Source: Alitta virens
Lineage: Eukaryota; Annelida; Polychaeta; Phyllodocida; Nereididae
Assembly: GCA_932294295.1 (NCBI GenBank)
Contig: OW028575.1
Span: forward strand, 11,084,558-11,148,557
Reading direction: 5' to 3'
Length of the DNA: 64,000 bases
Shown here: piece after piece, positions 1 through 64,000 of the stretch
How positions within the stretch are numbered: position 1 is the first letter of the stretch
Layout: each line of letters begins with the position of its first letter
Notes under the pieces: generated by a model
Seen by the model: the letters and a program-made list of their open reading frames with translations, nothing else
Database searches by the model: none
What the model was told of the DNA's origin: nothing
Translations under genes and position numbers: made by a program

Positions 1-477
1 TTAGAAACCAACTGGCTCAATTGTCATGGTATTAGTCAGTTTATTTTTAAGTCTGTGGTTCGACTCCTGATCACGATACATTTAATGAGCAACATTTTTG
101 GCAGAAGTCCTGGTCATACGACAATATTTAGCCTGACTCAGTGGTCATAAGGCAATAAATAATAAGATGTCATCCACAAGCTATTTGCAAAACATGGCTG
201 ATCCAAACATCATCAACGCATCTTTACGTCTGCCCTTGGAAGCTGGAAGCTTCCTGGATGGTTTGACCAGTAATGATAAATTCAGGTTCAAATGCAATGC
301 CTGTTTGTCCATATGATGTGAATGACCATATTGGTTAAAACGTCATTAAATATAATGTCAATTACCCACTCCATGAGACTTTCGGGTATTCTAGTGAATT
401 CAGCTCTTAGAGAAATTATTAGCAAACATTTTCTGCTGCACAGTAAGTAATAAGGATTATTGGCATCTTTATTGCAG
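1..477 (+). other. 5' flank / intron end of peptide gene 1
   Basis: No credible coding region. The stretch ends in a pyrimidine-rich tract and TTGCAG at 472-477, directly abutting ATG at 478, so it most likely contains the end of an intron whose 5' UTR exon lies to the left, possibly outside the window. A GTAAGT lies at about 442-447, but the implied intron would be only about 35 nt, so I do not call it a donor. Confidence 0.45.
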
Positions 478-1101
478 ATGATGAGGTTTTTGGTGCTTGG
501 TGTGGCCGTCTTGGCCCTCGCCAGCCCCGGACATGCATTTGGTCCAGACTTGTTTCGCCGTTTCATGGACTCAGTATTGGGAAGCGACTGCGGTGCATTT
601 GGCTGCAAGAGAGACACAGACACAGAAGTATCACGCGCTGTCAGGGATTACGCCGAGGCCCTTCGTGACACCCATGAGATGATGGAACGCAGCGAGGGAG
701 AGGAGACCGCCGAAATGGTGAGGGACCTCCACCGCAGACTCGCTTCTTTTGCAGATGTCGAGGATAACTTGGTCCAGAAGGTCCGCGATCAGTCTCGCCG
801 TTTGGCCGACTACACCAGAAGGGCCTTGGATGAACGTGAAGCCGATCCTCTGGAGAAGACCGTAAGGTCCATCATGGAGTACGCTGAGGAGGCTGAGATG
901 GAGGAGAAGAGGGCTGCCACCAACGAAGTCAAGAGGACCTTGTTGGACCTCCACAAGGACATCGGAGACCTCAAGAAGAGGGATGTGGACCAGATGGAGG
1001 TCAGGGCTCCTCTTGCTTTTGCCAGGAGGGCTTTTGATGAGAAGGAACGTATGACCAGGGCAATCAGCGACCTCTATGAGGCTCTTGAGGAGAAACGATA
1101 A
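478..1101 (+). CDS. Secreted peptide precursor with CGAFGC peptide (gene 1)
   Basis: Predicted 207-residue secreted precursor. Residues 1-20 are a signal peptide (hydrophobic LVLGVAVLALA, cleavage after GHA). Then FGPDLF-RR (27-28) is followed by FMDSVLGSDCGAFGC (29-43) and KR (44-45), so prohormone convertase cleavage would release a 15-residue peptide with a six-residue Cys38-Cys43 ring. Residues 46-207 are highly charged and predicted helical, with further dibasic sites (KR 144-145, KR 152-153, KKR 166-168) and a terminal KR before the stop. I start at 478, not at the in-frame ATG at 460, because TTGCAG at 472-477 is a 3' splice site and the residues before it are intron. The third position is GC-rich, unlike the surroundings, which supports real coding. 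AATAAA follows at 1293. I do not recognise the family; a neuropeptide, hormone or defence peptide are all possible. The core is shared with the genes at 8654, 22184 and 38596. Confidence 0.85.
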   Translation: MMRFLVLGVAVLALASPGHAFGPDLFRRFMDSVLGSDCGAFGCKRDTDTEVSRAVRDYAEALRDTHEMMERSEGEETAEMVRDLHRRLASFADVEDNLVQKVRDQSRRLADYTRRALDEREADPLEKTVRSIMEYAEEAEMEEKRAATNEVKRTLLDLHKDIGDLKKRDVDQMEVRAPLAFARRAFDEKERMTRAISDLYEALEEKR

Positions 1102-1292
1102 ATGAAAAGCAATCATAAGTTACTGTAAAAGTTTTTTTAATTAACATTCAACATTAACATGGTACACTTTTACATGTGGTAGACAAACATTTTACATTAG
1201 GGACATTTTCGTTGTACACTTTTCTAACTGTTTAACTGGGCATGGTGTAACTCATTTGTTATTTGTGGTGGACAAACATAAATGTATATACG

Positions 1293-1298
1293 AATAAA
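1293..1298 (+). promoter_or_regulatory. Polyadenylation signal of peptide gene 1
   Basis: AATAAA, 192 bases after the stop codon of gene 1, is the first canonical signal downstream, followed by TTGTTTCCTGTTGAGTTTG, a T/G-rich stretch. It defines a likely 3' UTR of about 200 bases. Confidence 0.5.
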
Positions 1299-4200
1299 CT
1301 TGTTTCCTGTTGAGTTTGAAGCTGTCTCTTGTGTTGGTTACTCATATCAATCAACATATTTCACGCAAATGTTAGTCTGTAGGCATGTGTGCAATTTCAA
1401 ATTACACTTTTTACAAATCAGCACAACAGTAGCTAACAGTCAGAGCATGAGCCAAAATTGCAGTGACCCGGATTTGGAGCTATGGGATCCCAAACTGTCC
1501 TCGGATGACACCAAAATGGTCTGAAATTGCTGATGCAGACGTAGTGGAGTTCATGCTGGTTTAGAAAGGTTCAAATACACTGTTTGATAGTCCCTAATGG
1601 ACGCACTTCATCACAACAATGGAGCCAATCAATGGAGCATATATTTGAGTTTTAAGAGAACAAACGCAAGTAACAAATGCTTCGCAGTACGCCTATTTCT
1701 TACTTTAAAATTTTCTTTTTTTTTCTGATACACAAATTTCATTCAGAGGGGAAGAAAGGTATAAAAAGCATGCTGTTAAGTAACGGTAATTTACCTGGTT
1801 TAGATGAAGTATAGTAATAACATACTGTATGATACAAATAATGGCAGAGAATTAAAGTCAATTGCCGTAATCACAAATAAAATTCTCTTGAATGATCCAT
1901 TCATAGTCAATCCCATCACAAAATTTAATTTTATGACTCTGAGATATTTAAAATATGTATATTTTGCATGAACAGGTATGATTAAAGCATATAAATTAAT
2001 GTTCTTTGGCAAATGTTTTTGCTGAGTGTAAAAATTAACGAAAACCTTTTTTTTTTTTTTACTTACTCCCCTTATTTAAGTGCACAACACACATTCGATG
2101 TGTCTGTTGAGAAATTATCAGGCAATGCTATTATTAAATAGCACATTGTAAGTCTTCTAATTTCACGGCATTTTTATATCCTAGCAAAGCTTTCAACGTA
2201 CCCATCTGCAAACTGTTAGTTAAGCCATTGTTTCATGTGTAAATATGTATAATTGTTTTCCCATTAAGTCTATTGACTAGTCTCTTTTGACTTAATAGTA
2301 TTTTTTAAAGCATTTGAATAGTTGCTAATGACCAGTGCCAAATCTCGTGATATTGTTCATTCTCTTACAATCTAGATTGAGTAAGTGCACTACTCTTAAA
2401 ATTACAGTGTTTGTGCTAATTTGGAATTTCAGGTGGGTTGACTACTAGTTCTCTCTAGCTAGGCTTGGTTTGATTCAGATTGTTGTAACTTTAGGTAGAT
2501 TAATATATTCCTAGCTTCTGAGTTCAGATTCAGCTCTGAAACAATACACTCCTGCGCTTAAAAAGTGGGCCAAGCCAGTTTTGTGATAAGGGCTTTTGTC
2601 CAACCTTAAAAAAATCAAGCCATTAATTTCTTTGGTTAAACACAGACAAATATTAACATTTCATAAAGATACTGCGCCTTGCCACACAGCAGAGTAAATA
2701 CAAATTCACTCTTACAAATTACTGTCTGTTTCAGACAAATTTTTTGTTTCACTGGTGTCCATCCAAAATTTTGTTTGAGATCAGCCAAATTATTGTTTGT
2801 CCTCAGACATTGAACATGTAAGCTAACCAACTTCATTGTTTGCTATACAGGGGGCCAAAAAAAGGTTGGCCTAGGTAACTGATCACTGATACGAATAAGA
2901 TCAAATTCTCTCGGCGAATCTCCGAGTGACTCATTCCTGTCCCATGGACCATTAGAAAGACATTAATAAGAAACCACAGCATACACATAAACCTCACAAT
3001 AGTTATTCTACCCCACTAATGACAAGCCCGATAATATTGTTTACATAACTAATTTACTTTTCAATTTCTTTATATGAAAATACAAGTTCAAAAAACATGC
3101 ATGCATTTTTTAATCTGTACTAAACATGACATAGTTAGTATCTTTATTTGTTATGATGAAATATATATGTGAAGTAAGATGAGGAGGGGGCAATTGGGAG
3201 TGAGTAGGGCAAAGGGAAGGGGGGCAATTTCGTGGAAAGATATTTTAGTAATGTTCTGTGTAGTAGTCTATGTTTAGGCATTTAGAAATGACCAGCATTC
3301 TAGACTGTCACTAGTACTCTGGATATACATAGCAGTTATTTTGGTACATAAAACTACAACACCATCATAATTTTTAATCTGTTTTTTTTGTTTTTTGTAT
3401 ATATTTTTTTTTCTCATTTATGAATTTTTGTATTTCCTTATTTTCTTAGCAATATCATAATTATAAATGGGAATATATAGGCTATAGGCTCATATACACA
3501 AAAGGCACATTCAGGTCTGTATTTCTTTATTTCATTCTAATAAGAAATAAAGAATTTACATGTAGACCTAACAATTTATTAAACGAAAAACTTTCTAATA
3601 TTAAGTCAGTATAATCTCTCTGGTATGTACTATAGGAAAACCACATGAACCCTGATCTGTTTTGACAGATCAGACGAGGTGGGTGCGTGTATGCACTCCC
3701 CCTAAATAACCAATATTGTGAAAACAATAAACCTCTTCGAACTTTGTTCAATGAGGCTTAAAAATTGATAAATCTATTGTTATTGCCAAAAAAATAGAAG
3801 AAGGCCATTTTATCTACTATCTGCATTCCAAAATTGTATTGCAATAAGTTGACAGGTCTATTGTCAAATATTATATTTTGGACAATATTAATTTCTTCAT
3901 TGTTAAATTTTCTCTGATTTGCCGAGGGTATGCTTTTGCTGCAGCCTATGTTTTTTTATTCACAACTTTATGATGAGGAGTCCAACATAGTTTCGATGGA
4001 TGAGAAATGGTTATGTTGGCCTCAGCAAATCTGAGCCAATATAGGTTTTCCTAATCCCACAAAACTTATGCATTATATGGCTAGCAGAAATTCTGGCTTC
4101 AGAGCCGTGCAATATTTTACTGTATTGCATGGCTATATTGCACAGTAGGTTTTGGTGGCGGAATAATAAGAAAAAAATGTAGCACTACATACGTGTGTAG

Positions 4201-5144
4201 GCCTATGTACTTGTTCAAAGATCTGACTTAAAATAGTTATGCCTACTTTAAGGCTTAATGTCAGAAAACCGCATCGCTCTGTTATTTGTAGAAGCTGAAT
4301 TATGTTATTTCTAAATTTTTGACTGATCTGATGGCTGTCATTAAATTACCTGTGCCTTGCTCTGACTGACGGTTATTTTGGGTATCTATGCCAACAACTG
4401 TTTTCCTCCTTTGCTTCTGCAAATCACTTTATCAGGTGTTGATATTGCCTGCTTGAACCGTGGATCCTCATTTAGGTACCGCATTATCTAAATCCAAAAT
4501 GACGTCTGGTAGAAACTAGGTCGCAACTTGTCTAAATAGTTGTCGCCTGCAGGCACCAACCAATAAGGAAATTTCTGTAAAAAAGGAGTCTGTCCAGCAG
4601 TTCTGCTTCAATTTTAAAACTGAAACAATACAGGACAACATTATTCCATTTTAAACGATTCCATTGTCTTATTGACATAAAATATGGTTGATTCTACAGA
4701 CAGCTATAGCAACCTATTCTTGGCTATATATAGCTATAACTGGCTTTAGCCATCCGCTTTTGTCTTCTCCTAGCTTAAAGTAGGCTTACACCTTCCACCA
4801 CTGAAAAAAATATAAACCATGGTTTTTGTAAGAAATTATCTAATATAAATATTTATGTACATCTTTCAACAAAAAATTACAAATATAAGCAACTCAACTT
4901 ATGCACCAAATAGTGCTGCATTGAATTTACTTTTATATTGGGCTTTGAGTAGCCAGCTATAGCCAGAGTTTCATTTGGTGGCCCCTTTTAAATGAAACTA
5001 AATGTATGTTGAAGGTTTTGGATGGCGCATTTCTTGCAGAAGATAAGGGACAGAAAATAATAGATAACCAGAGTTCGATTCTCACTCCTGAATTTTTCCA
5101 GCTGAAACTAAGATTGACACCTCTGAAGAACCTTTCAAAACTGA
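1299..5144. other. AT-rich intergenic DNA without recognisable gene
   Basis: Only short random open frames. A TATAAAAAG at 1760-1768 has no plausible gene behind it. A purine-rich G tract lies at about 3180-3230. I found no similarity to the tandem array to the right. Nothing else was identified. Confidence 0.5.
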
Positions 5145-5279
5145 AATACCTTTGAAGACAAAAAAACCTCAAAATGCAAAGATGATTATAATGATGATTA
5201 TGATGAATATGATGGTGATTATTATTATTATGACTATTACGATTATGAAGAGTTTCATGATTATTATGATGAAGATTAA
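5145..5279 (+). pseudogene. Possible Tyr/Asp-tail remnant of the peptide family
   Basis: A 44-codon open stretch ending in TAA reads as a Tyr/Asp-rich tail (several DDY, DEY and YYDY groups, ending YYDED), followed by AATAAA at 5376-5381. Genes 2-4 end in YYDDDQ repeats plus a nearby AATAAA, so this looks like the 3' end of a divergent family member. No signal peptide or Cys-containing core could be found upstream: an in-frame TGA precedes it at 5142, and the other frames show nothing convincing. It could also be a last exon with an unrecognised acceptor, or just a GAT/TAT-rich simple sequence. There is no terminal KR. Confidence 0.35.
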
Positions 5280-6977
5280 TGAAAAGGCAATTTGAAAGAG
5301 TAGAAGCATTTTACATTTAGTGAATTGAACGTAATATATTTCACAAATTGGGCATTCTTAGCAGTGCACATATTGAATAAAATGTGAAAAAAGAAAAAAA
5401 GTAAAATGATTTATGGAAAGACTTTTTAAAAACAATAGAACTATATTATGTATGACTGATAGCATTACACAATAAATTTTGTTGTGTACACAAAAATTGC
5501 CTTTATTTTATATCATCCACACGCCAACTTCGTGATATTTGAACAAACTCGAACAATGCCCCAGAGGGCAATGCGACAAGTATCGCCACCTGTTGCTGCC
5601 AATATCCAATATCTGCCTAGATTGCATATTGGGCTGGATATTATGTCCTTTAGGCCGATAAGCAGGTCTTTGGGCGACGAGCTAGCCTTTGTGCTTGCTC
5701 GCTGAAATCCCCTATAACTTATTCAAAAGAATATAGTCTTTGGGCTAACTGGCGAATACTTCTAATATCGCTCCGTGGCTTTTCCCAGAAATCTTTGCCT
5801 AGTACGTTCCATAAATTGCGAACCATGCAGACCGTTCCATCCGATGCTAATATAAAAGGGCCCCATCTGGAAAATTCTGTCCACTGATTTCAAAATGTCA
5901 TATCTTCGTAAATAATTATTTGATTTTCAGTATGTTTTGACTCACATGTTGTATAAATTATGTGTTGTATGATAGGAAAACAACGTTGATATCTCTCAAG
6001 AAGAGAATTTCTAATTTCAGGTTATATGCCTTTAAGTCCATAAAATTTGAATGTCCGCACCCCTACCTTTGTGTACTGAAATTTTCGTTGTTATCTACAA
6101 AATGCATATAGAGCTCTCAAATCTTTTTTTTTCTTCAATAATAATAAAATATGCTATGCGGATATTATTGAAAACACTGTTCATGTATGGTTTGCAATTT
6201 TTAATGAGCAGAAAAATGTGTCCTCACTGTTTGAAAAAATTTTACAACTCCGTTTTCGATGACTTTGAAACCTCCCAGTAGAGATTTATAGGAAAATATT
6301 TATATTATAAATACCAGAAAGTGCTAAGATCAGTGGAATGTTTCATGAGACAGAAATAAATGTTTCTTGATTTATTCATCTGTTAGATATAGCAGTTACA
6401 CATTAAATTTGGAAAGGGGAATACAAAATAATTACCACTCTGTTTACTGGTTTCCTGTCTCCAAATTTCAAATATCAATATATATCACCCATTTCCCATC
6501 TGCTTCATCGATTGGAAAAGATTGTTAAATTACAACTCCATATTTTACAAAATCAGTTATAATATAGTTTGGGTATCCAACTGATTTTAAATTTTTTTTT
6601 TACAAAATGTTAGGATTAAATAAATTAATCAGATAATTTAAAAAATTAAAATAAAATGTATTAATGTATGTAGAGATAAAAAAACATAAAAATAAATTAA
6701 ACCACAATGATGAAAATGATGATGAACATGCCAGTTAAAGGCATGAAGTATTTGATTATTATTACTGTCAATCATGCCAGCTTAATCTAGATTTATAATG
6801 ATAATTTATTATATTAAGCCATAATTCCACTTTCATCATCATTATTAGCGATTACTCCCATCTTTACACTTATAAAACTCATATTAAGGTATATCTGTAG
6901 GTAACTGTTGCACTGTACATGGACTGCACATATTGTGCATTAAAATCAAAATGTTATTGCAATAATCAATAAACAAG
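5280..6977. other. Intergenic DNA left of the tandem array
   Basis: About 5550-5880 is less AT-rich than its surroundings and contains a strong TATAAAAGGG at 5851-5860, about 2.8 kb upstream of gene 2. It is not repeated in front of the other units, so it is not a shared family promoter. The rest is AT-rich with no supported gene. The tandem array begins at 6978. Confidence 0.4.
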
Positions 6978-7876
6978 TGCATGGTGTCTACTTGCTGCAG
7001 GTGGTTTTAGTCTGCCAGTTTTGTGCAATATATGATACCCAGGTTCAGCGGTGCCACTGCAGCCAAATTAAGCCTCGCAGGATGCCAGAAATTCATACAA
7101 AAAATTATGGAAAAGGTTAATTATCCCATGTTTTTAGAAGTTTTAAAAAATATATTGAAATATCTGGTGCTATCAAATCAAAGAGTTTGAACCACTGATA
7201 GCTGTTTTAGAAATAAAAACCAGTACATGTACTATTTATCCTTCCAGTTACATGGTTTATTGAATATTATTGATTGTATTTTTTTTGTAAGTCATCCTAC
7301 ATCCAACTTCAACAGTTTTGTTTTTTCTCAAGAGAGAGCATGTTTGTTGTGCTAGTTGAACTGGTTTTAAACATTTCATATGGTTATTTTTTTCTTCGTA
7401 TTATTATAATTTTTCTTTTTTTTAAGTAAATCATCATAGGCTGAAAGCTTTTGATGCAAGGTTCTCATACAAATTATACTGACTTAACCACAGTGCAGAT
7501 TTGACAGATTGGGGTTACTTACAAAACAAGAGAGTGGCACCCTAGTTGTGTGGTGACATTGACAAGTCACAACCTCATAAATGACTAGATCTTTCCATGC
7601 AAAACTGCTGTGTAAATATGCCTATATCCTGTTTAGTCAAAGTCCAAAAAATTTGTTGTTATATGAAAGGACTATTGTTATGCGAAACACATTTAACTGT
7701 CCTACTGGCCAAAGTTTTGCAAAGACGTATTATATTCCACCAGTCTATTTGTGGAGAGCCTATTAAGGAATTAGCCAGATACTGAACCAGTAAAACAGAA
7801 GGTCATACAGCCATATAGCAGCTTATCAATCAGTTCAGTTTTTATCCTACTGTGGGAAAACGACATACTTCATCAA

Positions 7877-7882
7877 GTAAGT
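7877..7882 (+). promoter_or_regulatory. Predicted 5' splice site of a 5' UTR intron (gene 2)
   Basis: CATCAA|GTAAGT is a strong donor. The same site stands before each gene of the array, at 21393, 37806 and 53414, and each gene's ATG follows a good acceptor (TTTCCTACTTCAG). This predicts a non-coding first exon ending here and an intron of about 776 bases (560-790 in the other units). The first exon start was not determined; a weak TATA-like CATATA lies shortly upstream. Confidence 0.45.
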
Positions 7883-8653
7883 AACCGATTGAATTTAGAT
7901 GTGTTTTTAACCATTCCTAATCCTCAGGCCATTCCAAAATTGATGGACAATTATGCAAATATTAAGTCAGTAAGCCAGGGCTAGGTAAATTATGGTGGTA
8001 ACAAGCCTCCTAAGTTTCTCATAGCATGGAATTTCCATACAGATGGTCTTGATTTTGGCAGCTGGCATCATTATGCCATGTATCCTCTCGAAAATAAAGT
8101 TAGCAAATTAGTGACTGTAAAAGTACAAAGTTTCTGCAATATTTAAGTTAAGTAAATTTGATTTTGGTTTATTTATTTGGAATGTATGTAATACTCTGTG
8201 CATTGATTTGGGCATTGTGGTTGTGCCCTTGATATCGTTAAAATTTCTGATGCTGAAGGACACGGTCTCCAGAATTTATGTGCTGAGTTCTGAGTTTCAA
8301 ATTGCGTGACAACAGGTGTGTAAACTAGACCTAGAAAGTAGTAACATTGGGGAAAGAAATTAAACTGAAGAAGCAAAGTCAATAATATACCTATATGAAA
8401 CGAATATGTTTACAATATTTTCCTTGAAGGAGAGGCTGTACAGTGAGTGACCCCCCTTGTTCATTAATTTAATTACAGCCAAGTCACTCTTGCAAGTTAA
8501 AAAATATATTCAATTCTTTAAAAGCAGTTATTTGGTAGCATTCCTTAAAGACCTGATAGCTACAATGTCATAATTTCAACATCGCTACATTCTACAATAC
8601 ATTTGTAAACCCTAATTCTCTTCTTTAAAAACTTTTTCTTTTCCTACTTCAGG

Positions 8654-9076
8654 ATGACGAAACTTGCATTGGTCATCATCACTTTGTTTTTCATTGGCAT
8701 GGCAACGGCTGGACCCATCAAGAAATCTCGCGCAATTCGAGAGTTCTTCAGAGATCTTTCCAAAGGTGCTGTACATGATAAGACAGATGCTGCCAAAGTG
8801 AGAAACAAGCGATTCTTGGACGTTGTTTTGGGTTCTAGCTGTGGATCATTTGGTTGCAATGGAGGAGGAGCCAGCAGCCAACAATATGGAAGCAAGGGTT
8901 TCGAGGACCCTTGGGGAAGAAGTTCCAGTTCATCTAGCTACAGAGACAAATATTATTATGATGATGATCAGTATTATGATGATGATCAGTATTATGATGA
9001 TGATGATCAGTATTATGATGATGATGATCAGTATTATGATGATGACGAAGACAGTGACTATGATGCCAAGCGGTAA
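8654..9076 (+). CDS. Secreted CGSFGC peptide precursor with Tyr/Asp repeat tail (gene 2)
   Basis: 140-residue secreted precursor. The signal peptide is 1-19 (LALVIITLFFIGM core, cleavage after ATA). The basic pro-region is 20-51, ending VRN. KR at 52-53 precedes FLDVVLGSSCGSFGC (54-68, Cys63 and Cys68). Then come NGGGASS, a Gly/Ser linker (69-95), and from about 100 five YY(D)3-4 blocks separated by Gln, ending EDSDYDAKR. Tyrosines flanked by Asp are typical substrates of tyrosylprotein sulfotransferase in the Golgi, so sulfation is plausible (inference). The start is fixed by the acceptor CTTCAG|G at 8648-8653 just before ATG. AATAAA is at 9131-9136. The core matches gene 1 at 11 of 15 positions, although the rest of the two precursors is unrelated. 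The family is not recognised. It is the least expanded tail among genes 2-4. Confidence 0.85.
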   Translation: MTKLALVIITLFFIGMATAGPIKKSRAIREFFRDLSKGAVHDKTDAAKVRNKRFLDVVLGSSCGSFGCNGGGASSQQYGSKGFEDPWGRSSSSSSYRDKYYYDDDQYYDDDQYYDDDDQYYDDDDQYYDDDEDSDYDAKR

Positions 9077-9130
9077 AGATAAAGAGCAAACACTATTTGC
9101 AATACTCATCTCCAATTTACAAAAAGTGTA

Positions 9131-9136
9131 AATAAA
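9131..9136 (+). promoter_or_regulatory. Polyadenylation signal of gene 2
   Basis: AATAAA 55 bases after the stop. Equivalent signals stand at 22695, 39107 and 54429 behind the other copies, so the 3' UTR is short throughout the family. Confidence 0.6.
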
Positions 9137-9865
9137 AAATTAAAAAATTATCTTGTTTCATGTTTATATATATAAATATATAAGTGGGTGTGTGTTTGTC
9201 AATCATTCAAACAGGTGGGCTAATTGGTAAGATATGTATTTGCATTATTTAAGAACATTTAAACTATATGTGATACATCCAAGAGAGTTTTTTCATGTGA
9301 CCCAGTATAAAAAGTACAATAAAACAGATATGTACAAAATATACAAAACAGTTGAACCAGTTCCACATTTGAATTTACACTATTTACACAAATATTAGGT
9401 AAGTATAATTTTTGCCTTATGTTCAAACTTATCAAGTGTCAAAGATTCACTTGGTACCCATTCCAGAGATCCAAGATGAATGAATGACTTTTTCATTACA
9501 TCAGTTCTACAATATGGTAAATGGATATTCATAGTATAACTATGACGTGTAAATACTATGATATCACTAGCCACAACTATGGAATTAATTCAATAATATT
9601 GATCCATGAATAAAATTATATATACATTTGCGTAGGTAGGTGCAATCTTTTCTTTTTGAAAAGGCTTGCCAATTTTAGTTGCTTTACAAGATCAGTACCT
9701 AGTTTTAACAATGTCAAAACTTGAGTAAACTAAATTGACAATTCATTTCTATGTACATTTTTCAATTGATCTGCCTATTAAGATGGTATCTGACTTATCA
9801 ATGCTCACAACAAGTCCATTGGCTTTGTACCAGTTACCAATATTTGAACATATTAGAGAAACAGC

Positions 9866-10736
9866 AGCTCAACCCTCAGCAAATCCCGCATACCACACAG
9901 GCATCATTAAAGTTGTTAAGTGTTTGTCCGACAGGCAGGAGGGTGGGTGTTACACTTTCGTTTCCAGAGCAGAACTCTAACACACACTTTTGTTTCTAGA
10001 TAACACTCTATATGGCTTAGTGGTGCCTTGTGATAGCCACACTGACATATCTTGAAAAACATTATTTCTTGAGTGCTTATATAGTGTGTGCGAAGAACCG
10101 AAAAAATTGCCACTTGGTCTACATAGCCTGTTATGCTATGCTAATTAGTCTAAGATGTCCTATTTTTTTAACTCTTGAATTTCTTCATTTGTTCTTTATA
10201 TTCTGAGTGTGAAATAATACAGTATTCCCATGGGTCATTGTTAAAGTAAGGCCCATATTAAGTCTTGCTTTTGTCCACTTAGTCTTACATTGTCTCATTT
10301 TGATGCAAATATACATCCACATTGCAATATTCAGATGATTTGGTAAATATAACTGTTTTTTGGACAATGAAATTATAAATACAGGTGTATATTACTATAT
10401 TAGTGGTCTTATTTTTCATGTGCGCATGATATTATTTCTTACAAATATCTTACTTCTTATGAAGGTAAAGCTACCGGAACCCTGTATTAACAGCAATCCA
10501 TTCTGTTCAGAGTAAAGTCAAGTGAGCATAAAAAGTATTGTGTATCCTTTTCCTGCCATTTAATTGTTCTGTTTCAAAGATTTTATGCACCATAAGGAGT
10601 ATTCAGTTTGCTAGAATTATCAACACAATAGCATGTCTATGGCAATGATCCTAAGACAAAATTCATCAACAATGTTATGCCAAGTAAAGATGTTGGGTAT
10701 AATTTCATACAAAATGAACCTTTAAGGTTTGTATTT
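9866..10736 (-). repeat. Dispersed repeat X, minus orientation (unit 1)
   Basis: This block is the reverse complement of sequence found in plus orientation at about 17855-17937 plus 19113-19406 (where its middle is replaced by a LINE) and, much more completely, at 50880-51674 in unit 3. No coding capacity or clear terminal inverted repeats are visible, so it is likely a non-autonomous element. Units 2 and 3 carry it at about 23302-24008 and 39712-40420, where the end nearest 10736 has been deleted. Confidence 0.65.
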
Positions 10737-10816
10737 CCTTTTATTTAAATAAATTTTAAGTCAAAATACAAATAAATACAAATCTTACAGGTTTATTTTG
10801 TATGGAATGATATCCC
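10695..10816. repeat. Imperfect palindrome at the end of repeat X
   Basis: Arms 10695-10736 and 10774-10816 are near-perfect reverse complements of about 42 bases around a 37-base AT-rich centre. The left arm is the end of repeat X, and the right arm starts a neighbouring sequence carrying alternating TACCACAT / ATGTGGTA boxes to about 10890. Units 2 and 3 have lost the left arm and loop by a deletion sharing AAGTA at its ends. Confidence 0.7.
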
Positions 10817-11814
10817 ACAATAACCTGTATACCACATAGAAAAGCCATGTGGTATAGCCTATGTGGTAAACATATCTATAACACATGGTTTACCTCACAA
10901 GGATGGGAAATGTATACCACACACTTCTATGTATGGCAGGCCAATGACAGGACATCACTATTTACAAATAAGCACTTCGCCTCTTGAACTAGCGCCATCA
11001 CTTCAAAACAATTGTTGGAATCAAATAATGAAAACCATTACAGAAATTAATTATTGAGGTTTCTATAAAGTTGCATTTTTAAAATCGGACCAGAAATAAC
11101 GACTCTTGAGGGCAAAACGTGATATAAAGTCAATGCATCTGTTCAGTCTACAGATACTAAGCGTCATTGCTTCAGTAAAACAAACGGACTAAACTGCACA
11201 ATAAATAATTTTTTCTTACCTAATCTGCCATAAAAGCAAATTCTAAGGGGAAATATTCAACAACTGGTTAGTAAACATTAGTCATAAATTGCTTTGTTAA
11301 TCTTAAAATGACTGTCGAAGTTTTGAAGTGATGACATTGTATTCCAGTTTTGTAATGTCATGTAGTGATCTGATTGGTTGATAGCAATGATTAATATTCA
11401 TGACTTTTTTCATACTACATGAAAATGCATTGAACATCAGGTAATATAGATCATTATGCAACTAATTATTTGAAATTGCTAATTATAAACAAAAACTGCT
11501 CAATGGTTGAGCATGGCAATACTATGATCAAATATTTAATAATTGTATGCACATGAATTGTACAACATTTTCGGCTGTCATTGCTAAGTATGGGATTCTA
11601 AGGAATATGAAGAAAGCAACACAATTTTCCAATATTATAAAAAGAAGAAGAATGAAACAAATGTCAAAGTGAAGATTAAAAGGGAAGTACTATAATCTAG
11701 ATATATCATTGGCAAAATGTTACTGGTGAAAGGATCATAGAGTCATTGTTGATATATGAGGGTGCCAAATGTTCATAGTTTCCTTATTATATTATCTGTC
11801 ATTAATGATCATGA

Positions 11815-12262
11815 AACCCCAAAAAGGTATATCTACACTATTCTAGACATATACTTATTAAGCTATATAGATTAATATGATATAAAATGTTGTTAGGGTA
11901 AGTGCAATAATCCTAGAGTTCTGCTCTGGAAACACAATTTAACACAATTTTTAGCATTTTGTTCGGATTTTCCATTATTATGTATTCAGCATAAAATGAA
12001 TATCAAAATGAAGTTTGAAAAGTAAAAATACTGTAATTAAGATATGTTATTAATGCAATTTCATTCATGTGAGGTAAATAATGTCTTTCATATGGAGGTT
12101 TGAAGAAGTAGGAATTTTCCCTATTTTGCCCTAATTTTGAAAATTCTATAGTATAGTATAGCCAAAAGGCACCTCTACACTAGTTTAGACATATTATGAC
12201 AAAGTTGTAAGCATGAAGGTGCAGTAGTGTCAGAGTTCTCCTCCAGACATGAAAATAAATAT
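11815..12262 (+). repeat. Degenerate iterations of the right-end module of repeat X
   Basis: Two diverged passages (about 11815-11945 and 12150-12262) share the order: CT(A/T)CACTA..TAGACATA, a gap, GTAAGTGCA or AGGTGCA, then GAGTTCTGCTCTGGAAAC-like. They resemble the sequence that flanks the BEL LTR just to the right. They look like older copies of the same dispersed repeat. Most of this stretch is deleted in unit 2. Confidence 0.45.
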
Positions 12263-12350
12263 TTGTTTTTATTTTTTCAAAATGTTGTAAAACATAGCCA
12301 GCATATGTCAATGTGACTATCAAAAGACACCACTAGGCCATATATAGTAT

Positions 12351-12990
12351 TGTATTGGTATGCGTATTTTCCCAAGAGGGAGCAACCTCCTAGACAACCA
12401 CAATTAATAGAGGGAGTTTTAATCACCTTTCACACCTTAATGTTTTTGACAACTTATTGTTATCCACAATATCCTGTACACTTTAAACTGACCTGTAGAA
12501 AGAGCAACACCTGTCAATAGAAGCTCCATATCTATATTCTACATTTATAGACCAAAAAGTAAGTTTAATTCATTACTATTTATTTCTGTGATTGGTATTA
12601 ATTTATATAGGAATCATTCAATTGTATTATTATGGTATTCACTGTATATATTCTAAACTTGCAGTCACTGTTGCTGGGCTGATATAACATGTGGGTCTAA
12701 TGCAGCCTGTCTGCATAATATTGGTATTGAAGCCCTGAAGGCATTGGGATTGTAAGTTTATTTTATACTTCAATTATCATGTTTTTGTCTTACTATATTT
12801 ATTTACAATATTATCTATTGACTATTGTACTGTGCATCTATTGTTATGTGCACATATATTTACTATTATACTGTATATTTGTTCATTTACAATGTGTTCC
12901 ATTTTACAGGGAACTCACCCTCACTCACCTAACTGAATAAAGAGCATTGAGTACCAACATCCTTCGTTCATTTGGCTAGATACCAATACA
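12351..12990 (+). mobile_element. BEL/Pao solo LTR (unit 1)
   Basis: A 640-bp sequence starting TGTATTGG and ending CAATACA, flanked by the 5-bp direct repeat AGTAT (12346-12350 and 12991-12995), as expected for a BEL/Pao target duplication. The same sequence bounds the BEL element in unit 2 with the same AGTAT. An AATAAA sits near the end (about 12938). No internal region remains, so this is a solo LTR made by LTR-LTR recombination after an insertion ancestral to the array. Confidence 0.85.
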
Positions 12991-14334
12991 AGTATTACTG
13001 TACAAAATTGCATTAGGGAATGTGCATAATGTTCGAGTTCTGCTCCGGAAACAAAAGTGTTTTGCAATAGAAAAATATGATTAATTGAGTAGAATAAGAA
13101 AAATGAAATCGGCCTACATTGTACAGCGTTCAATGTCTCATATCACCTTTTCTTTGTATATAGGAGGTACTCTTGCATATTTCAAATCATTAGGTAAAAT
13201 ACCACTTCTAAGTTACAAATTGGAATCTTTAGTTTACAATCAAATATCAATCCAATTTCAAAACAAGCACAGAACAAAAGCTTAACTGATTTAACATCTT
13301 CAATGTTTCAATTTCTAGTACATCAATGAATTTAACTGGTGTAGATACTCTCAGGTCCCTTCCGAAATAAATTAATATCATGCCAGGAATGCTTAGTTAC
13401 ATTGTGACCTACGGTGCTAAAGAATTCATTGAAATGGATGGTAGTTAAAGATTTATTTTTACAATCTGAAGGAATTGCATCAGACAACCTTTTTAAACTC
13501 TTTCCAGTGGCACGATTTTTTTGAATTGCTATTTCCTAAATTGTAAAATTTTCGTAATAAATTTTCTTGAAGTTGGCATTTTCACAACTAAAATTGTATG
13601 AAGATCATCCCACGATACGCTAGATGAACAATATGACAGTGGGCTTACAATTTGTTAAATTGTATATACAAGGTAATGATCACTTATGTTTCACTTAATG
13701 ACATTAGTTCACTCATGTTATTCTTTATGAGAAGAGAGTAAAACATCAATAATTGATTTAGTAGTAAGTTTCGACTCCATGGTGATTTAACCCATTTAAA
13801 CATTTAATTCACCAGTAATGACCTTAAATTTAAGCGCATACATAATATGTCAAACTCTGTACCCGAATGTATATACCATGGCAATAGTTTAGTTTATTTA
13901 AGTTTTAAAATCGACTTTGAATTAATTTATGATTTTTTTATATAGTTATTGACACTTGTTAAAAATCATCATTTGAAACATCAGAGTCCATAACAGAAAG
14001 CTCAGATAAAATATAGCAATTCGAGTCCCCGTTAGACGAATTATGTTCTCACTGCGCTATAACATTATGTCCCCGTTCATTGCACTTTCAAAAGTGAGGC
14101 CTCCACCCCTCCTCCCTTCGACACCACTCGATGGATAAGTTGTCTTCATGATACGATGTGGTCATATATCACTTAGTCAAATTAGCATTATGTATTTAAT
14201 CATCACTGTCCAAAAAAAAATCCCATACTTGTAATGTTGTAATGACTATTCCACTGAGTCTATATTTGACAGTTTGGGGTTACAAAACAATAGAGCGGAA
14301 GACTTTTTGTGATGGCAGACAGATCTTTTCTTCT

Positions 14335-14360
14335 CCCCCACCCCCCCCCCCCCCCCCCTC
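14335..14360. repeat. Poly-C tract
   Basis: A run of about two dozen C residues broken by single T/A. Unit 2 has a shorter run at about 30955-30972 and unit 3 has lost it (CTTCTCCCCATAG at about 47195). This is length instability only. Confidence 0.8.
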
Positions 14361-14435
14361 CCATAGAAAAACTGCTGCTGTGTAATCATGTCGATGGTCC
14401 TGTTCAAATATTCAATTGAAATGATTTGTTAACTA

Positions 14436-14458
14436 TATATATATATATATATATATAT
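14436..14458. repeat. (AT)n microsatellite
   Basis: Perfect AT run; shorter at the equivalent site in unit 2 (about 31045-31064) and similar in unit 3 (about 47276-47297). Confidence 0.85.
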
Positions 14459-14543
14459 GAGTAACCTCAAATTTGTGTCAAGGCCCGCCACCGTTTGGAC
14501 CTCGATCATACCATGCCCTACCTCATTCTTTTAAAAATAATAG

Positions 14544-14733
14544 GGGCGGCGGAGGCCTAGCTCAGATGTAGCGCTCTGGGCTTCCAACCGCTGGGTCCCG
14601 TGTTCGATTCCCGGTCGAGCCTAAGTTGGATGGCTGTTTCATCCTTCGTTTCATTGCCATGGTCTCTGCCTGTCCTAATTAGCCCAATTGGTGCAGAAAT
14701 ACAGGACGTAAAGCCCTAATCACCCACCCACCC
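14544..14733 (+). mobile_element. tRNA-derived SINE, private to unit 1
   Basis: A 190-bp insertion flanked by the 14-bp direct repeat TTTAAAAATAATAG (14530-14543 and 14734-14747). The head (about 14551-14622) carries pol III promoter boxes: an A-box-like TAGCTCAGATGTAGCGC and a B box GTTCGATTCC at 14602-14611. The rest is unrelated body sequence ending CACCCACCCACCC. The empty site is intact in unit 2 (about 31137-31150) and unit 3 (about 47368-47381), so the insertion happened after the units separated, or was never in the ancestor of 2 and 3. The head is too degenerate in its anticodon stem to be a functional tRNA. Confidence 0.9.
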
Positions 14734-17439
14734 TTTAAAAATAATAGTTCATCACATCATACTGAACAACCACATCAACACAACAAAAACACATTGCACA
14801 ACCCACAAACACCCCCCTCATCATCACCCAATCCATCATCATCCACACCATCAACATCTAATACAGAAATCAATAAAATTGATGAACTATCATCCCATGA
14901 TGATGATAAATACAGTGACTAAAACAAGGAAGAAACCCGGAAAAGATAAATGAAAAAGACCATTAACAAAATCGGATCTTTGATTAAAAAAATTTTCTTT
15001 TTGTCAATCATTCTGACATTCAGGCTCATTGATAAGCTTGATTAGACGTCTTGGTTATTTTTTACATTAAATATTGTTTTTCTGTCAACATCTGCATCAA
15101 ACTTAAATTTCACTCCGAAACAAGATGTGGTGTTGAACAAATTCCGATAAATACCATTAACACGAACACCACACACAGGCAATGTGATTCCCCTTGTTAA
15201 TAACATCTGCTGCCATTTTTTCCCCAAAAATAATAATAATCTGAATCAATGTTATGAACACTGAGCCTCAAAATAACATCAAAGCATCAGTCTATAGCAG
15301 TATCATTGCATTATCGTCTTATGTGGTTTTGCAAACACCGAAACAGTACATTGAACTATTACATGCTATATTTCCAAAGTGTAGGCTGAATATAAACTGC
15401 TGTTGCCATCATTGGGAGCAATCACTATACACCGTCCACTTTTTAAGGAACTGTGAAGCTGAAATTTATTAGTTTCTTGGCAGAACATCCTGAAACAACG
15501 AAGAACCTTCATAGCTCATTGACCAAATTCATGAATCTCTGTAATAAAATAAAACGTGTCAGATGATGGCCAAGATTAGTGCAAAAAGGGGACTTGTCAC
15601 TTCAACCATACCAGTGTTACTCGTAAGTGAGAAGTTTTCATAGTAATTGGCACGATAGATACCACCAAGATAATGCTTTGATGTTCATCAGTGCTATGAC
15701 ATTAGACCAAAAAAAAATTATGCCTCTCAATAGGCCAACAAGGGTGTCTTTTAACAATTGATAAGGAATGTTCTGTTTTCTATCAGTGATAATTGGTAGG
15801 TGCTAATGGGCCATGGCCCTGCCCCCTTAGCTTGGATAAAAAAAATCAGGAGAAAATAAAGGCACGCATGGCTCAGGCGACAGTCCGCAAAATGCTATTT
15901 ATTGGTTAGAATGAATGAAATTTACCAACATATTGAGGGCACAAAAGACCAATATGTCATATGTTAGGATAATGGGGCAGCACCTGCCAATTGTCGCCTG
16001 TCATTAAAAGTGTACTTCCCCTGTTAAATGAAAATTAACAAAAACCCTTCGCATGTCGACATGAATCTGTCCTCTTCCCATCTTACTAAAGCAAGGCATC
16101 TGTATAAAGATGCCTAACCCTCCTTGATAAAGTATTTTGTGCTACCCTCCTCCATGAATAAAAATTTTAGGCATAATGCCTGTCCAATGGGGTGAAACTT
16201 CTTTAAAATGTATATTTCATGGTTTATAACATTCTAGCTCTTTCTGGCCCAGTAGTACACAACTGCTCATTTACGCAGTGCATAAAACCACACACAGCTA
16301 GAAAATACCTGGCAGTTACTTATATGGAATTTCACGTGAGATATATGACAGTAAAACAGCAGAGCTGATCGGTTGTAAAATGTGATGTTCTCTGTAACCA
16401 CAGAATACAGAACTCCAGTTCTGGGTCTGTAACCATGCTCAATTGATGTTCAGCCATAGGCTTCCAATTGAGGTTGTGGGGCATGACAGAGTCAACACCC
16501 TGAAGATTTTGGCCAGCCTGTTCATGGGACAGGTAGCAATTCAATTGAATTATACCTGTCCTACCAGGCACCAGCCATGATACTTATTCCATATTTTTGC
16601 TAATAGATTTATAGACCAAAAAAAATATATAGGATGTGAATGTGTTATTTGTAACAATATAGATTTTAATTACTGTATATGTCAGACCTATTATGAATCA
16701 AGAAGGATTGTCTTCCTGTTACCCATGAGAGGTATCATGGAAAGTTAGTACTACAGTAATGTACAGTATTTGTTCTGTCTACTTTACCTGTCATTTAACT
16801 TTGCCTCTGGAGCCACTTGCAATTTAAATTAATTCTAATTCTTCTTTTTTTTTTCAATGAGATTTGTAATCTTAAATATAGATATGCCAATGGTCTTGTT
16901 TGCAGTCATGTATCAGACTTATTTCGTGTCACTTTTGATTTGATGTACGCTTGTTCAGTAGCCCTACAATTTTTCTTCTATTTTTCTTTTCACATCAAGT
17001 GCCACACAAGTGTCACTTTAGAAATACGATTGTAGATAAAAATATTAAATTGAAGCATGGCTTATGAAGTAAATTTAGTGCACCTTCAATCTGGTCATCA
17101 TACTGACATAGGCACACCTATCAAATCTACAATATAGGGTATATATACTGGTTCGCTGCAATCATTTTAGTAATTAATACCAACAAAATGCTGGTAATTA
17201 GACAATGCCAGTACCATCTAAAACAAGACTCAATCTTGTCAACATTTAGCATATCAAGATATCCCTTTTCATCTGAAATCTAATCTGGTGAATGTCGTCT
17301 GGAAAGTCTGCATGGATTGTTACATGACCTGAAGAATAAAACAATGATAGAGAGAAACATTGATTACCTCGAAAGCGTATGAATCTACAACTCACCAGAT
17401 GGCTGTAGTATGACACTTACCATCATTGCATTGGACGAG

Positions 17440-18089
17440 TCAAGACATTAAATTATATCCTCTTTGATCCAGGAAAAGACCTGTGTTGCTGATGAAGAAC
17501 GTCATCCTGTGGACATCTTGTGTCAATTTCAGGTTGTGAAGTTCAAGGAACACTTCCAGTATCTTGTATTTCTGGATGTCATGGAAATAATTATCACCTG
17601 GACAGATAGTCATAACCAATAACCTGTCTTTGTTGAAGCAGTTAATTGGACAGATGAACACAAGGGTTTTGTTTATGTCCTCAACAATAGCAGATCTACT
17701 AACAGTAGAGGGCAAGTCTGCAGTGTAGATGTTATCTCATTTTGCAGCATTTATCTTCAATAATAAGCTGCTCATAGATCCAACATTTTTTTAGCAGTGG
17801 AATTGCTGTAAAGAGCATTGTGTCAATAATCTTAGACTTTATTTAATTTAAATAAAGTAAATACAAACCTTAAAGGTTCATTTTATATGAAATTATACCC
17901 AAAATATTTATGTGGCACAACATTGTTTAGAATTTCATTAAGACAAAGTTACACACACACAGTAAATCACACACTTTGGGAACAGCTGCCCTGATTCACA
18001 CAATCCATTGATGATCCAGTTGAAGAGAAGTCACATAAACTCTAGATACAGATTCTGAAAATTCCAGCATAAACAAGCACATTTTATCC
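17440..18089. other. Repeat X left end and flanking DNA
   Basis: About 17855-17937 is the left end of repeat X in plus orientation, starting at a TTTATTTAATTTAAATAAA palindrome. After it X is interrupted by LINE-derived DNA. A 91-codon minus-strand open frame (17440-17715) is kept in units 2 and 3, but only as expected from recent duplication, so I do not call it a gene. Confidence 0.4.
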
Positions 18090-18560
18090 TTGTTCGAAAA
18101 GGCTCATACTAAGATGCTCACTGAGATAAATGATAGTACGCTAAACTCAAAACTCAGAACATATAAAACCTTCAAGAATGATATTCGACTAGAGCCCTAT
18201 CTGAATTATACCCTACCCAAATCTGTCTATTGTAATATAGCACGTTTTAGACTAAGCTCACACAACCTTAATATTGAATTAGGCAGACACAAACGTCCTT
18301 ATGTTCCTGCAGATGAAAGAATTTGTGAAAAATGCAATCTGAACCAAGTAGAAGATGAGTTTCATTGTTTAATGAGGTGTAAAAAATGGAATGATTTCGG
18401 CTTAAACTTATTCCAAATTGCTTGTAAATACATCGAGGGCTTTACTATTTTCGATCCAGCTGAACAATTCTTACAAATATTAACAACTAAGAACACTAAC
18501 CTTAACTTTGCTCTTGGTAAATTTCTACAGGTAGCATTAAAATTAGACAGTAAAATATAA
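18090..18560 (+). pseudogene. LINE ORF2 C-terminal fragment (unit 1)
   Basis: 156 residues resembling the C-terminal end of non-LTR retrotransposon polymerases. RFRLSSHNL and ELGRHKRPYVP precede a zinc-knuckle-like C79-x2-C82-x9-H92-x4-C97. No RT or endonuclease domain is present, so it is a 5'-truncated copy. Its 3' end is probably the AATAAAAATCTATATATTAAC near 19097-19118, after which repeat X resumes. The neighbouring unit 2 copy (34487) is frameshifted, and unit 3 lacks it. Confidence 0.75.
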
Positions 18561-19112
18561 ATGTTTTATATAAATAGTAATTTAATGTCTCCTAGAACTG
18601 AGTGGCTGGCGGCACATTGACGAAACTGATTCCATGTGTGTATGAATTTGTACATTTGTATATTTGTAAATATCTACTATTGTATGTCACTTCATATTGT
18701 ATGTCACTTCATATTGTATGCCAACATTCCCATCTCATATTGTATATCACTTCATATTGTTTACCATGTTGATAACAGTCAAGAGTACATTATGTATATA
18801 TATATATCTATATATCTTATGCTTAGTGTTTAGTATTGTTATTGAACCTGAATTGTTGTGCTAAAACTATTTGTTTGTGCTTTTTTAAACAGGATTATTA
18901 CTATTATTTGTTTAGTTCCGGGTGCTTTAGAATTTCTTAGACAGACTATGTAGTGTTGATTAGTATTAGTCATAATATAGCTCTACTTATTTAATTATTT
19001 TAACTGTTGATCCATGTATTTCTATTATCTTTTTATTTTTTTGCTATTTATTATCTTGTCATGCTGACACATGTATCAATTTGATATTTAGCTGTCAATA
19101 AAAATCTATATA

Positions 19113-19410
19113 TTAACACACGAGAAATAATATTTTTCCAAATTTTACAAAACATAGCCAAGATATGTCAGCACGGCTATCACAAAGCATCACTAGGCCA
19201 CATAGAGTGTTACTGTATACAAGTTTCCAGTAGGCCTAAGTGCATTAGTGTTAGAGTTCAGCTCTAGAAACGAAAGTGCGTGTTAGAGTTCTGCTCAAGA
19301 AATGTAAAGTGTAAAGCCCACCCTCCTGCCTGTCGGATGAACACTTAACAATTTTAATGATGCCTGTGTGCTATGTGGGATTTGCTGAGGGTTTAGCTGC
19401 AGCGCACTTT
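19113..19410 (+). repeat. Repeat X right end, plus orientation (unit 1)
   Basis: Reverse complement of about 9866-10070. It contains the unoccupied version of the BEL target: CACATAGAGTG|TTACTGTAT where the other X copy in the same unit carries the LTR. A T/A-rich run follows at 19411. The unit 2 equivalent is about 35484-35776. Confidence 0.65.
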
Positions 19411-19983
19411 ATTATTATTATTTTTTTTTTTTAGAGAAAATGTTAGCGAGGATAAATTTCAGCAAATACAAGGGAAACTGGTAAAAATCTAGGACAACAA
19501 TGAAATTATTAAAAAAAGTGTTTGACATTATATTTATGTCGTGTGCAGAGTTGACATATTTGCATGACAAATATTGGGGTATGATGACCTTTAAAACCAA
19601 CAACCTAAAAAATTCATGATGATCCAGACAGTGGTATGATAATGTGTTGTTTATCTTTGTGTCGTGTTTTAACAGACAAAAAAGCAAGTAATGCCGCTTA
19701 TGAAACTCCATTTGACAGTTTTGAATGGTGATTAATGTTTTTAGGCATTTTATATAAAAAAAAATTTCATTAATATTATGTTTCAATATATGTTTCTATT
19801 ACAGACTTTGTGCTAATGTCATGCACTCTAAGAAAAACAAAATGCCACATAGAACCCAATTGGATTTTTCAGTTTGTTACAAATACAGAACCCTATAAGG
19901 TCCCATGAAATACCTTTTACATGTATATTAGTCAAAATCAAACTAGTTTCACTAAAAGACTCCTGCAAGATAAAAAAAAACCA

Positions 19984-20056
19984 AGCCATGGATTCGAACT
20001 CATGCAGGTTGTACCCATGGCATGCTCAGGCCAGTGTCTCACCAAATTAGCCACAG
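19984..20056 (-). repeat. tRNA-like SINE remnant
   Basis: On the minus strand the block reads as a tRNA-like head: an A-box-like TGGCTAATTTGGTG (20040-20053), a partial anticodon stem TGGC/GCCA, and a B box AGTTCGAATC around 19991-20000. Stems are incomplete and the variable region is long, so it is not called as a tRNA gene. The same block is internally deleted in unit 2 (36483-36530) and has lost its B box in unit 3 (52351-52410). It is followed by AT microsatellites. Confidence 0.5.
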
Positions 20057-20086
20057 AAAGTGATTCATTACTGGCCATTAATATGT

Positions 20087-20089
20087 GTA

Positions 20090-20179
<90 letters not shown>
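20087..20179. repeat. Long (AT)n microsatellite
   Basis: More than 80 bases of pure AT, much longer than in unit 2 (about 36559-36582) and unit 3 (about 52475-52496). The poly Tyr-Ile open frame across it is an artefact of the repeat. Confidence 0.95.
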
Positions 20180-20180
<1 letters not shown>

Positions 20181-21392
20181 CTACCAAAGTGGTATTTCCA
20201 ATACATTTTTAAGAAAGTTCAAAAACAAAATATAGGTTTCTGGTCTAGTATTTTAATATGGTGTACTGTACTAGTCAGTGTATAAGACAGGGGCACAGAC
20301 CTGGAGGGGGTGATGGGGGGATGTATCCCCCCTACAAAGCAAGTGGGGGGATGATAATGTAAATACACTCTCTGGAAATTTACTGTTAGATAAAAATGTT
20401 TAGTCAGTGAAGTGATAGATTAATCAAGTACTGCTGATATACAGAAACTTTGTGTTCTTAATTGAGAAAGTGGTTGTCATCTGGAGATAGGTTTAAACTG
20501 TTCTGGATAGATGTGGTTTCTGCATGGTGTCTACTTGCTGCAGGTGGTTTTAGTCTGCCATTTGTTTGCCATATCTGTTTTGAACAGTACCACTGCAGCC
20601 AAATTATCCCTTGCAGGATGCCAGAAATTCATACAAAAAATTATGGAAAAGGGGTATTATCCCATGTTTTCAGAAGTTTTTGATAAAATATTGAAATATC
20701 TGGTGCTATGTCCAACGTCCAGATGTGAATGTGAGCCAAATCAAAGAGTTTGAACCACTGATAGCTGTTTTAGAAATAAAAACCAGTACATGTATATTAT
20801 TGATTGTATTTATTTTTTGTTAGTCATCCTATATCCAACAGTTTAGTTTTTTCTCAAGAGAGAGCATGTTTTTTGTGCTAGTTGAACTGGTTTTCAACAT
20901 TTTATATTGTTTTGTTTCTTCGTATTATTATAATTTTATTTTTTTGGAAGTAAATCATTATAGGCTGAACGCTTATGATGCAAGGTTACAAAACAATAGA
21001 ATGGCAGCCTAGTTGTGTGGTGACATTGACACGTCGCTCTAGTTTTTGTCGATATTAATCACGGAGTATGTCCATAAGTCACAACCTAATAAATGACTAG
21101 ATCTTTCCATGCAAAACTGCTGTGTAAATATGCCTATATCCTGTTTAGTCAAAGTCCAAAAATTGTTGTGGTTATATGAAAGGACTATTGTTATGCCGAC
21201 ACATTTAACTGTCCTACTCGCCAAAGTTTTGCACAGACATATTATATTATTACACCAGTCTATTTGTGGAGAGCTTATTAAGGAATTAGCCAGATACTGA
21301 ACCAGTAAAACAGAAGGTCTTACAGCCATATATCAGCTCATAAATCAGTTCAGTTTTTTATCCCACTGTGGGAAAGCGACATACTACATCAA

Positions 21393-21398
21393 GTAAGT
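21393..21398 (+). promoter_or_regulatory. Predicted 5' splice site of a 5' UTR intron (gene 3)
   Basis: GTAAGT in the same context as at 7877. It pairs with the acceptor AG at 22181-22182 and predicts an intron of about 790 bases. Confidence 0.45.
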
Positions 21399-22183
21399 AA
21401 CCGATTGAATTTAGATGTGTTTTTAACCATTCCTAATGCTCAGGCCATTCCAAAATTGATGGGCAACTATGCAAATATTAAGTCAGTAAGCCAGGGCTAG
21501 GTAAATTATGGTGGTAACAAGCCTCCTAAGTTTCTCATAGCATGGGATTTCCATACAGATGGTCTTGATTTTGGCAGCTGGCATCATTATGCCATCTATC
21601 CTTTTGAAAATAAAGTTAGCAAATTAGTGACTGTAAAAGTACAAAGTTTCTGCAATATTTTAGTTAAGTAAATTTGATTTTGGTTTATTTATTTGGAATG
21701 TATGTAATACTCTGTGCATTGATTTGGGCATGGTGGTTGTGCCCTTGATATTGGTAAAATTTCTGATGCTGAAGGACACGGTCTCCAGAATTTATGTACG
21801 TTTATGTGCTGAGTACTGAGTTTCAAATTGCGTAACAACAGGTGTGTAAACTAGACTTAGAAAGTAGTAACATTGGGGAAAGAAATTAAACTGAAGAAGC
21901 AAAGTTAATAATATACCTATATGAAAAGAATATGTTTACAATATTTTCCTTGAAGGAGAGACTGTACAGTGAGTGACCCCCCTTGTTCATTAATTTAATT
22001 ACAGCCAAGTCACTCTTGCAAGTTACAAAATATATTCAATTCTTTAAAAGCAGTTATTTGGTAGCATTCCACCTTAAAGACCTGATAGCTACAATGTCAT
22101 AATTTCAACATCTGCTACATTCTACAATACATTTGTAAATCCTAATTCTCTTCTTTAAAAACTTGTTCTTTTCCTACTTCAGG

Positions 22184-22645
22184 ATGACGAAAATTGCATT
22201 GGTCGTCATCACTTTGTTTTTCATTGGCATGGCAACGGCTGGACCCATCAAGAAATCTCGCGCAATTCGAGAGTTCTTCAGAGATCTTTCCAAAGGTGCT
22301 GTACATGATAAGACAGATGCTGCCAAAGTGAGGAACAAGCGATTCTTGGACATCGTTTTGGGTTCTAAGTGCGGATCATTTGGTTGCAATGGAGGAGGAG
22401 CCAGCAGCCAACAATATGGAAGCAAGGGTTTTGAGGACCCTTGGGGAAGAAGTTCCAGTTCATCTAGCTACAGAAACAAATATTATTATGATGATGATCA
22501 GTATTATGATGATGATCAGTATTATGATGATGATCAGTATTATGATGATGATCAGTATTATGATGATGATGATGATCAGTATTATGATGATGATGATCAG
22601 TATTATGATGATGACGAAGACAGTGACTATGACGCCAAGCGGTAA
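22184..22645 (+). CDS. Secreted CGSFGC peptide precursor with Tyr/Asp repeat tail (gene 3)
   Basis: 153 residues with the same layout as gene 2: signal peptide 1-19, pro-region, KR 52-53, then FLDIVLGSKCGSFGC (54-68), the NGGGASS linker, and a Tyr/Asp tail of seven YY(D)n blocks (two more than gene 2) ending DAKR. Within the core it differs from gene 2 at two positions (V57I, S62K). ATG at 22184 is chosen over the in-frame ATG at 22163 because CTTCAG at 22177-22182 is the conserved acceptor, so the seven residues before it are intron. AATAAA is at 22695-22700. All functional residues (dibasic site, both Cys) are intact, so it is probably expressed. Function unknown. Confidence 0.85.
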   Translation: MTKIALVVITLFFIGMATAGPIKKSRAIREFFRDLSKGAVHDKTDAAKVRNKRFLDIVLGSKCGSFGCNGGGASSQQYGSKGFEDPWGRSSSSSSYRNKYYYDDDQYYDDDQYYDDDQYYDDDQYYDDDDDQYYDDDDQYYDDDEDSDYDAKR

Positions 22646-23301
22646 AGAAAAGAGCAAACACCATTGGCAATACTCATCTTCAATTTACAAAAAGAATAAA
22701 TACAATTTTAAAAAATTATCTTGATTCATGTTTATATATATAAATATATAAGTGGGTGTGTGTTTGTCAATCATTCAAACATGTTGGCTAATTGGTAAGA
22801 TGTGTATTTTCATTATTTAAGAACATTTAAACTATGCAACAATTAGTTAAGTATAATTTTTGCCTTATGTTCAAACTTATCAAGTGTCAAAGATTCACTT
22901 GGTACCCATTCCAGAGATCCAAGATGAATAAATGACTTTTTCATTACATCAGTTCTACAATATGTTAAATGGATATTCATAGTATAACTATGATGTGTAA
23001 ATACTATGATATCACTAGCCACAACAATGGAATTAACTCAATAATATTGATCCATGAATACAATTTTATATACGTTTGCGTAGGCAGGTGCAATCATTTC
23101 TTTGTGAAAAGGCTTGCCAATTTAGTTGCTTTACAAGATCAGTACCTAGTGTTAACAATGTCAAAACTTGAGACAATCTAAATTGACAAATCATTTCTAT
23201 GTACATTTTTCAATTGATCTGCCTATGAAGATGGTATCTGACTTATCAATGATCACAACAAGTCGACTGGCTTTGTACCAGTTACCAATATTTAAACATA
23301 G

Positions 23302-24008
23302 GCTGCGCTGCAGCTCAACCCTCAGCAAATCCCAAATACCACACAGGCATCATTAAAATTGTTAAGTGTTTGTCCGACAGGCAGGAGGGTGGGTGTTACA
23401 CTTTCGTTTCCAGAGCAGAACTCTCACACACACTTTTGTTTCTAGATAACACTCTGTATGACCTAGTGGTGCCTTGTGATAGCCACACTAACATATCTTG
23501 GCTATGTTTTACAAAATCTTGAAAAACATTATTTCTTGAGTGCTTATATAGTGTGTGCGAGGAACCGAAACAACTGCCACTTGGTCTACATAGCCTGTTT
23601 TGCTATGCTAATCAGTCTAAGATGTCCTATTTTTTTAACTCTTGAACTTCTTCTTTTGTTCTTTATATTCTGAGTGTGAAATAATACAGTATTCCCATGG
23701 GTATTGTTAAAAGTAAGGCCCATATTAAGTCTTGCTTTTGTCCACTTAGTCTTACATTGTCTCATTTTGATGCAAATATACATCCACATTGCAATATTCA
23801 GATGATTTGGTAAATATAACTGTTTTTTGGACAATGAAATTATAAATACAGGTGTATATTACTATATTAGTGGTCTTATTTTTCATGTGCGCATGATATT
23901 ATAATGTCTTACAAATATCTTACTTCTTATTAAGGTAAACCTACGGGAACCCTGTCTTAACAGCAATAAATTCTGTTCAGAGTAAAGTCAAGTGAGCATA
24001 AAAAGTAA
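23302..24008 (-). repeat. Dispersed repeat X, minus orientation (unit 2)
   Basis: Counterpart of 9866-10736 with the distal end removed: GAGCATAAAAAGTA joins straight to AATACAAATC, whereas unit 1 has 233 more bases between. AAGTA at both breakpoints suggests microhomology-mediated deletion. Confidence 0.6.
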
Positions 24009-24945
24009 ATACAAATCTTAAAGGGTTATTTTGTTTGGAATGATTTCCCACAATAACCTGTATACCACATAGAAAAGCCATGTGATATAGCCAATGTGGT
24101 ATACATATCTATACCACTTGGTTTACCTTGCATGTATGGCAGGCCAATAACAGGACATCACTATTTACAGATAAGCACTTTGCCGCTTGTAATAGCGCCA
24201 TCACTTCAAAACGATTGTCGGAATCAAATAATGAAAACCATTACAAAGATAAATTATGGAGGTTTCTATAAAAGTTGAATTTTTTAAATCGGACCAGAAA
24301 TAATGACTCTGGAGGGCAAAACGTGATATAAAGTCAATGCATCTGTTCAGTCCACAGATACTAGCTATTGTGTATCTCTGTTGCCAACAGCAGCGTCATA
24401 GTAGCGTCATTGCTTCGGTAAAACAAACGGACTTAACTGCACAATAAATAATTTTCTTACCTAATCTGCCATAAAAGCTAATTCTAAGGGGAAATTTTCA
24501 ACAACTGGTTAGTAAACATCAGTCATAAATTGCTTTGTTAATCTTAAAATGACTGTGGAAGTTTTGTAACGTCATGTAGTGATCTGATTGTTTGATAGCA
24601 ATGATTAATATTCATGACTTTTTTCATACCACATGAAAATGCATTGAACATAAGGTAATATAGATCATTATGCAACTACTTATTATGAAATTGCTAATTA
24701 TAAACAGAAACTGCTGAATGGGTTGAGCATGGCAATACAATGATCAAATATTTAATAATTGTATGCACATGAATTGTACAACATTTTCAGCTGTCATTGC
24801 TAAGTATGGGATTCTAAGGAATGTGAAGAAAGCAACAAAAGTTTTCCTCCAGACACGAAATAAATATTTGTTTTTATTTTTTCAAAATTTTGTAAAACAT
24901 AGCCAGCATATGTCAATGTGACTATCAAAAGGCCATATAGAGTAT

Positions 24946-25312
24946 TGTATTGGTATGAGTATTTCCCAAGAGGGAGCACCCTCCTAGACAACCACAATTA
25001 ATAGAGGGAGTTTTAATCACTTTTCACACCTTAATGTTTTTGACAACTTATTGTTATCCACAATATCCTGTACACTTTAAACTGACCTGTAGAAAGAGCA
25101 ACACCTGTCAATAGAAGCTCCATATTTATATTCTACATTTATAGACCAAAAGGTAAGTTTAATTCATAACTATTTATTTCTGTGATTGGTATTAATTTAT
25201 ATAGTAATCATTCAATGTATTATTATGGTATTCACTGTATATATTCTAAACTTGCAGTCACTGTTGCTGGGCTGATGTCATGTGTGGTAGACGTCTAATG
25301 CAGCCTGTCTGC
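24946..25312 (+). mobile_element. BEL/Pao 5' LTR, 3'-truncated (unit 2)
   Basis: Starts TGTATTGG after the target duplication AGTAT (24941-24945). It matches the solo LTR of unit 1 to CAGCCTGTCTGC, then jumps into internal coding sequence at 25313. The rest of the LTR, the primer-binding site and most of gag are gone, so the element cannot transpose by itself. Confidence 0.8.
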
Positions 25313-25356
25313 CAACGTGCTGAGACAGACAAACTGAGGCCCCTCGATGCCTTTTT

Positions 25357-25971
25357 ATGAATTTTCTTGCCACTGAGAGGGCTTCAGTAGTTCGTCTAGC
25401 TGAGTTGCAAAAGAAAAAAGTGATGCATCAATCTGGGACATTTGCGACTACTGGAGATAGAATGAAGTCAGCTTCCAGTCAAAAAGGCAAGCCTTCTTGT
25501 GCAGTACACAAAGAAAACTCCAAGCATAAGACCGCTGATTGCAATGAATTTAAGAAATTATTGTTGGATGATAAACTCACTGTCTTGCGTAGCGTTCATG
25601 CTAGTTTTGGGTACCACCAATGAGAACATTGTAACAGCAAGGTATATTGCCAAGTTTGTGAAAAATCTGGACATCTTACACTCATGTGCAAATGCTCATC
25701 CAATGATAGTGCATCGGACACCCAAGAATCTGCATCTAGTAGTTGTCACACTGCAAAAACTCCATCAGGTTCGAAGTATGCAATATTTCAAACATTGGTT
25801 GTCAATAATGGCAAACAGGCCAGGATGTTTTGTGACAATGGTTCTAATTCATCATATGTGACACACAAGGCTGCAGCTCGACTTGGTGCCAAGGTGCTTG
25901 GCAAATATAACTTGGATGTCACTACCATGGGTAAAGTTGAGACTGAATACAATACCGCCTTTACAAGCTGA
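25357..25971 (+). pseudogene. BEL/Pao gag end and protease start (unit 2)
   Basis: Remnant of the Gag-Pol polyprotein. After CAVHKENSKH a TGA (25621-25623) interrupts the frame, which continues through a zinc-knuckle CQVCEKSGHLTLMC and then the start of a retropepsin-like domain (DUF1758 type). The active-site motif reads FCDNGSNSS, with Asn in place of the usual Ser/Thr. It ends at TGA 25969-25971; the next part lies in another frame. The 25621 nonsense codon is shared with unit 3 and so predates the duplication. The element is not functional. Confidence 0.8.
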
Positions 25972-25973
25972 CA

Positions 25974-28115
25974 TTGAAGACAAAGACAGGTCGCAGTGTA
26001 CCTATACTGGCTTTTGGTATGAAACAGATTACAAGTTCTGTGTCAATCCTTGACACTGATTGTTTAAAGAAACTCTTTCCAGACAGAAATACATCACTTC
26101 TACATCGGAAGTCTACTCAAGTGGATATTCTTCTGGGATGTGACTACTTTGGCCTTCATCCGAAACATGAGATCTGTAAAGCTGGAAGTGATCTCAGTAT
26201 CATGGAAGGAGAACTTGGGATTTGCTTGCAAGGCTATCATCCTGAGTTAAAAGAAAATACAGTGGTCAGCTCTGATATGGTCCGAGTGTTGCACAGCAGT
26301 CAACTTAGATCAGATTGTCACTTGACTCGTCTTTTGAGTCACCCTAAATTTAGTCAACCATTCTCACAAGTCGAAAATTCAGCTTCTCATAAAACTGAAG
26401 TAAATGCACTGTTGTCTAAGTCTGACTTGGGAGTACAGAATTTCATTCAAGGTGAGGAGTTGGCAACTGAAGTGAATCCAAAGTGTGGGGGATGTCGATG
26501 TTCAAAATGTCCCACAGTAGGGCATACATACTCCTTCAAAGAAGTGCAAGAGCTGAATTTGATTTGTGACAATCTTAGCTGTGATGCGGATCAGAAGTGT
26601 TGGATCACCAAGTATCCCTGGTTGGCTGACCCTATGGACTTGCCTGACAACTATGGTGCAGCTTTTGCAACACTGAAGAGTACTGAGATGACTCTAAGGA
26701 AGGATCCAGTCTGGGCTGAAAAATACAAGGAGCAAATTGAAGACATGCTTGGTAGGAAAGTTGCTCGTTGTTTGACTAATGATGAATTGCAGTCATGGAA
26801 AAGCCCCAAGTGTTACATTAGTCATCTTGCTGTGAAGAATGCACATTCTCAATCTACTCCAGTTAGGATTGTCTTCAATTCAAGCCAAGTTTGTCATGGC
26901 GTTTCTTTGAACTCAGTTCTGGCCAAGGGACCTGATGCCTACTTAAACAACCTCATAGGACTTCTCCTGAGATGGTGTGAACAATGTGTAGCTATAGTGG
27001 GTGATATTAAGAAGATGTTTAACTCAGTTCATCTTGAACCACTTGAGCAACACTGTCATAGGTTTTTGTGGCGAGATTTGGACACTAGCAAGAAGCCTGA
27101 AGTCTACGTGATGACATGGGTGAACATGGGGGACCGGCCAGCTCCAGCCATTTGCACTGAAGCCCTGTATATGACTGCTGACAAGTTTGAATCTGATAGC
27201 CCTGTTGCTGCTGGAGTGGTGAGATGATCAACTTATGTCGATGACATCCTGGACTCTTTTGTTGATGAGGATATGGCTCTGCAAGCCACCAGTGATGTTG
27301 AGTGTATGTTGGCTAAAGGTGGATTCAAAATAAAATGTTGGCAATTGAGTGGTAATGTCAGGGCTACTTCAGAATCACAGGATTCCGGTGTGTGTCTGCT
27401 GAAAAGTGATGGACAAGACACAAGAGTTCTGGGTATTTCATGGTCACCTGAGTCCGATGTTATGACATTCACAGTTGTGTTGAACTTCTCGCCGAAGAGG
27501 AAAGGTGAAAGGACTGGAACAAACTTACAAGCCTCTGATGTTCCTATAGCTGTACTGGTGGTTTTGACCAGAAGAATTGTCCTGCAACAGGTAATAATGC
27601 TCTTTGATCCTTTGGGATTCATTTGTCCTTTCACTCTCCTTGCAAAAATTAATTTGGGGGAAACATGGTCTTTGCGATTAGAATGGGATGATCAATTTCC
27701 CGAAAATGTGCATGCAAAGTGTTTGCAATTCTTCACTCACCTGACTGAACTGGAGAGTATTCAATATAATAGGAGTCTTCACCCACCAACTGCAGTCAAG
27801 GCTGGGCCTAGTTTGATCATCTTTTCAGATGCCAGTGACACAGCTTATGGCTTCTCATCTTATGTTAGATGGCAACTGGAAGATGGACAGTTTTGGTGTA
27901 GACTTATTATGGCAAAATCAAGGATTGCACCTCTTCGAAAGCTCAGCACTCCACAAATGGAACTGAATACTGCTGTGTTGTCAAAGAGAGGAAGAAAGGT
28001 CATTGAAAAGGAAATGAGGTTGAACTTTGATAAGATTCTCCACATTGTGGACTCTGAGACTGTCTTGAACATGATTCACAAGACAAGCACTAGATTCAAG
28101 ATATTGAAGGCGTAA
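25974..28115 (+). pseudogene. BEL/Pao protease end, reverse transcriptase and RNase H (unit 2)
   Basis: Continuous frame apart from a CGA-to-TGA nonsense codon at 27225-27227 placed three codons before the RT catalytic box. Order: ILLGCDYFG (protease C-terminal motif), Cys-rich linker GGCRCSKCP, RT motif A (VGDIKKMFNSV, about 26996-27028), RT motif C YVDD at 27234-27245, then RNase H with Asp (FSDAS), Glu (PQMEL) and Asp (HIVDSE). It is shifted out of frame at about 28110. The domain order and DUF1758 identify BEL/Pao rather than gypsy or copia. Confidence 0.9.
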
Positions 28116-28117
28116 GC

Positions 28118-29045
28118 ATGGGCGAGATTCAGAGTGCAACTAATGGTGATATGTCTGGCTGGGCTTGGTTACCAGGAGAACACAATTCTGCTGATCTGTT
28201 ATCCAGGGGATGCTTTCCAGAGCAGTTGAAGTCAGAGTCAGAATGGTGGAGAGGACCTCCAATATTGTATAAACCCATTGAGGAATGGACTCTGAAGTTT
28301 GGCCTCCAAAGGGATGATCCACTACCTGGTGAGAAGAAGTTGGTTGTCTGTTCTGCTGCTGATGCTGTGGTTACACATGGTCTGAGCAGCTGTGTTGATT
28401 ACGCCAGGTACAGTAATGTCCGCAAGCTTATTTGGGTTGTTGCTATGTTAATAACAGTTGTAAGGGCAAAGTCCTTCAAATGTGGGTCTCATAAAGTCAC
28501 GCCTGAATTACTCCATGAGGCAGAGAAATTGATTATGCTTGATGTTCAACGAGATATGGTTGATGAGCTCTCAAAGAAGAATGGTAAGTACTCTGCTCTA
28601 AGACCTACAGCTCAACATGACAATCTTTGGGTTGTGGGAAGCAGGCTACAGAAGTTCAATCCCATGTGTCCTGAATCAGAGGCTCAAGTACTGCTACCTT
28701 CAAACCATGTAATCACACGTCTGTTGATGAAAAATTCTCATGAAGCAAGTGGTCATAGAGGTAGAGACTCGTTTCAGACAAAATTACTGGACTCCACATG
28801 GCAGCAAGCTTGCCTGGTCCATTAAGTCCTCTTGTCAGCTTCGCAAACTTAGGGAACCGAAGCTTTTGACTCAAGAAATGGGCTTACTTCCTGATTCTCG
28901 ACTGAAACCAGCTCCTGCTTTCACCAATGTCATGCTTGATTTGTTTGGTCCGTATAAGGTTAGGGGTGAGGTTAATAAGCGTGTTTTGGGCAAAGTCTAT
29001 GGAGTCATTTTTACTGATATGGTCATGAGAGCAGTGCACATCTAA
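28118..29045 (+). pseudogene. BEL/Pao post-RNase H and integrase N-terminal part (unit 2)
   Basis: Two overlapping frames (28118-28825 and 28740-29045). The first has WLPGEHNSADLLSRG, typical after BEL RNase H. The second has the end of the integrase zinc-binding domain (C..C..LR) and the start of the core (MLDLFGPYKV, holding the first catalytic Asp). The remainder of the integrase core is missing: sequence runs from FTDMVMRAVHI into the C-terminal region, so an internal deletion removed the second Asp and Glu. Confidence 0.8.
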
Positions 29046-29110
29046 GCAGTTTTCAGTTATGATACAAATTCATTTCTCATGGCTCTTAGTCGGTTTGCGA
29101 GCATACGCGG

Positions 29111-29518
29111 TTGGCCAGAGAAGACCCAGGGTCACAATTGGTGGGTGTAGAAAGAGAATTAAGACAAGCTTGGAAAAAACTTGAGGTATCAATTGGTCCA
29201 GATTCTTGTAGATTCATTTTGGAAGAGGTGTGTGCTCCAGCACTCATTTTTCAAAGAAAGTGGCATACTCCATATAGAAACTTGAGACCTGGCGACAGAG
29301 TGATGTTTTCTGACAAAAACTCTTTGAGGGGGGAATTCAGACTGGGTCTTGTCAAAGATGTTGTAAAAGGACAAGATGGCAAAGTCCGCAGAGTTCCTCT
29401 AACATACAAAAATTTCAAAATTCAAGATAAGTTTTACAAAACCACTGAAATGGTGGTAACTCATGCCGTTCAAAGATTGGCCTTACTTGTGCCTGTGGAT
29501 GGTGATGACAGTGTCTAA
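29111..29518 (+). pseudogene. BEL/Pao C-terminal DUF5641 domain (unit 2)
   Basis: Last part of Pol: RNLRPGDRVMF, then RGEFRLGLVKDVVKGQDGKVR and a VQRLALLVPV end are characteristic of the DUF5641 domain that closes BEL/Pao polyproteins. A 3' LTR follows 38 bases after the stop. Confidence 0.85.
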
Positions 29519-29555
29519 TTCTTTAAACCCAATCACAGCAACCCCATCCTCCCAG

Positions 29556-30190
29556 TGTATTGGTATGTGTATTTTCCCAAGAGGAAGCCACCTCCTAGAC
29601 AACCACAAAAATAAAGGGAGTTTTAATCACCTTTCACACCTTAATGTTTTTGACAACTTATTGTTATCCACAATATCCTGTACACTTTAAACTGACCTGT
29701 AGAAAGAGCAACACCTGTCAATAGAAGCTCCATATTTATATTCTACATTTATAGACCAAAAAGTTTAATTCATTACTATTTATTTCTGTGATTGGCATTA
29801 ATTTATATAGGAATCATTCAATTGTATTATTATGGTATTAACTGTATATATTCTAAACTTGCAGTCACTTTGGCTGGGCTGATATAACATGTGGGTCTAA
29901 TGCAGCCTGTCTGCATAATATTGGTATTGAAGCCCTGAAGGCATTGGGATTGTAAGTTTATTTTGTACATCAATTATCATGTTTTTGTCTTATTATATTT
30001 ATTTACAATATCATCTATTGACTATTGTACTGTGCATCTATTGTACTGTGCACATAAATTTACTATTATACTGTATATTTGTTCATTTACAATGTGTTCC
30101 ATTTTACAGGGAACTCACCCTCACTCACCTAACTGAATAAAGAGCATTGAGTACCAACATCCTTCGTTCATTTGGCTAGATACCAATACA
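29556..30190 (+). mobile_element. BEL/Pao 3' LTR (unit 2)
   Basis: 635 bp from TGTATTGG to CAATACA, followed by AGTAT (30191-30195), the same 5-bp target duplication as left of the 5' LTR and as at the solo LTR in unit 1. AATAAAGAGCATTGAG near the end is the element's polyadenylation signal. Confidence 0.85.
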
Positions 30191-33100
30191 AGTATTACTG
30201 TACAAAATTGCATTAGGGAATGTGCATAATGTTCGAGTTCTGCTCCGGAAACAAAAGTGTTTTGCAATAGAAAAATATGATTAATTGAGTAGAATAATTT
30301 TGCCATGTAAAAAAAAAGACCCCCCTGCAAACAGTTCATTGTCAATCTTCTACAACCTCTCATCAATCACAGTTTGTAGTCCACTTGCCATTGAATTGAA
30401 TTTGTAAAAAGCATATTGATCAAGACTAATATATTGGTAATTTAACACATGAATTGACACTGAACAGTACTTTTTTCATAATTTTTGCAAAGAAAATGAA
30501 ATCGGCCTACATTGTACAGCGTTCAGTGTCTCATATCACCTTTTCTTTGTATATAGGAGGGACTCTTGCATATTTCAAATCATTAGGTAAAATACCACTT
30601 CTAAGTTACAAATTGGAATCTTTAGTTTACAATCAAATATCAATCTAATTTCAAAACAAGCACAGAACAAAACCTCAACTGATTTAACATCTTCAATGTT
30701 TCAATTTTTAGTACAGCTCAGATAAAATATAGGAGTTCGAGTCCCGGTTAGACGAATTATTTTCTCACTGTGCTGTAACATTATGTCCCCGTTCATTGCA
30801 CTTTCAAAAGTGAGGCCTCCACCCCTCCTCCCTTCGACACCACTCGATGGATAAGTTGTCTTCATGATACGATGTGGTCATATATCACTTAGTCAAATTA
30901 GCATTATGTATTTAATCATCACTGTCCATGGCAGACAGATCTTTTCTTCTCCCCCGCCCCCCCCCCCCCCCCAATAGAAAAACTGCTGCTGTGTAATCAT
31001 GTCGATGGTCCTGTTCAAAGATTGAATTGAAATGATTTGTTAACTATATATATATATATATATATGAGTAACCTCGAATTTGTGTCAAGGCGCGCCACCG
31101 TTTGGACCTCGATCGTACCATGCCCTACCTCATTCTTTTAAAAATAATAGTTCATCACATCATACTGAACAACCACATCAACATGACAAAAACACATTGC
31201 ACAACCCACAAACACCCCCCTCATCATCACCCAATCCATCATCATCCACACCATCAACATCTAATACAGAAATCAATAAAATTGATGAACCATCTTCCCA
31301 GATGATGAAAAATACAGTGACTAAAACACGGAAGAAACCCGGAAAAGATAAATGAAAAAGACCATTAACAAAATTGGATCTTTGATTAAAAAAAATTTCT
31401 TTTTGTCAATCATTCTGACATTCAGGCTCATTGATAAGCTTGATTAGACGTCTTGGTTATTTTTTACATTAAATATTGCTTTTCTGTCAACATCTGCATC
31501 AAACTTAAATTTCACTCCCAAACAAGTTGTGGTGTTGAACAAATTCCGATAAATACCATTAACAAGAACACCACACACAGGCAATGTGATTCCCCTTGTT
31601 AATAACATCTGCTGCCATTGTTTCCCCAAAAAATATGATCTAAACCAATGTTATGAACACTGAGCCTCAAAATATCATCAAAGCATCAGTCTACAGCAGT
31701 ATCATTGGATTATCGTCTTATGTGGTTTTGCAAACACCGAAACAGTACATTGAACTATTACATGCTATATTTCCAAAGTGTAGGCTGAATATAAACTGCT
31801 GTTGCCATCATTGGGAGCAATCACTATACACCGTCCACTTTTTAAGGAACTGTGAAGCTGAAATTTATTACCTTCTTGGCGGAACATCCTGAAATAACGA
31901 AGAACCTTCATAGCTCATTGACCAAATTCATGAATCTCTGTAATAAAATAAAACGTGTCAGGTGATGGCCAAGATTAGTGCAAAAAGGGGACTTGTCACT
32001 TCAACCATACCAGTGTTACTCGTAAGTGAGAAGTTTTCATAGTAATTGGCACGATAGATACCATCAAGATAATGCTTTGATGTTAATCAGTGCTATGACA
32101 TTAGACCAAAAAAAAATTATGCCTCTCAATAGGCCAACAAGGGTGACTTTTAACAATTGATAAGGAATGTTCTGTTTTCTATCAGTGATAATTGGTAGGT
32201 GCTAATGGGCCATGGCCCTGCCCCCTTAGCTTGGATAAAAAAAATCAGGAGAAAATAAAGGCACGCACGGCTCAGGCGACAGTCCGCAAAATGCTATTTA
32301 TTGGTTAGAATGAATGAAATTTACCAACATATTGAGGGCACAAAAGACCAATATGTCATATGTTAGGATAATGGGGCAGCACCTGCCAATTGTCGCCTGT
32401 CATTAAAAGTGTACTTCCCCTGTTAAATGAAAATTAACAAAAACCCTTCGCATGTCGACATGAATCTGTCCTCTTCCCATCTTACTAAAGCAAGGCATCT
32501 GTATAAAGATGCCTAACCCTCCTTGATAAAGTATTTTGTGCTACCCTCCTCCATGAATAAAAATTTTAGGCATAATGCCTGTCCAATGGGGTGAAACTTC
32601 TTTAAAATGTATATTTCATGGTTTATAACATTCTAGCTCTTTCTGGCCCAGTAGTACACAACTGCTCATTTACGCAGTGCATAAAACCACACACAGCTAG
32701 AAAATACCTGGCAGTTACTTATATGGAATTTCACGTGAGATATATGACAGTAAAACAGCAGAGCTGATCGGTTGTAAAATGTGATGTTCTCTGTAACCAC
32801 AGAATACAGAACTCCAGTTCTGGGTCTGTAACCATGCTCAATTGATGTTCAGCCATAGGCTTCCAATTGAGGTTGTGGGGCATGACAGAGTCAACACCCT
32901 GAAGATTTTGGCCAGCCTGTTCATGGGACAGGTAGCAATTCAATTGAATTATACCTGTCCTACCAGGCACCAGCCATGATACTTATTCCATATTTTTGCT
33001 AATAGATGTATAGACCAAAAAAAATATATAGGATGTGAATGTGTTATTTGTAACAATATAGATTTTAATTACTGTATATGTCAGACCTATTATGAATCAA

Positions 33101-34486
33101 GAAGGATTGTCTTCCTGTTACCCATGAGAGGTATCATGGAAAGTTAGTACTACAGTAATGTACAGTATTTGTTCTGTCTACTTTACCTGTCATTTAACTT
33201 TGCCTCTGGAGCCACTTGCAATTTAAATTAATTCTAATTCTTCTTTTTTTTTTCAATGAGATTTGTAATCTTAAATATAGATATGCCAATGGTCTTGTTT
33301 GCAGTCATGTATCAGACTTATTTCGTGTCACTTTTGATTTGATGTACGCTTGTTCAGTAGCCCTACAATTTTTCTTCTATTTTTCTTTTCACATCAAGTG
33401 CCACACAAGTGTCACTTTAGAAATACGATTGTAGATAAAAACAATTAAATTGAAGCATGGCTTATGAAGTAAATTTAGTGCACCTTCAATCTGGTCATCA
33501 TACTGACATAGGCACACCTATTAAATCTACAATATAGGGTATACTGGTTCGCTGCAATCATTTTAGTAATTAACACCAACAAAATGCTGGTAATTAGACA
33601 ATGCCAGTACCATCTAAAACGAGACTCAATCTTGTCAACATTTAGCATATCAAGATATCCCTTTTCATCTGAAATCTAATCTGGTGAATGTCGTCTGGAA
33701 AGTCTGCATGGATTGTTACATGACCTGAAGAATAAAACAATGATAGAGAGAAACATTGATTACCTCGAAAGCGTATGAATCTACAACTCACCAGATGGCT
33801 GTAGTATGACACTTACCATCATTGCATTGGACGAGTCAAGACGTTAAACATCTATCCTCTTTGATCCAGGAAAAGACCTGTGTTGCTGATGAAGAACGTC
33901 ATCCTGTGGACATCTTGTGTCAATTTCAGGTTGTGAAGTTCAAGGAACACTTCTAGTATCTTGTATTTCTGGATGTCATGGAAATAATTATCACCTGGAC
34001 AGATAGTCATAACCAATAACCTGTCTTTGTTGAAGCAGTTAATTGGACAGATGAACACAAGGGTTTTGTTTATGTCCTCAACAATAGCAGATCTACTAAC
34101 AGTAGAGGGCAAGTCTGCAGTGTAGATGCTATCTCATTTTGCCGCATTTATCTTCAATAATAAGCTGCTCATAGATCCAACATTTTTTTAGCAGTGGAAT
34201 TGCTGTAAAGAGCATTGTGTCAATAGTCTTAGACTTTATTTAATTTAAATAAAGTAAATACAAACCTTAAAGGTTCATTATATATGAAATTATACCCAAA
34301 ATATTTATGTGGCACAACATTGTTTAGAATATCATTCAGACAAAGTTACACACACACAGTAAATCACACACTTTGGGAACAGCTGCCCTGATTCACACAA
34401 TCCATTGATGATCCAGTTGAAGAGAAGTCACATAAACTCTAGATACAGATTCTGAAAATTCCAGCATAAACAAGCACATTTTATCC

Positions 34487-34952
34487 TTGTTCGAAAAGGC
34501 TCATACTAAGATGCTCACTGAGATAAATGATAGTAAGCTAAACTCAAAACTCAGAACATATAAAACCTTCAAGAATGATATTCGAATAGAGCCCTATCTG
34601 AATTATACCCTACCCAAATCTGTCTATTGTAATATAGCATGTTTTAGACTAAGCTCACACAACCTTAATATTGAATTAGGCAGACACAAACGTCCTTATG
34701 TTCCTGCAGATGAAAGAATTTGTGAAAAATGCAATCTGAACCAAGTAGGAGTTTCATTGTTTAATGAGGTGTAAAAAATGGAATGATTTCGGCTTAAACT
34801 TATTCCAAATTGCTTGTAAATACATCGAGGGCTTTACTATTTTCGATCCAGCTGAACAATTCTTACAAATATTAACAACTAAGAACACTAACCTTAACTT
34901 TGCTCTTGGTAAATTTCTACAGGTAGCATTAAAATTAGACAGTAAAATATAA
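34487..34952 (+). pseudogene. LINE ORF2 C-terminal fragment, frameshifted (unit 2)
   Basis: Copy of 18090-18560 that has lost five bases just after CEKCNLNQV, so the zinc-knuckle His and last Cys now lie in another frame (34764-34952). Otherwise nearly identical to unit 1. Confidence 0.75.
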
Positions 34953-35982
34953 ATTGTCTCCTAGAACTGAGTGGCTGGCAGCACATTGACGAAACTGATT
35001 CCATGTGTGTATGAATTTGTACATTTGTATATTTGTAAATATCTACTATTGTATGTCACTTCATATTGTATGTCACTTCATATTGTATGCCAACATTCCC
35101 ATCTCATATTGTTTATCACTTCATATTGTTTACCATGTTGATAACAGTCAAGAGTACATTATGTATATATATATATCTATATATCTTATGCTTAGTGTTT
35201 AGTATTGTTATTGAACCTGAATTGTTGTGCTAAAACTATTTGTTGGTGCTTTTTTAAACAGTATTATTACTATTATTTGTTTAGTTCCGGGTGCTTTAGA
35301 ATTTCTTAGACAGACTATGTAGTGTTGATTAGTATTAGTCATAATATAGCTCTACTTATTTAATTATTTTAACTGTTGATCCATGTATTTCTATTATCTT
35401 TTTATTTTTTTGCCATTTATTATCTTGTCATGCTGACACATGTATCAATTTGATATTAAGCTGTCAATAAAAATCTATATATTAACACACGAGAAATTAT
35501 ATTTTTCCAAATTTTACAAAACATAGCCAAGATATGTCAGCACGGCTATCACAAGGCATCACTAGGCCACATAGAGTGTTACTGTATACAAGTTTCCAGT
35601 AGGCCTAAGTGCATTAGTGTTAGAGTTCAGCTCTAGAAACGAAAGTGCGTGTTAGAGTTCTGCTCAAGAAATGTAAAGTGTAACGCCCACCCTCCTGCCT
35701 GTCGGATGAACACTTAACAATTTTAATGATGCCTGTGTGCTATGTGGGATTTGCTGAGGGTTTAGCTGCAGCACACTTTATTATTATTTTTTTTTTTTTT
35801 AGAGAAAATGTTAGCGAGGATAAATTTCAGCAAATACAAGGGAAACTGGTAAAAATCTAGGACAACAATGAAATTATTAAAAAAAGTGTTTGACATTATA
35901 TTTATGTCATGTGCAGAGTTGACATATTTGCATGACAAATATTGGGGTATGATGACTTTTAAAACCAACAATCTAAAAAATT

Positions 35983-36051
35983 CGGGGGGGGGGGGGGGAG
36001 GTTTGTTGTTTAAAAATTCAATGCATTTAAAAAAAAAAGGGGGGGGGGGGT
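35983..36051. repeat. Two poly-G tracts
   Basis: Runs of 13-15 and about 10-12 G separated by about 40 bases. Unit 1 lacks the whole surrounding block of about 145 bases (19611-19616 joins ATTC to ATGATGATCC). Unit 3 keeps only the second run (about 51711-51721). Confidence 0.8.
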
Positions 36052-37805
36052 GTTATATACAAGTCAAATTATATTTTACAAAAACTGTTATTTTTCAAAT
36101 TACCAATGGGAGTTTTAAGTTTTTACACTTTGGTAATCATGATGATCCAGACAGTGGTATGATAATGTGTTGTTTATCTTTGTGTCGTCTTTTAACAGAC
36201 AAAAAAGCAAGTAATGCCGCTTATGAAACTCCATTTGACAGTTTTGAATGGTAATTAATCTTTTTAGGCATTTTATATAAAAAAAAATTTCATTAATATT
36301 ATGTTTCAATATATGTTTCTATTACAGACTTTGTGCTAATGTCATGCACATAGAACCCAATTGGATTTTTCAGTTTGTTACAAATACAGAACCCTATAAG
36401 GTCCCATGAAATACCTTTTACATGTATATTAGTCAAAATCAAACTAGTATCACTAAAAGACTCCTGCAAGATAAAAAAAAACCAAGCCATGGATTCGAAC
36501 TCATGCAGGTTGTACCCATGGCATGCTCAGAAAGTGATTCATTACTGGCCATTAATATGTATATATATATATATATATATATTTCATTATAAACTACCAA
36601 AGTGGTATTTCCAATACATTTTTAAGAAAGTTCAAAAACAAAATATAGGTTTCTGGTCTAGTATTTTAATATGGTGTACTGTACTAGTCAGTGTATAAGA
36701 CAGGGGCACAGACCTGGAGGTGGTGATGGGGGGATGTATCCCCCCTACAAAGCAAGTGGGGGGATGATAATGTAAATACACTCTCTGGAAATTTACTGTC
36801 AGATAAAAATGTTTAGTCAGTGAAGTGATAGATTAATCAAGTACTGCTGACATACAGAATCTTTGTGTTCTTAATTGAGAAAGTGGTTGTCTTCTGGAGA
36901 TAGGTTTAAACTGTTCTGGATAGATGTGGTTTCTGCATGGTGTCTACTTGCTGCAGGTGGTTTTAGTCTGCCATTTGTTTGCCATATCTGTTTTGAACAG
37001 TACCACTGCAGCCAAATTATCCCTTGCAGGATGCCAGAAATTCATACAAAAAATTATGGAAAAGGGGTATTATCCCATGTTTTCAGAAGTTTTTGATAAA
37101 ATATTGAAATATCTGGTGCTATGTCCAACGTCCAGATGTGAATGTGAGCCAAATCAAAGAGTTTGAACCACTGATAGCTGTTTTAGAAATAAAAACCAGT
37201 ACATGTATATTATTGATTGTATTTATTTTTTGTTAGTCATCCTACATCCAACAGTTTTGTTTTTTCTCAAGAGAGAGCATGTTTTTTGTGCTAGTTGAAC
37301 TGGTTTTCAACATTTCATATTGTTTTGTTTCTTCGTATTATTATAATTTTATTTTTTTGGAAGTAAATCATTATAGGCTGAACGCTTATGATGCAAGGTT
37401 ACAAAACAATAGAATGGCAGCCTAGTTGTGTGGTGACATTGACACGTCGCTCTAGTTTTTGTTGATATTAATCACGGAGTATGTCCATAAGTCACAACCT
37501 CATAAATGACTAGATCTTTCCATGCAAAACTGCTGTGTAAATATGCCTATATCCTGTTTAGTCAAAGTCCAAAAAATGTTGTGGTTATATGAAAGGACTA
37601 TTGTTATGCCGACACATTTAACTGTCCTACTCGCCAAAGTTTTGCACAGACATATTATATTATTACACCAGTCTATTTGTGGAGAGCTTATTAAGGAATT
37701 AGCCAGATACTGAACCAGTAAAACAGAAGGTCTTACAGCCATATATCAGCTCATAAATCAGTTCAGTTTTTTATCCCACTGTGGGAAAGCGACATACTAC
37801 ATCAA

Positions 37806-37811
37806 GTAAGT
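37806..37811 (+). promoter_or_regulatory. Predicted 5' splice site of a 5' UTR intron (gene 4)
   Basis: GTAAGT in the conserved context described at 7877. The paired acceptor AG is at 38593-38594. Confidence 0.45.
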
Positions 37812-38595
37812 AACCGATTGAATTTAGATGTGTTTTTAAACATTCCTAATGCTCAGGCCATTCCAAAATTGATGGGCAACTATGCAAATATTAAGTCAGT
37901 AAGCCAGGGCTAGGTAAATTATGGTAGTAACAAGCCTCTAAGTTTCTCATAGCATGGGATTTCCATACAGATGGTCTTGATTTTGGCAGCTGGCATCATT
38001 ATGCCATGTATCCTCTCGAAAATAAAGTTAGCAAATTAGTGACTGTAAAAGTACAAAGTTTCTGCAATATTTTAGTTAAGTAAATTTGATTTTGGTTTAT
38101 TTATTTGGAATGTATGTAATACTCTGTGCATTGATTTGGGCATGGTGGTTGTGCCCTTGATATTGGTAAAATTTCTGATGCTGAAGGACACGGTTACCAG
38201 AATTTATGTACGTTTATGTGCTGAGTACTGAGTTTCAAATTGCGTGACAACAGGTGTGTAAACTAGACCTAGAAAGTAGTAACATCGGGGAAAGGAATTA
38301 AACTGAAGAAGCAAAGTTAATAATATACCTATATGAAAAGAATATGTTTACAATATTTTCCTTGAAGGAGAGACTGTACAGTGAGTGACCCCCCATGTTC
38401 ATTAATTTAATTACAGCCAAGTCACTCTTGCAAGTTACAAAATATATTCAATTATTTAAAAGCAGTTATTTGGTAGCATTCCACCTTAAAGACCTGATAG
38501 CTACAATGTCATAATTTCAACATCTGCTACATTCTACAATACATTTGTAAACCCTAATTCTCTTCTTTAAAAACTTGTTCTTTTCCTACTTCAGG

Positions 38596-39057
38596 ATGAC
38601 GAAAATTGCATTGGTCGTCATCACTTTGTTTTTCATTGGCATGGCAACGGCTGGACCCATCAAGAAATCTCGCGCAATTCGAGAGTTCTTCAGAGATCTT
38701 TCCAAAGGTGCTGTACATGATAACACAGATGCTGCCAAAGTGAGAAACAAGCGATTCTTGGGCATAGTTTTGGGTTCTAAGTGCGGATCATTTGGTTGCA
38801 ATGGAGGAGGAGCCAGCAGCCAACAATATGGAAGCAAGGGTTTCGAGGACCCTTGGGGAAGAAGTTCCAGTTCATCTAGCTACAGAAACAAATATTATTA
38901 TGATGATGATCAGTATTATGATGATGATCAGTATTATGATGATGATCAGTATTATGATGATGATCAGTATTATGATGATGATGATGATCAGTATTATGAT
39001 GATGATGATCAGTATTATGATGATGACGAAGACAGTGACTATGACGCCAAGCGGTAA
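38596..39057 (+). CDS. Secreted CGSFGC peptide precursor with Tyr/Asp repeat tail (gene 4)
   Basis: 153 residues, nearly identical to gene 3. Visible differences are K43N in the pro-region (DKT to DNT) and D56G inside the peptide core, giving FLGIVLGSKCGSFGC (54-68). That Asp is present in genes 1, 2, 3 and even the pseudogene, so the change is notable. KR 52-53, both Cys, and the seven-block Tyr/Asp tail ending DAKR are kept. The start at 38596 follows the conserved acceptor; the upstream in-frame ATG at 38575 is intronic. AATAAA is at 39107-39112. Function unknown. Confidence 0.85.
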   Translation: MTKIALVVITLFFIGMATAGPIKKSRAIREFFRDLSKGAVHDNTDAAKVRNKRFLGIVLGSKCGSFGCNGGGASSQQYGSKGFEDPWGRSSSSSSYRNKYYYDDDQYYDDDQYYDDDQYYDDDQYYDDDDDQYYDDDDQYYDDDEDSDYDAKR

Positions 39058-39711
39058 AGAAAAGAGCAAACACTATTGGCAATACTGATCTTCAATTTAC
39101 AAAAAGAATAAATAAAATTTTAAAAAATGATCTTGATTCATGTTTATATATATAAATATATAAGTGGGTGTGTGTTTGTCAATCATTCAAACATGTTGGC
39201 TAATTGTTAAGATGTGTATTTTCATTATTTAAGAACATTTAAACTATGCAACAATTAGTTAAGTATAATTTTTGCCTTATGTTCAAACTTATCAAGTGTC
39301 AAAGATTCACTTGGTACCCATTCCAGAGATCCAAGATGAATAAATGACTTTTTCATTACATCAGTTCTACAATATGTTAAATGGATATTCATAGTATAAC
39401 TATGACGTGTAAATACTATGATATCACTAGCCACAACAATGGAATTAACTCAATAATATTGATCCATGAATACAATTTTATATACGTTTGCGTAGGCAGG
39501 TGCAATCATTTCTTTGTGAAAAGGCTTGTTAATTTAGTTGCTTTACAAGATCAGTACCTAGTGTTAACAATGTCAAAACTTGAGACAATCTAAATTGACA
39601 ATTCATTTCTATGTACATTTTTCAATGGATCTGCCTATGAAGATGGTATCTGACTTATCAATGATCACAACAAGTCGACTGGCTTTGTACCAGTTACCAA
39701 TATTTAAACAT

Positions 39712-40420
39712 AGGCTGCGCTGCAGCTCAACCCTCAGCAAATCCCAAATACCACACAGGCATCATTAAAATTGTTAAGTGTTTGTCCGACAGGCAGGAGG
39801 GCGGGTGTTACACTTTCGTTTCCAGAGCAGAACTCTCACACACACTTTTGTTTCTAGATAACACTCTGTATGACCTAGTGGTGCCTTGTGATAGCCACAC
39901 TGACATATCTTGGCTATGTTTTACAAAATCTTGAAAAACATTATTTCTTGAGTGCTTATATAGTGTGTGCGAGGAACCGAAACAACTGCCACTTGGTCTA
40001 CATAGCCTGTTTTGCTATGCTAATCAGTCTAAGATGTCCTATTTTTTTAACTCTTGAACTTCTTCTTTTGTTCTTTATATTCTGAGTGTGAAATAATACA
40101 GTATTCCCATGGGTCATTGTTAAAAGTAAGGCCCATATTAAGTCTTGCTTTTGTCCACTTAGTCTTACATTGTCTCATTTTGATGCAAATATACATCCAC
40201 ATTGCAATATTCAGATGATTTGGTAAATATAACTGTTTTTTGGACAATGAAATTATAAATACAGGTGTATATTACTATATTAGTGGTCTTATTTTTCATG
40301 TGCGCATGATATTATAATGTCTTACAAATATCTTACTTCTTATTAAGGTAAACCTACGGGAACCCTGTCTTAACAGCAATAAATTCTGTTCAGAGTAAAG
40401 TCAAGTGAGCATAAAAAGTA
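39712..40420 (-). repeat. Dispersed repeat X, minus orientation (unit 3)
   Basis: Same as unit 2, including the 233-bp deletion at its distal end. Confidence 0.6.
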
Positions 40421-41234
40421 AATACAAATCTTAAAGGGTTATTTTGTATGGAATGATTTCCCACAATAACCTGTATACCACATAGAAAAGCCATGTGGTA
40501 TAGCCTATGTGGTATACATATCTATACCACTTGGTTTACCTTGCATGTATGGCAGGCCAATGACAGGACATCACTATTTACAGATAAGCACTTTGCCGCT
40601 TGTAATAGCGCCATCACTTCAAAACGATTGTCGGAATCAAATAATGAAAACCATTACAGAGATAAATTATTGAGGTTTCTATAAAAGTTGAATTTTTAAA
40701 ATCGGACCAGAAATAATGACTCTGGAGGGCAAAATGTGATATAAAGTCAATGCATCTGTTCAGTCCACAGATACTAGCTATTGTGTATCTCTGTTGCCAA
40801 CAGCAACGTCATAGTAGCGTCATTGCTTCGGTAAAACAAACGGACTTAACTGCACAATAAATAATTTTCTTACCTAATCTGCCATAAAAGCTAATTCTAA
40901 GGGGAAATTTTCAACAACTGGTTAGTAAACATCAGTCATAAATTGCTTTGTTAATCTTAAAATGACTGTGGAAGATTTGAAGTGATGACATTGTATTCCA
41001 GTTTTGTAACGTCATGTAGTGATCTGATTGTTTGATAGCAATGATTAATATTCATGACTTTTTTCATACCACATGAAAATGCATTGAACATAAGGTAATA
41101 TATTGCTAATTATAAACAGAAACTGCTGAATGGGTTGAGCATGGCAATACAATGATCAAATATTTAATAATTGTATGCACATGAATTGTACAACGTGCTG
41201 AGACAGACAAACTGAGGCCCCTTGATGCCTTTTT

Positions 41235-41819
41235 ATGAATTTTCTTGCCACTGAGAGGGCTTCAGTAGTTCGTCTAGCTGAGTTGCAAAAGAAAAAAGTG
41301 ATGCATCAATCTGGGACATTTGCGACTACTGGAGATAGAATGAAGTCAGCTTCCAGTCAAAAAGGCAAGCCTTCTTGTGCAGTACACAAAGAAAACTCCA
41401 AGCATAAGACCGCTGATTGCAATGAATTTAAGAAATTATTGTTGGATAATAAACTCACTGTCTTGCGTAGCGTTCATGCTAGTTTTGGGTACCACCGATG
41501 AGAACATTGTAACAGCAAGGTATATTGCCAAGTTTGTGAAAAATCTGGACATCTTACACTCATGTGCAAATGCTCATCCAATGATAGTGCGTCAGACACC
41601 CAAGAATCTGCATCTGGTAGTAGTCACACTGCAAAAACTCCATCAGGTTCGCAGTATGCAATATTTCAAACATTGGTTGTCAATAATGGCAAACAGGCCA
41701 GGATGTTTTGTGACAATGGTTCTAATTCATCATATGTGACACACAAGGCTGCAGATCGACTTGGTGCCAAGGTGCTTGGCAAATATACCTTGGATGTCAC
41801 TACCATGGGTAAAGTTTAG
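41235..41819 (+). pseudogene. BEL/Pao gag end and protease start (unit 3)
   Basis: Carries the same internal TGA as unit 2 (about 41499) before the zinc-knuckle, the same DNG protease motif, and a private GAG-to-TAG nonsense codon at 41817-41819. Confidence 0.8.
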
Positions 41820-41851
41820 ACTGAATACAATACCGCCTTTACGAGCTGACA

Positions 41852-43408
41852 TTGAAGACAAAGACAGGTCACAGTGTACCTATACTGGCTTTTGGTATGA
41901 AACCGATTACAAGTTCTGTGTCAATCCTTGACACTGATTGTTTAAAGAAACTCTTTCCAGACAGAAATACATCACTTCTACATCGGAAGTCTACTCAAGT
42001 GGATATTCTTCTGGGATGTGACTACTTTGGCCTTCATCCGAAACATGAGATCTGTAAAGCTGGAAGTGATCTCAGTATCATGGAAGGAGAACTTGGGATT
42101 TGCTTGCAAGGCTATCATCCTGAGTTAAAAGAAAATACAGTGGTCAGCTCTGATATGGTCCGAGTGTTGCACAGCAGTCAACTTAGATCAGATTGTCACT
42201 TGACTCGTCTTTTGAGTCACCCTGAATTTAGTCAACCATTCTCACAAGTCGAAAATTCAGCTTCTCATAAAACTGAAGTAAATGCACTGTTGTCTAAGTC
42301 TGACTTGGGAGTACAGAATTTCATTCAAGGTGAGGAGTTGGCAACTGAAGTGAATCCAAAGTGTGGGGGATGTCGATGTTCAAAATGTCCCACAGTAGGG
42401 CATACATACTCCTTCAAAGAAGTGCAAGAGCAGAATTTGATTTGTGACAACCTTAGCTGTGATGCGGATCAGAAGTGTTGGATCACCAAGTATCCCTGGT
42501 TGGCTGACCCTATGGACTTGCCTGACAACTATGGTGCAGCTTTTGCAACACTGAAGAGTACTGAGATGACTCTAAGGAAGGATCCAGTCTGGGCTGAAAA
42601 ATACAAGGAGCAAATTGAAGACATGCTTGGTAGGAAAGTTGCTCGTTGTTTGACTAATGATGAATTGCAGTCATGGAAAAGCCCCAAGTATTACATTAGT
42701 CATCTTGCTGTGAAGAATGCACATTCTCAATCTACTCCAGTGAGGATTGTCTTCAATTCGAGCCAAGTTTGTCATGGCGTTTCTTTGAACTCAGTTCTGG
42801 CCAAGGGACCTGATGCCTACCTCAACAACCTTATAGGACTTCTCCTGAGATGGTGTGAACAATGTGTAGCTATAGTGGGTGATATTAAGAAGATGTTTAA
42901 CTCAGTTCATCTTGAACCACTTGAGCAACACTGTCATAGGTTTTTGTGGCGAGATTTGGACACTAGCAAGAAGCCTGAAGTCTACGTGATGACATGGGTG
43001 AACATGGGGGACCGGCCAGCTCCAGCCATTTGCACTGAAGCCCTGTATATGACTGCTGACAAGTTTGAATCTGATAGCCCTGTTGCTGCTGGAGTGGTGA
43101 GACGATCAACTTATGTCGATGACATCCTGGACTCTTTTGTTGATGAGGATATGGCTCTGCAAGCCACCAGTGATGTTGAGTCTATGTTGGCTAAAGGTGG
43201 ATTCAAAATAAAATGTTGGCAATTGAGTGGTAATGTCAGGGCTACTTCAGAATCACAGGATTCTGGTGTGTGTCTGCTGAAAAGTGATGGACAAGACACA
43301 AGAGTTCTGGGTATTTCATGGTCACCTGAGTCCGATGTTATGACATTCACAGTTGTGTTGAACTTCTCGCCGAAGAGGAAAGGTGAAAGGACTGGAACAA
43401 GCCTCTGA
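41852..43408 (+). pseudogene. BEL/Pao protease end and reverse transcriptase (unit 3)
   Basis: 518 uninterrupted codons. The stop that breaks unit 2 before the catalytic box is absent here (CGA at 43103-43105), and YVDD is at 43112-43123. The frame breaks at about 43400, where 8 bases are missing between two ACAA repeats. The RT fold is thus better kept than in unit 2, but the element has no 5' LTR and no complete integrase. Confidence 0.88.
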
Positions 43409-43985
43409 TGTTCCTATAGCTGTACCGGTGGTTTTGACCAGAAGAATTGTCCTGCAACAGGTAATAATGCTCTTTGATCCTTTGGGATTCATTTGTCCTT
43501 TCACTCTCCTTGTAAAAATTAATTTGGGGGAAACACGGTCTTTGCGATTAGGATGTGATGATCAATTGCCCGAAAATGTGCATGCAAAGTGGTTGCAATT
43601 CTTCACTCACCTGACTGAACTGGAGAGTATTCAATATAATAGGAGTCTTCACCCACCAACTGCAGTCAAGGCTGGGCCTAGTTTGATCATCTTTTCAGAT
43701 GCCAGTGACACAGCTTATGGCTTCTCATCTTATGTTAGATGGCAACTGGAAGATGGACAGTTTTGGTGTAGACTTATTATGGCAAAATCAAGGATTGCAC
43801 CTCTTCGAAAGCTCAGCACTCCACAAATGGAACTGAATACTGCTGTGTTGTCAAAGAGAGGAAGAAAGGTCATTGAAAAGGAAATGAGGTTGAACTTTGA
43901 TAAGATTCTCCACATTGTGGACTCTGAGACTGTCTTGAACATGATTCACAAGACAAGCACTAGATTCAAGATATTGAAGGCGTAA
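43383..43985 (+). pseudogene. BEL/Pao RNase H (unit 3)
   Basis: Continues the polyprotein after the 8-base deletion: thumb/connection region then RNase H with the Asp-Glu-Asp residues (FSDAS, PQMEL, HIVDSE) as in unit 2. Ends at the same frameshift. Confidence 0.82.
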
Positions 43986-43987
43986 GC

Positions 43988-44915
43988 ATGGGCGAGATTC
44001 AGAGTGCAACTAATGGTGATATGTCTGGCTGGGCTTGGTTACCAGGAGAACACAATTCTGCTGATCTGTTATCAAGGGGATGCTTTCCAGAGCAGTTGAA
44101 GTCAGAGTCAGAATGGTGGAGAGGACCTCCAATATTGTATAAACCCATTGAGGAATGGACTCTGAAGTTTGGCCTCCAAAGGGATGATCCACTACCTGGT
44201 GAGAAGAAGTTGGTTGTCTGTTCTGCTGCTGATGCTGTGGTTACACATGGTCTGAGCAGCTGTGTTGTTTACGCCAGGTACAGTAATGTCCGCAAGCTTA
44301 TTTGGGTTCTTGCTATGTTAATTACAGTTGTAAGGGCAAAGTCCTTCAAATGTGGGTCTCATAAAGTCACGCCTGAATTACTCCATGAGGCAGAGAAATT
44401 GATTATGCTTGATGTTCAAAGAGATATGGTTGATGAGCTCTCAAAGAAGAATGGTAAGTACTCTGCTCTAAGACCTACAGCTCAACATGACAATCTTTGG
44501 GTTGTGGGAAGCAGGCTACAGAAGTTCAATCCCATGTGTCCTGAATCAGAGGCTCAGGTACTGCTACCTTCAAACCATGTAATCACACGTCTGTTGATGA
44601 AAAATTCTCATGAAGCAAGTGGTAATAGAGGTAGAGACTCGTTTCAGACAAAATTACTGGACTCCACATGACAGCAAGCTTGCCTGGTCCATTAAGTCCT
44701 CTTGTCAGCTTCGCAAACTTAGGGAACCGAAGCTTCTGACTCAAGAAATGGGCTTACTTCCTGATTCTCGACTGAAACCAGCTCCTGCTTTCACCAATGT
44801 CATGCTTCATTTGTTTGGTCCGTATAAGGTTAGGGGTGAGGTCAATAAGCGTGTTTTGGGCAAAGTCTATGGAGTCATTTTTACTGATATGGTCATGAGA
44901 GCAGTGCACATCTAA
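43988..44915 (+). pseudogene. BEL/Pao post-RNase H and integrase N-terminal part (unit 3)
   Basis: Same layout and same internal integrase deletion as in unit 2. The first integrase catalytic Asp is replaced by His here (LHLFGPY, codon 44808-44810), and the frame before it ends earlier at TGA (44669-44671). Confidence 0.78.
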
Positions 44916-44928
44916 GCAGTTTTCGGTT

Positions 44929-45363
44929 ATGATACAAATTCATTTCTCATGGCTCTTAGTCGGTTTGCGAGCATCACAATTGGTGGGTGTAGAAAGAGAA
45001 TTAAGAGAAGCTTGGAAAAAACTTGAGGTATCAATTGGTCCAGATTCTTGTAGATTCATTTTGGAAGAGGTGGACGGAGTTATGTGCTCCAGCACTCATT
45101 TTTCAAAGAAAGTGGCATATAGAAACTTGAGACCTGGCGACAGAGTGATGTTTTCTGACAAAAACTCTTTGAGGGGGGAATTCAGACTGGGTCTTGTCAA
45201 AGATGTTGTAAAAGGACAAGATGGCAAAGTCCGCAGAGTTCCTCTAACATACTAAAATTTCAAAATTCAAGATAAGTTTTACAAAACCACTGAAATGGTG
45301 GTAACTCATGCCGTTCAAAGATTGGCCTTACTTGTGCCTGTGGATGGTGATGACAGTGTCTAG
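44929..45363 (+). pseudogene. BEL/Pao C-terminal DUF5641 domain (unit 3)
   Basis: RNLRPGDRVMF and following residues as in unit 2, with small indels upstream. A premature TAA lies at 45253-45255 and the original end at 45361-45363 now reads TAG. Confidence 0.78.
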
Positions 45364-46192
45364 TTTTAATCACCTTTCACACCTTAATGTTTTTGACAAC
45401 TTATTGTTATCCACAATATCCTGTACACTTTAAACTGACCTGTAGAAAGAGCAACACCTGTCAATAGAAGCTCCATATCTATATTCTACATTTATAGACC
45501 AAAAAGTTTAATTCATTACTATTTATTTCTGTGATTGGTATTAATTTATATAGGAATCATTCAATTGTATTATTATGGTATTAACTGAATATATTCTAAA
45601 CTTGCAGTCACTTTGGCTGGGCTGATATAACATGTAGGTCTAATGCAGCCTGTCTGCATAATATTGGTATTGAAGCCCTGAAGGCATTGGGATTGTAAGT
45701 TTATTTTATACTTCAATTATCATGTTTTTGTCTTATTATATTTATTTACAATATTATCTATTGACTATTGTACTGTGCATCTATTGTACTGTGCACATAA
45801 ATTTACTATTATACTGTATATTTGTTCATTTACAATGTGTTCCATTTTACAGGGAACTCACCCTCACTCACCTAACTGAATAAAGAGCATTGAGTACCAA
45901 CATCCTTCGTTCGTTTGGCTAGATACCAATACAAGTATTACTGTACAAAATTGCATTAGGGAATGTGTATAATGTTCGAGTTCTGCTCCGGAAACAAAAG
46001 TGTTTTGCAATAGAAAAATATGATTAATTGAGTAGAATAATTTTGCCATGTAAAAAAAAAGACTCCCCTGCAAACAGTTCATTGTCAATCTTCTACAACC
46101 TCTCATCAATCACAGTTTGTAGTCAACTTGCCATTGAATGGAATTTGTAAAAAGCATATTGATCAAGAGTAATATATTGGTAATTTAACACA

Positions 46193-47196
46193 TGAATTGA
46201 CACTGAACAGTACTTTTTTCATAATTTTTGCAAAGAAAATGAAATCGGCCTACATTGTACAGCGTTCAGTGTCTCATATCACCTTTTCTTTGTATATAGG
46301 AGGGACTCTTGCATATTTCAAATCATTAGGTAAAATACCACTTCTAAGTTACAAATTGGAATCTTTAGTTTACAATCAAATATCAATCTAATTTCAAAAC
46401 AAGCACAGAACAAAACCTCAACTGATTTAACATCTTCAATGTTTCAATTTCTAGTACATCAAGCTCAGATAAAATATAGGAATTCGAGTCCCCGTTAGAC
46501 GAATTATTTTCTCACTGTGCTGAAACATTATGTCCCTGTTCATTGCACTTTCAAAAGTGAGGCCTCCACCCCTCCTCCCTTCGACACCACTCGAAGGATA
46601 AGTTGTCTTCATGATACGATGTGGTCATATATCACTTAGTCAAATTAGCATTATGTATTAAATCATCACTGTCCATGGCAGACAGATCTTTTCTTGAATT
46701 GACACTGAACAGTACTTTTTTCATAATTTTTGCAAAGAAAATGAAATCGGCCTACATTGTACAGCGTTCAGTGTCTCATATCACCTTTTCTTTGTATATA
46801 GGAGGGACTCTTGCATATTTCAAATCATTAGGTAAAATACCACTTCTAAGTTACAAATTGGAATCTTTAGTTTACAATCAAATATCAATCTAATTTCAAA
46901 ACAAGCACAGAACAAAACCTCAACTGATTTAACATCTTCAATGTTTCAATTTCTAGTTCATCAAGCTCAGATAAAATATAGGAATTCGAGTCCCCGTTAG
47001 ACGAATTATTTTCTCACTGTGCTATAACATTATGTCCCCGTTCATTGCACTTTCAAAAGTGAGGCCTCCACCCCTCCTCCCTTCGACACCACTCGAAGGA
47101 TAAGTTGTCTTCATGATACGATGTGGTCATATATCACTTAGTCAAATTAGCATTATGTATTAAATCATCACTGTCCATGGCAGACAGATCTTTTCT
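46193..47196 (+). repeat. 502-bp direct tandem duplication inside unit 3
   Basis: 46193-46694 is repeated as 46695-47196, almost identical. Both start TGAATTGACACTGAACAGTA and end CAGACAGATCTTTTCT. Units 1 and 2 have a single copy, so this is a recent private event. Confidence 0.9.
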
Positions 47197-49312
47197 TCTC
47201 CCCATAGAAAAACTGCTGCTGTGTAATCATGTCGATGGTCCTGTTCAAAGATTGAATTGAAATGATTTGTTAACTATATATATATATATATATATATGAG
47301 TAACCTCGAATTTGTGTCAAGGCGCGCCACCGTTTGGACCTCGATCGTACCATGCCCTACCTCATTCTTTTAAAAATAATAGTTCATCACATCATACTGA
47401 ACAACCACATCAACATGACAAAAACACATTGCACAACCCACAAACACCCCCCTCATCATCACCCAATCCATCATCATCCACACCATCAACATCTAATACA
47501 GAAATCAATAAAATTGATGAACCATCATCCCATGATGATGATAAATACAGTGACTAAAACACGGAAGACACCCGGAAAAGATAAATGAAAAAGACCATTA
47601 ACAAAATCAGATCTTTGATTAAAAAAAATTTCTTTTTGTCAATCATTCTGACATTCAGGCTCATTGATAAGCTTGATTAGACGTCTTGGTTATTTTTTAC
47701 ATTAAATATTGTTTTTCTGTCAACATCTGCATCAAACTTAAATTTCACTCCGAAACAAGTTGTGGTGTTGAACAAATTCCGATAAATACCATTAACAAGA
47801 ACACCACACACAGGCAATGTGATTCCCCTTGTTAATAACATCTGCTGCCATTGTTTCCCCAAAAAATATAATCTAAACCAATGTTATGAACACTGAGCCT
47901 CAAAATATCATCAAAGCATCAGTCTACAGCAGTATCATTGGATTATCGTCTTATGTGGTTTTGCAAACACCGCAACAGTACATTGAATTATTACATACTA
48001 TATTTCCAAAGTGTAGGCTAAATATAAACTGCTGTTGCCATCATTGGGAGCAATCACTATACACTGTCCACTTTTTAAGGAACTGTGAAGCTGAAATTTA
48101 TTAGTTTCTTGGCAGAACATCCTGAAACAACGAAGAACCTTCATAGCTCATTGACCAAATTCATGAATCTCTGTGATAAAATAAAACGTGTCAGGTGATG
48201 GCCAGGATTAGTGCAAAAAGGGGACTTGTCACTTCAACCATACCAGTGTTACTCGTAAGTGAGAAGTTTTCATGGTAATTGGCATGATAGATACCATCAA
48301 GATAATGCTTTAATGTTAATCAGTGCTATGACATTAGACCAGAAAAAAATTATGTGCTGAAAACAGCCTCTCAATAGGCTAACAAGGGTGTCTTTTAACA
48401 ATTGAAAAGGTATGTTCTGTTTTCTAGCAATGATAATTGGTAGGTGACAACAGTGGCATATTTAGGGGGGGGGGGGGGGGGCTAATGGGCCATGGCCCTG
48501 CCCCCCTAGCTTGGACCAAAAAACAATCAAGAGAAAATTAAGGCATGAACGGCTCAGACGAAAGGCTGCAAAATGCTATTTATTGGTTAGAATGAATGAA
48601 ATTTACCAACATATTGAGGGCACAAAAGACCAATATGTCATATACCCTCCTTGATATAATATTTTGTGCAACCCTCCTCCATGAATACAAATTTTAGGCA
48701 TAATGCCTGTCCAATATCTAGCTTTTTCTGGCCCAGTAGTACACAACTGCTCATTTACCCAGTGCATAAAACCACACACAGCTAGAAAATAACTGGCCGG
48801 TAGTTATATGGAATTTCACATGTAAAATATGACCGTAAAGCAGTAAATATACTTGTTCTGGGAGCTTATTCCTTGGATACAGTGCTGATCGGTTATAAAA
48901 TGTGATGTTCTCTGTAACCACAGAATACAGAACTCCAGTTCTTGGTCTGTAATCATGCTCAATTGAATTATACCTGTCCTACCAGGCACCAGCCATGATA
49001 CTTATTCCATACTTTTGCTAATAGAAGTATAGACCAAAAAAATATATAGGATGTGAATGTGTTATTTGTAACAATATAGACTTATTATGAATCATTGACA
49101 AGAAGGATTGTCTTCTTGTTACCCATGAGGGGTATCATTGAAAGTTAGTCTTCTGCACTACATCAATGTACAGTATTTGTTCTGTCTACTTTACCTGTCA
49201 TTTAACTTTGCCTCCGGAGCCACTTGCAATTTAAATTACTTCTAATTCTTCTTTTTTTCCATGAGATTTGTAATCTTAAATATAGATATGCCAATAGTCT
49301 TGTTTGGAGTCA

Positions 49313-49919
49313 AATATTAATAATTGAATTTGAAAGTCACACAAACACCTTGGTTTGCAGAGTGCATGGTGATTTCAGTTAACTTCTCTATAACCCAGTT
49401 AGATTAATCTGGTCTCCCCAATTGAAATTCATCAATGTTCGAAATTGGTAGGACTGTTGATAGAGTGTGCTGTCTGGCCTTGGCAAGTGAGTTTTACCTG
49501 TCCTGGACAGTTGGACACACGCTAATGTGATATAAATGTGATATAAATTTTCTGACCAGTATAGATCACTGTTGGACACAAGTTTATGTAGAAAATGTCT
49601 GGTGAACTTTGGAAAGAAAGGAACTTCATAGAAGCTCAGAAAGATTCTTTTTTCAGTAAATTTAAAAAAACAATTCCGTGGGTGCATGTCCCTGGATCCC
49701 CCTAGTCTAGCTTCATGCCTTTGGCACTTGCATAAGGTAAACATAAACTCAGGCCTCATTTGCCTCCCCTTAACAAATTCCTAGATACGCCCCTGGATGA
49801 CTAGAACAGCTTACACAATTAAGAGCATACGAGTTAGGTTAATTTCAAACTTTAAGGGTACAGTGAGCTATTCGGTTCATACTGAAATTTTCAGACAGCC
49901 ATTTGATATCATCATTTCT
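49313..49919. mobile_element. ~607-bp insertion private to unit 3
   Basis: Units 1 and 2 read straight through (CTTGTTTGCAGTCATGTATC). Unit 3 has about 607 extra bases between two GAGTCA (49307-49312 and 49920-49925), a likely 6-bp target duplication. The insert ends of the form CCTAGATACGCCCCTGGATG (49780-49799) and CCCTGGATCCCC resemble the G/C-rich tails of metazoan non-autonomous transposons. It has no terminal inverted repeats that I can see, and the minus-strand open frame inside (49388-49759) is not recognised. Confidence 0.65.
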
Positions 49920-50879
49920 GAGTCATGTATCAGACTTATTTCGTGTCACTTTTGATTTGATGTACGGTTGTTCAGTAGCCCTACATTTTTTCTTCTATTA
50001 TTTTTTTTCACATCAAGTGCCACACAAGTGATATCATGTCACTTTAGAAATACGATTGTAGATTAAAACAATTAAATTGAAGCATGGCTTATGAAGTAAA
50101 TTTAGTGCACCTTCAATCTGGTCATCATACTGACATAGGCACACCTATCAAATCTACAATATAGGGTATATATACTAGTTCGCTGCAATCATTTTAGTAA
50201 TTAATACCAACAAAATGCTGGTAATTAGACAATGCCAGTACCATCTAAAACGAGACTCAATCTTGTCAACATTTAACATATCAAGATATCCCTTTTCATC
50301 TGAAATCTGATCTGGTGAATGTCGTCTGGAAAGTCTGCATGGATTGTTACATGACCTGAAGAATAAAACCATGATAGAGAGAAACATTGATTACCTCCAA
50401 AGCATATGAATCTACAACTCACCAGAAAATGGCTGTAGTATGACACTCACCATCATTGCATTGGACGAGTCAAGACATTAAACATCTATCCTCTTTGATC
50501 CAGGAAAAGACCCGTGTTGCTGATGAAGAACGTCATCCTGTGGACATCTTGTGTCAATTTCAAGTGGTGAAGTTCAAGGAACACTTCCAGTATCTTGTAT
50601 TTCTGGATGTCATGGAAATCATTATCACCTGGAGAGATGGTCATAATTAATAACCTGTCTTTGTTGAAGCAGTTAATTGGACAGATGAACACGAGGGTTT
50701 TGTTTATGTCTTCAACAATAGCAGATCTACTAACAGTAGAGGGCAAGTCTGCAGTGTAGAAGCTATCTCATTTTGCCGCATTTATCTTCCATAATAAGCT
50801 TCTCATAGATACACCATTTTTTAGCAGTGAAAATGCTGTAAAGAGCATCGTGTCAATAGTCTTAGACTTTATTTATTTA

Positions 50880-51674
50880 AATAAAGTAAATACAAACCTT
50901 AAAGGTTCATTTTGTATGAAATTATACCCAACATATTTATGTGGCATAACATTGTTTAGAATTTCATATATATTCCTTAGGATCATTGCTATAACCTATA
51001 TATATATGACTATTTTTGACATATAAAAGATAATCTTAGTTGTAAATTAGTTAAGGGAACATGCTATTGTGTTGATAATTCTAGCGAACTGAAACTCCTT
51101 ATTGTGCATAAAATCTTTGAAACATAACAATTAAATTGAGGAAAAGGATATACAATACATTTATGCTCACTTGACTTTACTCTAAACAGAATGGATTGCT
51201 GTTAATACAGGGTTCCGGTAGCTTTACCTTCATAAGAAGTAAGATATTTGTAAGACATTATAATATCATGCGCACATGAAAAATAAGACCACTAATGTAG
51301 TAATATACACCAATTTTTTTTTTACTTTCATTATACAAAAAACAATCAGGTTATTGGCTATTAAGCAATAAAATAAATGCAGTTCTTGCATATTTAAAGA
51401 ATTCTACTCATTCATATTTACCAAATCATCTGAATTTTACAATGTGGATGTTAATATCTAACTTAGGCATATTTGCATCAAAATAAGACAATGTGAGACT
51501 TAGTGGACAAAAGTAAGACTTAATACTGGAACACTGTATTGTTTCACACTTTTAAAGAGTTAAAAAAATAGGACATCTTGGAAGCTAATTTGCATTGCGT
51601 AACAGGCTATGTAGGCCAAGTGGCAATTATTTCGGTTCATTGCACACACTATATTAACACTCCAGAAATAATAC
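50880..51674 (+). repeat. Repeat X, plus orientation, near-complete (unit 3)
   Basis: Reverse complement of unit 1 10070-10736 with moderate divergence. In units 1 and 2 the equivalent place has the left end of X, then LINE sequence, then the right end of X. Unit 3 therefore shows what X looked like without the LINE, but it lacks the right end, deleted up to the poly-G block. Confidence 0.7.
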
Positions 51675-53413
51675 AGGTTTGTTGTTAAAAAAGCAAATGC
51701 ATTTAAAAAAAGGGGGGGGGGTGTTATATACAAGTCAAATTTTATTCTACAAAAACTTATTTTTCAAATTACCAACGGGAGTTTTAAGTTTTTACACTTT
51801 GGTAATCATGATAATCCAGGCAGTGGTGTGTTAATGTGTTGTTTATCTTTGTGTTGTGTTTTAACAGACAAAAAGGCAAGTAATGCCGCTTATGAAACTC
51901 CATTTGACAGTTTTGAATGGTGATTAATGTTTTTAGGTATTTTATATAACATTTTTTAATTAATATTATGTATATATATATATGTGGCTATTACAGACTT
52001 TGTGCTAATGTCATGCACTCTAAGAAAAACAAAATGCCACATAGAACCCAATTGGATTTTTCGGTTTGTTACAAATACAGAACCCTATATAGTCCCATCA
52101 ATTACCTTTTACATATGTATATTAGTCAAAATCAAATTAGTGATATTAAAACAAAAGCCACAAAAGACTGAATTTTGTAATTACCTCTTGACCACTTAAA
52201 TATCTATGCCATTTTGTCTTTCAATTTATTTCATAAATTTATTTCTGTTAATTGTATAATGAAAATTTATATACCATGAATGATATGAATCTCATGTGTA
52301 TGAAATAAAGATATATATATATATAAAAGACTCCTGCAAGATAAAAAAAAAACTCATGCAGGTTGTGCCCATGGCATGCTCAGGCCAGTGTCTCACCCAA
52401 TTAGCCACAGAGAGTTGACTGTTTTGAAAGGAATCTTAAGCCCATCCATTACTGGCCATTAATATGCATAAATATATATATATATATATATATATAAACT
52501 ACCAAAGTGGTATTTCCAATATATTTTTAAGAAAGTTCAAAAACAAAATATAGGTTTCTGGTCTAGTATTTTAATATAGTGTACTGTACTAGATCGTCAG
52601 TGTATAAGACAGGGGCACAGATCTGGAGGGGGGGGGGGGATAGGGGGATGTATCCCCCCTAGAAAGCAAGTGGGGGGATGATAATGTAAATACACTCTCT
52701 GGAAATTTACTGTCAGACAAAAATTTTTAGTCAGTGAACGGGGGACCGGGGGCAAGGACGGAAAAATATTATTGAATGTATGTTTTTTTTGTGTTAGTCA
52801 TCCTACATCCAACTTCAACAGTTTTGTTTTTTCTTGAGAGAGAGTATGTTTTGCTGTGCTAGTTAGACTGGTTTTCACCATTTCATATGGTTTTTTTTTT
52901 GTTGTATTATTATAATTTTTTTTTTTTGTAAGTAAATCATTATAGGCTGAAAGCTTTTGATGCAAGTGTCTCATACAAGTTATACTGACTAAACCACAGT
53001 GCAGATTTGACAGATCGGGGTTACAAAACAATAGAGTGGCAGCCTAGTTGTGTGGTGACATTGACAGATCCACTGTTGTTTTTGTCAGTAGTAATTACAA
53101 AAAGAATGTGTCCATAAGTCACAACCTCATAAATGACTAGACCTTTCCATGCAAAACTGCTGATTAAATATGTTCCTGTCCTGTTTAGTCAAAGTCCAAA
53201 AGTTATGGTTTTTATTTGAAAGGACTATTATGCCAACACTGACCTATTGGCCAAAATTTAGCATAAGACGTATTATAAGTCTTTTTGTGGAGAGCTTATT
53301 AAGGAATTAGCGAGATACTGAACCAGTAAAACAGCAGGTCATACAGCTATATAGCAGCTCATACATCAGGTCAGTTCTTTATCCTACTGTTGGAAAGCGA
53401 CATACTACAACAA

Positions 53414-53419
53414 GTAAGT
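53414..53419 (+). promoter_or_regulatory. Conserved 5' splice site before the pseudogene
   Basis: GTAAGT conserved as in units 1-3 although the coding region is broken. Predicted intron about 560 bases to the acceptor at 53972-53973. Confidence 0.4.
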
Positions 53420-53974
53420 AACCGATTGTATTTAGATGTGTTTTTAAACATTCCTAATGCTCAGGCCATTCCAAAATTGATGGACAACTATGCAAATATT
53501 AAGTCAGTAAGCCAGGGCTAGGTAAATTATGGTGGTAACAAGCCTCCTAAGTTTCTCATAGCATGGGATTTCTATACAGATGGTCTTGATTTTGGCGTCT
53601 GGCATCATTATCCCATCTATCCTTTCGCAAATAAAATTACCAAATTAGTCACTGTAAAAGTACAAAGTTTCTGCAATATTTTGGTTAAGCAAAGTAGTAA
53701 CATTGGTGAAAGAAATTAAACTGAAGAAGCAAAGTTAACAATATACCTATATGAAAAGACTATGATATAATCTTTTCCTTGAAGGAGGGGCTGTACAGTG
53801 ACCCCCCCCCCCCATGTTCTTTAACTTAGTTACAGCCACTCTTGCCAGTTACAAAATATATTCAATTCTTTAAAAGACCTGATAGCTGCACTTGGCATAA
53901 TTTCAACATCTGCCAAAATACATTTGTAAACCCTAATTCTCTTCTTCAAAAACTTGTTCTTTTCCTATTTCAGG

Positions 53975-54377
53975 ATGACGAAACTTGCATTGGTCATCAT
54001 CACTTGGTTTTTCATTGGCATGGCAACAGCTGGACCCATCAAGAAATCTCGCGAAATTCGAGAGTTCTTCAGAGATCTTTCCAAAGGTGCTGTACATGAT
54101 AAGACAGATGCTGCCAAAGTGAGAAACATGCGACAATTGGACTTCATTTTTGGGTCTGAATGCGGATCATTTGGTTGCAATGGAAAAGTCAGCAGCCAAC
54201 AATATGGAAGCAAGGGTTTTGAGGACCCTTGGGGAAGAAGTTCCATTTAATCTAGCTACAGAGACTAACATTAATGATGATGATGATGATGATGATTATG
54301 ATGATGATGAGTATTATGATGATGATGAGTATTATGATGATGATGATGAAGACAGTGACTATGACGACAGGCGGTAA
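53975..54377 (+). pseudogene. Degenerate CGSFGC peptide precursor (gene 5)
   Basis: The signal peptide and pro-region resemble gene 2, but the dibasic site before the peptide has become Met-Arg (AAG to ATG), and the core reads QLDFIFGSECGSFGC, losing the first Phe. An in-frame TAA at 54248-54250 ends the open frame after 91 residues, another TAA follows, and the Tyr/Asp tail (to 54377, ending DDRR) now lies in a different frame. AATAAA is at 54429. The two Cys and GSFG ring are kept. Probably non-functional as a peptide source, although a truncated secreted product of 91 residues cannot be excluded. Confidence 0.75.
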
Positions 54378-54944
54378 AGATAAAGCAAAAACTATTGGCA
54401 ATACTCATCTTCAATTTAAAGAAGTATTAATAAAAAATTAAAAAATTATCTTGATTCATGTTCATATATATATGTATATATGTGTGTGTGTGTGTGTGTG
54501 TGTTTGTCGATCATTTAAACATGCGGGCTAATTGGTAAGATGTGTATTTTCTTTATTTAAATTTTTTTTTAACAATATGTGATACATCCAAGAGAGGTTT
54601 TTCATGTGACCCAGTATAAAAAGTACAATAAAACATATGTATAAATTATACAAAACAGTTGAACCAGTTTCCACATTTACATTTACACTATTTACGCAAC
54701 AATTAGTTAAGTATCGTTTTTACCTGATGTTTAAACTATCAAGTGTCAAAGATTCACTTGATATCCATTCCAGAGTACAGATCCAAGTTGAATAAATGAC
54801 TTTTTCATTGCTTCAGTTCTACAATTTTGCAGGCTTTGAATTTTAAAACAAAAATAATTTGGGATTATTCTTTAAAAACCCGAGAACTTAGCAGTTAACT
54901 TTCTTCATTAACATGTAAAAAATATATATAAAATTTGGTTATAA

Positions 54945-55225
54945 CCCTTATTTATGGACAAGTTAATTAGATGGACAAGAGGGGTTATAAATGCATTATA
55001 TGTCTTTTTCAAAACATCTCTTTGTACACCATCAGGGCCAGGACTACTATTTTTTTCTTTATAATATTGATTATATCACTTTCAGTTACATCATATAAGT
55101 ACATTGATTGATTACCTTCATTCAAATATGAGATTGGAGTTATATTAGTTTCACAACACGCCTTAGAATGACTGGGCCCAATATTAACATAAAATTTATT
55201 GAAGTTATTGGCAATAGAGTATTTT
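54945..55225 (-). pseudogene. LINE reverse transcriptase fragment
   Basis: Read on the minus strand the stretch gives IANNFNKFYVNIGPS and, after a frameshift, SSPGPDGV, two well-known landmarks at the start of non-LTR retrotransposon RT domains. Broken and truncated on its 3' side. Continues leftward in element order from 55535-55735. Confidence 0.75.
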
Positions 55226-55530
55226 CACGGAAGGTTCTCTATATTTCCACCAGGTGGCTATGACAGAATACTGCAATTCTATTGGCTGAAAAATTTTCCG
55301 CCCTTGGCTGTGATTGGCTGAAGCAAAGTGCATCCAAGCAGTAGCATTTTTAGTGCATTTAATGTATATTTGACACCTTATCATTCAGTTGATTTTGTTA
55401 TTTTTCTGAGAAAGTTATAATTATTGAATATTTTAGTTATGATCTTCTATGTCTGAAAAGCAAAATGAGTAACAAGAGGAGAAGAAAGACTTATGCCATG
55501 CTGAATTCCGGGCTGCTCAGTGAAAAGACT
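55226..55530. other. Insertion splitting the LINE fragment
   Basis: About 300 bases separate two parts of one LINE frame. The insert has two ATTGGCTG boxes (inverted CCAAT) and further right AAAATGAGTAACAAGAGGAG, an open frame starting MSNKRRRKTYAMLNSG. It may be the 5' end of another element; target duplications were not resolved. Confidence 0.4.
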
Positions 55531-55735
55531 GTTACAGTGGGATCATCAATAATGCCATTGTTTATTTTGAATTTATCCATGATTTGGTTATTTTTATTTT
55601 TATTTATAATGTCTTTAATGATCTTCCAAGTTTTTTTAGCATTAGATTTATTATTTTCAATGGCTTTATTATAATAATCTCTCTCACAGCTTTTAAGAAG
55701 TTTCTTTACTAGTGGGTCAGTCCATCTCAAATCAC
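55531..55735 (-). pseudogene. LINE pre-RT fragment
   Basis: On the minus strand: SCERDYYNKAIENNKSNAKK, TWKIIKDIINKNK and FKINNGIIDDP, typical of the linker before the RT domain of non-LTR elements. Same element as 54945-55225. Confidence 0.75.
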
Positions 55736-56298
55736 CCAATTTTGGAGAAACTTCCCAGGTCACCCTCCCAGATTCTCCTAAAAAACATTCACAGGTGCTC
55801 CTATACCAAAGATACAATGTATATAAAAATTCCAAATATTAGGTCTGTATCTCAAATAGTGTTGAAGCCACAGCCCCTAGAAATTTTAGGTAATTATTTT
55901 AATTTAAGCAAACGAGTCTCTGGGAGTACTTTCCAACATGAATATCTTCACCTGTATATATAGCACAGCTTTGAAAATCAGATTTGGTATATCTTGTGCC
56001 CTTTTCTCCTCACAAGGCTCTGAAAATGGTTGAAAATTAAAAACGCAAGAACATCATACTACATTTAAGTGCTTATTACTCAAAAAGTATGTTAGATAAA
56101 GCACTGATTTTTGTCCTATTAGTTTTTACATATTAGACCACATCTGTAAGAAAACCAAACTTATTTCTATATCAGGAGTGCCAAAACAATTTGTATAAAT
56201 ATGCTCGATTTTTAATTTTTCTAAAAATTGCCTGTTTTCACATTCTCATTTGGCCATGTGGCCAGTTAAATAACAGTTTCATATTTTCGCCATGAGTT

Positions 56299-56462
56299 CA
56301 TACATATCTGAAGATGATATGATCACAATATTGTGTTGTTACTGACCTTCCTTCTCCTGCGTTAGCTTCGTCGTGAGTTTCATACATATCTGAAGATGAT
56401 ATGATCAAAATATTGTGTTGTTACTGACTTTCCTTCTCCTGCGTTAGCTTCGTCGTGAGTTT
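56299..56462. repeat. Two 82-bp direct repeats
   Basis: 56299-56380 is repeated at 56381-56462 with few mismatches (ATACATATCTGAAGATGATA ... GCGTTAGCTTCGTCGTGAGT). It lies just before the DIRS-like element and may belong to its 5' region. Confidence 0.85.
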
Positions 56463-56807
56463 CAACCCATTCTGTGCTGGTCATTTCATCATGGTTAGAC
56501 GTAGATGCTCCACAAGCGGACGGCCAACGAAAGGTCATCGAGGCCCTATTGGTAATAAGTGTCCAGAGGCCCGGCATGTGAGGGAGCCGGGGGAGAGTCT
56601 CCCTGCTGAGACATTCGAGTCCCTTAGGCAACCAGAAGTGCGAAAATCGTCACGGAGCCATCAGCCTGCCTCTTTTAATGAAGACGTCAGATCTGAGTAG
56701 TCATGGCCCCGGGTTTCGTGCCTCCAGAGACAACGAAGTCTGTATACTGTTCCAGGACTTCAAATGTAATTGGGGGCCAAATGCAGTAAAGAATTTGATG
56801 CCTGGAT

Positions 56808-57641
56808 TTGGAGCCGGCATTAGGGTTCCAGCCAGTACTCAAGCTTGATTTTTGGGGTGATGCACTCAGACCTGTGCTTTCACCGCCAGAAGCCTCTAGC
56901 ATCTTAGCCGATATCATCCAGGGGGTCAGAATAGGTTGGGTCTCAGGCGATTTAACTGTAGTTAGTCATAATTGGCCTTCCAGCTTAGAATTTAAGGATC
57001 AGGTTTCAGAGGACATTTCATGTGATTTAGATAAAAGCAGGCTATATGGACCTTTTCATCAGTCACCATTTTCTTGTTACATTGTTTCCCCATTTGGGGC
57101 ATTTCAGAACAGGAATTCCCTTAAAGTGAGACTCATTCACAACCTCTCTTATCCAGCCATAGGTTTCTCTTACGCATAGCTAGACGATGCTGACATTGCG
57201 TCACGCTTGGTCCAGGCTCGGTGTATATGACCAAGTTAGACCTGCAAGACGCATACAAACATATATATCCACCCAGCCGACTGGCATTTAATGGGCTTCA
57301 TCTGGGCTAACTTAGTTCTCAACTTCGGTTTGCGCTCGGCGCCTTTTCTGTTCGATAGGTTCGCTTCATTGCTTTTACAGTTCATGTTCAACCGAGGGGT
57401 CACCAAATCAACAGTAAGATATGTCGATGACTTTATTACTGTGTCCGCCTCAGCTGAGGAGTGTGCTAGTAATCTTCGATGCATGCTTGAAACATGCGAT
57501 CTAGCATGCTTTGCAGTACAGCCGTCAAAAGTAACCGATCCAGCACCAATCATTGAATTCCTGGGTATTAATATAGACACAAAAAAACATTTCACAAATG
57601 CGTCTAGAAGAGATACGGGGAGAGGTAATGCACTGGCTTAA
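56808..57641 (+). pseudogene. DIRS/Ngaro-like reverse transcriptase
   Basis: RT of a tyrosine-recombinase retrotransposon. YGPFHQSPF, IVSPFGAFQ and RLIHNLSYP are family landmarks (56808-57179). Motif A KLDLQDAYKH starts at about 57233 in another frame, and FGLRSAPFLFDRF, YVDDF (57420-57434) and IIEFLGINID follow in 57291-57641. At least two frameshifts/stops break it. A short Arg-rich open frame upstream (56455-56700) could be a gag remnant, not recognised. Confidence 0.82.
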
Positions 57642-57847
57642 TCTATCGGTTGTATCAAAGCATAAGCTATTGAGTATTGTAGGCAAGTGCGGATAGGCCG
57701 CACGTGTAGGTAGACAAACAGAGCCTTCCTAAGCCGCTTGTTCCAGACTGCCAACTCTGTCGTCCACCTACATCACTCATTAAGCTTAATTATGAAGCAA
57801 GAGCTGATCTGAGGTGGTGGACCACGTGCCTAGAGTCACACAATGGC

Positions 57848-58210
57848 GTGAGTATTTATAATCCCAGCTGGCTTGACTCGGTGCATGTGTACACCAATGC
57901 CAGTGGGCTTGGATTTGGTGCCATGTGTAGCAATGAGTGGTTCGCTGTTTCTTATACTGGTAGTTTTCAGCATATGGTATCAAAGTCTATTAACTGGAGG
58001 GAAATGCATGCTGCTGCCACAGCTCTAGCAACATGGGCCCCTCATATTCATGGGAATTCTGTAATATTTCATATAGACAATACAGTCACATGTGATGTCC
58101 TTAATAATTCCCATTCATCATCACCTGACCTCATGTTCTTCGTGCGACACTGGTGTATGCTAGTGGAGCTAAATAATTTATCTATTGCGCCCATTTACAT
58201 CTTAATGTAA
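57848..58210 (+). pseudogene. DIRS/Ngaro-like RNase H
   Basis: VHVYTNASGLGFGAM is the first RNase H motif, with Asn where the catalytic Asp is expected. NWREMHAAATAL holds the Glu and VIFHIDNTVT the second Asp. Lies directly after the RT and before the recombinase, the order seen in DIRS-type elements. Confidence 0.78.
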
Positions 58211-58331
58211 ACGCAGACGATTTAAGTCGCATGCGCATCCAAGATTTTAAATCTAGGAATACTGGGGCCAATCCTAGTATGACCGGCCTAGCCAGGGCTT
58301 TATGTCATCTCACTATTAGGTCGTTCCATCT

Positions 58332-59392
58332 GTGTCAGGGTTGGACCATCACGTTGCTCAATTGATAACTTCAGTTGTGGCTTTGCGATCCAGGGCCGCG
58401 TACTCCTCAGCAGTCAAAAAGTATATCACATTTGCCGAGGCTTATAACTTTCCATGTTTACCTCTGACTGAAGTTAAGATTCTCAGTTTTTTGGCCCACC
58501 TTAATTGCCAATCTCTCAGGTTTGAGGGTGTAGGTAGTTGCTGCGGGGCTTCCTGAACCAGAACTATGGACACCACGTGTCCAGCTGGCCGTTCGGGCCA
58601 TGGCTAGGGCCCAACCACCGTCGGCCCTTCTTAAGCCAATCACATTTCAGCTCCTCCACTCCATACTGGCCTCTCTCACGGCCTCCAGGGATGACTTGAT
58701 AATAGCTTTCCGCTCTGTCTCTTACTTTCTTAGCCTCCTTACAGGCTTCGGAGGCTGCGCAGATCCACGCCTGGCATTTTCCCCCGACTAGAGGCAACAT
58801 TCGCTTTTCTACTCGGCCTTCATGCCATCTAGTTTATTCAGTATCGGCCTCTCAAACTAGCCCTCACGGTTTCAGGGTCCATGTTGGGTGCTCGCACCAC
58901 TCGGTGTGTGCGGTATGTATAATATTTGCTTATTTTCAATCATACCTTGCACCGCTATCTACCCCCTTATTTCAGTTTTCATCTGGGGCACTGTTAGACT
59001 ATCTTACTCTAAACACCACAATAAAGTGGCTAGTAGGTAAGATTAAGCTCGACCAGGCTCATTTTTCAAACCATTCCATGCGGGTGGGAACCCTGGCTGC
59101 TGAAGCCGGCCTGCCACCTTACGCAGTTCAGCGGCTTGACAGGTGGAAATCAGACGCATACAGAGTGTACATGCGGCCAGACCCTGTGTCCGACGCATTG
59201 TCAGCATGTTTGACTTCTGCAGCATGGCCTCCCCTCCTCTGTCTACACTCACCTCACTTTCACTTTTCCCTGCTCTTGGCCATAGTTTTCTTTGGTGGGT
59301 CCAGAGCAGTTGTCTCTGTTTCATGTTGTGTCTTGTCCTATCTGTCCTGTGTGACTGTGGTATGTTTGTTTGTCTTTGTGTTTTGCCAATAA
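58332..59392 (+). pseudogene. DIRS/Ngaro-like tyrosine recombinase
   Basis: The N-terminal SAM-like DNA-binding part is at 58332-58556 (RSRAAYSSAVKKY..FL). After a broken middle, the C-terminal catalytic part is at 58904-59392: HSMRVGTLAAEAGLPP, then RWKSDAYRVYMRP with the W and candidate nucleophile Tyr. A recombinase instead of a DDE integrase separates this element from the BEL elements. AATAAA is at 59388-59393. Confidence 0.8.
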
Positions 59393-59393
59393 A

Positions 59394-60887
59394 GAGCACT
59401 GCGGCCAACCTTACATTCAGTCTTTGAGTTCTTTCTGCAGCACACTCAATAGTACCTTAATATAGGAAGATTAAGATAGGTTGAGTTAAGCAGATACTCT
59501 TATTGGTTTATTATCTATTTTATGCTGTGGGAATCTCCACTATCCGGGCTACTGAATGACCACTCTCAACCAGTTCTAAAAGCCTTTGTAATCCAGTAGG
59601 TGTGAGTATTCCTCTCTATATTTAGCCTAGTCGGTTAGTGGCTTACACATCCTTCTATATATAAGCTAAGGCAGCTGTTTTTGTTCATCGCACTTCTAGC
59701 AGACCCTTCCCACCCTTCATTACCCTCTTTTTCCAAATTTAATTCCAAAAAACTTTATTAATTATTCAGAAACGACCTGGCTGTGTCATACAGTATGACT
59801 CATATGGAATTGTCCATGTTTCGCCGACATCACCCGAAACACCCCGAAACACCGCGCAAGTCAGGGCGATGCTGATTGACATTCCGGACTAATTGGCTAT
59901 AATTAATTTGCGGCTGGTGTCGGCTTGCAGTGGCTAGTCGTGTTTCCTTGCCCCTTGTCATGGATATCAGCATGGTGGGCTGCTGTGCATGGTGGTCAGA
60001 GGTCCTTTGCCTTCATCAGCCACATGTGTTTCTTATCAGTCTAACATTCCAGTTTTCACTCCCCTTGTGACCCAAAGGACTTCAAACGAGGGGTAAAATG
60101 CATGACTTCATACATTATGAGAGTTATATTAAGCACGGAATTTATATTACACTGTACATTCAGAAGATAAAGAGGTTTGAAATCATAAGTCAACCCCATG
60201 TATTGACTGTTATAAACACTGTAGATAAATGTTTGCAAGTTTGTTTCAGAAAAGGCAAAACTGAGGGGGTGTCGAGCAATGCCCAGTCCGAACTAATAAC
60301 CCCTTAGTCCCCTCCCCCTCCACCTGCCATGGCCCTTTGCATGGATGGGTTCATAGTCCATTGCCCCATGCCAGATCAAAGAAAGGCTTAATTAGTTACT
60401 CTGAGTCACCAAAGTTTTTTTCCAACTTTTTAACTATACACTGATGACTCTCTGTTTGTTGGGTTGCTTTAACAAAATATGTTTAATTTTCTAGATCAAG
60501 AGCATATAAATCTTATTGCATTATGTTAAGTATATCCAGAGATATGAAAAATTACAATGCAACTAAAAAAACTATTGAATTTAAATAGTGCTCAGTTTTA
60601 CCCTGTGTCCATCTGTATTACTTGATGTCACATAGCCTTGTAAAAAATATCTATATTAATACACTTTTTTAAATAACTCAGAATTATATGTTTCATGCCA
60701 CTATTGTTGCAGAAACTGTCTAAGAGAAAACAAAAAATGCACTTTTTTCAAATTTATCTACGAGTCATGATACCATTTCTAGAGCCAGATAACTTTCACA
60801 TTTTAAAGACACATTTCATTGCATTCCATAGATCCAAAATAATCCTGAAAAATAAGTTTCACATCCTGTATTATAATTTAGTAATGC
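59394..60887. other. Intergenic DNA without supported gene
   Basis: A roughly 30-bp segment at 59790-59820 recurs inverted at 63861-63890. About 59820-60000 is less AT-rich than its flanks (CACCCGAAACACCCCGAAAC). No plausible coding region. Confidence 0.4.
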
Positions 60888-61290
60888 CAGCACAGGTTAT
60901 TAAATAAGGGCTTTGGTGCAGTCAATATTATGGCTGACTGACTGACTGATTCGTGTATTAATTGTTCTAGCACAGATTATTAAATAAGGGTTTTGGTGCA
61001 GTCAATATTATGACTGACTGACTGACTGACTGACTGATTGATTACTGTATTAATAGTTCTAGCACAGATTATTAAATAAGGCTTTTAGTGCAGTCAGCAC
61101 TATGACTGACTGACTGACTGACTGACTGACTGACGTGCTGACTGACTGACGTGCTGACTGACTGACTGACTGACTGACTGACTGATTACTGTATTAATAG
61201 TTCTAGCACATATCAAATATGCGCTATGGTGCAGTCAATATTTTGACTGACTGACTGACTGATTGCTGTATTAATAGTGCTAGCACAGAT
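60888..61290. repeat. Minisatellite with internal (GACT)n
   Basis: Four tandem copies of a unit of roughly 75 bases of conserved sequence (TAGCACAGATTATTAAATAA ... GGTGCAGTCAATATTATG) followed by a GACT run of variable length, longest in the third copy (about 61105-61185, interrupted by ACGTGCTG). A composite repeat in which the microsatellite expands inside a larger unit. Confidence 0.85.
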
Positions 61291-61601
61291 TATAATTTGG
61301 GTGAGCCAGTATCAGGAAAGGGGAGGGGGTGTTAAAGAAGGGGTGGCCTGATAAGGGCAAACTATTTCTAGGTCATTTTGCACTCAGCAGTTGTTTGGTC
61401 ATAACTAGTACACATGGATCTACCATTAGATGGATGCATGGGGATTATAGCCATATTGTGTCACAGCTGAATCTCAAGTGAAGAAACCCGTAAGTGGAGT
61501 AGCTTTGTCTGAAATGGGTATAGTGTGTCATAGGTCACAGCAAGTAGGCTGCTTGTGCAACAATGGTTCACTTGAGAAAATAATGTAGGTATCATGTCTT
61601 A

Positions 61602-61782
61602 AAGTTGATTGATTGATTGATTGACTGATTGACTGATTGATTAATTGATTGATTTTATGCAAGGTTTCAATTTCAATTGTCACGTGTTGTTCATGACATA
61701 GTCACTGGTCATTGATTGATTGATTGATTGATAGATTGATTCATTGATTCATTCATTCATTCATTCATTCATTCATTCAAAG
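61602..61782. repeat. (GATT)n and (ATTC)n microsatellites
   Basis: GATT runs at about 61603-61654 and 61712-61745 change into ATTC at about 61748-61780. Simple repeats only. Confidence 0.9.
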
Positions 61783-62017
61783 CCAGTATAAAGTCAGTTG
61801 AGCCACAGTGCCAATTAATATTGGTCGCTAGTCAGTCACAAAATTAGTCAGTCAATCACTCTGAATTGTCTATCTCTGAATTTGCCGTTGCCATAGCAAC
61901 CATGTGTCGTGATTCTGGGCACAATAAGACTAAGGTATATTAGCTTTTGTTTTTTACCTTATAAGTTTACATTATATTAAATTTCACCATTATTTGTATG
62001 TTATGTTGCAAAATATC

Positions 62018-62078
62018 CATCCGTCTATCTATCCATCTATTCATCTATCCATCTATCTATTAATCTATCTGTCTAATA
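62018..62078. repeat. (ATCT/ATCC)n microsatellite
   Basis: Imperfect tetranucleotide run of ATCT, ATCC and GTCT. Confidence 0.9.
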
Positions 62079-64000
62079 AAATAAAAGTCAAAGTAGCCTT
62101 CATAAAGAACAGAATGCAGACAGGTGCAAAATTTGGTGGTCTTAAATGTGGGGGGGGGGGGGGCTCTTTTTAGTTGTTTTGATGTATCTTATCTGTTTAG
62201 TAGTCTTGATGGAACAGTGGACTTACTAATATAATTGTGAGCTATTGACAAAGTGTTAATAGAGAGGTGGTCTTGATAGTGGTTTTATTTGTGAGATTGT
62301 ATTTATGTGATTGTTAAACATAACTTTATTCAATCACACAAACATAGCAAGATAGTTTAACATATTTATTTTCTAATAATAACACATCATCACTTCACAT
62401 AATCTTGTTTAAACCATGGAGACAAGAGTAGACTTGTCTCCTTGGTTAAACCCTGGTTTATCTAGGATGTAATGAACTAGGCATAGATCTTGGAGGAATT
62501 ACAGAAGGAGAGGACACTTAGGTACATCAAAGGTTGAATCACCGTCGCGCAAAAAGCTTAATGAGCTAAAGGAACCGCCCCTAATTGGGGGGCAATTGTG
62601 CAACAATAAGCATGTAATATAGATATTTATCCGTTTTCACAAATTCATTTGTAATGCATGATACACATAATTTGGTTATTCTGAGTACAAAAGAACTAAA
62701 AAATACATACTGATTATGATATTAAGAAGACAACAATCTTGTGGATAATACACTTAAATTTGAATTCACTTAGATGCTTAGTTATTAAGATATAGCTGGA
62801 TTAATGACATTAGTATTTTTTGTGTTTATTCTAATATTAAGGAGACATGCCACAGGAAGCTGTGAATGTAGGTTATATAATTTTGATGGCCAGAATATTT
62901 AGTTTCATCTAAGCATAATTGCATTGTGTGGGTATTTGTGGGTTTTATGTAATGACGGTTGTAATAACAAATTCCTAAATCTTTCTCATTTATTTTCGTT
63001 TAACTATACCTCCACCAAAAATGCTTTGATTTTCAACAAAGAAGAATTTAATAGTAGAACACAAAACTGGCTTTTGTGGTAATGAAATAGATACATTTAA
63101 TTGGGTAAATAACTAAACAGTACCATTTCTGCTGAGTATAGTTCATATTAATTAGTAGGAGATTCAACATAAAGGGCCACTGCCTCCCCCCCCCCCCCCC
63201 AAGCCAGGCTGGGCCAGCGCGACGCTGATTGTACATGAAAGAACTTTTATTGGCCTGGTTCTTAATTGCTTAAAATGACGATTTCAAAGTCAAACTCCAC
63301 CTTAGACCTGTGAAATCTGAGGAATGACGGACTTTCATTACAGCATGCTCATGTTGCAAATTCTGAATGTCCTCTCCTTCTCTAATTCCTCCAAGCATAG
63401 ATGTAGTTAAATGTATTGTTAATTTATTGATAATATAGATATCTCAGGATCTACTAATCTCATTGCAATGAAATTTACATGGTCTTAATCTAGAAAACGG
63501 GAGCTATCCAAAGCAAATAGTATCACTTCAATCAAATGAAGATAGAGAAAAATTATTGTTATGTCTCATCTTACTAGGAATAATCAAGGACAGTGATTAA
63601 ACACTGATGATATCTATACCCCCATGATATCTAACACCTGCTCTTAGAGGGCCCTTCCGCTCCAGCTAAGGACGGCCCCAGTCTAGGTTTTCATGGGGTT
63701 AACAGGGCTAAATCAAGCATATGGGTAAAGCCTCGACAGTCGCGGCAGGTCGGCGAATGTCCGGGAGAGGCCCCGCAAAGCAATTAGGCATCCCATGGGG
63801 GGTAAGCGCAATGCACCGTTATAACCCGTGACATTCCGTGTCTCCCCGAAAGTCTACGATACATGGACAATTACATATGAGTCATACTGTACCATTTCAT
63901 ATTTAGGCCATGGAAACTATTGTAATTCGGAGGGCTCTGTGTTTGTAAAAAAAAGGTCTGTTTTATATCTCTTCATACTTATGATCAGAGGCCAACAAAA
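62079..64000. other. Intergenic DNA without supported gene
   Basis: Contains a poly-G run (about 62150-62162), a poly-C run (about 63187-63200), and the inverted partner (63861-63890) of 59790-59820. 63650-63860 is richer in G/C than the rest. I see no gene, tRNA or rRNA here. Confidence 0.4.

Follow-up and report, generated by a model that had tools for sequence, protein, structure and literature searches.

The window analysed here, a stretch of 64,000 nucleotides, comes from the king ragworm Alitta virens, where it is part of chromosome 3; the genes described below are all on its forward strand. Gene 1 (478..1101) is a single coding exon of 207 residues that encodes a hydrophobic leader, a dibasic RR, a 15-residue core (FMDSVLGSDCGAFGC, 562..606; residues 29–43), a KR and a charged region of 162 residues. 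Its ring is close to the N-terminus of the precursor, the sequence beyond the core holds no further Cys, and it is the only window gene in which dibasic sites flank the core on both sides. The other four secreted precursors carry a Tyr/Asp tail or are derived from such a form. Three are intact: t1 (8654..9076, 140 residues; core FLDVVLGSSCGSFGC at 8813–8857), t2 (22184..22645, 153 residues; core FLDIVLGSKCGSFGC at 22343–22387) and t3 (38596..39057, 153 residues; core FLGIVLGSKCGSFGC at 38755–38799), with each core directly following RNKR. The fourth, t4 (53975..54250, 91 residues; core QLDFIFGSECGSFGC at 54134–54178, with its ring at 54161–54178), is stopped ahead of the tail, and a remnant of the tail repeat lies downstream of the stop (54274..54349). 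In t4 the core follows RNMR, with NMR where the other tailed genes of the window have NKR. The minimal furin motif being RxxR, the R-N-M-R of t4 still fits it; t4 may be a dead gene. The first-pass annotation had placed three intact and one broken Tyr/Asp precursors and one with a helical tail at these loci, with a dibasic site directly ahead of the core (RR in gene 1, KR in t1–t3), and we find the same arrangement, the hydrophobic leaders being judged by eye.

The tailed genes t1–t4 are carried by four tandem segmental duplicates (6978..54825), with units starting near 6978, 20521, 36934 and 52765 (spacings of 13.5, 16.4 and 15.4 kb) and aligned pieces that are 79–98% identical from unit to unit. 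Their mutual likeness is thus not independent, so that the tailed cluster does not supply the independent repeats that it was first taken for, and within the window only the comparison between the tailed type and gene 1 is independent. In the tailed type the ring sits in the middle of the precursor (the core is residues 54–68 of 153 in t2). After its core, t2 has no dibasic site before its final two residues, and the same holds for t1 and t3 by reading. A dibasic site only ahead of the core suggests a product whose ring forms the head of an acidic tail rich in Tyr, rather than the freely released 15-mer that had been proposed for these genes.

The two Cys are core residues 10 and 15, with four residues between them, which is indeed the spacing of a six-residue ring. 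The ring C-G-[AS]-F-G-C is found in all 11 sequences that we collected, with A/S as the sole variation. The core as a whole had been described as one and the same 15-residue sequence, but the five window genes encode five distinct cores, all with the CG[SA]FGC ring, in which the ring is constant and the first nine residues vary. The pattern initially given for the whole cluster, F[LM][DG]xVLGSxCG[SA]FGC, fits four of the five window cores (it excludes that of t4) and five of the 11 collected cores. The peptide of the family has the form F-[LMI]-D-x-[VIL]-[LMF]-G-S-x-C-G-[AS]-F-G-C, with eight or nine residues between the cleavage site and the first ring Cys. A 12-position core pattern, derived post hoc from these cores, would be expected 8.8e-10 times in the window by base composition.

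Beyond the window, two more tailed genes, t0 and t5, were found on the same chromosome, together with four database homologues. P0001 is a tailed homologue (E = 1.9e-17, 53% identity; the sole match among 7 candidates), P0002 and P0003 are homologues of gene 1 (two matches among 3465 candidates), and P0004 is a third, weakly matching one (E = 0.27). The layout may be that of neuropeptide precursors in general, with a leader recognized by eye and dibasic sites on each side of the core in P0002, P0003 and P0004, as in gene 1, or on its N-terminal side only in P0001, as in t2. As judged from their sequences, t0, t5 and P0001–P0004 are support that is independent of the tandem copies. The pattern TGYGGNWSNTTYGGNTGY, which does not cover the CGAFGC ring form carried by gene 1 and t0, occurs at 44 sites in the genome compared with 20 for the reversed control. 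Four of the 44 are t1–t4, and of the remaining 40 we examined 18 in context: one is t5 and 17 are non-members. At one of these 17 sites (L014), a KR stands a few residues ahead of the ring within a short open frame, but this frame has no leader and no other likeness to the family. Protein searches of the genome found a single gene-1-type copy, and those with P0001, P0002 and t5 found no additional members. Finally, it should be noted that at all seven worm loci a CAG stands 0–1 base ahead of the ATG, behind a stretch of at least 60% pyrimidine (exactly at this threshold in t0), and that for t0 and t5 the ATG used in this count was chosen by the analyst, both frames having earlier in-frame Met codons. 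Only 25 of the 1527 window ATGs pass this test, five of them being those of the precursor genes, and the CAG looks acceptor-like.

A conserved core amid unlike precursor bodies, as first described, is borne out in part. The ring is invariant in 11 of 11 sequences, and P0001 is identical at 13 of 15 core positions compared with 24 of 53 in the signal plus pro region. On the other hand, the core of gene 1 is identical to that of P0003 at 10 of 15 positions and to that of P0004 at 11 of 15, whereas other 15-residue blocks reach 14 and 13, respectively, which would count against the core as the conserved part of this precursor. Among t1–t4, 12 of 27 sites vary across the first nine core residues compared with 126 of 1003 in the noncoding flank (p = 6e-5); among the intact t1–t3 the excess is weaker (5 of 27 compared with 60 of 1242, p = 0.01). 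We do not claim positive selection here, since the NG86 estimates of dN and dS are both high on tiny counts and the signal-pro region of t4 has diverged less than its flank; gene conversion or relaxation are possible sources of the excess. Between t5 and t1, the ring shows four synonymous differences and no nonsynonymous ones, and the signal-pro regions of t0 and t1 give a dS of 0.69 and a dN of 0.22, which shows the tailed genes to be coding and constrained.

No family could be assigned to these proteins, in agreement with the first reading. Gene 1, t0–t5 and P0001–P0004 have no Pfam match above the cut-off (the top match of gene 1, Bestrophin-like, reaches 16.6 bits where the cut-off is 32, and 21.4 bits with a shortened piece), and NCBIfam gave no family match. 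Among PDB sequences, the t2 core region has no match at E up to 10, and gene 1 has three at E = 0.05 or worse, which we take as coiled-coil or chance likeness. The AlphaFold2 model of gene 1, built from three sequences, has a mean pLDDT of 44.5 and was left out of our conclusions. No relatives of either type were found in viral contigs, nor of gene 1 in the prokaryote genomes searched. Literature searches with the exact core strings found no known peptide in texts that did not include the Platynereis supplements, so that novelty is not proved; for the strings GAFGC and GSFGC, the portions of text examined show an ATPase peptide.

Peptides of the vasopressin/oxytocin family (vasotocin/conopressin) also have a six-residue Cys ring, and the gene 1 peptide likewise precedes a longer C-terminal part. 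Those peptides start with the ring Cys (residues 1 and 6) and are followed by a Cys-rich neurophysin, whereas here eight or nine residues precede the ring, the part of gene 1 after the core has no Cys and a neurophysin Pfam match is absent; we reject membership. The annelid GGNG excitatory peptides are also small with one disulfide, but their GGNG end and larger ring are absent here. The urotensin II family, including Aplysia apUII, shares a six-residue Cys-x4-Cys ring, dibasic processing and a secreted precursor. Its rings, CFWKYC in urotensin II and CLWKVC in apUII (PMC3493602), fit C-[FL]-W-K-[YV]-C, and the peptide lies at the C-terminal end of its precursor (PMC8398477). The rings collected here have neither Trp nor Lys in 11 of 11 cases, and the core is near the N-terminus or mid-precursor, so that this membership is rejected as well and the likeness comes down to ring size and little else, as had been noted. 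Sea cucumber Ajn23, which has a starfish relative, is 20 residues long and likewise has four residues between its two Cys, but it lies toward the C-terminal end of its precursor, Ajnp23 (PMC6586643); the comparison made here is one of description.

What might such products do? A structural or adhesive secretion is an unlikely reading, in which the tailed products would be mucus, tube or cuticle proteins, their Tyr/Asp tails binding calcium or cross-linking via modified tyrosine, and the ring would serve as an assembly element. The number of tail repeats varies (4.7 units in t1, 6.8 in t2 and t3) while the composition is kept in t0–t3, t5 and P0001, so that the tail seems to act by composition, and the lack of a post-core dibasic site in t2 before its end also fits; yet in gene 1 the same ring comes with dibasic sites on both sides and no tail of this kind, and P0002–P0004 keep those flanking sites. 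A defence peptide, with an amphipathic N-terminus and a C-terminal Cys loop acting on microbial membranes and diversifying in a tandem array, would account for the excess change across the first nine core residues, and frog Rana-box peptides are similar in their hydrophobic start and their terminal Cys loop. Antimicrobial peptides of that type are cationic, whereas the nine core charges that we computed run from −2 to +1 (seven negative, t2 at 0 and only t3 positive, at +1), and the whole t2 product has a net charge of −24; we consider this reading quite improbable.

It is similarly improbable, in our estimate, that we have met the orthologue of a precursor already catalogued in Platynereis, also a nereidid, such as WLD, SHM, RNT, SLL-1 or SLL-2. 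PMC3890597 names 11 Platynereis precursors that have no orthologues elsewhere and contain Cys able to form disulfides. The core strings did not occur in the literature texts searched, which leave aside the Platynereis supplementary sequences, and the names, compared as names and not as sequences, are unlike FLD or FMD, except that WLD shares two letters.

Taken together, these data describe a family of secreted prepropeptides in Alitta virens and four database proteins, for which a messenger role seems the likeliest, although unproven; we would give it about an even chance. In the corresponding scheme, the leader would be removed, furin or a prohormone convertase would cleave directly ahead of the core and the two Cys would close the six-residue ring. 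A second cut at KR in gene 1 would free the 15-mer (computed [M+H]+ of the cyclic form, m/z 1506.57), whereas the tailed type would remain uncut, its ring heading an acidic tail that may carry Tyr sulfate, unless some other protease trimmed the product. The product would be released through the regulated secretory pathway and signal to a receptor as a messenger, either a neuropeptide or a peptide hormone, while the roles of the acidic tail and of the helical region would be in sorting or as carriers. Two common neuropeptide hallmarks are missing, namely an amidation Gly and repetition of the peptide within its precursor. The tailed type without a dibasic site after the core would also speak against a messenger, and the variability of the first nine core residues among t1–t4 is not what a ligand under tight constraint would show, with the reservation that t4 may be a dead copy. 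The first-pass observation is in sum partly confirmed and its interpretation partly supported. More speculatively, and we hold this to be doubtful, an undescribed annelid system might deliver one ring pharmacophore in two paralogous ways, as a free cyclic 15-mer from gene 1 and as a tethered head on a sulfatable Tyr/Asp polyanion, with local duplication of the tailed genes altering the nine residues before the constant ring and so tuning receptor choice.

The exact sequences, mass and loci can now be used for peptidomics and receptor screens. If confirmed, these genes would give the nereidid worms, among which the neuropeptides of Platynereis have already been catalogued in depth, a further peptide family that probably acts through a receptor of its own, and they would provide a case of one ring peptide carried in two otherwise unlike precursor bodies that lie near each other on the chromosome.

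The window lies at positions 11084558-11148557 of chromosome 3 of Alitta virens (the king ragworm, a nereidid annelid), for which the consulted part of the assembly description gives a length of 68.83 Mb (wpAliVire1.1; PMC10352625). The assembly that we searched comprises 671,116,069 bases in 23 contigs, contig 3 accounting for 68,828,556 bases. A six-frame scan found the ring CG[AS]FGC five times in the window, in the five precursors that the first-pass annotation had described; every copy lies on the plus strand, in an open frame that also encodes a hydrophobic leader. From base composition, the expected count of the ring-core pattern is 8.8e-10 (for 12 positions, fitted post hoc). In gene 1 (478-1101, plus strand) the core (562-606) is flanked by RR and KR and followed by 162 residues with a net charge of -11. 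Three tailed precursors, t1 (8654-9076), t2 (22184-22645) and t3 (38596-39057), share an N-terminal part of 53 residues, comprising leader and pro region, whose last residues, K-V-R-N-K-R, directly precede the core, so that the dibasic site reported right before the core in intact copies is indeed present (RR in gene 1, KR in t1-t3). After their core come a linker rich in Gly and Ser and then a tail built from Y-Y-D-D-D-Q-like units. The broken copy t4 (53975-54250) starts in the same way, but its core QLDFIFGSECGSFGC is preceded by R-N-M-R and a stop codon precedes the tail. GC3 is 0.66 in gene 1 and 0.38 in t1 and t2, which suggests a difference in codon bias or expression level.

Two more tailed genes were first met by reading the genome near the window and at ring-pattern sites, and a protein search confirmed both: t0 (11066714-11067067, minus strand, core FLDVILGTDCGAFGC), about 17.5 kb ahead of the window, and t5 (24398394-24398783, core FIDVVFDSNCGSFGC), 13 Mb from it. 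Genome protein searches score the best candidates only, and member counts are thus lower bounds. Among the candidates scored, t5 retrieved at least six tailed loci and nothing convincing past them (next E 3.3), while P0002, a database homologue of gene 1, recovered gene 1 and a weak t0 match (E 0.07). A search of 5.8 billion proteins gave one homologue for the tailed type, P0001 (E 1.9e-17), and two for gene 1, P0002 (E 8.4e-83) and P0003 (E 1.0e-49). A profile search combining both precursor types returned these three together with P0004 (E 0.27, weak on its own), which reads RRFMDLMGSECGAFGCKR and then a stretch resembling gene 1. An open frame at 5144-5279 (plus strand), outside the tandem units and overlapped by another open frame, has a Tyr/Asp-rich end (KDDYNDDYDEYDGDYYYYDYYDYEEFHDYYDED); no core was found near it, and it is possibly the remnant of a further member. 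In repeated DNA on contig 1 (C1:76855589-76923265), where steps of about 5.8 kb recur many times, every step reads CGRFGC where the pattern matches, which is probably a chance likeness.

The 11 aligned cores (seven from the worm, four from databases) share C10, G11, F13, G14 and C15 without exception, with A or S at position 12; F1, D3, G7 and S8 are retained in ten, and the P0003 and P0004 cores are one residue shorter. Of the 15-residue core said to be common to all, the ring therefore stands, whereas positions 4 and 9 vary. That the core is the conserved part holds for t2 against P0001 (13/15 identical residues, versus 24/53 in the signal and pro regions) but not for gene 1, where other blocks (up to 14/15 with P0003 and 13 with P0004) exceed the core (10/15 and 11/15, respectively). 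The downstream part of gene 1 thus appears conserved on its own account and may contain additional active pieces. As dN is below dS in the signal-pro region of t0 and t1 (0.22 versus 0.69) and the t5 and t1 rings differ by four synonymous and no nonsynonymous changes, the substitution pattern indicates that the tailed genes are coding and under constraint. The first nine core codons show an unusually high number of differences among t1-t4, an excess that need not reflect positive selection.

These four copies are not independent, since they lie within tandem segmental duplicates (start-to-start spacing about 13.5, 16.4 and 15.4 kb) with low 5' flank divergence: 1.5% of sites between t2 and t3, 3.9% between t1 and t2, and 8.0-8.7% between t4 and the other three. 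Their resemblance mostly reflects recent descent. BEL/Pao-type retroelements occupy the t2 unit (24946-29914) and the t3 unit (about 41191-45657; Peptidase_A17 over the Pfam cut-off, RVT_1 slightly under), and the t1 unit holds one LTR-like copy (12351-12714) whose flanks match on either side, the pattern expected of a solo LTR. The t3 unit also contains a tandem duplication of 502 bases (46193-47197, 99.2% identity). Broken reverse-transcriptase open frames at 56799-59392 (RVT_1 at 57240-57641), together with another open frame lacking a Pfam match, are similar to a DIRS-type element.

Apart from the core, the precursor bodies are as unlike as first noted: gene 1 and the tailed type give no convincing alignment, and tblastn matches of P0001 and t2 to gene 1 span only about 17-18 residues. 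The shared core could have arisen by convergence, or the two types could descend from one gene whose C-terminal part was replaced. In each of the seven worm loci a CAG stands 0 or 1 base 5' of the ATG, preceded by a stretch of at least 60% pyrimidine, although t0 sits exactly on this threshold and for t0 and t5 the Met following the CAG was picked despite earlier in-frame Met codons; window-wide, 25 of 1527 ATGs pass, five of them family genes. We infer a non-coding first exon followed by a single coding exon. This CAG-ATG feature and the chromosomal nearness favour common descent with C-terminal replacement over convergence. The split is old, given a core DNA identity of 30-31/45 between gene 1 and t1-t3.

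No known family was recognized, in line with the first reading: Pfam gave no match over cut-off for gene 1, t0-t5 or P0001-P0004, and NCBIfam none for five of these proteins. Among PDB sequences nothing matched the t2 core region, and the matches of gene 1 did not get below E 0.05. Urotensin II, as defined in the consulted parts of PMC3493602 and PMC8398477, has a C-[FL]-W-K-[YV]-C ring at the precursor end; we rejected membership, as the ragworm ring is CG[AS]FGC and a long region follows it in gene 1. Vasopressin-type membership was likewise rejected. The core strings returned nothing relevant from the main text of the papers searched. The Platynereis neuropeptidome counts 98 precursors, and the part consulted names 11 with Cys that lack orthologues outside Platynereis (PMC3890597). 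The ring-peptide precursors are apparently undescribed, although one of these 11 could be their orthologue.

The precursors would be secreted, cut ahead of the core and the ring closed. In gene 1, a further cut at KR would release FMDSVLGSDCGAFGC with its C-terminal Cys free (cyclic form, computed [M+H]+ 1506.57). The tailed type has no dibasic site between the core and the final KR (t2 sites: KK 23, KR 52, KR 152). From this, a t2 product of about 100 residues is predicted, with a net charge of -24 and 18 Tyr. Tyrosine sulfation usually occurs where Tyr adjoins acidic residues. Taken at the sequence level, this nereidid family of secreted ring-peptide precursors is real and constrained, and its architecture and ring conservation suggest a messenger as the likeliest role. 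Its chemistry belongs to a known kind; within the reach of these searches, the family assignment and the delivery of one ring in two precursor bodies are new.
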